Assembly (NCBI GenBank): GCA_949130485.1
Contig: OX422197.1
Location: 2,271,603 to 2,335,602 of the forward strand
Direction: 5' to 3'
Length of the DNA: 64,000 nucleotides
DNA from: Agelas oroides
Lineage: Eukaryota > Porifera > Demospongiae > Agelasida > Agelasidae
In this document: positions 1 through 64,000 of the stretch, in pieces
Numbering within the stretch: position 1 is the first letter of the stretch
Layout of the letters: each line of letters starts with the position of its first letter
Program-made: the position numbers and the translations under genes
Notes under the pieces: generated by a model
The model's input: only the letters and a program-made list of their open reading frames with translations
What the model was told of the DNA's origin: nothing
Databases searched by the model: none

Positions 1-62
1 CTCTAATACATTCTACCAAGGTTCTACTTGACTCTACATGACTCTACTTCATTCCACCATTG
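1..62 (+). repeat. Truncated 3' end of a class A unit
   Basis: Six subunits precede the first unit landmark. They match the last six subunits of the class A unit that follows, so the window begins inside the array and the array extends to the left. Confidence 0.85.
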
Positions 63-657
63 CTCTTCTTGACTCTACTTGACTGTACTACATTCTACCA
101 TGGCTGTACTTGGTTCCACTTAGCTCTACTACACTCTACCATGGTCTACTACATTCTACCAAGGCTCTACTTGACTCTACATGATCCTACAACATTCTAC
201 CTTGGATCTACTTCGCTTTACCTGGCTATACTACACTCTACCATGGCTCTACTACATTCTACCAAGGCTCTACTTCACTTTACATGACTCTACTACATTC
301 TACAAAGGCCCTTCTTGACTCTACTTCACTCTACTACACTCCACCGTGGCTGTATGTGGCTCTACTGGACTCTACTATACTCTACCATGGTCTACTCCAT
401 TCTACCAAGGCTATACTTGACTCTACATGATTCTAATACATTCTACCATGGATCTACTTGACTCTACTTGACTGTACTAAACTCTACTATGGCTCTACTA
501 CAATCTACCAAGGCTCTACTTGCCTCTACAAGACTCTACTACTCTCTACAATGACTCTACTTGGCTGTACCTGTCTGTACTACACTCTACCATGGCTCTA
601 CTACATTCTACCAAGGCTCTACTTGACTCTACATGACTCTCCTTCATTGCACCATGG
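63..657 (+). repeat. Class A higher-order unit, 595 bp, 58 subunits (reference copy)
   Basis: Counted subunit by subunit: 39 of 10 bp, 17 of 11 bp and 2 of 9 bp, total 595 bp, mean 10.26 bp. By pairs there are 12 complete 41-mers plus five extra half-repeats; the larger blocks run 41, 61, 41, 62, 41, 41, 61, 41, 62, 41, 62, 41. The landmark CTCTTCTTGA recurs exactly 595 bp later at 658. The unit also carries the subunits TTCCACTTAG, TTCTACAAAGG, CTCCACCGTGG and CTCTACTGGA, which identify class A elsewhere. 595 is not divisible by 3, so no reading frame is kept from unit to unit. Confidence 0.93.
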
Positions 658-1455
658 CTCTTCTTGACTCTACTTGACTGTACTACATTCTACCATGGCT
701 GTACTTTGTTCCATTTAGCTCTACTACACTCTACCATGGTCTACTACATTCTAACAAGGCTCTACTTGACTCTACATGATTCTACTACATTCTACCTTGG
801 CTCTACTTGGCTGTACCTGGCTCTACTACACTCTGCTATGGCTCTACTACATTCTACCAAGGCTCTACTTCACTGTACATGACTCTACTACATTCTACCA
901 AGGCTCTACTTGACTCTATACGACTCTACTACTCTCTACCATGATTCTACTTGGCTGTACCTGTCTGTACTACACTCTACAATGGCTCTACTACATTCTA
1001 CCAAGGCTCTACTTGGCTGAACCTGGCTGTACTACACTCTGCCATGGCTCTACTGCATTCTACCAAGGCTCTTGGCTTTACATGACTCTACTACATTCTA
1101 CAAAGGCCCTACTTGACTCTACTTCATTCTACTACACTCCACCATGGCTCTGCGTGGCTCTACTTGACTCTACTATACTCTACCAAGGTCTACTACATTC
1201 TACCAAGGCTCTACTTGACTCTACATGACTCTACTACATTCTACCATGGCTCTACTTGACTCTACTTGACTGTACTAAACTCTACTATGGCTCTACTACA
1301 TTCTACCAAGGCTCTACTTGACTCTACACGACTCTACTACTCTCTACCATGACTCTACTTGGATGTACCTGTCTGTACTACACTCCACCATGGCTCTACT
1401 ACATTCTACCAAGGCTCTACTTGACTCTACATGACTCTACTTCATTCCACCATTG
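658..1455 (+). repeat. A/C composite unit, 798 bp
   Basis: It opens as class A (with GTACTTTG and TTCCATTTAG), then switches after about 240 bp to a class C segment. That segment shows CTCTATACGA, the subunit CTCTACAATGG, a CTGAACCTGG subunit and the shortened 7 bp subunit CTCTTGG at 1069-1075. Related composites lie at 11604-12401, 12997-13815 and 17283-18080. Confidence 0.85.
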
Positions 1456-2151
1456 CTCTACTTGACTCTACATGATTCCACTACATTCTATCTTGGCTCT
1501 ACTTGGCTGTACCTGGCTCTACTACACTCTGCCATGGCTCTACTACATTCTACCAAGGCTCTACTTCACTTTACATGACTCTACTGCATTCTACCAAGGC
1601 TCTACTTGACTCTATACGACTCTACTACTCTCTACCATGATTCTACTTGGCTGTACCTGTCTGTACTACACTCTACAATGGCTCTACTACATTCTACCAA
1701 GGCTCTACTTGGCTGAACCTGGCTGTACTACACTCTGCCATGGCTCTACTGCATTCTACCAAGGCTCTTGGATTTACATGACTCTACTACATTCTACAAA
1801 GGCCCTACTTGACTCTACTTCATTCTACTACACTCCACCATGGCTCTGCTTGGCTCTACTTGACTCTACTATACTCTACCAAGGTCTACTACATTCTACC
1901 AAGGCTCTACTTGACTCTACATGACTCTACTACATTCTACCATGGCTCTACTTGACTCTACTTGACTGTACTAAACTCTACTATGGCTCTATTACATTCT
2001 ACCAAGTCTCTACATGACTCTACACGACTCTACTACTCTCTGCCATGACTCTACTTGGATGTACCTGTCTGTACTACACTCCACCATGGCTCTACTACAT
2101 TCTACCAAGGCTCTACTTGACTCTACATGACTCTACTTCATTCCACCATTG
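1456..2151 (+). repeat. A/C composite unit lacking ten subunits, 696 bp
   Basis: This is a further copy of the preceding A/C composite; the C landmarks recur 696 bp later. It is 102 bp shorter because exactly ten consecutive subunits are missing right after the unit start, so CTCTACTTGA is joined directly to the subunit that normally comes eleven steps later. The joint is in perfect subunit register. The same deleted form occurs at 18081-18776. Confidence 0.85.
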
Positions 2152-2756
2152 CTCTTCTTGACTCTACTTCACTGTACTACATTCTACCATGGCTGTACTT
2201 GGTTCCACTTAGCTCTACTACACTCTACCATGGTCTACTACATTCTACCAAGGCTCTACTTGACTCTACATGATTCTACTACATTCTACTACATTCTACC
2301 TTGGCTCTACTTGGCTGTACCTCGCTCTACTATATTCTGCCATGGCTCTACTACATTCTACCAAGGCTCTACTTCACTTTACATGACTCTACTACATTCT
2401 ACAAAGGCCCTTCTTGACTCTACTTCACTCTACTACACTCCACCGTGGCTCTACGTAGCTCTACTTGACTCCACTATACTCTACCATGGTCTACTCCATT
2501 CTACCACGATTCTACTTGACTCTACATGACTCTACTACATTCTACCATGGATCTACTTGACTCTACTTGACTGTACTAAACTCTACTATGGCTCAACTAC
2601 ATTCTCCCAAGGCTCTACTTGACTCTACACGACTCTACTACTCTCTACCATGACTCTTCTTGGCTGTACCTGTCTATACTACACTCTACCATGGCTCTAC
2701 TACATTCTACCAAGGCTCTACTTGACTCTACATGATTCTACTTCATTCTACCATTG
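2152..2756 (+). repeat. Class A unit with one extra 10 bp subunit, 605 bp
   Basis: A standard class A unit except that TTCTACTACA is present twice in a row at 2274-2293. This makes it 605 instead of 595 bp. The same extra subunit is found at 18899-18918, which marks the two regions as copies of one ancestor. Confidence 0.88.
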
Positions 2757-3537
2757 CTCTTCTTGACTCTACTTGACTCTACTACACTCTACCATGGCTG
2801 CATGTACTTGGTTCTCCTTAGCTCTACTACACCCTATCATTGTTCTTCTACATTCTACCATGGGTCTATTTGCCTCAACATGACTCTACTACACTCTACC
2901 ATGGCTCTACTTCGCTGTACTTGGATCTACTACACTCTGCCATGGCTCTACTACATTCTACCAATGCTCTACTTGACTCTACATGACTCTACTACATTCT
3001 TCCATGGCCCTACATGACTCTACTTCACTCTACTACAGTCTACCATCGCTCTACGTGGCTCTACTTGACTGTACTACACTCTACCATGGTCTACTTGACG
3101 CTACATGACTCTACTACATTCTACCATGGCTCTAATTGACTCTACTTGACTGTACTACACACTGCCATGGCTCTACTACATTCTACCAAGGCTCTACTTG
3201 ACTCTATACGACTCTACTACTCTCTACCATGATTCTACTTGGCTGTACCTGTCTGTACTACACTCTACAATGGCTCTACTACATTCTACCGAGGCTCTAC
3301 TTGGCTGACCCTGGCTGTACTACACTCCGCCATGGCTCTACTACATTCTACCAAGGCTCTTGGCTGTACATGACTCTACTACATTCTACAAAGGCCCTAC
3401 TTGACTCTACTTCACTCTACTACACTCCACCATGGCTCTGCGTGGCTCTACTTGACTCTACTATACTCTACCAAGGTCTACTCCATTCTACCAAGGCTCT
3501 ACTTGACTCTACATGACTCTACTACATTCTACCATTG
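2757..3537 (+). repeat. Class B joined to class C, shortened (781 bp)
   Basis: It starts with the B landmark (CTGCATGTACTTGG, then ACCCTATCATT near 2831 and TCTATTTGCCTCAACATGA near 2864). It passes through the GACGCTACATGA and CTCTAATTGA subunits typical of the B-C junction. It ends in class C with CTCTTGG near 3357. It is about 200 bp shorter than the common BC composite because the tail joins early to the next B landmark. Confidence 0.8.
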
Positions 3538-3788
3538 CTCTTCTTGACTCTACTTGACTCTACTACACTCTACCATGGCTGCATGTACTTGGTTCTCCTT
3601 AGCTCTACTACACCCTATCATTGTTCTTCTACATTCTACCATGGGTCTATTTGCCTCAACATGACTCTACTACACTCTACCATGGCTCTACTTCGCTGTA
3701 CTTGGATCTACTACACTCTGCCATGGCTCTACTACATTCTACCAAGGCTCTACTTGACTCTACATGACTCTACTTCATTCCACCATTG
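3538..3788 (+). repeat. Class B fragment, 251 bp
   Basis: A second copy of the first ~250 bp of the B segment at 2757, including ACCCTATCATT and TCTATTTGCCTCAACATGA. It is then cut and fused to a class A landmark. It looks like the product of an exchange inside the array. Confidence 0.8.
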
Positions 3789-4383
3789 ATCTTCTTGACT
3801 CTACTTGACTGTACTACATTCTACCATGGCTGTACTTTGTTCCATTTAGATCTACTACACTTCACCATGGTCTACTACATTCTACCAAGGCTCTGCTTGC
3901 CTCTACATGATTCTACTACATTCTAGCTTGGCTCTACTTGGCTGTACCTGGCTCTACTACACTCTGCCATGGCTCTACTACATTCTACCAAGGCTCTACT
4001 TCACTTTACATGACTCTACTACATTCTACAAAGGCCCTCCTTGAGTCTACTTCACTCTACTACACTCCACCGTGGCTCTACGTGGCTCTACTAGACTCTA
4101 CTATACTCTACCTTGGTCTACTCCATTCTACCAAGGCTCTACTTGACTCTACATGATTCTACTACATTCTACCATGGATCTACTTGACTCTACTTGACTG
4201 TACTAAACTCTACGATGGCTCTACTACATTCTACCAAGGCTCTACTTGACTCTACACGACTCTACTACTCTCTACAATGACTCTACTTGGCTGTACCTGT
4301 CTGTACTACACTCTACCATGGCTCTACTACATTCTACCAAGGCTCTACTTGACTCTACATGACTCTACTTCATTCTACCATTC
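3789..4383 (+). repeat. Class A variant with ATCTTCTTGA landmark, 595 bp
   Basis: A class A unit with diagnostic changes: landmark ATCTTCTTGA, TTTAGATC, ACTTCACCATGG, CTTGCCTCTACATGA and a TTCTAGCTTGG subunit. The same subtype recurs at 20964, 21559 and 23702, and in related form at 33440, 36111 and 39378. Confidence 0.85.
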
Positions 4384-5366
4384 CTCTTCTTGACTCTACT
4401 TGACTCTACTACACTCTACCATGGCTGTACTTGGTTCTACTTAGCTCTACTACACCCTATCATTGTTCTTCTACATTTTACCATGGGTCTATTTGCCTCA
4501 ACATAACTCTACTACACTCTACCATGGCTCTACTTCGCTTTACTTGGCTCTACTACACTCTGCCATGGCTCTACTACATTCTACCAATGCTCTACTTGAC
4601 TCTATATGACTCTACTACATTCTCCCATGGCGCTACGTGACTCTACTTCACTCTACTACAGTCTACCATGGCTCTACGTGGCTCTACTTGACTCTACTAC
4701 ACTCTACCATGGTCTACTTGACGCTACATGACTCTACTACATTCTACCATGGCTCTAATTGACTCTACTTGACTGTACTACACACTGCCATGGCTCTACT
4801 ACATTCTACCAAGACTCTACTCGACTCTATACGACTCTACTACTCTCTACCATGATTCTACTTGGCTGTACCTGTCTGTACTACACTCTGCAATGGCTCT
4901 ACTACATTCTACCAAGGCTCTACTTGGCTGAACCTGGCTGTACTACACTCTGCCATGGCTCTACTACATTCTACCAAGGCTCTTGGCTGTACATGACTCT
5001 ACTACATTCTACAAAGGCCCTACTTGACTCTACTTCACTCTACTACACTCCACCATGGCTCTGCGTGGCTATACTTGACTCTACTATACTCTACCAAGGT
5101 CTACTACATTCTACCAAAGCTCTACTTGACTCTACATGACTCTACTACATTCTACCATGGCTCTACTTCACTCTACTTGACTGTACTAAACTCTACTATG
5201 GCTCTACTACATTCTACCAAGGCTCTACTTGACTCTACACGACTCTACTACTCTCTACCATGACTCTACTTGGATGTACCTGTCTGTACTACACTCCACC
5301 ATGGCTCTACTACATTCTACCAAGGCTCTACTTGACTCTACATGACTCTACTTCATTCCACCATTG
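4384..5366 (+). repeat. BC composite unit, 983 bp (reference copy)
   Basis: Typical BC order: B landmark with TTCTACTTAG, ACCCTATCATT, TCTATTTGCCTCAACATAA and CTTCGCTTTACTTGG; then a short region with CTCTACGTGG and GACGCTACATGA; then CTCTAATTGA and CACTGCCATGG; then class C with CTCTATACGA, CTGAACCTGG and the 7 bp subunit CTCTTGG near 4980. Its length of about 983 bp is shared by most BC units in the window. Confidence 0.85.
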
Positions 5367-6556
5367 CTCTTCTTGACTCTACTTGACTGTACTACATTCT
5401 ACCATGGCTGTACTTGGTTCCACTTAGCTCTACTACACTCTACCATGGTCTACTACATTCTACCAAGGCTCTACTTGACTCTACATGATCCTACTACATT
5501 CTACCTTGGCTCTACTTGGCTGTACCTGGCTATACTACACTCTGCCATGGCTCTACTACATTCTACCAAGGCTCTACTTCACTTTACATGACTCTACTAC
5601 ATTCTACAAAGGCCCTTCTTGACTCTACTTCACTCTACTACACTCCACCGTGGCTCTATGTGGCTCTACTGGACTCTACTATACTCTACCATGGTCTACT
5701 CCATTCTACCAAGGCTATACTTGACTCTACATGATTCTAATACATTCTACCATGGATCTACTTGACTCTACTTGACTGTACTAAACTCTACCATGGCTCT
5801 ACTACATTCTACCAAGGCTCTACTTGCCTCTACATGACTCTACTACTCTCTACAATGACTCTACTTGGCTGTACCTGTCTGTACTACACTCTACCATGGC
5901 TCTACTACATTCTACCATGGCTCTACTTGACTCTACATGACTCTACTTCATTCCACCATTGCTCTTCTTGACTCTACTTGACTGTACTACATTCTACCAT
6001 GGCTGTACTTTGTTCCATTTAGCTCTACTACACTCTACCATGGTCTACTACATTCTAACAAGGCTCTACTTGACTCTACATGATTCTACTACATTCTAGC
6101 TTGGCTCTTCTTGGCTGTACCTGACTCTACTACACTCTGCCATGGCTCTACTACATTCTACCAAGGCTCTACTTCACTGTACATGACTCTACTACATTCT
6201 ACAAAGGCCCTTCTTGACTCTACTTCACTCTACTACACTCCACCATGGCTCTACATGGCTCTACTGGACTCTACTATACTCTACCGTGGTCTAATCCATT
6301 CTACCAAGGCTCTACTTGACTCTACATGATTCTACTACATTCTAACATGGATCTACTTCACTCTACTTGACTGTACTAAACTCTACTATGGCTCTACTAC
6401 ATTCTACCAAGGCTCTACTTGACTCTACACGACTCTACTACTCTCTACAATGACTCTACTTGGCTGTACCTGTCTGTACTACACTCTACCATGGATCTAC
6501 TGCATTCTACCAAGGCTCTACTAGACTCTACATGACTCTACTTCATTCTACCATTC
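5367..6556 (+). repeat. Two consecutive class A units, 595 + 595 bp
   Basis: Landmarks lie at 5367, 5962 and 6557, exactly 595 bp apart. The first unit has GGCTATAC, CACTTTACATG and CACCGTGG; the second has CACTGTACATG, CACCATGG and CTACCGTGG. These differences make the pair the clear parent of the hybrid single unit at 25260-25854. Confidence 0.9.
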
Positions 6557-7540
6557 CTCTTCTTGACTCTACTTGAGTCTACTACACTCTACCATGGCTG
6601 TACTTGGTTCTACTTAGCTCTACTACACCCTATCATTGCTCTTCTACATTCTACCATGGGTCTATTTGCCTCAACATGACTCTACTACACTCTACCAATG
6701 CTCTACTTCGCTGTACTTGTCTCTACTACACTCTGCCATGGCTCTACTACATTCTACCAATGCTCTACTTGACTCTACATGACTCTACTACATTCTCCCA
6801 TGGCCCTACGTGACTCTACTTCACTCTACTACAGTCTACCATGGCTCTACGTGGCTCTACTTGACTCTACTACACTCTACCATGGTCTACTTGACGCTAC
6901 ATGACTCTACTACATTCTACCATGGCTCTAATTGACTCTACTTGACTGTACTACACACTGCCATGGCTCTACTACATTCTACCAAGGCTCTACTTGACTC
7001 TATACGACTCTACTACTCTCTACCATGATTCTACTTGGCTGTACCTGTCTGTACTACACACTACAATGGCTCTACTACATTCTACCAAGGCTCTACTTGG
7101 CTGAACCTGGCTGTACTACACTCTGCCAATGTCTCTACTGCATTCTACCAAGGCTCTTGGCTGTACATGACTCTACTACATTCTACAAAGGCCCTACTTG
7201 ACTCTACTTCATTCTACTACACTCCACCATGGCTCTGCGTGGCTCTACTTGACTCTACTATACTCTACCAAGGTCTACTACATTCTACCAAGGCTCTACT
7301 TGACTCTACATGACTCTACTACATTCTACCATGGCTCTACTTGACTCTACTTGACTGTACTAAACTCTACTATGGCTCTACTACATTCTACCAAGGCTCT
7401 ACTTGACTCTACACGTCTCTACTACTCTCTACCATGACTCTACTTGGATGTACCTGTCTGTACTACCCTCCACCATGGCTCTACTACATTCTACCTAGGC
7501 TCTACTTGACTCTACATGACTCTACTTCATTCCACCATTG
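6557..7540 (+). repeat. BC composite unit, 984 bp
   Basis: Same order as the reference BC unit at 4384. Private variants include CTACCAATGCTC and CTTGTCTCTAC near 6695-6725 in the B part, and CTGCCAATGTCTC near 7122 in the C part. The B-part variants recur at 25855-26837, showing common descent. Confidence 0.85.
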
Positions 7541-8136
7541 CCTTTTCTTGACTCTACTTGACTGTACTACACTCTACCATGGCTGTACTTGGTTCCACTT
7601 AGCTCTACTACACTCTACCATGGTCTACTACATTCTACCAAGGCTCTACTTGACTCTACATGATTCTACTACATTCTACCTTGGCTCTACTTGGCTGTAT
7701 CTCGCTCTACTACATCCTGCCATGGCTCTACTACATTCTACCAAGGCTCTACTTCACTTTACATGAATCTACTACATTCTACAAAGGCCCTACTTGACTC
7801 TACTTCACTCTACTACACTCCACCGTGGCTCTACGTAGCTCTACTTGACTCCACTATACTCTACCATGGTCTACTCCATTCTACCACGGTTCTACTTGAC
7901 TCTACATGACTCTACTACATTCTACCATGGATCTACTTGACTCTACTTGACTGTACTAAACTCTACTATGGCTCTACTACATTCTCCCAAGGCTCTACTT
8001 GACTCTACACGACTCTACTACTCTCTACCATGACTCTACTTGGCTGTACCTGTCTGTACTACACTCTACCATGGCTCTACTACATTCTACCAAGGCTCTA
8101 CTTGACTCTACATGATTCTACTTCATTCTACCATTG
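7541..8136 (+). repeat. Class A unit, 596 bp
   Basis: Class A with a one-base-longer landmark (CCTTTTCTTGA), plus TGTATCTCGC, TACATCCTGCC and TCTACCACGG subunits. It is paralogous to 26838-27432, which has the same TATCTCGC and CATCCTGCC changes. Confidence 0.88.
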
Positions 8137-8978
8137 CTCTTCTTGACTCTACTTGACTCTACTACACTCTACCATGGCTGCATGTACTTGGTTCTACTTA
8201 GCTCTGCTACACCCTATCATTGTTCTTCTACATTCTACCATGGGTCTATTTGCCTCAACATGACTTTACTGCACTCTACCATGGCTCTACTTGACTGTAC
8301 CTGGCTATACTACACTCTGCCATGGCTCTACTTGGCTGTACCTGGCTCTACTATACTCTACCATGGTCTACTACATTCTACCAAGGCTCTACTTGACTCT
8401 ACATGACTCTACTTCATTCCACCATTGCTCTTCTAGACTCTACTTGACTGTACTACATTCTACCGTGGCTGTACTTGGTTCCATTTATCTCTACTACACT
8501 CTACCATCTTCTACTACATTCTACCAAGGCTCTACTTGGCTGAACCTGGCTGTACTACACTCTGCCATGGCTCTAGTACATTCTACCAAGGCTCTTCGCT
8601 GTACATGACTCTACTACATTCTACAAAGGCCCTACTTGACTCTACTTCACTCTACTTCACTCCACCATGGCTCTGCGTCGCTCTACTTGACTCTACTATA
8701 CTCTGCCAAGGTCTACTACATTCTACCAAGGCTCTCCTTGACTCTACATGACTCTACTACATTCTACCATAGCTCTACTTCACTCTACTTGACTGTACTA
8801 AACTCTACTATGGCTCTACTACATTCTACCAAGGCTCTACTTGACTCTACACGACTCTACTACTCTCTACCATGACTCTACTTGGATGTACCTGTCTGTA
8901 CTACACTACACCATGGCTCTACTACATTCTACCAAGGCTCTACTTGACTCTACATGACTGTACTTCATTCCACCATTG
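8137..8978 (+). repeat. B-A-C fusion unit, 842 bp
   Basis: The first 291 bp (28 subunits) are a B segment ending at a second landmark, CTCTTCTAGA, at 8428. This is followed by about 120 bp of class A start and then class C, with an 8 bp subunit CTCTTCGC near 8593 in place of the usual 7 bp CTCTTGG. The unit is repeated 5,679 bp later at 13816-14657. Confidence 0.85.
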
Positions 8979-10168
8979 CTCTTCTTGACTCTACTTGACT
9001 GTACTAAATTCTGCCATGGCTGTACTTGGTTCCACTTAGCTCTACTACACTCTACCATGGTCTACTACATTCTACCAAGGCTCTACTTGACTCTACATGA
9101 TCCTACTACATCCTACCTTGGCTCTACTTGGCTGTACCTGGCTGTACGACACTCTGCCATGGCTCTACTACATTCTACCAAGGCTCTACTTCACTTTACA
9201 TGACTCTACTACATTCTACAAAGGCCCTTCTTGACTCTACTTCACTCTACTACACTCCACCGTGGCTCTATGTGGCTCTACGGGACTCTACTATACTCTA
9301 CCATGGTCTACTCCATTCTACCAAGGCTATACTTGACTCTACATGATTCTAATACATTCTACCATGGATCTACTTGACTCTACTTGACTGTACTAAACTC
9401 TACGATGGCTCTACTACATTCTACCAAGGCTCTACTTGACTCTACACGACTCTACTACTCTCTACAATGACTCTACTTGGCTGTACCTGTCTGTACTACA
9501 CTCTACCATGGCTCTACTACATTCTACCAAGGCTCTACTTGACTCTACATGACTCTACTTCATTCCACCATTGCTCTTCTTGACTCTACTTGACTGTACT
9601 ACATTCTACCATGGCTGTACTTTGTTCCATTTAGCTCTACTACACTCTACCATGGTCTACTACATTCTAACAAGGCTCTACTTGACTCTACATGATTCTA
9701 CTACATTCTACCTTGGCTCTACTTGGCTGTACCTGGCTCTACTACACTCTACCATGGCTCTACTACATTCTACCAAGGCTCTACTTCACTGTACATGACT
9801 CTACTACATTCTACAAAGGCCCTTCTTGACTCTACTTCACTCTACTACACTCCACCGTGGCTCTACGTGGCTCTACTGGACTCTACTATGCTCTACCGTG
9901 GTCTACTCCATTCTACCAAGGCTCTACTTGTCTCTACATGATTCTACTGCATTCTAACATGGATCTACTTGACTTTACTTGACTGTACTAAACTCTACTA
10001 TGGCTCTACTCCATTCTACCAAGGCTCTACTTGACTCTACACGACTCTACTACTCTCTACAATGACTCTACTTGGCTGTACCTGTCTGTACTACACTCTA
10101 CCATGGCTCTACTACATTCTACCAAGGCTCTACTAGACTCTACATGACTCTACTTCATTCTACCAATC
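8979..10168 (+). repeat. Two consecutive class A units, 595 + 595 bp
   Basis: Landmarks at 8979, 9574 and 10169. The first unit carries TACTAAATTCTGCC, TACATCCTACC and CTACGGGACTC; the second carries GTACTTTG, CACTGTACATG and CTACCGTGG. They correspond to the units at 14658 and 15253. Confidence 0.9.
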
Positions 10169-11603
10169 CTCTTCTTAACTCTACTTGACTCTACTACACT
10201 CTACCATGGCTGTACTTGGTTCTACTTAGCTCTACTACACCCTATCATTGCTCTTCTACATTCTACCATGGGTCTATTTGCCTAAACATGACTCTACTAC
10301 ACTCTACCATGGCTCTACTTCGCTGTACTTGGCTCTACTACACTCTGCCATGGCTCTACTACATTCTACCAATGCTCTACTTGACTCTACATGACTCTAC
10401 TACATTCTCCCATGGCCCTACGTGACTCTACTTCAATCTACTACAGTCTACCATGGCTCTACGTGGCTCTACTTGATTCTACTACTCTCTACCATGGTCT
10501 ACTTGACGCTACATGACTCTACTACATTCTACCATGGCTCTAATTGACTCTACTTGACTGTACTACACACTTCCATGGCTCTACTACATTCCACCAAGGC
10601 TCTACTTGACTCTATACGACTCTACTACTCTCTATCATGATTCTACTTGGCTGTACCTGTCTGTACTACACTCTACAATGGCTCTACTACATTCTACCAA
10701 GGCTCTACTTGGCTGAACCTGGCTGTACTACACTCTGCCATGGCTCTACTGCATTCTACCAAAGCTCTTGGCTGTACATGACTCTACTACATTCTACAAA
10801 GACCTTACATGACTCTACTTCACTCTACTACACTCCACCATGGCTCTGAGTGGCTCTACTTGACTCTACTGTACGCTACCAAGGTCTACTACATTCTACC
10901 AAGGCTCTACTTGACTCTACATGACTCTACTACATTCTACCATGGCTCTACTTCACTCTACTTGACTGTACTAAACTCTACTATGGCTCTACTACATTCT
11001 ACCAAGGCTCTACTTGACTCTACACGACTCTACTACTCTCTACCATGACTCTACTTGGATGTACCTGTCTGTACTACACTCCACCATGGCTCTACTACAT
11101 TCTACCAAGGCTCTACTTGACTCTTCATGATCCTACTACATTCTACCTTGGCTCTACTTGGCTGTACCTGGCTATACTACACTCTACCATGGCTCTACTA
11201 CATTCTACCAAGGCTCTACTTCACTTTACATGACTCTACTACATTCTACAAAGGCCCTTCTTGACTCTACTTCACTCTACTACACTCCACCGTGGCTGTA
11301 TGTGGCTCTACTGGACTCTACTATACTCTACCATGGTCTACTCCATTCTACCAAGGCTATACTTGACTCTACATGATTCTAATACATTCTACCATGGATC
11401 TACTTGACTCTACTTGACTGTACTAAACTCTACTATGGCTCTACTACAATCTACCAAGGCTCTACTTGCCTCTACAAGACTCTACTACTCTCTACAATGA
11501 CTCTACTTGGCTGTACCTGTCTGTACTACACTCTACCATGGCTCTACTACATTCTACCAAGGCTCTACTTGACTCTACATGACTCTCCTTCATTGCACCA
11601 TGG
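10169..11603 (+). repeat. BC composite fused to a truncated class A unit, 1,435 bp
   Basis: A BC composite (ACCCTATCATT near 10238, CTCTTGG near 10766 preceded by CCAAAG instead of CCAAGG) runs into a class A unit near 11040. Compared with the start of the window, that unit lacks about twelve subunits including the whole landmark region: CTTGACTCTTCATGATCC near 11120 joins directly to the later part of the unit. The second copy is at 15848-17282. Confidence 0.83.
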
Positions 11604-12401
11604 CTCTTCTTGACTCTACTTGACTGTACTACATTCTACCATGGCTGTACTTTGTTCCATTTAGCTCTACTACACTCTACCATGGTCTACTACATTATAA
11701 CAAGGCTCTACTTGACTCTACATGATTCTACTACATTCTACCTTGGCTCTACTTGGCTGTACCTGGCTCTACTACACTCTGCCATGGCTCTAGTACATTC
11801 TACCAAGGCTCTACTTCACTGTACATGACTCTACTGCATTCTACCAAGGCTCTACTTGACTCTATACGACTCTACTACTCTCTACCATGATTCTACTTGG
11901 CTGTACCTGTCTGTACTACACTCTACAATGGCTCTACTACATTCTACCAAGGCTCTACTTGGCTGAACCTGGCTGTACTACACACTGCCATGGCTCTACT
12001 GCATTCTACCAAGGCTCTTGGCTGTACATGACTCTACTACATTCTACAAAGGCCCTACTTGACTCTACTTCATTCTACTACACTCCACCATGGCTCTGCG
12101 TGGCTCTACTTGACTCTACTATACTCTACCAAGGTCTACTACATTCTACCAAGGCTCTACTTGACTCTACATGACTCTACTACATTCTACCATGGCTCTA
12201 CTTGACTCTACTTGACTGTACTAAACTCTACTATGGCTCTACTACATTCTACCAAGGCTCTACTTGACTCTACACGACTCTACTACTCTCTACCATGACT
12301 CTACTTGGATGTACCTGTCTGTACTACACTCCACCATGCCTCTAATACATTCTACCAAGGCTCTACTTGACTCTACATGACTCTACTTCATTCCACCATT
12401 G
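11604..12401 (+). repeat. A/C composite unit, 798 bp
   Basis: A close copy of 658-1455 at an offset of 10,946 bp. Private variants are ACATTATAACAAGG near 11692 and CACACTGCC near 11981. It corresponds to 17283-18080 in the second copy of the 5,679 bp arrangement. Confidence 0.87.
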
Positions 12402-12996
12402 CTCTTCTTCACTCTGCTTGACTGTACTACATTCTACCATGGCTGTACTTGGTTCCACTTAGCTCTACTACACTCTACCATGGTCTACTACATTCTACCA
12501 AGGTTCTACTTGACTCTACATGATCCTACTACATTCTACCTTGGATCTACTTCGCTGTACCTGGCTATACTACACTCTACCATGGCTATACTACATTCTA
12601 CCAAGGCTCTACTTCACTTTACATGACTCTACTACGTTCTACAAAGGCCCTTCTTGACTCTACTTCACTCTACTACACTCCACCGTGGCTGTATGTGGCT
12701 CTACTGGACTCTACTATACTCTACCATGGTCTACTCCATTCTACAAAGGCTATACTTGACTCTACATGATTCTAATACATTCTACCATGGAACTACTTGA
12801 CTCTACTTGACTGTACTAAACTCTACTATGGCTCTACTACAATCTACCAAGGCTCTACTTGCCTCTACAAGACTCTACTACTCTCTACAATGACTCTACT
12901 TGGCTGTACCTGTCTGTACTACACTCTACCATGGCTCTACTACATTCTACCAAGGCTCTACTTGACTCTACATGACTCTCCTTCATTGCACCATGG
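12402..12996 (+). repeat. Class A unit, 595 bp
   Basis: A close copy of the first unit of the window (63-657) at an offset of 12,339 bp. It has CTCTTCTTCA and CTCTGCTTGA at its start. It has no counterpart in the second 5,679 bp block, so it belongs to the segment that was not carried over. Confidence 0.88.
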
Positions 12997-13815
12997 CTCT
13001 TCTTGACTCTACTTGACTGTACTACATTCTACCATAGCTGTACTTTGTTCCATTTAGCTCTACTACACTCTACCATGGTCTACTACATTCTAACAAGGCT
13101 CTACTTGACTCTACATGATTCTACTACATTCTACCTTCGCTCTACTTGGCTGTACCTGGCTCTACTACACTCTGCCATGGCTCTACTACACTCTGCCATG
13201 GCTCTACTACATTCTACCAAGGCTCTACTTCACTGTACATGACTCTACTACATTCTACCAAGGCTCTACTTGACTCTATACGACTCTACTACTCTCTACC
13301 ATGATTCTACTTGGCTGTACCTGTCTGTACTACACTCTACAATGGCTCTACTACATTCTACCAAGGCTCTACTTGGCTGAACCTGGCTGTACTACACACT
13401 GCCATGGCTCTACTGCATTCTACCAAGGCTCTTGGCTTTACATGACTCTACTACATTCTACAAAGACCCTACTTGACTCTACTTCATTCTACTACACTCC
13501 ACCATGGCTCTGCGTGGCTCTACTTGACTCTACTATACTCTACCAAGGTCTACTACATTCTACCAAGGCTCTACTTGACTCTACATGACTCTACTACATT
13601 CTACCATGGCTCTACTTGACTCTACTTGACTGTACTAAACTCTACTATGGCTCTACTACATTCTACCAAGGCTCTACTTGACTCTACACGACTCTACTAC
13701 TCTCCACCATGACTCTACTTGGCTGTACCTGTCTGTACTACACTCTACCATGGCTCTACTACATTCTACCAAGGCTCTACTTGACTCTACATGATTCTAC
13801 TTCATTCTACCATTG
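12997..13815 (+). repeat. A/C composite with a local 21 bp duplication, 819 bp
   Basis: A copy of 658-1455 (offset 12,339 bp, then 12,360 bp after the duplication). It is 21 bp longer because the half-repeat at 13160-13180 is repeated exactly at 13181-13201. Confidence 0.88.
13160..13201 (+). repeat. Exact 21 bp tandem duplication of one half-repeat
   Basis: The 21 bp half-repeat CTCTACTACA plus CTCTGCCATGG occurs twice without a mismatch. The sister copies at 658 and 11604 have it once. This shows that half-repeats are gained or lost as units. Confidence 0.9.
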
Positions 13816-16800
13816 CTCTTCTTGACTCTACTTGACTCTACTACACTCTACCATGGCTGCATGTACTTGGTTCTACTTAGCTCTACTACACCCTATCATT
13901 GTTCTTCTACATTCTACCATGGGTCTATTTGCCTCAACATGACTTTACTGCACTCTACCATGGCTCTACTTGACTGTACCTGGCTATACTACACTCTGCC
14001 ATGGCTCTACTTGGCTGTACCTGGCTCTACTATACTCTACCATGGTCTACTACATTCTACCAAGGCTCTACTTGACTCTACATGACTCTACTTCATTCCA
14101 CCATTGCTCTTCTAGACTCTACTTGACTGTACTACATTCTACCGTGGCTGTACTTGGTTCCATTTATCTCTACTACACTCTACCATCTTCTACTACATTC
14201 TACCAAGGCTCTACTTGGCTGAACCTGGCTGTACTACACTCTGCCATGGCTCTAGTACATTCTACCAAGGCTCTTCGCTGTACATGACTCTACTACATTC
14301 TACAAAGGCCCTACTTGACTCTACTTCACTCTACTTCACTCCACCATGGCTCTGCGTCGCTCTACTTGACTCTACTATACTCTGCCAAGGTCTACTACAT
14401 TCTACCAAGGCTCTCCTTGACTCTACATGACTCTACTACATTCTACCATAGCTCTACTTCACTCTACTTGACTGTACTAAACTCTACTATGGCTCTACTA
14501 CATTCTACCAAGGCTCTACTTGACTCTACACGACTCTACTACTCTCTACCATGACTCTACTTGGATGTACCTGTCTGTACTACACTACACCATGGCTCTA
14601 CTACATTCTACCAAGGCTCTACTTGACTCTACATGACTGTACTTCATTCCACCATTGCTCTTCTTGACTCTACTTGACTGTACTAAATTCTGCCATGGCT
14701 GTACTTGGTTCCACTTAGCTCTACTACACTCTACCATGGTCTACTACATTCTACCAAGGCTCTACTTGACTCTACATGATCCTACTACATCCTACCTTGG
14801 CTCTACTTGGCTGTACCTGGCTGTACGACACTCTGCCATGGCTCTACTACATTCTACCAAGGCTCTACTTCACTTTACATGACTCTACTACATTCTACAA
14901 AGGCCCTTCTTGACTCTACTTCACTCTACTACACTCCACCGTGGCTCTATGTGGCTCTACGGGACTCTACTATACTCTACCATGGTCTACTCCATTCTAC
15001 CAAGGCTATACTTGACTCTACATGATTCTAATACATTCTACCATGGATCTACTTGACTCTACTTGACTGTACTAAACTCTACTATGGCTCTACTACATTC
15101 TACCAAGGCTCTACTTGCCTCTACACGACCCTACTACTCTCTACAATGACTCTACTTGGCTGTAGCTGTCTGTACTACACTCTACCATGGCTCTACTACA
15201 TTCTACCAAGGCTCTACTTGACTCTACATGACTCTACTTCATTCCACCATTGCTCTTCTTGACTCTACTTGACTGTACTACATTCTACCATGGCTGTACT
15301 TTGTTCCATTTAGCTCTACTACACTCTACCATGGTCTACTACATTCTAACAAGGCTCTACTTGACTCTACATGATTCTACTACATTCTACCTTGGCTCTA
15401 CTTGGCTGTACCTGGCTCTACTACACTCTACCATGGCTCTACTACATTCTACCAAGGCTCTACTTCACTGTACATGACTCTACTACATTCTACAAAGGCC
15501 CTTCTTGACTCTACTTCACTCTACTACACTCCACCGTGGCTCTACGTGGCTCTACTGGACTCTACTATGCTCTACCGTGGTCTACTCCATTCTACCAAGG
15601 CTCTACTTGTCTCTACATGATTCTACTGCATTCTAACATGGATCTACTTGACTTTACTTGACTGTACTAAACTCTACTATGGCTCTACTCCATTCTACCA
15701 AGGCTCTACTTGACTCTACACGACTCTACTACTCTCTACAATGACTCTACTTGGCTGTACCTGTCTGTACTACACTCTACCATGGCTATACTACATTCTA
15801 CCAAGGCTCTACTAGACTCTACATGACTCTACTTCATTCTACCAATCCTCTTCTTAACTCTACTTGACTCTACTACACTCTACCATGGCTGTACTTGGTT
15901 CTACTTAGCTCTACTACACCCTATCATTGCTCTTCTACATTCTACCATGGGTCTATTTGCCTAAACATGACTCTACTACACTCTACCATGGCTCTACTTC
16001 GCTGTACTTGGCTCTACTACACTCTGCCATGGCTCTACTACATTCTACCAATGCTCTACTTGACTCTACATGACTCTACTACATTCTCCCATGGCCCTAC
16101 GTGACTCTACTTCACTCTACTACAGTCTACCATGGCTCTACGTGGCTCTACTTGATTCTACTACTCTCTACCATGGTCTACTTGACGCTACATGACTCTA
16201 CTACATTTTACCATGGCTCTAATTGACTCTACTTGACTGTACTACACACTTCCATGGCTCTACTACATTCCACCAAGGCTCTACTTGACTCTATACGACT
16301 CTACTACTCTCTATCATGATTCTACTTGGCTGTACCTGTCTGTACTACACTCTACAATGGCTCTACTACATTCTACCAAGGCTCTACTTGGCTGAACCTG
16401 GCTGTACTACACTCTGCCATGGCTCTACTGCATTCTACCAAAGCTCTTGGCTGTACATGACTCTACTACATTCTACAAAGACCTTACATGACTCTACTTC
16501 ACTCTACTACACTCCACCATGGCTCTGAGTGGCTCTACTTGACTCTACTGTACGCTACCAAGGTCTACTACATTCTACCAAGGCTCTACTTGACTCTACA
16601 TGACTCTACTACATTCTACCATGGCTCTACTTCACTCTACTTGACTGTACTAAACTCTACTATGGCTCTACTACATTCTACCAAGGCTCTACTTGACTCT
16701 ACACGACTCTACTACTCTCTACCATGACTCTACTTGGATGTACCTGTCTGTACTACACTCCACCATGGCTCTACTACATTCTACCAAGGCTCTACTATAC

Positions 16801-18080
16801 TCTTCATGATCCTACTACATTCTACCTTGGCTCTACTTGGCTGTACCTGGCTATACTACACTCTACCATGGCTCTACTACATTCTACCAAGGCTCTACTT
16901 CACTTTACATGACTCTACTACATTGTACAATGGCCCTTCTTGACTCTACTTCACTCTACTACACTCCACCGTGGCTGTATGTGGCTCTACTGGACTCTAC
17001 TATACTCTACCATGGTCTACTCCATTCTACCAAGGCTATACTTGACTCTACATGATTCTAATACATTCTACCATGGATCTACTTGACTCTACTTGACTGT
17101 ACTAAACTCTACTATGGCTCAACTACAATCTACCAAGGCTCTACTTGCCTCTACAAGACTCTACTACTCTCTACAATGACTCTACTTGGCTGTACCTGTC
17201 TGTACTACACTCTACCATGGCTCTACTACATTCTACCAAGGCTCTACTTGACTCTACATGACTCTTCTTCATTGCACCATGGCTCTTCTTGACTCTACTT
17301 GACTGTACTACATTCTACCATGGCTGTACTTTGTTCCATTTAGCTCTACTACACTCTACCATGGTCTACTACATTATAACAAGGCTCTACTTGACTCTAC
17401 ATGATTCTACTACATTCTACCTTGGCTCTACTTGGCTGTACCTGGCTCTACTACACTCTGCCATGGCTCTAGTACATTCTACCAAGGCTCTACTTCACTG
17501 TACATGACTCTACTGCATTCTACCAAGGCTCTACTTGACTCTATACGACTCTACTACTCTCTACCATGATTCTACTTGGCTGTACCTGTCTGTACTACAC
17601 TCTACAATGGCTCTACTACATTCTACCAAGGCTCTACTTGGCTGAACCTGGCTGTACTTCACACTGCCATGGCTCTACTGCATTCTACCAAGGCTCTTGG
17701 CTTTACATGACTCTACTACATTCTACAAAGACCCTACTTGACTCTACTTCATTCTACTACACTCCACCATGGATCTGCGTGGCTCTACTTGACTCTACTA
17801 TACTCTACCAAGGTCTACTACATTCTACCAAGGCTCTACATGACTCTACATGACTCTACTACATTCTACCATGGCTCTACTTGACTCTACTTGACTGTAC
17901 TAAACTCTACTATGGCTCTACTACATTCTATCTAGGCTCTACTTGACTCTACACGACTCTACTACTCTCTACCATGACTCTACTTGGATGTACCTGTCTG
18001 TACTACACTCCACCATGGCTCTACTACATTCTACCAAGGCTCTACTTGACTCTACATGACTCTACTTCATTCCACCATTG
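13816..18080 (+). repeat. 5,679-bp-spaced block, copy 2
   Basis: Second copy of 8137-12401. Its units are a B-A-C fusion (13816), class A at 14658 and 15253, a BC plus truncated A unit (15848) and an A/C composite (17283). New single-base variants include CTTGCCTCTACACGACCC near 15115, a TGTAGCTG near 15161 and CATTTTACC near 16204. At about 18080 it switches to sequence matching 1456 onward, so the copy was joined to another duplicated segment. Confidence 0.9.
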
Positions 18081-20145
18081 CTCTACTTGACTCTACATGA
18101 TTCTACTACATTCTACCTTGGCTCTACTTGGCTGTACCTGGCTCTACTACACTCTGCCATGGCTCTACTACATTCTACCAAGGCTCTACTTCACTGTAGA
18201 TGACTCTACTGCATTCTACCAAGGCTCTACTTGACTCTATACGACTCTACTACTCTCTACCATGATTCTACTTGGCTGTACCTGTCTGTACTACACTCTA
18301 CAATGGCTCTACTACATTCTACCAAGGCTCTACTTGGCTGAACCTGGCTGTACTACACACTGCCATGGCTCTACTGCATTCTACCAAGGCTCTTGGATTT
18401 ACATGACTCTACTACATTCTACAAAGGCCCTACTTGACTCTACTTCATTCTACTACACTCCACCATGGCTCTGCGTGGCTCTACTTGACTCTACTATACT
18501 CTACCAAGGTCTACTACATTCTACCAAGGCTCTACTTGACTCTACATGACTCTACTACATTCTACCATGGCTCTACTTGACTCTACTTGACTGTACTAAA
18601 CTCTACTATGGCTCTACTACATTCTACCAAGTCTCTACTTGACTCTACACGACTCTACTACTCTCTGCCATGACTCTACTTGGATGTACCTGTCTGTACT
18701 ACACTCCACCATGGCTCTACTACATTCTACCAAGGCTCTACTTGACTCTACATGACTCTACTTCATTCCACCATTGCTCTTCTTGACTCTACTTCACTGT
18801 ACTACATTCTACCATGGCTGTACTTGGTTCCACTTAGCTCTACTACACTCTACCATGGTCTACTACATTCTACCAAGGCTCTACTTGACTCTACATGATT
18901 CTACTACATTCTACTACATTCTACCTAGGCTCTACTTGGCTGTACCTCGCTCTACTATATTCTGCCATGGCTCTACTACATTCTACCAAGGCTCTACTTC
19001 ACTTTACATGACTCTACTACATTCTACAAAGGCCCTTCTTGACTCTACTTCACTCTACTACACTCCACCGTGGCTCTATGTAGCTCTACTTGACTCCACT
19101 ATACTCTACCATGGTCTACTCCATTCTACCACGATTCTACTTGACTCTACATGACTCTACTACATTCTACCATGGATCTACTTGACTCTACTTGACTGTA
19201 CTAAACTCTACTATGGCTCTACTACATTCTCCCAAGGCTCTACTTGACTCTACACGACTCTACTGCTCTCTACCATGACTCTTCTTGGCTGTACCTGTCT
19301 GTACTACACTCTACCATGGCTCTACTACATTCTACCAAGGCTCTACTTGACTCTACATGATTCTACTTCATTCTACCATTGCTCTTCTTGACTCTACTTG
19401 ACTCTACTACACTCTACCATGGCTGCATGTACTTGGTTCTCCTTAGCTCTACTACACCCTATCATTGTTCTTCTACATTCTACCATGGGTCTATTTGCCT
19501 CAACATGACTCTACTACACTCTACCATGGCTCTACTTCGCTGTACTTGGATCTACTACACTCTGCCATGGCTCTACTACATTCTACCAATGCTCTACTTG
19601 ACTCTACATGACTCAACTACATTCTTCCATGGCCCTACATGACTCTACTTCACTCTACTACAGTCTACCATCGCTCTACGTGGCTCTACCTGACTGTACT
19701 ACACTCTACCATGGTCTACTTGACGCTACATGACTCTACTACATTCTACCATGGCTCTAATTGACTCTACTTGACTGTACTACACACTGCCATGGCTCTA
19801 CTACATTCTACCAAGGCTCTACTTGACTCTATACGACTCTACTACTCTCTACCATGATTCTACTTGGCTGTACCTGTCTGTACTACACTCTACAATGGCT
19901 CTACTACATTCTACCGAGGCTCTACTTGGCTGAACCTGGCTGTACTACACTCCGCCATGGCTCTACTACATTCTACCAAGGCTCTTGGCTGTACATGACT
20001 CTACCACATTCTACAAAGGCCCTACTTGACTCTACTTCACTCTACTACACTCCACCATGGCTCTGCGTGGCTCTACTTGACTCTACTATACTCTACCAAG
20101 GTCTACTCCATTCTACCAAGGCTCTACTTGACTCTACATGACTCT
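17283..20145 (+). repeat. Copy of 658-3520 at an offset of 16,625 bp
   Basis: Unit starts at 658, 1456, 2152 and 2757 reappear at 17283, 18081, 18777 and 19382, all 16,625 bp apart. The copy includes the ten-subunit deletion at 1456 and the extra subunit at 2274. Similarity ends near 3520/20145, where the first copy goes into a B fragment and the second continues in class C. Confidence 0.9.
18081..19381 (+). repeat. Shortened A/C composite (696 bp) and 605 bp class A unit
   Basis: Units at 18081 and 18777 repeat those at 1456 and 2152, including the same internal deletion and the same extra 10 bp subunit (18899-18918). Differences seen are single bases, for example CACTGTAGATG near 18192 and TCTACCTAGG near 18921. 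Confidence 0.88.
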
Positions 20146-20368
20146 ATTACATTCTACCATGGCTCTACTTCACTCTACTTGACTGTACTAAACTCTACTA
20201 TGGCTCTACTACATTCTACCAAGGCTCTACTTGACTCTACATGACTCTATTACTCTCTACCATGACTCTACTTGGATGTACCTGTCTGTACTACACTCCA
20301 CCATGGATCTACTACATTCTACCTAGGCTCTACTTGACTCTACATGACTCTACTTCATTCCACCATTG
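19382..20368 (+). repeat. BC composite unit, 987 bp
   Basis: Begins like 2757 with CTGCATGTACTTGG and the B markers near 19456 and 19489, then the C marker CTCTTGG near 19981. Its C-side end continues through CTCTACATGA and CTCTATTACT to a normal class A landmark at 20369. Confidence 0.85.
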
Positions 20369-22457
20369 CTCTTCTCGACTCTACTTGACTGTACTACATT
20401 CAACAATGGGTGTACTTGGTTCCCCTTAGCTCTACTACACTCTACCATGGTCTACTACATTCTACCAAGGCTCTACTTGACTCTACATGATCCTACTACA
20501 TTCTACCTTGGCTCTACTTTGCTGTACCTGGCTCTACTACACTCTGCAATGGCTCTACTACATTCCACCAAGGCTCTACTTCACTTTACATGACTCTACT
20601 ACATTCTACAAAGGCCCTTCTTGACTCTACTTCACTCTACTACACTCCACCGTGGCTCTATGTGGCTCTACTGGACTCTACTATACTCTACCATGGTCTA
20701 CTCCATTCTACCAAGGCTATACTTGACTCTACATGATTCTACTCGATTCTACCATGGATCTACTTGACTCTACTTGACTGTACTAAACTCTACTATGGCT
20801 CTACTACATTCTACCAAGGCTCTACTTGACTCTACACGACTCTACTACTCTCTACAATGACTCTACTTGGCTGTACCTGTCTGTACTACACTCTACCATG
20901 GCTCTACTACATTCTACCAAGGCTCTACTTGACTCTACATGACTCTGCTTCATTCCATCATTGATCTTCTTGACTCTACTTGACTGTACTACATTCTACC
21001 ATGGCTGTACTTTGTTCCATTTAGATCTACTACACTTCACCATGGTCTACTACATTCTACCAATGCTCTGCTTGCCTCTACATGATTCTACTACATTCTA
21101 GCTTGGCTCTACTTGGCTGTACCTGGCTCTACTACACTCTGCCATGGCTCTACTACATTCTACCAAGGCTCTACTTCACTTTACATGACTCTACTACATT
21201 CTACAAAGGCCCTCCTTGAGTCTACTTCACTCTACTACACTCCACCGTGGCTCTACGTGGCTCTACTAGACTCTACTATACTCTACCTTGGTCTACTCCA
21301 TTCTACCAAGGCTCTACTTGACTCTACATGATTCTACTACATTCTACCATGGATCTACTTGACTCTACTTGACTGTACTAAACTCTACGATGGCTCTACT
21401 ACATTCTACCAAGGCTCTACTTGACTCTACACCACTCTACTACTCTCTACAATGACTCTACTTGGCTGTACCTGTCTGTACTACACTCTACCATGGCTCT
21501 ACTACATTCTACCAAGGCTCTACTTGACTCTACATGACTCTACTTCATTCCATCATTGATCTTCTTGACTCTACTTGACTGTACTTCATTCTATCATGGC
21601 TGTACTTTGTTCCATTTAGATCTACTACACTTCACCATGGTCTACTACATTCTACCAAGGCTCTGCTTGCCTCTACATGATTCTACTACATTCTAGCTTG
21701 GCTCTACTTGGCTGTACCTGGCTCTACTACACTCTGCCATGGCTCTACTACATTCTACCAAGGCTCTACTTCACTTTACATGACTCTACTACATTCTACA
21801 AAGGCCCTCCTTGAGTCTACTTCACTCTACTACACCACCGTGGCTCTACGTGACTCTACTAGACTCTACTATACTCTACCTTTGTCTACTCCATTCTACC
21901 AAGGCTCTACTTGACTCTACATGATTCTACTACATTCTACCATGGATCTACTTGACTCTACTTGACTGTACTAAACTCTACGATGGCTCTACTACATTCT
22001 ACCAAGGCTCTACTTGACTCTACACGACTCTACTACTCTCTACAATGACTCTACTTGGCTGTACCTTTCTGTACTACACTCTACCATGGCTCTACTACAT
22101 TCTACCAAGGCTCTACTTGACTCTACATGACTCTACTTCATTCCACCATTCCTCTTCTTGACTCTACTTGACTCTACTACACTCTACCATGGCTGTACTT
22201 GGTTCTACTTAGCTCTACTACACCCTATCATTGTTCTTCTACATTCTACCATGGGTCTATTTGCCTCAACATAACTCTACTACACTCTACCATGGCTCTA
22301 CTTCGCTTTACTTGGCTCTACTACACTCTGCCATGGCTCTATACTACATTCTACCAATGCTCTACTTGACTCTACATGACTCTACTACATTCTCCCATGG
22401 CGCTACGTGACTCTACTTCACTCTACTACAGTCTACCATCGCTCTACGTGGCTCTAC
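19720..22457 (+). repeat. 2,738 bp tandem block, copy 1
   Basis: Unit order C, A (20369), A (20964), A (21559), B (22152). The second copy, from about 22458, repeats the first ~1.8 kb of it at an offset of 2,738 bp. 595+595+593+955 gives exactly 2,738 bp. The edges are approximate, since the block edges lie inside repeat sequence. Confidence 0.83.
20369..22151 (+). repeat. Three consecutive class A units, 595 + 595 + 593 bp
   Basis: Landmarks at 20369, 20964, 21559 and 22152. The second and third are the ATCTTCTTGA subtype. The third is 2 bp short, with a disturbed CTACACCACCGTGG around 21830 where others have CACTCCACCGTGG. This is the longest run of class A units in the first half of the window. 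Confidence 0.88.
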
Positions 22458-23106
22458 TTGACGCTACATGACTCTACTACATTCTACCATGGCTCTAATT
22501 GACTCTACTTGACTGTACTACACACTGCCATGGCTCTACTACATTCTACCAAGGCTCTACTTGACTCTATATGACTCTACTACTCTCTACCATGATTCTA
22601 CTTGGCTGTACCTGTCTGTACTACACTCTACAATGGCTCTACTACATTCTACCGAGGCTCTACTTGGCTGAACCTGGCTGTACTACACTCCGCCATGGCT
22701 CTACTACATTCTACCAAGGCTCTTGGCTGTACATGACTCTACTACATTCTACAAAGGCCCTACTTGACTCTACTTCACTCTACTACACTCCACCATGGCT
22801 CTGCGTGGCTCTACTTGACTCTACTATACTCTACCAAGGTCTACTCCATTCTACCAAGGCTCTACTTGACTCTACATGACTCTATTACATTCTACCATGG
22901 CTCTACTTCACTCTACTTGACTGTACTAAACTCTACTATGGCTCTACTACATTCTACCAAGGCTCTACTTGACTCTACATGACTCTATTACTCTCTACCA
23001 TGACTCTACTTGGATGTACCTGTCTGTACTACACTCCACCATGGATCTACTACATTCTACCTAGGCTCTACTTGACTCTACATGACTCTACTTCATTCCA
23101 CCATTG
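22152..23106 (+). repeat. BC composite unit, shortened, 955 bp
   Basis: A BC unit with a small 2 bp insertion (GGCTCTATACTACATTC near 22338). The CTCTACGTGG region joins directly to GACGCTACATGA near 22460, losing the subunits that normally lie between them. Confidence 0.82.
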
Positions 23107-24278
23107 CTCTTCTTGACTCTACTTGACTGTACTACATTCAACCATGGGTGTACTTGGTTCCCCTTAGCTCTACTACACTCTACCATGGTCTACTACATTC
23201 TACCAAGGCTCTACTTGACTCTACATGATCCTACTACATTCTACCTTGGCTTTACTTGGCTGTACCTGGCTCTACTACACTCTGCCATGGCTCTACTACA
23301 TTCCACCAAGGCTCTACTTCACTTTACATGACTCTACTACATTCTACAAAGGCCCTTCTTGACTCTACTTCACTCTACTACACTCCACCGTGGCTCTATG
23401 TGGCTCTACTGGACTCTACTATACTCTACCATGGTCTACTCCATTCTACCAAGGCTATACTTGACTCTACATGATTCTACTCCATTCTACCATGGATCTA
23501 CTTGACTCTACTTGACTGTACTAAACTCTACTATGGCTCTACTACATTCTACCAAGGCTCTACTTGACTCTACACGACTCTACTACTCTCTACAATGACT
23601 CTACTTGGCTGTACCTGTCTGTACTACACTCTACCATGGCTCTACTACATTCTACCAAGGCTCTACTTGACTCTACATGACTCTACTTCATTCCATCATT
23701 GATCTTCTTGACTCTACTTGACTGTACTACATTCTACCATGGCTGTACTTTGTTCCATTTAGATCTACTACACTTCACCATGGTCTACTACATTCTACCA
23801 AGGCTCTGCTTGCCTCTACATGATTCTACTACATTCTAGCTTGGCTCTACTTGGCTGTACCTGGCTCTACTACACTCTGCCATGGCTCTACTACATTCTA
23901 CCAAGGCTCTACTTCACTTTACATGACTCTACTACATTCTACAAAGGCCCTCCTTGAGTCTACTTCACTCTACTACACTCCACAGTGGCTCTACGTGGCT
24001 CTACTAGACTCTACTATACTCTACCTTGGTCTACTCCATTCTACCAAGGCTCTACTTGACTCTACATGATTCTACTACATTCTACCATGGATCTACTTGA
24101 CTCTACTTGACTGTACTAAACTCTACGATGGCTCTACTACATTCTACCAAGGCTCTACTTGACTCTACACGACTCTACTACTCTCTACAATGACTCTACT
24201 TGGCTGTACCTGTCTGTACTACACTCTACCATGGCTCTACTACATTCTACCAAGGCTCTACTTGACTCTACATGACTC
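22458..24278 (+). repeat. 2,738 bp tandem block, copy 2 (partial)
   Basis: Matches about 19720-21540 at a constant 2,738 bp shift, with shared variants such as CTACCGAGG, CACTCCGCC, CTCTATTACA and TACCTAGG. It covers the C segment and the class A units at 23107 and 23702. Similarity ends near 24278, where copy 1 has a third class A unit and copy 2 has a B unit. Confidence 0.86.
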
Positions 24279-24296
24279 TACTTCATTCTACCATTC
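23107..24296 (+). repeat. Two consecutive class A units, 595 + 595 bp
   Basis: Landmarks at 23107, 23702 and 24297. The second is the ATCTTCTTGA subtype and closely matches 3789-4383 (offset 19,913 bp). Private changes include CACAGTGG near 23982 in place of CACCGTGG. Confidence 0.88.
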
Positions 24297-25259
24297 CTCT
24301 TCTTGACTCTACTTGACTCTACTACACTCTACCATGGCTGTACTTGGTTCTACTTAGCTCTACTACACCCTATCATTGTTCTTCTACATTCTACCATGGG
24401 TCTATTTGCCTCAACATAACTCTACTACACTCTACCCTGGCTCTACTCCACTCTGCCATGGCTCTACTACATTCTACCAATGCTCTACTTGACTCTATAT
24501 GACTCTACTACATTCTCCCATGGCGCTACGTGACACTACTTCACTCTACTACAGTCTACCATGACTCTACGTGGCTCTACTTGACTCTACTACACTCTAC
24601 CATGGTCTACTTGACGCTACATGACTCTACTACATTCTACCATGGCTCTAATTGACTCTACTTGACTGTACTACACACTGCCATGGCTCTACTACATTCT
24701 ACCAAGACTCTACTCGACTCTATACGACTCTACTACTCTCTACCATGATTCTACTTGGCTGTACCTGTCTGTACTACACTCTACAATGGCTCTACTACAT
24801 TCTACCAAGGCTCTACTTGGCTGAACCTGGCTGTACTACACTCTGCCATGGCTCTACTACATTCTACCAAGGCTCTTGGCTGTACATGACTCTACTACAT
24901 TCTACAAAGGCCCTACTTGACTCTACTTCACTCTACTACACTCCACCATGGCTCTGCGTGGCTATACTTGACTCTACTATACTCTACCAAGGTCTACTAC
25001 ATTCTACCAAAGCTCTACTTGACTCTACATGACTCTACTACATTCTACCATGGCTCTACTTCACTCTACTTGACTGTACTAAACTCTACTATGGCTCTAC
25101 TACATTCTACCAAGGCTCTACTTGACTCTACACGACTCTACTACTCTCTACCATGACTCTACTTGGATGTACCTGTCTGTACTACACTCCACCATGGCTC
25201 TACTACATTCTACCAAGGCTCTACTTGACTCTACATGACTCTACTTCATTCCACCATTG
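24297..25259 (+). repeat. BC composite unit with 20 bp loss, 963 bp
   Basis: A copy of 4384-5366 in which two subunits are missing near 24435: CTCTACCCTGG joins CTCTACTCCA where the other copy has CTTCGCTTTACTTGG in between. The shared variants CCAAGACTCTACTCG and GGCTATACTTGA confirm the relationship (offset 19,893 bp after the deletion). Confidence 0.87.
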
Positions 25260-25854
25260 CTCTTCTTGACTCTACTTGACTGTACTACATTCTACCATGG
25301 CTGTACTTGGTTCCACTTAGCTCTACTACACTCTACCATGGTCTACTACATTCTACCAAGGCTCTACTTGACTCTACATGATCCTACTACATTCTACCTT
25401 GGCTCTACTTGGCTGTACCTGGCTATACTACACTCTGCCATGGCTCTACTACATTCTACCAAGGCTCTACTTCACTGTACATGACTCTACTACATTCTAC
25501 AAAGGCCCTTCTTGACTCTACTTCACTCTACTACACTCCACCATGGCTCTACATGGCTCTACTGGACTCTACTATACTCTACCGTGGTCTACTCCATTCT
25601 ACCAAGGCTCTTCTTCACTCTACATGATTCTACTACATTCTAACATGGATCTACTTGACTCTACTTGACTGTACTAAACTCTACTATGGCTCTACTACAT
25701 TCTACCAAGGCTCTACTTGACTCTACACGACTCTACTACTCTCTACAATGACTCTACTTGGCTGTACCTGTCTGTACTACACTCTACCATGGATCTACTA
25801 CATTCTACCAAGGCTCTACTAGACTCTACATGACTCTACTTCATTCTACCATTC
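25260..25854 (+). repeat. Hybrid class A unit formed from two neighbouring units
   Basis: The 5' part matches the unit at 5367 (CTTAGCTC, GGCTATACTACAC near 25431). The 3' part matches the next unit at 5962 (CACTGTACATG at 25473, CACCATGG, CTACATGG, CTACCGTGG, TCTAACATGG). The switch lies between about 25435 and 25473. The downstream offset to the older copy falls by 595 bp. One exact unit was therefore lost, or gained in the other copy, by exchange in register. Confidence 0.88.
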
Positions 25855-26837
25855 CTCTTCTTGACTCTACTTGAGTCTACTACACTCTACCATGGCTGTA
25901 CTTGGTTCTACTTAGCTCTACTACACCCTATCATTGCTCTTCTACATTCTACCATGGGTCTATTTGCCTCAACATGACTCTACTACACTCTACCAATGCT
26001 CTACTTCGCTGTACTTGTCTCTACTACACTCTGCCATGGCTCTACTACATTCTACCAATGCTCTACTTGACTCTACATGACTCTACTACATTCTCCCATG
26101 GCCCTACGTGACTCTACTTCACTCTACTACAGTCTACCATGGCTCTACGTGGCTCTACTTGACTCTACTACACTCTACCATGGTCTACTTGACGCTACAT
26201 GACTCTACTACATTCTACCATGGCTCTAATTGACTCTACTTGACTGTACTACACACTGCCATGGCTCTACTACATTCTACCAAGGCTCTACTTGACTCTA
26301 TACGACTCTACTACTCTCTACCATGATTCTACTTGGCTGTACCTGTCTGTACTACACTCTACAATGGCTCTACTACATTCTACCAAGGCTCTACTTGGCT
26401 GAACCTGGATGTACTACACTCTGCCATGGCTCTACTGCATTCTACCAAGGCTCTTGGCTGTACATGACTCTACTACATTCTACAAAGGCCCTACTTGACT
26501 CTACTTCATTCTACTACACTCCACCATGGCTCTGAGTGGCTCTACTTGACTCTACTATACTCTACCAAGGTCTACTACATTCTACCAAGGCTCTACTTGA
26601 CTCTACATGACTCTACTACATTCTACCATGGCTCTACTTGACTCTACTTGACTGTACTAAACTCTACTATGGCTCTACTACATTCTACCAAGGCTCTACT
26701 TGACTTTACACGACTCTACTACTCTCTACCATGACTCTACTTGGATGTACCTGTCTGTACTACCCTGCACCATGGCTCTACTACATTCTACCTAGGCTCT
26801 ACTTGACTCTACATGACTCTACTTCATTCCACCATTG
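25855..26837 (+). repeat. BC composite unit, 983 bp
   Basis: A copy of 6557-7540, sharing CTACCAATGCTC and CTTGTCTCTAC in the B part. C marker CTCTTGG lies near 26451. Private changes: CTGGATGTAC near 26406 and CTCTGAGTGG near 26530. Confidence 0.86.
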
Positions 26838-27432
26838 CTCTTCTTGACTCTACTTCACTGTACTACATTCTACCATGGCTGTACTTGGTTCCACTTAGCT
26901 CTACTACACTCTACCATGGTCTACTACATTCTACCAAGGCTCTACTTGACTCTACATGATTCTACTACATTCTACCTTGGCTCTACTTGGCTGTATCTCG
27001 CTCTACTACATCCTGCCATGGCTCTACTACATTCTACCAAGGCTCTACTTCACTTTACATGACTCTACTACATTCTACAAAAGCCCTACTTGACTCTACT
27101 TCACTCTACTACACTCCACCGTGGCTCTACGTAGCTCTACTTGACTCCACTATACTCTACCATGGTCTACTCCATTCTACCACGGTTCTACTTGACTCTA
27201 CATGACTCTACTACATTCTACCATGGATCTACTTGACTCTACTTGACTGTACTAAACTCTACTATGGCTCTACTACATTCTACCAAGGCTCTACTTGACT
27301 CTACACGACTCTACTACTCTCTACCATGATTCTACTTGGCTGTACCTGTCTGTACTACACTCTACCATGGCTCTACTACATTCTACCAAGGCTCTACTTG
27401 ACTCTACATGATTCTACTTCATTCTACCATTG
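26838..27432 (+). repeat. Class A unit, 595 bp
   Basis: A copy of 7541-8136 with the standard landmark restored (CTCTTCTTGA followed by CTCTACTTCA). It shares TGTATCTCGC and CATCCTGCC. An AAAGCCC variant near 27080 replaces AAAGGCCC. Confidence 0.88.
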
Positions 27433-27866
27433 CTCTTCTTGACTCTACTTGACTCTACTACACTCTACCATGGCTGCATGTACTTGGTTCTACTTAGCTC
27501 TACTACACCCTATCATTGCTCTTCTACATTCTACCATGGGTCTATTTGCCTCAACATGACTCTACTGCACTCTACCATGGCTCTACTTGACTGTACCTGG
27601 CTATACTACACTCTGCCATGGCTCTACTTGGCTGTACCTGGCTCTACTATACTCTACCATGGTCTACTACATTCTACCAAGGCTCTACTTGACTCTACAT
27701 GACTCTACTTCATTCCACCATTGCTCTTCTAGACTCTACTTGACTGTACTACATTCTACCGTGGCTGTACTTGGTTCCATTTATCTCTACTACACTCTAC
27801 CATCTTCTACTACATTCTACCAAGGCTCTACTTGACTCTACATGACTCTACTTCATTCCACCATTG
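27433..27866 (+). repeat. Class B segment, 434 bp (291 + 143)
   Basis: Twenty-eight subunits of B (291 bp) end at a CTCTTCTAGA landmark (27724), followed after 143 bp (14 subunits) by a new class A landmark. The first part matches 8137-8540. Instead of continuing into class C, this copy jumps into class A, which marks a rearrangement point near 27830. Confidence 0.83.
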
Positions 27867-28461
27867 CTCTTCTTGACTCTACTTGACTGTACTACATTCT
27901 ACCATGGCTGTACTTGGTTCCACTTAGCTCTACTACACTCTACCATGGTCTACTACATTCTACCAAGGCTCTACTTGACTCTACATGATTCTACTACATT
28001 CTACCTTGGCTCTACTTGGCTGCACCTGGCTCTACTACACTCTGCCATGGCTCTACTGCATTCTACCAAGGCTCTACTTCACTTTACATGACTCTACTAC
28101 ATTCTACGAAGGCCCTTCTTGACTCTACTTCACTCTACTACACTCCACCGTGGCTCTACGTGGCTCTACTGGACTCTACTATACTCTACCATGGTCTACT
28201 CCATTCTACCAAGGCTCTACTTGACTCTACATAATTCTACTACATTCTACCATGGATCTACTTGACTCTACTTGACTGTACTAAACTCTACTATGGCTCT
28301 ACTACATTCTAGCAAGTCTCTACTTGACTCTACACGACTCTACTACTCTCTACAATGATTCTACTTGGCTGTACCTGTCTGTACTACACTCTACCATGGC
28401 TCTACTACATTCTACCAAGGCTCTACTTGACTCTACATGACTCTACTTCATTCTACCATTC
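27867..28461 (+). repeat. Class A unit, 595 bp
   Basis: Standard class A with CTGCACCTGG near 28021, TTCTACGAAGG near 28105 and TCTACATAATTC near 28230. Its right-hand part, from about 28016, matches 41446 onward at an offset of 13,430 bp. Confidence 0.88.
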
Positions 28462-29405
28462 CTCTTCTTGACTCTACTTGACTCTACTACACTCTACCAT
28501 GGCTGTACTTGGTTCTACTTAGCTCTACTACACCCTATCATTGCTCTTCTACATTCTACCATGGGTCTATTTCCCTGAACATGACTCCACTACACTCTAC
28601 CATGGCTCTACTTCGCTGTACTTGGCTCTACTACACTCTGCCATGGCTCTACTACATTCTACCAATGCTCTACTTGACTCTACAGGACTCTACTACATTC
28701 TCCCTTGGCCCTACGTGACTCTACTTCGCTCTACTACACTCTACCATGGTCTACTTGACGCTACATGACTCTACTACATTCTACCATGGCTCTAATTGAC
28801 TCTACTTGACTGTACTACACACTGCCATGGCTCTACTACATTCTACCAAGGCTCTACTTGACTCTATACGACTCTTCTACTCTCTACCATGATTCTACTT
28901 GGCTGTACCTGTCTGTATACTACACTCTACAATGGCTCTACTACATTCTACCAAGGCTCTACTTGGCTGAACCTGGCTGTACTACACTCTGCCATGGCTC
29001 TACTACATTCTACCAAGGCTCTTGGCTGTACATCACTCTACTACATTCTACAAAGACCCTACTTGACTCTACTTCACTCTACTACACTCCACCATGGCTC
29101 TGCGTGGCTCTACTTGACTCTACTATACTCTACCAAGGTCTACTACATTCTACCAAGGCTCTACTTGACTCTACATGACTCTACTACATTCTACCATGGC
29201 TCTACTTGACTCTACTTGACTGTACTAAACTCTACTATGGCTCTACTACATTCTACCAAGGCTCTACTTGACTCTACACGACTCTACTACTCTCTACCAT
29301 GACTCTACTTGGATGTACCTGTCTGTACTACACTCCACCATGGCTCTACTACATTCTACCAAGGCTCTACTTGACTCTACATGACTCTACTTCATTCCAC
29401 CATTG
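28462..29405 (+). repeat. BC composite unit, shortened, 944 bp
   Basis: A B part with TATTTCCCTGAACATGA (instead of GCCTCAACATGA), a shortened B-C junction, then class C preceded by a 2 bp insertion CTGTCTGTATACTACAC near 28912. C marker CTCTTGG near 29018. It matches 41892-42835, which has GTCTGTGTACTACAC at the same place. Confidence 0.85.
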
Positions 29406-30251
29406 CTATTCTTGACTCTACTTGACTGTACTACATTCTACCATGGCTGTCCTTGGTTCCACTTAGCTCTAACACACTCTACCATTGTCTACTACATTCT
29501 ACCAAGGCTCTACTTGACTCTACATGATTCTACTACATTCTACCTTGGTTCTACTTGGCTGTACCTGTCTCTACTACACTCTGCCAATGCTCTACTACAT
29601 TCTACCAAGGCTCTACTTCACTTTACATGACTCTACTACATTCTACAAAGGCACTACTTGACTCTACTTCACTCTACTACACTCCACCGTGGCTCTACGT
29701 AGCTCTACTTGACTCCACTATACTCTACCATGGTCTACTCCATTCTACCAAGGCTCTACTTGACTCTGCATGACTCCACTACATTCTACCATGGATCTAC
29801 TTGACTCTACTTGACTGTACTAAACTCTACTATGGCTCTGCTACATTCTACCAAGGCTCTACTTGACTCTACACGACTCTACTACTCTCTACCATGACTC
29901 TACTTGGCTGTACCTGTCTCTACTACACTCCACCATGGCTCTACTACATTCCACCAAGGCTCTACTTGACTCTACATGATTCTACTTCATTCTACCATGG
30001 CAGCATGTACTTGGTTCTACTTAGCTCTACTGTACCCTATCATTGCTCTTGTACATTCTACCATTGGTCTATTTCCCTCAACATGACTCTACTACACTCT
30101 ACCATGGCTCTACTTGGCTGTACCTGGCTCTACTACACTCTGCCATGGCTCTACTTGGCTGTACGTGGCTCTACTATACTCTACCATGGCTCTACTACGT
30201 TCTACCAATGCTCTACTTGACTCTACATGACTCTACTTCATTCCACCATTG
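29406..30251 (+). repeat. Class A unit (595 bp) plus B segment without landmark (251 bp)
   Basis: A class A unit with CTATTCTTGA as landmark, followed at 30001 by a B segment (CAGCATGTACTTGG) from which 41 bp including the landmark have been deleted; TTCTACCATGG joins it directly. The homologous region 42836-43721 keeps the 41 bp. Confidence 0.83.
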
Positions 30252-30848
30252 CTCTTCTTTACTCTACTTCACTGTACTACACTCTACCATGGCTGTACTT
30301 GGTTCTATTTAGCTATGCTACACTCTACCATGGTCTACTACATTCTACCAAGGCTTTACTTGACTCTACATGACCCTACTACATTCTACAAAGGCCCTAC
30401 TTCACTCTACTTCACTCTACTACACTCCACCACGGCTCCACATGGCTCTACTTGACTCTACTATACTCTACCTTGGTCTACTTGCCGCTACATGACTCTA
30501 CTACATTCTACCATGGCTCTACTTGACTCTCCTTGACTGTACTACATTCTACCATGGCTCTACTTGACTCTACTTGACTGTACTAAACTCTACTATGGCT
30601 CTACTACATTCTACCAAGGCTCTACTTGACTCTACTTGACGGTACTAAACTCTTCTATGGCTCTACTACATTCTACCAAGGCTCTACTACATTCTACCAA
30701 GGCTCTACTTGACTCTACACGACTCTACTACTCTCTACCATGACTCTACTTGGATGTACCTGTCTGTATACTACACTCTACCATGGCTCTACTACATTCT
30801 ACCAAGGCTCTACTAGACTCTACATGACGCTACTTCATTCCACCATTG
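30252..30848 (+). repeat. Irregular unit, 597 bp, with small internal reiterations
   Basis: It starts as class A (CTCTTCTTTA), then loses class order. From about 30510 to 30710 the sequence repeats short blocks built from CTCTACTTGA, CTGTACTAAA, CTCTACTATGG and TTCTACCAAGG, some twice in a row, with private changes such as GACGGTACTAAAC near 30638. A GTATACTACAC insertion lies near 30768. Confidence 0.75.
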
Positions 30849-31280
30849 CTCTTCTTGACTCTACTTGACTGTACTACACTCTACCATGCCTGTACTTGGT
30901 TCTACTTAGCTCTACTACATTCTACCATGGCTCTACTTGCCTGTACCTGTCTCTACTTCACTCTGCCATTGCTCTACTACATTCTACCAAGGCTCTACTT
31001 GGCTGCATATTACTCTACTACATTCTACAAAGGCCCTACTTGACTCTACTTCACTCTCCTACACACCACCATGGCTCTACGTGGCTCTTCTTGACTGTAC
31101 TACATTCTACTATGGTTCTACTACATTTTACCAAGGCTCTACTTGACTCTACACGACTCTACTACTCTCTACCATGACTCTACTTGGCTGTACCTATCTG
31201 TACTACACTCTACCATGACTCTACTACATTCTACCTAGGCTCTACTTGACTCTACATGACTCTACTTCATTCTACCATTG
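30849..31280 (+). repeat. Short A-like unit with CTACCATGCC subtype, 432 bp
   Basis: A subtype marked by CTACCATGCCTGTACTTGG near 30881 and CTTGCCTGTACC near 30947. The subtype recurs near 45301, 46753 and 50121 and in their copies. CACACACCACC near 31062 is private. Confidence 0.78.
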
Positions 31281-32457
31281 CTCTTCTTCAGTCTACTTGA
31301 TTCTACTACACTCTACCATGGCTGTACTTGGTTCTACTTAGCTCTACTACACCCTATCATCGCTCTTCTACATTCTACCATGGGTCTATTCGCCTCAACA
31401 TGACTCTACTACACTCTACCATGGCTATACTTGGCTGTACCTGGCTCTACTACTCTCTACCATGGCTCTACTACATTCCACCAATGCTCTACTTGACTCT
31501 ACATGACTCTACTTCACTCTACTACATTCTACCAAGGCTCTACTTGACTGTACATGCCTCTACTGCATTCCACAAAGGCCCTACTTGACTCTACTTCACT
31601 CTACTACACTTAACCATGGCTCTACATGGCTCTACTATACTCTACCATGTTCTACTACATTCTACAAATGCTCTACTTGACTCTACATGACTCTACATGA
31701 CTCTACTACATTCTCCTATGGCCCTACGTGACTCTACTTCACTCTACTACAGTCTACCATGGCTCTACGTGGCTCTACTTGACTCTACTACACTCTACCA
31801 TGGTCTACTTGACGCTACATGACTCTACTACATTCTACCATGGCTCTAATTGACTCTACTTGACTGTACTACACACTGCCATGGCTCTACTACATTCTAC
31901 CAAGGCTCTACTTGACTCTATACGACTCTACTACTCTCTACCATGATTCTACTTGGCTCTACCTGTCTGTACTACACTCTACAATGGCTCTACTACATTC
32001 TACCAAGGCTTTACTTTCCTGAACCTGGCTGTACTACACTCTGCCATGCCTCTACTACATTCTACCAAGGCTCTTGGCTGTACATGACTCTACTACATTC
32101 TACAAAGGCCCTACTTGACTCTACTTCACTCTACTACACTCCAACATGGCTCTGCGTGGCTCTACTTGACTCTACTATACTCTACCAAGGTATACTACAT
32201 TCTACCAAGGCTCTACTTGACTCTACATGACTCTACTACATTCTACCATGACTCTACTTGACTCTACTTGTCTGTACTAAACTCTACTATGGCTCTACTA
32301 CGTTCTACCAAGTCTCTACTTGCCTCTACACGACTCTACTACTCTCTACAATGGCTCTACTTGGCTGTACCTGTCTGTACTACACTCTACCATGGCTCTA
32401 CTACATTCTACCAAGGCTCTACTTGACTCTACATGACTCTACTTCATTCTACCATTC
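31281..32457 (+). repeat. B - intermediate - C unit, 1,177 bp
   Basis: A B segment (ACCCTATCATC near 31350, TCTATTCGCCTCAACATGA near 31386) is followed by an unusual stretch with CTACATGCC and CTACACTTAACC, a CTCTACATGA doublet near 31680, then the standard B-C junction and class C (CTCTTGG near 32069, TTTCCTGAACC near 32013). It is about 200 bp longer than the common BC unit and related to 34037-35131. Confidence 0.8.
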
Positions 32458-35131
32458 CTCTTCTTGACTCTCCTTGACTCTACTACACTCTACCATGGCT
32501 GTACTTGGTTCTACTTAGCTCTACTACACCCTATCATTGTTCTTCTACATTCTACCATGGGTCTATTTGCCTCAACATAACTCTAATACACTCTACCATG
32601 GCTCTACTTCGCTGTACTTGGCTCTACTACACGCTGCCATGGCTCTACTACATTCTACCAATGCTCTACTTGACTCTACATGACTCTACTACATTCTCCC
32701 ATGGCCCTAGATGACTCTACTTCACTCTACTACAGTCTACCATGGCTCTACGTGGCTCTACTTGACTCTACTACACTCTACCATGGTCTACTTGACGCTA
32801 CATGACTCTACTACATTCTACCATGGCTCTAATTAACACTACTTGACTGTACTACACACTGCCATGGCTCTACTACATTCTACCAACACTCTGCTTGACT
32901 CTATACGACTCTACTACTCTCTTCCATGATTCTACTTGGCTGTACCTGTCTGTACTACACTCTACAATGGCTCTACTACATTCTACCAAGGCTCTACTTG
33001 GCTGAACCTGGCTGTACTACACTCTGCCATGGCTCTACTACATTCTACCAAGGCTCTTGGCTGTACATGACTCTACTACATTCTACAAGGCCCTACTTGA
33101 CTCTACTTCACTCTACTATACTCCACCATGGCTCTGCGTGGCTCTACTTGACTCTACAATACTCTACCAAGGTCTACTACATTCTACCAAGGCTCTACTT
33201 GACTCTACATCACTCTACTACATTCTACCATGGCTCTACTTCACTCTACTTGACTGTACTAAACTCTACTATGTCTCTACTAAAGTCTACCAAGGCTCTA
33301 CTTGACTCTACACGACTCTACTACTCTCTACAATGACTCTACTTGGCTGTACCTGTCTGTACTACACTCTACCATGGCTCTACTACATTCTACCAAGGCT
33401 CTACTTGACTCTGCATGACTCTACTTCATTCCGCCATTGATCTTCTTGACTCTACTTGACTGTACTACATTCTACCATGGCTGTACTTTGTTCCATTTAG
33501 CTCTACTACACTCTACCATGGTCTACTACATTCTACCAAGGCTCTACTTGCCTCTAAATGATTCTACTACATTCTAGCTTGGCTATACTTGGCTGTACCA
33601 GGCTCTACTACACTCTGCCATGCCTCTACTACATTCTACCAAGGCTCTACTTCACTGTACATGACTGTACTACATTCTACAAAGGCCCTTCTTGACTCTA
33701 TACTTCACTCTACTACACTCCACCGTGGCTCTACGTGGCTCTACTAGACTCTACTATACTCTACCTTGGTCTACTCCATTCTACCAATGCTCTACTTGAC
33801 TCTACATGATTCTACTACATTCTAACATGGATCTACTTGACTCTACTTGACTGTACTAAACTCTACTATGGCTCTACTACATTCTACCAAGGCTCTACTT
33901 GACTCTACACGACTCTACTACTCTCTACAATGACTCTACTTGGCTGTACCTGTTGGTACTACACTCTACCATGGCTCTACTACATTCTACCAAGGCTCTA
34001 CTAGACTCTACATGACTCTACTTCATTCTACCATTCCTCTTCTTGACTCTACTTGACTCTACTACACTCTACCATGGCTGTACTTGGGTCTACTTAGCTC
34101 TACTACACCCTATCATTGCTCTTCTACATTCTACCATGGGTCTATTCGCCTCAACATGACTCTACTACACTCTACCATGGCTATACTTGGCTGTACCTGG
34201 CTCTACTACTCTCTACCATGGCTCTACTACATTCCACCAATGCTCTACTTGACTCTACATGACTCTACTACATTCTCCCATGGCCCTACATGACTCTACT
34301 TCACTCTACTACATTCTACCAATGCTCTACTTGACTGTACATGCCTCTACTGCATTCCACAAAGGGCCTACTTGACTCCACTTCACTCTACTACACTTCA
34401 CCATGACTCTACATGGCTCTACTATACTCTACCATGTTCTACTACATTCTACCAATGCTCTACTTGACTCTACATGACTCTACTACATTCTCCTATGGCC
34501 CTACGTGACTCTACTTCACTCTACTACAGTCTACCATGGCTCTACGTGGCTCTACTTGACTCTACTACACTCTACCATGGTCTACTTGACGCTACATGAC
34601 TCTACCACATTCTACCATGGCTCTAATTGACTCTACTTGACTGTACTACACACTGCCATGGCTCTACTACATTCTACCAAGGCTCTACTTTGCTGAACCT
34701 GGCTGTACTACACTCTGCCATGCCTCTACTACATTCTACCAAGGCTCTTGGCTGTACATGACTCTACTACATTCTACAAAGGCCCTACTTGACTCTACTT
34801 CACTCTACTACACTCCACCATGGCTCTGCGTGGCTCTACTTGACTCTACTATACTCTACCAAGGTATACTACATTCTACCAAGGCTCTACTTGACTCTAC
34901 ATGACTCTACTACATTCTACCATGACTCTACTTGACTCTACTTGACTGTACTAAACTCTACTATGGCTCTACTACGTTCTACCAAGTCTCTACTTGACTC
35001 TACACGACTCTACTACTCTCTACAATGGCTCTACTTGGCTGTACCTGTCTGTACTACACTCTACCATGGCTCTACTACATTCTACCAAGGCTCTACTTGA
35101 CTCTACATGACTCTACTTCATTCTACCATTC
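32458..35131 (+). repeat. 2,671 bp block, copy 1 (2,674 bp)
   Basis: Sub-units: BC (32458, 982 bp), class A subtype (33440, 597 bp) and B plus truncated C (34037, 1,095 bp). Diagnostic variants shared with copy 2: CTCTAATTAACAC near 32830, ACCAACACTCTGC near 32883, TACAAGGCCC near 33085, TATGTCTCTACTAAAG near 33270 and a 2 bp insertion CTCTATACTTCAC near 33699. The copy is 3 bp longer than copy 2 because of a 3 bp difference beside ACCCTATCATT. Confidence 0.9.
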
Positions 35132-37802
35132 CTCTTCTTGACTCTCCTTGACTCTACTACACCTTACCATGGCTGTACTTGGTTCTACTTAGCTCTACTA
35201 CACCCTATCATTCTTCTACATTCTACCATGGGTCTATTTGCCTCAACATGACTCTACTACACTCTACCATGGCTCTACTTCGCTGTACTTGGCTCTGCTA
35301 CACTCTGCCATGGCTCTACTACATTCTACCAATGCTCTACTTGACTCTACATGACTCTACTACATTCTCCCATGGCCCTAGATGACTCTACTTCACTCTA
35401 CTACAGTCTACCATGGCTCTACGTGGCTCTACTTGACTCTTCTACACTCTACCATGGTCTACTTGACGCTACATGACTCTACTACATTCTACCATGGCTC
35501 TAATTAACACTACTTGACTGTACTACACACTGCCATGGCTCTACTACATTCTACCAACACTCTGCTTGACTCTATACGACTCTACTACTCTCTTCCATGA
35601 TTCTACTTGGCTGTACCTGTCTGTACTACACTCTACAATGCCTCTACTACATTCTACCAAGGCTCTACTTGGCTGAACCTGGCTGTACTACACTCTGCCA
35701 TGGCTCTACTACATTCTACCAAGGCTCTTGGCTGTACATGACTCTACTACATTCTACAAGGCCCTACTTGACTCTACTTCACTCTACTATACTCCACCAT
35801 GGCTCTGCGTGGCTCTACTTGACTCTACAATACTCTACCAAGGTCTACTACATTCTACCAAGGCTCTACTTGACTCTACATCACTCTACTACATTCTACC
35901 ATGGCTCTACTTCACTCTACTTGACTGTACTAAACTCTACTATGTCTCTACTAAAGTCTACCAAGGCTCTACTTGACTCTACACGACTCTACTACTCTCT
36001 ACAATGACTCTACTTGGCTGTACCTGTCTGTACTACACTCTACCATGGCTCTACTACATTCTACCAAGGCTCTACTTGACTCTGCATGACTCTACTTCAT
36101 TCCGCCATTGATCTTCTTGACTCTACTTGACTGTACTACATTCTACCATGGCTGTACTTTGTTCCATTTAGCTCTACTACACTCTACCATGGTCTACTAC
36201 ATTCTACCAAGGCTCTACTTGCCTCTAAATGATTCTACTACATTCTAGCTTGGCTATACTTGGCTGTACCAGGCTCTACTACACTCTGCCATGCCTCTAC
36301 TACATTCTACCAAGGCTCTACTTCACTGTACATGACTCTACTACATTCTACAAAGGCCCTTCTTGACTCTATACTTCACTCTACTACACTCCACCGTGGC
36401 TCTACGTGGCTCTACTAGACTCTACTATACTCTACCTTGGTCTACTCCATTCTACCAATGCTCTACTTGACTCTACATGATTCTACTACATTCTAACATG
36501 GATCTACTTGACTCTACTTGACTGTACTAAACTCTACTATGGCTCTACTACATTCTACCAAGGCTCTACTTGACTCTACACGACTCTACTACTCTCTACA
36601 ATGACTCTACTTGGCTGTACCTGTTGGTACTACACTCTACCATGGCTCTACTACATTCTACCAAGGCTCTACTAGACTCTACATGACTCTACTTCATTCT
36701 ACCATTCCTCTTCTTGACTCTACTTGACTCTACTACACTCTACCATGGCTGTACTTGGGTCTACTTAGCTCTACTACACCCTATCATTGCTCTTCTACAT
36801 TCTACCATGGGTCTATTCGCCTCAACATGACTCTACTACACTCTACCATGGCTATACTTGGCTGTACCTGGCTCTACTACTCTCTACCATGGCTCTACTA
36901 CATTCCACCAATGCTCTACTTGACTCTACATGACTCTACTACATTCTCCCATGGCCCTACATGACTCTACTTCACTCTACTACATTCTACCAATGCTCTA
37001 CTTGACTGTACATGCCTCTACTGCATTCCACAAAGGGCCTACTTGACTCCACTTCACTCTACTACACTTCACCATGACTCTACATGGCTCTACTATACTC
37101 TACCATGTTCTACTACATTCTACCAATGCTCTACTTGACTCTACATGACTCTACTACATTCTCCTATGGCCCTACGTGACTCTACTTCACTCTACTACAG
37201 TCTACCATGGCTCTACGTGGCTCTACTTGACTCTACTACACTCTACCATGGTCTACTTGACGCTACATGACTCTACCACATTCTACCATGGCTCTAATTG
37301 ACTCTACTTGACTGTACTACACACTGCCATGGCTCTACTACATTCTACCAAGGCTCTACTTTGCTGAACCTGGCTGTACTACACTCTGCCATGCCTCTAC
37401 TACATTCTACCAAGGCTCTTGGCTGTACATGACTCTACTACATTCTACAAAGGCCCTACTTGACTCTACTTCACTCTACTACACTCCACCATGGCTCTGC
37501 GTGGCTCTACTTGACTCTACTATACTCTACCAAGGTATACTACATTCTACCAAGGCTCTACTTGACTCTACATGACTCTACTACATTCTACCATGACTCT
37601 ACTTGACTCTACTTGACTGTACTAAACTCTACTATGGCTCTACTACGTTCTACCAAGTCTCTACTTGACTCTACACGACTCTACTACTCTCTACAATGGC
37701 TCTACTTGGCTGTACCTGTCTGTACTACACTCTACCATGGCTCTACTACATTCTACCAAGGCTCTACTTGACTCTACATGACTCTACTTCATTCTACCAT
37801 TC
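35132..37802 (+). repeat. 2,671 bp block, copy 2
   Basis: Sub-unit starts 35132, 36111 and 36708 (979, 597 and 1,095 bp), in the same order and with the same private variants as copy 1. A 3 bp deletion in the B marker (CTATCATTCTTCTAC near 35208) is shared with copy 3 but not with copy 1, so copies 2 and 3 are the closest pair. Confidence 0.92.
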
Positions 37803-39974
37803 CTCTTCTTGACTCTCCTTGACTCTACTACACCTTACCATGGCTGTACTTGGTTCTACTTAGCTCTACTACACCCTATCATTCTTCTACATTCTACCAT
37901 GGGTCTATTTGCCTCAACATGACTCTACTACACTCTACCATGGCTCTACTTCGCTGTACTTGGCTCTGCTACACTCTGCCATGGCTCTACTACATTCTAC
38001 CAATGCTCTACTTGACTCTACATGACTCTACTACATTCTCCCATGGCCCTAGATGACTCTACTTCACTCTACTACAGTCTACCATGGCTCTACGTGGCTC
38101 TACTTGACTCTTCTACACTCTACCATGGTCTACTTGACGCTACATGACTCTACTACATTCTACCATGGCTCTAATTAACACTACTTGACTGTACTACACA
38201 CTGCCATGGCTCTACTACATTCTACCAACACTCTGCTTGACTCTATACGACTCTACTACTCTCTTCCATGATTCTACTTGGCTGTACCTGTCTGTACTAC
38301 ACTCTACAATGCCTCTACTACATTCTACCAAGGCTCTACTTGGCTGAACCTGGCTGTACTACACTCTGCCATGGCTCTACTACATTCTACCAAGGCTCTT
38401 GGCTGTACATGGCTCTACTACATTCTACAAAGGCCCTACTTGACTCTACTTCACTCTACTTCACTCCACCATGGCTCTGCGTGGCTCTACTTGACTCTAC
38501 AATACTCTACCAAGGTCTACTACATTCTACCAAGGCTCTACTTGACTCTACATCACTCTACTACATTCTACCATGGCTCTACTTCACTCTACTTGACTGT
38601 ACTAAACTCTACTATGGCTCTACTACATTCTACCAAGGCTCTACTTGACTCTACACGACTCTACTACTCTCTACCATGACTCTACTTCGATGTACCTGTC
38701 TGTACTACACTCCACCATGGCTCTACTACATTCTACCAAGGCTCTACTTGACTCTACATGACTCTACTTCATTCCACCATTGCTCTTCTTCACTCTACTT
38801 GACTGTACTCCATTCAACCATCGCTGTACTTGGTTCCACTTAGCTCTACTACACTCTACCATGGTCTACTACATTCTACCAAGGCTCTACTTGACTCTAC
38901 ATGATCCTACAACATTCTACCTTGGCTCTACTTGGCTGTACCTGGCTCTACTACACTCTGCCATGGCTCTACTACATTCTATCAAGGCTCTACTTCACTT
39001 TACATGACTCTACTACATTCTACAAAGGCTCTTCTTGACTCTACTTCACTCTACTACACTCCACCGTGGCTCTATGTGGCTCTACTGGACTCTACTATAC
39101 TCTACCATGGTCTACTCCATTCTACCAAGGCTATACTTGACTCTACATGATTCTAATACATTCTACCATGGATCTACTTGACTCTACTTGACTGTACTAA
39201 ACTCTACTATGTCTCTACTAAATTCTACCAAGGCTCTACTTGACTCTACACGACTCTACTACTCTCTACAATGACTCTACTTGGCTGTACCTGTCTGTAC
39301 TACACTCTACCATGGCTCTACTACATTCTACCAAGGCTCTACTTGACTCTGCATAACTCTACTTCATTCCGCCATTGATCTTCTTGACTCTACTTGACTG
39401 TACTACATTCTACCATGGCTGTACTTTGTTCCATTTAGCTCTACTACACTCTACCATGGTCTACTACATTCTACCAAGGCTCTACTTGCCTCTAAATGAT
39501 TCTACTACATTCTAGCTTGGCTATACTTGGCTGTACCTGACTCTACTACACTCTGCCATGCCTCTACTACATTCTACCAAGGCTCTACTTCACTGTACAT
39601 GACTCTACTACATTCTACAAAGGCCCTTCTTGACTCTATACTTCACTCTACTACACTCCACCGTGGCTCTACGTGGCTCTACTAGACTCTACTATACTCT
39701 ACCTTGGTCTACTCCATTCTACCAATGCTCTACTTGACTCTACATGATTCTACTACATTCTAACATGGATCTCCTTGACTCTACTTGACTGTACTAAACT
39801 CTACTATGGCTCTACTACATTCTACCAAGGCTCTACTTGACTCTACACGACTCTACTACTCTCTACAATGACTCTACTTGGCTGTACCTGTCTGTACTAC
39901 ACTCTACAATGGCTCTACTACATTCTACCAAGGCTCTACTAGACTCTACATGACTCTACTTCATTCTACCATTC
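37803..39974 (+). repeat. 2,671 bp block, copy 3 (partial) with one inserted 595 bp unit
   Basis: The start at 37803 is 2,671 bp after copy 2, and the BC part follows at the same shift. Near 38600 the shift changes: a whole class A unit (38783-39377) is present that copies 1 and 2 lack. After it the A subtype (39378) and B (39975) continue at 3,267 bp from copy 2, that is 2,671 + 596. Confidence 0.88.
38783..39377 (+). repeat. Extra class A unit inserted into the third 2,671 bp block
   Basis: A 595 bp unit with CTCTTCTTCA, TACTCCATTCAACCATCGC near 38806, TATGTGG and GGCTATACTTGA, so it resembles the class A units at 12402 and 23107 rather than its neighbours. Its right edge returns to the block's own marker TATGTCTCTACTAAA near 39208. 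This is what an unequal exchange with another part of the array would leave. Confidence 0.85.
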
Positions 39975-40947
39975 CTCTTCTTGACTCTACTTGAATCTAC
40001 TACACTCTACCATGGCTGTACTTGGGTCTACTTAGCTCTACTACACCCTATCATTGCTCTTCTACATTCTACCATGGGTCTATTTGCCTCAACATGACTC
40101 TACTACACTCTACCATGGCTCTACTTCGCTGTACTTGGCTCTACTACACTCTGCCATGGCTCTACTACATTCTACCAATGCTATACTTGACTCTACATGA
40201 CTCTACTACATTCTCCCATGGCTCTACGTGACTCTACTTCACTCTACTACAGTCCACCATGCCTCTACGTGGCTCTACTTGACTCTACTACACTCTACCA
40301 TGGTCTACTTGACGCTACATGACTCTACTACATTCTACCATGGCTGTAATTGACTCTACTTGACTGTACTACACACTGCCATGGCTCTACTACATTCTAA
40401 CAAGGCTCTACTTGACTCTATACGACTCTACTACTCTCTACCATGATTCTACTTGGCTGTACCTGTCTGTACTACACTCTACAATGGCTCTACTACATTC
40501 TACCAAGACTCTACTTGGCTGAACCTGGCTGTATTACACTCTGCCATGGCTCTACTGCATTCTACCAAGGCTCTTGGCTGTACATGACTCTACTACATTC
40601 TACAAAGGCCCTACTTCACTCTACTTCACTCTACTACACTCCACCATGGCTCTGCGTGGCTCTACTATACTCTACCAAGGACTACTACATTCTACCAAGG
40701 ATCTACTTGACTCTACTTGACTCTACTACATTCTACCATGGCTCTACTTGACTCTACTTGACTGTACTAAACTCTACTATGGCTCTACTACATTCTACCA
40801 AGGCTCTACTTGACTCTACACGACTCTACTACTCTCTACCATGACTCTACTTGGATGTACCTGTCTGTACTACACTCCACCATGGCTCTACTACATTCTA
40901 CCAAGGCTCTACTTGACTCTACATGACTCTACTTCATTCCACCATTG
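39975..40947 (+). repeat. BC composite unit, 973 bp
   Basis: Starts like the B part at 36708 (TACTTGGGTCTAC) but then returns to the regular B markers (TATTTGCCTCAACATGA) and to a full class C (CTCTTGG near 40570). The C tail is shortened: CTCTGCGTGG is followed directly by CTCTACTATA near 40660. Confidence 0.82.
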
Positions 40948-41891
40948 CTCTTCTTGACTCTACTTGACTGTACTACATTCTACCATGGCTGTACTTGGTT
41001 CCACTTAGCTCTACTACCCTCTACCATGGTCTACTACATTCTACCAAGGCTCTACTTGACTCTACATGATTCTACTACATTCTACCTTCGCTCTACTTGG
41101 CTGCACCTCGCTCTACTACACTCTGCCATGGCTCTACTACATTCTACCAAGGCTCTACTTCACTTTACATGACTCTACTACATTCTACAAAGGCCCTTCT
41201 TGACTCTACTTCACTCTACTACACTCCACCGTGGCTCTACGTAGCTCTACTTGACTCCACTATACTCTACCATGGTCTACTCCATTCTACCACGGTTCTA
41301 CTTGACTCTACATGACTCTACTCCATTCTACCATGGATCTACTTGACTCTACTTGACTGTACTAAACTCTAGTATGGCTCTACTACATTCTACCAAGGCT
41401 CTACTTGACTCTACACGACTCTACTACTCTCTACCATGGCTCTACTTGACTGCACCTCGCTCTACTACACTCTGCCATGGCTCTACTACAATCTACCAAG
41501 GCTCTACTTCACTTTACATGAGTCTACTAGATTCTACAAAGACCCTTCTTGATTCTACTTCACTCTACTATACTCCACCGTGGCTCTACGTGGCTCTACT
41601 GGACTCTACTATACTGTACCATGGTCTACTCCATTCTACCAAGGCTCTACTTGACTCTACATGATTCTACTACATTCTACCAAGGATCTACTTGACTCTA
41701 CTTGACTGTACTAAACTCTACTATGGCTCTACTACATTCTACCAAGGCTCTACTTGACTCTACACGACTCTACTACTCTCTACAATGACTCTACTTGGCT
41801 GTACCTGTCTGTACTACACTCTACCATGTCTCTCCTACATTCTACCAAGGCTCCACTTGACTCTACATGACTCTACTTCATTCTACCATTC
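40948..41891 (+). repeat. Class A unit plus partial second class A unit, 944 bp
   Basis: A complete class A (with TACTACCCTC near 41015 and CTGCACCTCGC near 41101) runs into a second class A that lacks its first third; CTACCATGGCTCTACTTGA near 41432 joins it at CTGCACCTCGC. Private variants are CTCTAGTATGG near 41370 and GAGTCTACTAGATTC near 41520. From about 41446 it matches 28016 onward. Confidence 0.82.
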
Positions 41892-43430
41892 CTCTTCTTG
41901 ACTCTACTTGACTCTACTACACTCTACCATGGCTGTACTTGGTTCTACTTAGCTCTACTACACCCTATCATTGCTCTTCTACATTCTACCATGGGTCTAT
42001 TTGCCTGAACATGACTCCTCTACACTCTACCATGGCTCTACTACGCTATACTTGGCTCTACTACACTCTGCCATGGTTCTACTACATTCTACCAATCCTC
42101 TACTTGAGTCTACATGACTCTACTACATTCTCCCATGGCCCTACGTGACTCTACTTCACTCCACTACACTCTACCATGGTCTACTTGATGCTACATGACT
42201 CTACTACATTCTACCATGGCTCTAATTGACTCTACTTGACTGTACTACACACTACCATGGCTCTACTACATTCTACCAAGGCCCTACTTGACTCTATACA
42301 ACTCTTCTACTCTCTACCGTGATTCTACTTGGCTGTACCTGTCTGTGTACTACACTCTACAATGGCTCTACTACATTCTACCAAGGCTCTACTTGGCTGA
42401 ACCTAGCTGTACGACACTCTGCCATGGCTCTACTACATTCTACCAAGGCTCTTGGCTGTACATAACTCTACTACATTCTACAAAGACCCTTCTTGACTCT
42501 ACTTCACTCTACTACACTCCACCATGGCTCTGCGTGGCTCTACTTGACTCTACTATACTCTACCAAGGTCTACTACATTCTACCAAGGCTCTACTTGACT
42601 GTACATGACTCTACTACATTCTACCATGGCTCTACTTGACTCTACTTGACTGTACTAAACTCTACTATGGCTCTACTACATTCTACCAAGGCTCTACTTG
42701 ACTCTACACGACTCTACTACTCTCTACCATGACTCTACTTGGATGTACCTGTCTGTACTACACTCTACCATGGCTCTACTACATTCTACCAAGGCTCTAC
42801 TTGACTCTACATGACTCTACTTCATTCCACCATTGCTCTTCTTGACTCTACTTGACTGTACTACATTCTACCATGGCTGTACTTGGTTCCACTTAGCTCT
42901 AATACACTCTACCATGGTCTACTACATTCTACCAAGGCTCTACTTGACTCTACATGATTCTACTACATTCTACCTTGGCTCTACTTGGCTGTACCTGTCT
43001 CTACTACACTCTGCCAATGCTCTACTACATTCTACCAAGGCTCTACTTCACTTTACATGACTCTACTACATTCTACAAAGGCCCTACTTGACTCTACTTC
43101 ACTCTACTACACTCCACCGTGGCTCTACGTAGCTCTACTTGACTCCACTATACTCTACCATGGTCTACTCCATTCTACCAAGGCTCTACTTCACTCTGCA
43201 TGACTCCACTACATTCTACCATCGATCTACTTGACTCTACTTGACTGTACTAAACTCTACTATGGCTCTGCTACATTCTACCAAGGCTCTACTTGACTCT
43301 ACACGACTCTACTACTCTCTACCATGACTCTACTTGGCTGTACCTGTCTGTACTACACTCTACCATGGCTCTACTACATTCTACCAAGGCTCTACTTGAC
43401 TCTACATGATTCTACTTCATTCTACCATTG
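41892..43430 (+). repeat. BC composite (944 bp) and class A unit (595 bp)
   Basis: A copy of 28462-30000 at a constant offset of 13,430 bp; landmarks 41892, 42836 and 43431 against 28462, 29406 and 30001. Shared variants: the GCCTGAACATGA/CCCTGAACATGA marker, ACTCTTCTACTC, AAAGACCCT and CTGCCAATGC. Confidence 0.88.
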
Positions 43431-44666
43431 CTCTTCTTGACTCTACTTGACTCTACTACACTCTACCATGGCTGCATGTACTTGGTTCTACTTAGCTCTA
43501 CTACACCCTATCATTCCTCTTCTACATTCTACCATGGGTCTATTTGCCTCAACATGACTCTTCTACACTCTACCAATGCTTTACTTGGCTGTACCTGGCT
43601 CTACTACACTCTGCCATGGCTCTACTTGGCTGTACGTGGTTCTACTATACTCTACCATGGTCTACTACATTCTACCAAGGCTCTCCTTGACTCTACATGA
43701 CTCTACTTCATTCCACCATTGCTCTTCTAGTCTCTACTTGACTTTACTACATTCTACCATGGCTGTACTTGGTTCCATTTAGCTCTACTACACTCTACCA
43801 TGGTCTACTACATTCTACCAAGGCTCTACTTGACTCTACATGATTCTACTACATTCTACCTTGGCTCTACTTGGCTGTACCTGGCACTACTACACTCTGC
43901 CATGGCTCTACTACATTCTACCAATGCTCTACTTGACTCTACATGACTCTACTAGATTCTCCCATGGCCCTACGTGACTCTACTTCACTCTACTACAGTC
44001 TACCATGGCTCTACGTGGCTCTACTTGACTCTACTACACTCTACCTTGGTCTACTTAACGCTACATGACTCTACTACATTCTACCATGGCTCTATATAAT
44101 TGACTCTACTTGACTGTACTACACACTGCCATGGCTCTACTACATTCTAGCAAGACTCTACTTGACTCTATACGACTCTACTACTCTCTACCATGATTCT
44201 ACTTGGCTGTACCTGTCTGTACTACACTCTACAATGGCTCTACTACATTCTACCAAGGCTCTACTTGGCTGAACCTGGCTGTACTACACTCTGCCATGCC
44301 TCTACTACATTCTACCAAGGCTCTTGGCTGTACATGACTCTACTACATTCTACAAAGGCCCTACTTGACTCTACTTCACTCTACTACACTCCACCATGGC
44401 TCTGCATGGCTCTACTTGACTCTACTATACTCTACCAAGGTCTACTACATTCTACCACGACTCTACTTGACTCTACTTGACTGTACTAAACTCTACTATG
44501 GCTCTACTACATTCTACCAAGGCTCTACTTGACTCTACACGACTCTACAACTCTCTACCATGACTCTACTTGGATGTACTTGTCTGTACTACACTCCACC
44601 ATGGCTCTACTACATTCTACCAAGGCTCTACTTGACTCTACATGACTCTACTTCATTCCACCATTG
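43431..44666 (+). repeat. B segment (291 bp) plus A/B/C composite (945 bp)
   Basis: B (43431) ends at a CTCTTCTAGT landmark (43722), followed by class A start, B-C junction and class C (CTCTTGG near 44321). Near 44091 a 4 bp insertion turns CTCTAATTGA into TCTATATAATTGA. The C tail is truncated at 44459, where CTACCACGA joins CTCTACTTGA. Confidence 0.8.
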
Positions 44667-45263
44667 CTCTTCTTGAATCTACTTGACTGTACTACATTCT
44701 ACCATGGCTGTACTTGGTTCCACTTAGCTCTAATACACTCTACCATGGTCTACTACATTCTACCAAAGCTCTACTTGACTCTACATGATTCTACTACATT
44801 CTACCTTGGCTCTACTTGGCTGTACCTGGCTCTACTACACTCTGTCATGGCTCTACTACATTCTACCAAGGCTCTACTTCACTTTACATGACTCTACTAC
44901 ATTCTACGAAGGCCCTACTTGACTCTACTTCACTCTACTACACTCCACCGTGACTCTACGTAGCTCTACTTGACTCCACTATACTCTACCATGGTCTACT
45001 CCATTCTACCAAGGCTCTACTTGACTCTGCATGACTCCACTACATTCTACCATGGATCTACTTGACTCTACTTGACTGTACTAAATTCTACTATGGTTCT
45101 ACTACATTCTACCAGGACTCTACTTGACTCTACACGACTCTACTACTCTCTACCATGACTCTACTTGGATGTACCTGTCTGTATACTACACTCTACCATG
45201 GCTCTACTACATTCTACCAAGGCTCTACTTGACTCTACATGACGCTACTTCATTCCACCATTG
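44667..45263 (+). repeat. Class A unit, 597 bp
   Basis: Class A with CTCTTCTTGAATC at its start, GTCATGG near 44844, TACGAAGG near 44906 and CACCGTGACTC near 44946. A 2 bp insertion (CTGTATACTACAC near 45180) accounts for 597 bp. It forms the left border of the 8,072 bp blocks. Confidence 0.85.
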
Positions 45264-46861
45264 CTCTTCTTGACTCTACTTGACTGTACTACACTCTACC
45301 ATGCCTGTACTTGGTTCTACTTAGCTCTACTACACTCTACCATGGTCTACTACATTCTACCAAGACTCTACTTGACCCTACATGACTCTACTACATTCTA
45401 CCATGGCTCTACTTGCCTGTACCTGTCTCTACTACACTCTGCCATGGCTCTGCTACATTCTACCAAGTCTCTACTTGGCTGTACATTACTCTACTACATT
45501 CTACAAAGGCCTTACTTGACTCTACTTCACTCTACTACACTCCACCATGGCTCTACATGGCTCTACTTGACTGTATTACATTCTACTATGGTTCTACTAC
45601 ATTCTACCAAGGCTCTACTTGACTCTACACGACTCTACTACTCTCTACTATGACTCTACTTGGCTGTACCTGTCTGTACTACACTCTACCATGACTCTAC
45701 TACATTCTACCTAGGCTCTACTTGACTCTACATGACTCTACTTCATTCTACCATTGCTCTTCTTGACTCTACTTGACTCCACTACACTCTACCATGGCTG
45801 TTTACTTGGTTCTACTTAGCTCTACTACACCCTATCATTACTGTTCTACATTCTACCATGGGTATATTCACCTGAACATGACTCTACTACACTCTACCAT
45901 GGCTCTACTTGGCTGTACCTGGCTCTACTACTCTCTGCCATGGCTATACTACATTCTACCAATGCTCTACTTGACTCTACATGACTCTACTACATTCTCC
46001 CATGGCCCTACTTGACTCTACTTCACTCTACTACATTCTACCAAGGCTCTACTTGGCTGTACCTGGCCCTACTAAACTCTCCCATGGCTCTACTACATTC
46101 TACCAAGGCTCTACTTGACTGTACATGACTCTACTGCATTCTACAAAGGCAGTACTTGACTCTACTTCACTCTACTACACTTCACCATGGCTCTACGTGG
46201 CTCTACTTGACTCTACTACACTCTACCATGTTCTACTACATTCTACCAAGGCTCTACTTGACTCTACATGGCTCTACTACATTCTCCCATGGCTGTACTT
46301 AGTTCTACTTGACTATACTAAACTCTACTATGGCTCCACTACATTCTACCAAGGCTCTTATACTTGACTCTACACGACTCTACTACATTCTACCTTGGCT
46401 CTACTTGGCTGTACCTGGCTCTACTACACTCAGCCATGGCTCTACTACATTCTACCAAGGCTCTACTTGACTCTACATGTCTCTACTACTCTCTACCATG
46501 AGTCTACTTGGATGTACCTGTCTGTACTACACTCTACCATGACTCTACTACATTCTACCATGGCTCTATTTGACTCTACTTGACTGTACTACACTCTACT
46601 ATGGTTCTACTACATTCTACCAAGGCTCTACTTGACTGTACTACACTCTACTATGGTTCTACTACATTCTACCAAGGCTCTACTTGACTCTACATCACTC
46701 TACTTCATTCCACCATTGCTCTTCTTGACTCTACTTGACTGTACTACACTCTACCATGCCTGTACTTGGTTCTACTTAGCTCTACTACACTCTACCGTGA
46801 TCTACTACATTCTACCAAGGCTCTACTTGACTCTCCATGACTCTACTTCATTCCACCATTG
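45264..46861 (+). repeat. Irregular A/B units at the start of the 8,072 bp block (493 + 962 + 143 bp)
   Basis: 45264 is the CTACCATGCC subtype. 45757 is a B unit with GCTGTTTACTTGG near 45798 and GGTATATTCACCTGAACATG near 45862. It contains a CTTATACTTGA insertion near 46345 and the 52 bp tandem duplication near 46574. 46719-46861 is a 143 bp (14-subunit) fragment between two landmarks. Confidence 0.8.
46574..46677 (+). repeat. 52 bp tandem duplication, five subunits
   Basis: CTCTACTTGA, CTGTACTACA, CTCTACTATGG, TTCTACTACA and TTCTACCAAGG (52 bp) occur at 46574-46625 and again, without mismatch, at 46626-46677. The same pair is in block copy 2 (54646-54749). Block copy 3 has the 52 bp once (62674-62725). 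Confidence 0.92.
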
Positions 46862-48342
46862 CTCTTCTTGACTCTACTTGACTGTCCTACACTCTACCAT
46901 GGCTGTACTTGGTTCTACTTAGCTCTACAACAATCTACCAAGGTGTACTACATTCTACCAAGACTCTACTTGACTCTACATGACTCTACTACATTCTACC
47001 ATGGCTCTACTTGGCTGTACCTGGCTCTACTACACTCTGCCATGGCTCTACTACATTCTACCAAGGCTCTACTTCACTTTACATGACTCTACTACATTCT
47101 ACAAAGGCCCTACTTGACTCTACTTCACTCTACTACACTCCACCGTGGCTCTACGTAGCTCTACTTGACTCCACTATACTCTACCATGGTCTACTCCATT
47201 CTGCCACGTCTCTACTTGACTCTACATGACTCTACTACATACTACCATGGATCTACTTGACTCTACTTGACTGTACTAAACTCTACTATGGCTCTACTAC
47301 ATTCTACCAAGGCTCTACTTGACTCTACACTACTCTACTACTCTCTACCATGACTCTACTTGGCTGTACCTGTCTGTACTACACTCTACCATGGCTCTAC
47401 TCCATTCTACCAAGGCTCTACTTGACTCTACATGATTCTACTTCATTCTACCATTGCTCTTCTTTACTCTACTTGACTCTACTACACTCTACCATGGCTG
47501 CATGTACTTGGTTCTACTTAGCTCTACTACACCCTATCATTGCTCTTCTACATTCTACCATGGGTCTATTTGCCTCAACATGACTCTACTACATTCTACC
47601 ATGGCTCTACTTGGCTGTACCTGGCTATACTACACTCTGCTATGGCTCTACTTGGCTGTACCTGGCTCTACTATACTCTCCCATGGTCTACTACATTCTA
47701 CCAAGGCTCTACTTGACTCTACATGACTCTACTTCATTCCACCATTGCTCTTCTAGACTCTACTTGACTGTACTACATTCTACCATGACTGTACTTGGTT
47801 CCATTTAGCTCTACTACACTCTATCATGATCTACTACATTCTACCAAGGCTCTACTTGACTCTACATGATTCTACTACATTCTACCTTGGCTCTACTTGT
47901 CTGTACCTGGCTATACTACACTCTGCCATGGCTCTACTGCATTCTACCAAAGCTCTACTTCACTTTACATGACTCTACTACATTCTACGAAGGCCCTTCT
48001 GGACTCTACTTCACTCTACTACACTCCACCGTCGCTCTACGTGGCTCTACTGGACTCTACTTTACTCTACAATGGTCTACTCCATTCTACCAAGGCTCTA
48101 CTTGACTCTACATGATTCTACTACATTCTACCATGGATCAACTTGACTCTACTTGACTGTACTAAACTCTACTATGGTTCTACTACATTCTACCAAGGCT
48201 CTACTTGACTCTACACGACTCTGCTACTCTCTACAATGACTCTATTTGGCTGTACCTGTCTTTACTACACTCTACCATGTCTCTACTATATTCTACCAAG
48301 GCTCTACTTGACTCTACATGACTCTACTTCATTCTACCATTC
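46862..48342 (+). repeat. A (595 bp) - B (291 bp) - A (595 bp) group
   Basis: Landmarks 46862, 47457, 47748 and 48343. The first A has CTACAACAATCTACC near 46925, a GTGTAC subunit and CTGCCACGTCTC near 47202. The B has CTGCATGTACTTGG. The second A starts with CTCTTCTAGA and carries TCTACGAAGG and CACCGTCGC. Confidence 0.87.
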
Positions 48343-49325
48343 CTCTTCTTGACTCTACTTGACTCTACTACACTCTACCATGGCTGTACTTGGTTCTACT
48401 TAGCTCTACTACACCCTATCCTTGTTCTTCTACATTCTACCATGGGTCTATTTGCCTCAACATGACTCTACTACACTCTACCATGGCTCTACTTCGCTGT
48501 ACTTGGCTCTACTACACTCTGCCATGGCTCTACTACATTCTACCAATGCTCTACTTGACTCTACACGACTCTACTACATTCTTCCATGGCCCTACATGAC
48601 TCTACTTCACTCTACTACAGTCTACCATGGCTCTACGTGGCTCTACTTGACTGTACTACACTCTACCATGGTCCACTTGACGCTACATGACTCTGCTACA
48701 TTCTACCTTGGCTCTAATTGACTCTACTTGACTGTACTACACACTGCCATGGCTCTACTACATTCTACCAAGGCTCTACTTGACTCTATACGACTCTACT
48801 ACTCTCTACCATGATTCTACTTGGCTGTACCTGTCTGTACTACACTCTACAATGGCTCTACTACATTGTACCAAGGCTCTACTTGGCTGAACCTGGCTGT
48901 ACTACACTCTGCCATGCCTCTACTACATTCTACCAAGGCTCTTGGCTGTACATGACTCTCCTACATTCTACAAAGGCCCTACTTGACTCTACTTCACTCT
49001 ACAACACTCCACCATCGCTCTGCATGTCTCTACTTGACTCTACTATACTCTACCAAGGTCTACTACATTCTACCAAGGCTCTACTTGACTCTACATGACT
49101 CTACTACATTCTACCATAGCTCTACTTGACTCTACTTGACTGTACTAAACTCTACAATGGCTCTACTACATTCTACCAAGGCTCTACTTGACTCTACACG
49201 ACTCTACTACTCTCTACCATGACTCTACTTGGATGTACCTGTCTGTACTACACTCCACCATGGCTCTACTACATTCTACCAAGGCTCTTCTTGACTCTAC
49301 ATTACTCTACTTCATTCCACCATTG
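48343..49325 (+). repeat. BC composite unit, 983 bp
   Basis: Standard BC with ACCCTATCCTT near 48411 (private to this unit and its copy at 56415), CTTCCATGG near 48580, CACCATCGC near 49010 and CTCTGCATGTCTC near 49018. C marker CTCTTGG near 48940. Confidence 0.87.
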
Positions 49326-51764
49326 CTCTTCTTGAATCTACTTGACTGTACTACATTCTACCATGGCTGTACTTGGTTCCACTTAGCTCTAATACACTCT
49401 ACCATGGTCTACTACATTCTACGAAGGCTCTACTTGACTCTACATGATTCTACTACATTCTACCTTGGCTCTACTTGGCTGTACCTGACTCTACTACACT
49501 CTGCCATGGCTCTACTACATTCTACCAAGGCTCTACTTCACTTTACATGACTCTACTACATTCTACAAAGGCCCTACTTGACTCTACTTCACTCTACTAC
49601 ACTCCACCGTGACTCTACGTAGCTCTACTTGACTCCACTATACTCTACCATGGTCTACTCCATTCTACCAAGGCTCTACTTGACTCTGCATTACTCCACT
49701 ACATTCTACCATGGATCTACTTGACTCTACTTGACTGTACTAAATTCTACTATGGCTCTGCTACATTCTACCAAGGCTCTACTTGACTCTGCACGACTCT
49801 ACTACTCTCTACCATGGCTCTACTTGGCTGTACCTGGCTCTACTACACTCTGCCATGGCTCTAGTACATTGTACCAATGCTCTACTTGACTCTACATGAC
49901 TCTACTACATTCTCCCATGGCCCTACTTTAATCTACTTCACTCTACTACAGTCTACCATGGCTCTACGTGGCTCTACTTGACTCTACTACACTCTACCAT
50001 GGTCTACGTGACGCTACATGACTCTACTACATTCTACCATGGCTCTACTTGACTCTCCTTGACTGTACTACTTTCTACCATGGCTCTACTTGACTCTACT
50101 TGACTGTACTACACTCTACCATGCCTGTACTTGGTTCTACTTCGCTCTACTACATTCTACCATGGCTCTACTTGCCTGTACCTCTCTCTACTACACTCTA
50201 CCATGGCTATACTACATTCTACCAAGGCTCTACTTGGCTGTACATTACTCTACTACATTCTACAAAGGCCCTACTTGACTCTACTTCACTCTACTACATT
50301 CCACCATGGCTCTACGTGGCTCTACTTGACTGTACTACATTCTACTATGGTTCTACTTGACTCTACACGACTCTACTACTCTCTACCATGACTCTACTTG
50401 GCTGTACCTGTCTGTACTACACTCTACCATGACTCTACTACATTCTACCTGGGCTCTACTTGACTCTACATGACTCTACTTCATTCTACCATTGCTCTTC
50501 TTCAGTCTACTTGACTCTACTACACTCTACCATGGCTGTACTTGGTTCTACTTAGCTCTACTACACCCTATCATTGCTCTTCTATAATCTACCATGGGTC
50601 TATTCGCCTCAACATGACTCTACTACACACTACCATGGCTCTACATGGCTGTACCTGGCCCTACTACTCTCTGCCATGGCTATACTACATTCTACCAATG
50701 CTCTACTTGACTCTACATGACTCTACTACATTCTCCCATGGCCCTACATGAATCTACTTCACTCTACTACATTCTACCAAGGCTCTACTTGGCTGTACCT
50801 GGCTCTACTACACTCTGCCATGGCTCTACTACATTCTACCAAGGCTCTACTTGACTGTACATGACTCTACTGCATTCTACAAAGGCCCTACTTGACTCTA
50901 CTTCACTCTACTCCACTTCACCATGGCTCTACGCGGCTCTACTTGACTCTACTATACTCTACCATGTTCTACTACATTCTACCAATGCTCTACTTGACTC
51001 TACATGACTCTACTACATTCTCCCATGGCCCTACGTGACTCTACTTCACTCTACTACAGTCTACCATGGCTCTACGTGGCTCTACTTGACTCTACTACAC
51101 TCTACCATGGTCTACTTGACGCTACATGACTCTACTACATTCTACCATGGCTCTAATTGACTCTACTTGACTGTACTACACACTGCCATGGCTCTACTAC
51201 ATTCTACCAAGGCTCTACTTGACTCTATACGACTCTACTACTCTCTACCATGATTCTACTTGGCTGTACCTGTCTGTACTACACTCTACAATGGCTCTAC
51301 TACATTGTACCAAGGCTCTACTTGGCTGAACCTGGCTGTACTACACTCTGCCATGCCTCTACTACATTCTACCAAGGCTCTTGGCTGTACATGACTCTAC
51401 TACATTCTACAAAGGCCCTACTTGACTCTACTTCACTCTACTACGCTCCACCATGGCTTTGCGTGGCTCTACTTGACTCTACTATACTCTACCAAGGTCT
51501 ACTACATTCTACCAAGGCTCTACTTGACTCTACATGACTCTACTACATTCTACCATGGCTCTACTTGACTCTACTTGACTGTACTAAACTCTACTATGGC
51601 TCTACTACGTTCTACCAAGGCTCTACTTGACTCTACACGACTCTACTACTCTCTACCATGACTCTACTTGGATGTACCTGTCGGTACTACACTCCACCAT
51701 GGCTCTACTACATTCTACCAAGGCTCTACTTGACTCTACATGACTCTAATTCATTCCACCATTG
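49326..51764 (+). repeat. Two long irregular units, 1,169 and 1,270 bp
   Basis: 49326 begins as class A, continues at about 49840 with the B-C junction subunits, then has a CTACCATGCC subtype segment near 50120. 50495 begins as B (TATAATCTACC near 50583, TCTATTCGCCTCAACATGA), passes through a CTCTACGCGG subunit near 50930 and ends in class C (CTCTTGG near 51380). No non-repeat sequence is present in either. Confidence 0.8.
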
Positions 51765-53335
51765 CTCTTCTTGACTGTACTTGACTGTACTACATTCTAC
51801 CATGGCTGTACTTGGTTCCACTTAGCTCTAATAAACTCTACCATGGTCTACTACATTCTACCAAGGCTCTACTTGAATCTACATGATACTAGTACATTCT
51901 ACCTTGGCTCTACTTTGCTGTACCTGGCTCTACTACACTCTGCAATGGCTCTACTACATTCTACCAAGGCTCTACTTCACTTTACATGACTCTACTACAT
52001 TCTACAAAGGCCCTACTTGACTCTACTTCACTCTACTACACTCCACCGTGGCTCTACGTAGCTCTACTTGACTCCACTATACTCTACCATGGTCTACTCC
52101 ATTCTAACAAGGCTCTACTTGACTCTACATGACTCTACTACATTCTACCATGGATCTACTTGACTCTACTTGACTGTACTAAACTCTACCATGGCTCTAC
52201 TACATTCTACCAAGGCTCTACTTGACTCTACACGACTCTACCACTCTCTACCATGACTCTACTTGGCTGTACCTCGCTCTACTACACTCTGCCATGGCTA
52301 TACTACATTCTACCAAGGCTCTACTTCACTTTACATGATGCTACTACATTCTACAAAGGCCCTACTTGACTCTACTTCACTCTACTACACTCCACCGTGG
52401 CTCTACGTAGCTCTACTTGACTCCACTATACTCTACCATGGTCTACTCCATTCTACCAAGGCTCTACTTGACTCTACATGACTTTACTACATTCTACCAT
52501 GGATCTACTTGACTCTACTTGACTGTACTAAACTCTACTATGGCTCTACTACATTCTACCAAGGCTCTACTTGACTCTTCACGACTCTACTACTCTCTAC
52601 CATGACTCTACTTGGTTGTACCTATCTGTACTACACTCTACCATGGCTCTACTACATTCTACCATCGCTCTACTTGACTCTACATGATTCTACTTTATTC
52701 TACCATTGCTCTTCTTGACTCTACTTGACTCTACTACACTCTACCATGGCTGCATGTACTTGGTTCTACTTAGCTCTACTACACCCTATCATTGCTCTTC
52801 TACATTCTACCATGGGTCTATTTGCCTCAACATGACTCTACTACACTCTACCATGGCTCTACTTGGCTGTACCTGGCTCCACTACACTCTGCCATGGCTC
52901 TACTACATTCTACCAATGCTCTACTTGACTCTACATGACTCTACTACATTCTCCCATGGCCCTACTTGACTCTACTTCACTCTACTACAGTCTACCATTG
53001 CTCTACGTGGCTCTACTTGTCTCTACTACACTCTACCGTGGTCTACTTGACGCTACATGACTCTACTACATTCTACCATGGCTCTACTTGACTCTACTTG
53101 ACTGTACTACATTCTACCATGGCTCTACTTGACTCTACTTGACTGTACTAAACTCTACTATGGCTCTACTACATTCTACCAAGACTCTACTTGACTCTAC
53201 ACGACTCTACTACTCTCTACCATGACTCTACTTGGATGTACCTGTCTGTTTACTACACTCTACCATGGCTCTACTACATTCTACCAAGCCAAGTCTCTAC
53301 TTGACTCTACATGACGCTACTTCATTCAACCATTG
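51765..53335 (+). repeat. A/A partial composite (944 bp) and B unit (627 bp)
   Basis: 51765 is class A with CTAATAAACTC near 51828, followed by a partial second class A (join near 52260), like 40948. 52709 is B with CTGCATGTACTTGG, and it ends in a doubled 41 bp repeat near 53085-53165. The GCCAAGT insertion lies at the right end. Confidence 0.82.
53285..53295 (+). repeat. 5 bp insertion GCCAAGT-type between subunits
   Basis: CTACCAAGCCAAGTCTCTAC replaces CTACCAAGGCTCTAC. It is present at the start of block copies 2 and 3 (near 61357) but not before copy 1 (near 45213). It is therefore a marker of the joint between 8,072 bp blocks. Confidence 0.85.
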
Positions 53336-56300
53336 CTCTTCTTGACTCTACTTGACTGTACTACACTCTACCATGCCTGTACTTGGTTCTACTTAGCTCT
53401 ACTACACTCTACCATGGTCTACTACATTCTACCAAGACTCTACTTGACTCTACATGACTCTACTACATTCTACCATGGCTCTACTTGCCTGTACCTGTCT
53501 CTACTACACTCTGCCATGGCTCTGCTACATTCTACCAAGTCTCTACTTGGCTGTACATTACTCTACTACATTCTACAAAGGCCTTACTTGACTCTACTTC
53601 ACTCTACTACACTCCACCATGGCTCTACGTGGCTCTACTTGACTGTACTACATTCTACTATTGTTCTACTACATTCTACCAAGGCTCTACTTGACTCTAC
53701 ACGACTCTACTACTCTCTACTATGACTCTACTTGGCTGTACCTGTCTGTACTACACTCTACCATGACTCTACTACATTCTACCTAGGCTCTACTTGACTC
53801 TACATGACTCTACTTCATTCTACCATTGCTCTTCTTGACTCTACTTGACTCCACTACGCTCTACCATGGCTGTTTACTTGGTTCTACTTAGCTCTACTAC
53901 ACCCTATCATTGCTGTTCTACATTCTACCATGGGTATATTCGCCTGAACATGACTCTACTACACTCTACCATGGCTCTACTTGGCTGTACCTGGCTCTAC
54001 TACTCTCTGCCATGGCTATACTACATTCTACCAATGCTCTACTTGACTCTACATGACTCTACTACATTCTCCCAAGGCCCTACTTGACTCTACTTCACTC
54101 TACTACATTCTACCAAGGTTCTACTTGGCTGTACCTGGCCCTACTACACTCTGCCATGGCTCTACTACATTCTACCAAGGCTCTACTTGACTCTACATGA
54201 TTCTACTGCATTCTACAAAGGCAGTACTTGACTCTACTTCACTCTACTACACTTCACCATGGCTCTACGTGGCTCTACTTGACTCTACTACACTCTACCA
54301 TGTTCTACTACATTCTACCAAGGCTCTACTTGACTCTACATGGCTCTACTACATTCTACCATGGCTGTACTTAGTTCCACTTGACTATACTAAACTCTAC
54401 TATGGCTCCACTACATTCTACCAAGGCTCTTATACTTGACTCTACACGACTCTACTACATTCTACCTTGGCTCTACTTGGCTGTACCTGGCTCTACTACA
54501 CTCAGCCATGGCTCTACTACATTCTACCAAGGCTCTACTTGACTCTACATGTCTCTACTACTCTCTACCATGAGTCTACTTGGATGTACCTGTCTGTACT
54601 ACACTCTACCATGACTCTACTACATTCTACCATGGCTCTATTTGACTCTACTTGACTGTACTACACTCTACTATGGTTCTACTACATTCTACCAAGGCTC
54701 TACTTGACTGTACTACACTCTACTATGGTTCTACTACATTCTACCAAGGCTCTACTTGACTCTACATCACTCTACTTCATTCCACCATTGCTCTTCTTGA
54801 CTCTACTTGACTATACTACACTCTACCATGCCTGTACTTGGTTCTACTTAGCTCTACTACACTCTACCGTGATCTACTACATTCTACCAAGGCTCTACTT
54901 GACTCTCCATGACTCTACTTCATTCCACCATTGCTCTTCTTGACTCTACTTGACTGTCCTACACTCTACCATGGCTGTACTTGGTTCTACTTAGCTCTAC
55001 AACAATCTACCAAGGTGTACTACATTCTACCAAGACTCTACTTGACTCTACATGACTCTACTACATTCTACCATGGCTATACTTGGCTGTACCTGGCTCT
55101 ACTACACTCTGCCATGGCTCTACTACATTCTACCAAGGCTCTACTTCACTTTACATGACTCTACTACATTCTACAAAGGCCCTACTTGACTCTACTTCAC
55201 TCTACTACACTCCACCGTGGCTCTACGTAGCTCTACTTGACTCCACTATACTCTACCATGGTCTACTCCATTCTGCCACGTCTCTACTTGACTCTACATG
55301 ACTCTACTACATACTACCATGGATCTACTTGACTCTACTTGACTGTACTAAACTCTACTATGGCTCTACTACATTCTACCAAGGCTCTACTTGACTCTAC
55401 ACTACTCTACTACTCTCTACCATGACTCTACTTGGCTGTACCTGTCTGTACTACACTCTACCATGGCTCTACTCCATTCTACCAAGGCTCTACTTGACTC
55501 TACATGATTCTACTTCATTCTACCATTGCTCTTCTTTACTCTACTTGATTCTACTACACTCTACCATGGCTGCATGTACTTAGTTCTACTTAGCTCTACT
55601 ACACCCTATCATTGCTCTTCTACATTCTACCATGGGTCTATTTGCCTCAACATGACTCTACTACATTCTACCATGGCTCTACTTGGCTGTACCTGGCTAT
55701 ACTACACTCTGCTATGGCTCTACTTGGCTGTACCTGGCTCTACTATACTCTCCCATGGTCTACTACATTCTACCAAGGCTCTACTTGACTCTACATGACT
55801 CTACTTCATTCCACCATTGCTCTTCTAGACTCTACTTGACTGTACTACATTCTACCATGACTGTACTTGGTTCCATTTAGCTCTACTACACTCTATCATG
55901 ATCTACTACATTCTACCAAGGCTCTACTTGACTCTACATGATTCTACTACATTCTACCTTGGCTCTACTTGTCTGTACCTGGCTATACTACACTCTGCCA
56001 TGGCTCTACTGCATTCTACCAAGGCTCTACTTCACTTTACATGACTCTACTACATTCTACGAAGGCCCTTCTGGACTCTACTTCACTCTACTACACTCCA
56101 CCGTCGCTCTACGTGGCTCTACTGGACTCTACTTTACTCTACAATGGTCTACTCCATTCTACCAAGGCTCTACTTGACTCTACATGATTCTACTACATTC
56201 TACCATGGATCAACTTGACTCTACTTGACTGTACTAAACTCTACTATGGTTCTACTACATTCTACCAAGGCTCTACTTGACTCTACACGACTCTGCTACT

Positions 56301-59300
56301 CTCTACAATGACTCTACTTGGCTGTACCTGTCTGTACTACACTCTACCATGTCTCTACTACATTCTACCAAGGCTCTACTTGACTCTACATGACTCTACT
56401 TCATTCTACCATTCCTCTTCTTGACTCTACTTGACTCTACTACACTCTACCATGGCTGTACTTGGTTCTACTTAGCTCTACTACACCCTATCCTTGTTCT
56501 TCTACATTCTACCATGGGTCTATTTGCCTCAACATGACTCTACTACACTCTACCATGGCTCTACTTCGCTGTACTTGGCTCTACTACACTCTGCCATGGC
56601 TCTACTACATTCTACCAATGCTCTACTTGACTCTACATGACTCTACTACATTCTTCCATGGCCCTACATGACTCTACTTCACTCTACTACAGTCTACCAT
56701 GGCTCTACGTGGCTCTACTTGACTGTACTACACTCTACCATGGTCCACTTGACTCTACATGACTCTGCTACATTCTACCTTGGCTCTAATTGACTCTACT
56801 TGACTGTACTACACACTGCCATGGCTCTACTACATTCTACCAAGGCTCTACTTGACTCTATACGACTCTACTACTCTCTACCATGATTCTACTTGGCTGT
56901 ACCTGTCTGTACTACACTCTACAATGGCTCTACTACATTCTACCAAGGCTCTACTTGGCTGAACCTGGCTGTACTACACTCTGCCATGCCTCTACTACAT
57001 TCTACCAAGGCTCTTGGCTGTACATGACTCTCCTACATTCTACAAAGTCCCTACTTGACTCTACTTCACTCTACAACACTCCACCATCGCTCTGCATGTC
57101 TCTACTTGACTCTACTATACTCTACCAAGGTCTACTACATTCTACCAAGGCTCTACTTGACTCTACTTGACTCTACTACATTCTACCATAGCTCTACTTG
57201 ACTCTACTTGACTGTACTAAACTCTACAATGGCTCTACTACATTCTACCAAGGCTGTACTTGACTCTACACGACTCTACTACTCTCTACCATGACTCTAC
57301 TTGGATGTACCTGTCTGTACTACACTCCACCATGGCTCTACTACATTCTACCAAGGCTCTTCTTGACTCTACATGACTCTACTTCATTCCACCATTGCTC
57401 TTCTTCACTCTACTTGACTGTACTACATTCTACCATGGCTGTACTTGGTTCCACTTAGCTCTAATACACTCTACCATGGTCTACTACATTCTACGAAGGC
57501 TCTACTTGACTCTACATGATTCTACTACATTCTACCTTGGCTCTACTTGGCTGTACCTGACTCTACTACACTCTGCCATGGCTCTACTACATTCTACCAA
57601 GGCTCTACTTCACTTTACATGACTCTACTACATTCTACAAAGGCCCTACTTGACTCTACTTCACTCTACTACACTCCACCGTGACTCTACGTAGCTCTAC
57701 TTGACTCCACTATACTCTACCATGGTCTACTCCATTCTACCAAGGCTCTACTTGACTCTGCATTACTCCACTACATTCTACCATGGATCTACTTGACTCT
57801 ACTTGACTGTACTAAATTCTACTATGGCTCTGCTACATTCTACCAAGGCTCTACTTGACTCTACATGACTCTACTACTCTCTACCATGGCTCTACTTGGC
57901 TGTACCTGGCTCTACTACACTCTGCCATGGCTCTAGTACATTGTACCAATGCTCTACTTGACTCTACATGACTCTACTACATTCTCCCATGGCCCTACTT
58001 TAATCTACTTCACTCTACTACAGTCTACCATGGCTCTACGTGGCTCTACTTGACTCTACTACACTCTACCATGGTCTACGTGACGCTACATGACTCTACT
58101 ACATTCTACCATGGCTCTACTTGACTCTCCTTGACTGTACTACTTTCTACCATGGCTCTACTTGACTCTACTTGACTGTACTACACTCTACCATGCCTGT
58201 ACTTGGTTCTACTTCGCTCTACTACATTCTACCATGGCTCTACTTGCCTGTACCTCTCTCTACTACACTCTACCATGGCTATACTACATTCTACCAAGGC
58301 TCTACTTGGCTGTACATTACTCTACTACATTCTACAAAGGCCCTACTTGACTCTACTTCACTCTACTACATTCCACCATGGCTCTACGTGGCTCTACTTG
58401 ACTGTACTACATTCTACTATGGTTCTACTTGACTCTACACGACTCTACTACTCTCTACCATGACTCTACTTCGCTGTACCTGTCTGTACTACACTCTACC
58501 ATGACTCTACTACATTCTACCTGGGCTCTACTTGACTCTACATGACTCTACTTCATTCTACCATTGCTCTTCTTCAGTCTACTTGACTCTACTACACTCT
58601 ACCATGGCTGTACTTGGTTCTACTTAGCTCTACTACACCCTATCATTGCTCTTCTATAATCTACCATGGGTCTATTCGCCTCAACATGACTCTACTACAC
58701 ACTACCATGGCTCTACATGGCTGTACCTGGCCCTACTACTCTCTGCCATGGCTATACTACATTCTACCAATGCTCTACTTGACTCTACATGACTCTACTA
58801 CATTCTCCCATGGCCCTACATGAATCTACTTCACTCTACTACATTCTACCAAGGCTCTACTTGGCTGTACCTGGCTCTACTACACTCTGCCATGGCTCTA
58901 CTACATTCTACCAAGGCTCTACTTGACTGTACATGACTCTACTGCATTCTACAAAGGCCCTACTTGACTCTACTTCACTCTACTCCACTTCACCATGGCT
59001 CTACGCGGCTCTACTTGACTCTACTATACTCTACCATGTTCTACTACATTCTACCAATGCTCTACTTGACTCTACATGACTCTACTACATTCTCCCATGG
59101 CCCTACGTGACTCTACTTCACTCTACTACAGTCTACCATGGCTCTACGTGGCTCTACTTGACTCTACTACACTCTACCATGGTCTACTTGACGCTACATG
59201 ACTCTACTACATTCTACCATGGCTCTAATTGACTCTACTTGACTGTACTACACACTGCCATGGCTCTACTACATTCTACCAAGGCTCTACTTGACTCTAT

Positions 59301-61407
59301 ACGACTCTACTACTCTCTACCATGATTCTACTTGGCTGTACCTGTCTGTACTACACTCTACAATGGCTCTACTACATTGTACCAAGGCTCTACTTGGCTG
59401 AACCTGGCTGTACTACACTCTGCCATGCCTCTACTACATTCTACCAAGGCTCTTGGCTGTACATGACTCTACTACATTCTACAAAGGCCCTACTTGACTC
59501 TACTTCACTCTACTACGCTCCACCATGGCTTTGCGTGGCTCTACTTGACTCTACTATACTCTACCAAGGTCTACTACATTCTACCAAGGCTCTACTTGAC
59601 TCTACATGACTCTACTACATTCTACCATGGCTCTACTTGACTCTACTTGACTGTACTAAACTCTACTATGGCTCTACTACGTTCTACCAAGGCTCTACTT
59701 GACTCTACACGACTCTACTACTCTCTACCATGACTCTACTTGGATGTACCTGTCGATACTACACTCCACCATGGCTCTACTACATTCTACCAAGGCTCTA
59801 CTTGACTCTACATGACTCTAATTCATTCCACCATTGCTCTTCTTGACTGTACTTGACTGTACTACATTCTACCATGGCTGTACTTGGTTCCACTTAGCTC
59901 TAATAAACTCTACCATGGTCTACTACATTCTACCAAGGCTCTACTTGAATCTACATGATTCTACTACATTCTACCTTGGCTCTACTTTGCTGTACCTGGC
60001 TCTACTACACTCTGCAATGGCTCTACTACATTCTACCAAGGCTCTACTTCACTTTACATGACTCTACTACATTCTACAAAGGCCCTACTTGACTCTACTT
60101 CACTCTACTACACTCCACCGTGGCTCTACGTAGCTCTACTTGACTCCACTATACTCTACCATGGTCTACTCCATTCTAACAAGGCTCTACTTGACTCTAC
60201 ATGACTCTACTACATTCTACCATGGATCTACTTGACTCTACTTGACTGTACTAAACTCTACTATGGCTCTACTACATTCTACCAAGGCTCTACTTGACTC
60301 TACACGACTCTACCACTCTCTACCATGACTCTACTTGGCTGTACCTCGCTCTACTACACTCTGCCATGGCTATACTACATTCTACCAAGGCTCTACTTCA
60401 CTTTACATGATGCTACTACATTCTACAAAGGCCCTACTTGACTCTACTTCACTCTACTACACTCCACCGTGGCTCTACGTAGCTCTACTTGACTCCACTA
60501 TACTCTACCATGGTCTACTCCATTCTACCAAGGCTCTACTTGACTCTACATGACTTTACTACATTCTACCATGGATCTACTTGACTCTACTTGACTGTAC
60601 TAAACTCTACTATGGCTCTACTACATTCTACCAAGGCTCTACTTGACTCTTCACGACTCTACTACTCTCTACCATGACTCTACTTGGTTGTACCTATCTG
60701 TACTACACTCTACCATGGCTCTACTACATTCTACCATCGCTCTACTTGACTCTACATGATTCTACTTTATTCTACCATTGCTCTTCTTGACTCTACTTGA
60801 CTCTACTACACTCTACCATGGCTGCATGTACTTGGTTCTACTTAGCTCTACTACACCCTATCATTGCTCTTCTACATTCTACCATGGGTCTATTTGCCTC
60901 AACATGACTCTACTACACTCTACCATGGCTCTACTTGGCTGTACCTGGCTCCACTACACTCTGCCATGGCTCTACTACATTCTACCAATGCTCTACTTGA
61001 CTCTACATGACTCTACTACATTCTCCCATGGCCCTACTTGACTCTACTTCACTCTACTACAGTCTACCATTGCTCTACGTGGCTCTACTTGTCTCTACTA
61101 CACTCTACCGTGGTCTACTTGACGCTACATGACTCTACTACATTCTACCATGGCTCTACTTGACTCTACTTGACTGTACTACATTCTACCATGGCTCTAC
61201 TTGACTCTACTTGACTGTACTAAACTCTACTATGGCTCTACTACATTCTACCAAGACTCTACTTGACTCTACACGACTCTACTACTCTCTACCATGACTC
61301 TACTTGGATGTACCTGTCTGTTTACTACACTCTACCATGGCTCTATTACATTCTACCAAGCCAAGTCTCTACTTGACTCTACATGACGCTACTTCATTCA
61401 ACCATTG
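53336..61407 (+). repeat. 8,072 bp block, copy 2
   Basis: Complete copy with unit starts 53336, 53829, 54791, 54934, 55529, 55820, 56415, 57398, 58567, 59837 and 60781, all exactly 8,072 bp after those of copy 1. The 52 bp duplication and all irregular joints are kept. Single-base changes seen include CTTAGTTCTAC near 55580 and CAAGTCCCT near 57045. Confidence 0.93.
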
Positions 61408-64000
61408 CTCTTCTTGACTCTACTTGACTGTACTACACTCTACCATGCCTGTACTTGGTTCTACTTAGCTCTACTACACTCTACCATGGTCTACTACATT
61501 CTACCAAGACTCTACTTGACTCTACATGACTCTACTACATTCTACCATGGCTCTACTTGCCTGTACCTGTCTCTACTACACTCTGCCATGGCTCTGCTAC
61601 ATTCTACCAAGTCTCTACTTGGCTGTACATTACTCTACTACATTCTACAAAGGCCTTACTTGACTCTACTTCACTCTACTACACTCCACCATGGCTCTAC
61701 GTGGCTCTACTTGACTGTACTACATTCTACTATTGTTCTACTACATTCTACCAAGGCTCTACTTGACTCTACACGACTCTACTACTCTCTACTATGACTC
61801 TACTTGGCTGTACCTGTCTGTACTACACTCTACCATGACTCTACTACATTCTACCTAGGCTCTACTTGACTCTACATGACTCTACTTCATTCTACCATTG
61901 CTCTTCTTGACTCTACTTGACTCCACTACGCTCTACCATGGCTGTTTACTTGGTTCTACTTAGCTCTACTACACCCTATCATTGCTGTTCTACATTCTAC
62001 CATGGGTATATTCGCCTGAACATGACTCTACTACACTCTACCATGGCTCCACTTGGCTGTACCTGGCTCTACTACTCTCTGCCATGGCTATACTACATTC
62101 TACCAATGCTCTACTTGACTCTACATGACTCTACTACATTCTCCCAAGGCCCTACTTGACTCTACTTCACTCTACTACATTCTACCAAGGTTCTACTTGG
62201 CTGTACCTGGCCCTACTACACTCTGCCATGGCTCTACTACATTCTACCAAGGCTCTACTTGACTGTACATGACTCTACTGCATTCTACAAAGGCAGTACT
62301 TGACTCTACTTCACTCTACTACACTTCACCATGGCTCTACGTGGCTCTACTTGACTCTACTATACTCTACCATGTTCTACTACATTCTACCAAGGCTCTA
62401 CTTGACTCTACATGGCTCTACTACATTCTACCATGGCTGTACTTGGTTCTACTTGACTATACTAAACTCTACTATGGCTCTACTACATTCTATCTTGGCT
62501 CTACTTGGCTGTACCTGGCTCTACTACACTCAGCCATGGCTCTACTACATTCTACCAAGGCTCTACTTGACTCTACATGTCTCTACTACTCTCTACCATG
62601 ACTCTACTTGGATGTACCTGTCTGTACTACACTCTACCATGACTCTACTACATTCTACCATGGCTCTATTTGCCTCTACTTGACTGTACTACACTCTACT
62701 ATGGTTCTACTACATTCTACCAAGGCTCTACTTGACTCTACATCACTCTACTTCATTCCACCATTGCTCTTCTTGACTCTACTTGACTATACTACACTCT
62801 ACCATGGCTGTACTTGGTTCTACTTAGCTCTACTACACTCTACCATGATCTACTACATTCTACCAAGGCTCTACTTGACTCTCCATGACTCTACTTCATT
62901 CCTCCATTGCTCTTCTTGACTCTACTTGACTGTACTACACTCTACCATGGCTGTACTTGGTTCTACTTAGCTCTACTACAATCTACCAAGGTGTACTACA
63001 TTCTACCATGACTCTACTTGACTCTACATGACTCTACTACATTCTACCATGGCTCTACTTGGCTGTACCTGGCTCTACTACACTCTGCCATGGCTCTACT
63101 ACATTCTACCAAGGCTCTACTTCACTTTACATGACTCTACTACATTCTACAAAGGCCCTACTTGACTCTACTTCACTCTACTACACTCCACCGTGGCTCT
63201 ACGTAGCTCTACTTGACTCCACTATACTCTACCATGGTCTACTCCATTCTGCCACGGCTCTACTTGACTCTACATGACTCTACTACATTCTACCATGGAT
63301 CTACTTGACTCTACTTGACTGTACTAAACTCTACTATGGCTCTACTACATTCTACCAAGGCTCTACTTGACTCTACACGACTCTACTACACTCTACCATG
63401 ACTCTACTTGGCTGTACCTGTCTGTACTACACTCTACCATGGCTCTACTACATTCTACCAAGGCTCTACTTGACTCTACATAATTCTACTTCATTCTACC
63501 ATTGCTCTTCTTTACTCTACTTGACTCTACTACACTCTACCATGGCTGCATGTACTTGGTTCTACTTAGCTCTACTACACCCTATCATTGCTCTTCTACA
63601 TTCTACCATGGGTCTATTTGCCTCGACATGACTCTACTACATTCTTCCATGGCTCTACTTGGCTGTACCTGGCTATACTACACTCTGCCATGGCTCTACT
63701 TGGCTGTACCTGGCTCTACTATACTCTACCATGGTCTACTACATTCTACCAAGGCTCTACTTGACTCTACATGACTCTACTTCATTCCACCATTGCTCTT
63801 CTAGACTCTACTTGACTGTACTACATTCTACCATAGCTGTACTTGGTTCCATTTAGCTCTACTACACTCTACCATGGTCTACTACATTCTACCAACGCTC
63901 TACTTGACTCTACATGACTCTACTTCATTCCACCATTGCTCTTCTTGACTCTACTTGACTGTACTACATTCTACCATGGCTGTACTTGGTTCCATTTAGA
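61408..64000 (+). repeat. 8,072 bp block, copy 3 (cut by the window end)
   Basis: Follows copy 2 at exactly 8,072 bp until 62490, then at 7,976 bp: 44 bp are missing at 62488-62498 (joint TTCTATCTTGG), and one of the two 52 bp repeats is missing near 62674. Together that is 96 bp. Unit starts 61408, 61901, 62767, 62910, 63505, 63796 and 63939. The last joint, near 63900, departs from copy 2. The array continues past the window. Confidence 0.9.

What the first reader, a model, noticed from the sequence alone, without database searches (positions are those of the whole stretch)
1..64000. Subunit period of ~10.25 bp, close to one DNA helical turn, kept over 64 kb
Seen: the CTCTAC motif recurs every 10 or 11 bp; in the 595 bp unit 58 subunits average 10.26 bp, and in the 41 bp repeat four average 10.25 bp. 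Established: B-DNA has about 10.5 bp per turn. Inference: every CTCTAC lies on nearly the same face of the helix, drifting by only a few degrees per subunit. The array could therefore present thousands of equal sites in line for a cooperative binding protein, or could impose strong rotational positioning on nucleosomes.
Basis: partly seen in the sequence, partly recalled or inferred. Interest (0 to 1): 0.75.

Follow-up and report, generated by a model that had tools for sequence, protein, structure and literature searches.

The report
Sponge satellite with helical-turn repeat spacing
The window lies wholly inside a huge tandem-repeat (satellite) array, probably of a sponge, whose 10- and 11-letter subunits average about one turn of the DNA helix; this would let histones grip it in a regular orientation, but the spacing looks inherited from how the repeat was copied rather than tuned.

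Summary
The window is one uninterrupted satellite array: 6,137 of 6,204 subunit intervals are 10 or 11 bp, mean 10.26 bp, with a sharp Fourier peak at 10.253-10.255 bp. It lies in a 259-Mb genome, probably a demosponge. The family was seen on 13 contigs (15,801 exact copies of one 21-mer). Samples from four other contigs average 10.26-10.29 bp.

"Thousands of sites on one face" fails: at 10.5 bp/turn, phase coherence falls from 0.78 (150 bp) to 0.21 (430 bp). At the nucleosomal 10.2 bp/turn it is 0.93 over 150 bp, so rotational setting within one nucleosome is plausible. A crude bending model gives about twice a control's rotational contrast, but higher wrapping energy than flanking DNA. The regularity is mostly explained by a 41-bp ancestor and few indels; phase-shifting variants were amplified and indels are not purged with age. 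The CTCTAC core changes about as fast as linkers in the freshest copies, somewhat slower in some older classes.

Best reading: a candidate (peri)centromeric satellite of a known kind, its helical phase a by-product.

The parts
1..64000 (+). one-orientation satellite array of 10/11-bp subunits (core CTCTAC plus a 4- or 5-nt linker: TACA, TTGA, CATGG, ATGA, CAAGG ...)
   Evidence: no reverse-strand CTCTAC; no ORF of 300 aa or more; no Rfam family at gathering threshold
46201..54000 (+). about 7.8-kb segment whose closest copy lies 8,072 bp further on (about 54273-62072), 99.2-100% identical by 600-bp blocks
   Evidence: boundaries to about 600 bp
8401..12000 (+). segment whose closest copy lies 5,679 bp further on (about 14080-17679), 99.3-100% identical
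   Evidence: boundaries to about 600 bp
33001..35400 (+). segment whose closest copy lies 2,671 bp further on (about 35672-38071), 99.8-100% identical
   Evidence: boundaries to about 600 bp

Best explanation
This is a long satellite-DNA array, most likely part of the pericentromeric or centromeric heterochromatin of a demosponge chromosome. SHOWN: it is made of 10- and 11-bp subunits with a near-constant CTCTAC core; 11s fall almost only in every second slot; four subunits make a 41-bp repeat that is itself arranged in higher-order repeats (HORs) and multi-kb duplications; relatives were seen on 12 other contigs, and the four of these sampled in one orientation (C2, C3, C14, C21) have other HOR periods. 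INFERRED: the array grew by tandem amplification (unequal exchange and segmental duplication) from a roughly 10-bp, then 20/21-bp, then 41-bp unit, and the 10.26-bp mean (three 10s, one 11) is inherited from that 41-bp unit. INFERRED: because 10.26 bp is close to the 10.2-bp twist of nucleosomal DNA, any nucleosome formed here should prefer one rotational setting, with TA steps and GG/GC steps on opposite faces. That would be a physical by-product that may help compaction; nothing here shows it is selected.
For: Array anatomy. Family seen on C1, C2, C3, C8, C9, C12, C14, C15, C16, C18, C21, C22 and C23. Exact matches keep one strand over wide spans: 26 of 26 on C14 over 250 kb (-), 11 of 11 on C21 over 357 kb (+), 46 of 46 at C12 1.96-2.03 Mb (+); the C1 cluster is mixed. 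Neighbouring 192-bp and 186-bp satellites, LINE-like ORFs and a TIR insertion mark repeat-rich DNA. 41-bp inheritance: phase variance per 58 subunits in the main C15 block is 0.84 bp2 observed, 11.06 with lengths permuted, but already 1.86 when only the gaps between 11s are shuffled. Short indels are few in recent duplicates (3 per 142 substitutions) and do not become rarer with age (1:47, 1:39, 1:27.5, 1:17). Rotational register within 150 bp and bending-model contrast.
Against: No cenH3, FISH or Hi-C data, so centromeric location is inference. C3 (8.24-8.59 and 11.85 Mb) and C12 (1.96-2.03 and 4.45 Mb) carry two loci each, C1 has eight small sites outside its main cluster, and C8, C9 and C18 gave a single match each. 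In pairs 97-99% identical the core changes at 0.72 of the linker rate (0.60-0.87), which could mean some constraint on the core. Observed order of 11s is more even than all 200 gap shuffles in the main C15 block at 10-100 subunits, and at some spans in C15e, C21 and C2; periodic HORs would do this too, but I ran no control for that. The two short C1 arrays are less regular (111 of 125 and 21 of 23 intervals 10/11 bp) than the window, though the C1 cluster and C12 are intermediate (92.5-95.1%).
Confidence: 0.68

Rival explanations
1. Helical phase is selected: the 10/11 mix is kept at the nucleosomal twist because rotationally set nucleosomes (ordinary or cenH3) are more stable or better at kinetochore formation.
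For: Samples of four other arrays with different HOR periods keep 10.26-10.29 bp; 98.9% of window intervals are 10/11 bp; model contrast of the five natural arrays is highest at 10.3 of eight helical repeats tried; a related idea is in print for Drosophila 10-mers (PMC5844345, passages).
Against: 41 bp is a top period in every array sampled, so they are probably not independent. Irregular intervals that shift phase are amplified: 105 of 8,690 intervals in the main C15 block, 41 of them shifting by -3 bp and 24 by +5. Short indels rise rather than fall relative to substitutions with age. In the model a pure 10-mer array has MORE contrast than the natural mix at 10.2 bp/turn (51.8 against 32-37), and the natural arrays' energy is higher than flanks.
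Confidence: 0.12
2. A sequence-specific protein binds the CTCTAC cores side by side and bundles or compacts the arrays, as Prod does for the 10-bp satellite of Drosophila.
For: Core positions 2-6 are 86-96% one base over all subunits while the linkers vary; core/linker change ratio 0.72 in 97-99% pairs and 0.64 in 88-94% pairs.
Against: In the freshest pairs (99-100%) the base-standardised ratio is 0.905 (0.65-1.24). Conversion between subunits that share a core would also erase core changes. At most 2,976 of 6,205 subunits have the exact core. The sites wind round the helix at 10.5 bp/turn. No protein identified; none was sought.
Confidence: 0.15
3. Pure neutral or selfish tandem repeat: an amplified minisatellite with no effect from its period at all. 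(These readings overlap, so the odds given do not sum to one.)
For: Hierarchical repeats, multi-kb recent duplications, dispersed small copies on C1, no long ORF and no Rfam match.
Against: One-strand matches spanning 70-360 kb on several contigs and, on C15, neighbouring satellites of 186 and 192 bp suggest a structural place; physical phasing in a nucleosome follows from the sequence whether or not it matters.
Confidence: 0.3

Closest known systems
Prodsat, the (AATAACATAG)n 10-bp centromeric/pericentromeric satellite of Drosophila melanogaster
   Same: 10-bp unit close to one helical turn in long arrays; rotational phasing was put forward as its possible advantage (PMC5844345, passages)
   Different: AA-containing exact 10-mer; here pyrimidine-rich on one strand, 10/11-bp mix averaging 10.26 bp with a 41-bp unit and HORs; AA steps rare; sequence unrelated; cenH3 enrichment reported there, unknown here; in the crude model Prodsat bends more easily (best-setting energy 112 and 79 in the two versions against 124-126 and 118-122 here)
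Dodeca satellite of Drosophila (11/12-mer CGGTCCCGTACT / GGTCCCGTACT)
   Same: satellite that mixes two unit lengths differing by 1 bp near the helical turn (named in PMC5844345, passages)
   Different: 11/12 rather than 10/11 bp, GC-rich, depleted in that paper's cenH3 pull-downs
20-bp centromeric repeat of Astragalus sinicus
   Same: short unit of two helical turns at centromeres, cited in PMC5844345 as possibly serving the same role (passage)
   Different: plant; sequence not compared here
Human alpha satellite
   Same: HORs of diverged monomers, homogenised locally (recalled)
   Different: 171-bp nucleosome-length monomer (table in PMC8122249); no 10-bp subunit (recalled)

Membership tests
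satellite DNA (general) | non-coding tandem repeats in long arrays, high copy, with higher-order structure | tested here: met
   about 128 kb of array in the C15 stretch read, in five blocks, still continuing at its end
short-unit (about 10 bp) satellite of the Drosophila Prodsat kind | unit close to one helical turn | tested here: met
   10/11 bp, mean 10.26
short-unit (about 10 bp) satellite of the Drosophila Prodsat kind | AA / WW dinucleotides strongly phased at 10 bp | tested here: not met
   main C15 block: WW as a class 0.26; AA phased 0.73 but rare (1,459 steps); TA 0.65
centromeric satellite | cenH3 nucleosomes on the arrays | not testable with these tools
   no chromatin data
centromeric satellite | a major array on each chromosome | tested here: inconclusive
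   13 of 141 contigs seen to carry it, C3 and C12 at two loci each; two of the four pattern listings were cut at 100 places, and contigs are not known to be chromosomes
centromeric satellite | CENP-B box (pattern recalled) | tested here: not met
   0 matches in the window; chance expectation also 0; many centromeres lack it (recalled)
nucleosome-positioning DNA | rotationally anisotropic at about 10.2 bp | tested here: met
   model contrast 26-37 kT-like units over two model versions against 13-15 in a Markov control and 14-17 in flanks (crude model, recalled parameters)
nucleosome-positioning DNA | low wrapping energy | tested here: not met
   best-setting energy 124-126 against 115-119 in flanks L009/L011 (ideal superhelix) and 118-122 against 112-114 (roll-dominated) (same caveat)

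The most novel reading that the evidence does not exclude
The arrays are the centromeres of a sponge and work by helical register: a mix of 10- and 11-bp subunits maintained at the nucleosomal twist of about 10.2-10.3 bp, so that cenH3 nucleosomes are rotationally fixed at any translational position, with neither a nucleosome-length monomer nor a CENP-B box.
Probability: 0.07. Interest if true: 0.75.

Novelty: new member of a known kind. Interest (0 to 1): 0.4.

Why it matters
Three searches of the held library (1 paper listed, 15 of 23 listed, 3 of 3 listed; listings only) showed no title or abstract describing this repeat or a sponge centromeric satellite; passages of one sponge genome paper mention a centromere only as a likely scaffold split (PMC7385117). 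If chromatin maps place the repeat at centromeres it would give a handle on centromeres in an early-branching animal group. It would also be a natural test of an idea already published for fly 10-mers, that repeat length near the nucleosomal twist matters, because here the mean is set by a roughly 3:1 mix of 10s and 11s and differs slightly between contigs.

Tried and rejected
Protein-coding repeat: rejected, no ORF of 300 aa or more in six frames, and the 41-bp period is not a multiple of three. Structured RNA: no Rfam match at gathering threshold. CENP-B box: none, with no power at this composition. Viral or bacterial origin: the 21-mer has 0 exact matches in viral contigs and genome contigs. 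A literature search for the motif listed one plant paper, which I did not open.

Phase lock by selection: looked strong at first (phase variance 1.5 against 93 bp2 over 500 subunits), but shuffling only the gaps between 11s already removes most of the difference, so it is largely the 41-bp inheritance.

A rough indel budget: 1.6-2.0 non-consensus bases per subunit and 1 short indel per 17-47 substitutions predict about 4-11% length-changed subunits. Seen are 1.1% irregular (67 of 6,204) plus about 2.6% of subunits with a 5-nt-type linker short of one base (163, leaving out 97 CTGG). This is a deficit of threefold at most, and the expectation is inflated by old subunit types, so I do not read it as selection.

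The recalled 601 sequence is no fair yardstick for rotational contrast here, because a single 147-bp piece gives only 19 windows (its contrast came out at 17.0 and 5.2); I draw nothing from it.
Full report
WHAT IS THERE. The 64-kb window is one uninterrupted satellite array in one orientation: CTCTAC 2,976 times on the + strand, never on the - strand, 41-52 per kb throughout. It lies at 2,271,603-2,335,602 of an 8.7-Mb contig (C15) of a 259-Mb genome in 141 contigs. In the stretch that I read, the C15 array runs in five blocks from about 2,252.5 kb to 2,395.6 kb, about 128 kb in all (in 250-bp bins), still continuing at the end of what I fetched.

ORGANISM. A 22.4-kb contig (C141) carries cox1 (PF00115 match in two pieces, with 5 and 6 TGA inside) with a LAGLIDADG-like frame between them. 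By eye from the translations, with no family search, its neighbours are nad6, nad3 and nad4L before and nad1 after, with trnR, trnS, trnA and trnC called by ARAGORN. This is a demosponge order as I recall it; no call named the species. TTAGGG repeats occur. I therefore say 'probably a demosponge'.

PERIOD. The Fourier fundamental is 10.2531/10.2548 bp (power about 77 against a mean of 0.72), with stronger harmonics at 2.566, 3.42 and 5.13 bp. Segmentation gives 6,204 intervals: 4,539 of 10, 1,598 of 11, 67 of other length; 10/11 mean 10.260 bp. This segmentation learns its length prior from the data. A flat prior over nine array pieces lowers the 10/11 share to 14,433 of 15,515 (93.0%), probably because degenerate cores let the anchor slip; exact-core spacing gives 6,267 of 6,380 among spacings of 16 bp or less. 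The best-fitting period in 2.4-kb windows averages 10.261 (s.d. 0.026).

HIERARCHY. The 11s sit almost only in alternate slots: gaps between successive 11s in the window are 2 (345), 4 (1,038), 6 (136), 8 (30), with 48 of 1,597 odd. I read this as a 20/21-bp dimer and a 41-bp tetramer; 103, 144, 246, 349 and 595 bp are then sums of such pieces. On top of this are fresh duplications: all 106 of 106 600-bp blocks have another near-full copy inside the window, median identity 99.2% (range 80.8-100%), the commonest shifts being 8,072, 5,679 and 2,671 bp.

PHASE. The array keeps a mean period, not a phase. Vector strength at 10.2546 bp is 0.94 (150 bp), 0.82 (600 bp), 0.57 (2.4 kb), 0.30 (64 kb). 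At 10.5 bp, the usual value for B-DNA in solution, it is 0.78 (150 bp) and 0.21 (430 bp); at 10.2 bp, 0.93 (150 bp) and 0.80 (430 bp). So the cores wind round naked DNA once in about 44 subunits, but stay in register within a nucleosome. That nucleosomal DNA has about 10.2 bp per turn is recalled; a peak at about 10.2 bp in the AA/TT/TA signal around mapped yeast nucleosomes is in PMC2522279 (passages).

IS THE REGULARITY SELECTED? With lengths permuted, the variance of position over 58 subunits is 11.06 bp2; with only the gaps between 11s shuffled it is 1.86 (smallest of 200: 1.47); observed 0.84 (main C15 block). The 41-bp inheritance thus explains most of the regularity; periodic HORs should add to it, though I ran no control for that. 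At 58 subunits the other five arrays tested (C15e, C2, C3, C14, C21) lie within the range of their 200 gap shuffles; at other spans C15e and C21 (10 and 20 subunits, C21 also 40) and C2 (100 subunits) fall below all 200, C3 and C14 at none of the six spans. Intervals that break phase are amplified: 105 of 8,690 in the main C15 block, 41 of them shifting by -3 bp and 24 by +5. In nearest-copy pairs, short indels (at most 9 bp) per substitution are 3/142 (99-100% identity), 14/549 (97-99%), 18/495 (94-97%) and 43/735 (88-94%). Selection against phase shifts predicts the opposite trend.

IS THE CORE SELECTED? Over all subunits the core is far more uniform than the linkers. Of 397 blocks of 400 bp, 392 had a near-full partner, giving 288 unique pairs; 255 fell in the four identity classes used, and the other 33 were left out. 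The core/linker ratio is 0.89, 0.74, 0.84 and 0.64 from fresh to old. Standardised for base composition it is 0.905 (0.65-1.24) for 99-100% and 0.723 (0.60-0.87) for 97-99%. Dropping subunits with more than one change gives 0.908, 0.711, 0.886 and 0.682, the second and fourth with intervals below 1. A mild deficit of core changes is thus seen in two of four age classes; constraint and conversion between subunits that share a core would both produce it.

OTHER ARRAYS. Exact 21-mer copies: 9,574 + 6,227 in the genome, 0 for the reversed control. Loci on 13 contigs came from four pattern searches, two of whose listings were cut at 100 places. Of the 45 places listed on C1, 27 fall in one 35-kb cluster at 26.35-26.38 Mb, the rest at eight smaller sites. 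Samples of 8 kb from C2, C3, C14 and C21 share the 41-bp period but differ in the next ones (72/113/154; 82; 72/82; 103/62), with means of 10.260, 10.277, 10.285 and 10.292 bp and 96.5, 98.8, 99.0 and 98.3% 10/11 intervals; the C1 sample changes strand inside. Less regular are two pieces of that C1 cluster (247 of 264 and 328 of 350), two overlapping C12 pieces, one of which may hold some flank (136 of 143 and 246 of 266), and two small C1 arrays (111 of 125 and 21 of 23).

NUCLEOSOME MODEL. I used recalled Olson-type step parameters; PMC4823781 reports that Olson's set predicts occupancy poorly (passages). Rotational contrast is 26-37 for the arrays (two model versions) against 13-15 for a Markov control and 14-17 for flanks; in the roll-dominated version it is highest at 10.3 of eight values tried for each of the five natural arrays. 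Against tuning: synthetic arrays of one 10-mer (45 and 52) or one 41-mer (42 and 54) have more contrast than the natural ones, and the pure 10-mer exceeds them up to 10.3 bp/turn. The mean energy is higher than in flanks (136-138 against 120-126), and so is the best-setting energy (124-126 against 115-119; 118-122 against 112-114). TA centres at 5.1, GG at 9.9 and GC at 0.5 bp of the subunit, about half a turn apart, but TT/AT/AA fall at 7.9-9.0, so WW as a class is weakly phased (0.26). So rotational anisotropy: likely. Strong attraction: not predicted. No result here is experimental.

COMPARISON. The nearest known kind is the 10-bp satellite Prodsat of Drosophila, for which rotational phasing has been proposed as an advantage at centromeres (PMC5844345, passages) and which is bound by Prod in chromocentres (PMC6382350, abstract and outline only). 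A review states that most satellite units are nucleosome-length or 5-10 bp long (PMC8122249, passages). Ours resembles that kind in unit length; it fails the WW-phasing feature, and cenH3 binding could not be tested. I file it as a new member of the broad kind 'short-unit satellite', not as Prodsat-like in sequence.

VERDICT. Observation right; 'one face' wrong beyond about 200 bp of naked DNA; rotational setting in nucleosomes plausible; selection for it not shown; centromeric role a fair guess that needs chromatin data.

Noticed in passing
L010 1-9770 (C15:2232001-2241770): A different satellite, 192-bp unit, about 51 copies at 91% matches, about 10.7 kb upstream of the CTCTAC array.
   Followed up: partly
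L017 1-5719 (C15:2365603-2371321): A third satellite, 186-bp unit, about 31 copies at 95% matches, between two CTCTAC blocks.
   Followed up: partly
L012 6958-8515: A 1.56-kb insertion with perfect 14-bp terminal inverted repeats (TAGCGATCTCCAAC) inside the array; a second 1.5-kb interruption lies about 3.5 kb on and was not compared with it.
   Followed up: partly
L009 2242-6616 (-), L011 206-4160: LINE-like reverse transcriptase and endonuclease frames, one of 1,000 aa, upstream of the array; named by eye, no family search run.
   Followed up: no
G000:C107:16176-16808: A COX1 match without any stop or TGA inside, unlike the mitochondrial copy; possibly a bacterial symbiont contig in the assembly.
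   Followed up: no
G000:C141 (22,436 bp), L035/L036: Mitochondrial cox1 in two pieces with a LAGLIDADG-like frame between them.
   Followed up: no
L029 (C1:26350001-26358000): A CTCTAC array that changes strand inside, with about 1 kb without the motif between the two parts.
   Followed up: no
window: Strong strand asymmetry: 65.5% pyrimidine on + (T 21,485, C 20,465, A 14,593, G 7,457); CG is about 5- to 6.5-fold below expectation in the five C15 blocks, partly because the motif holds none.
   Followed up: no
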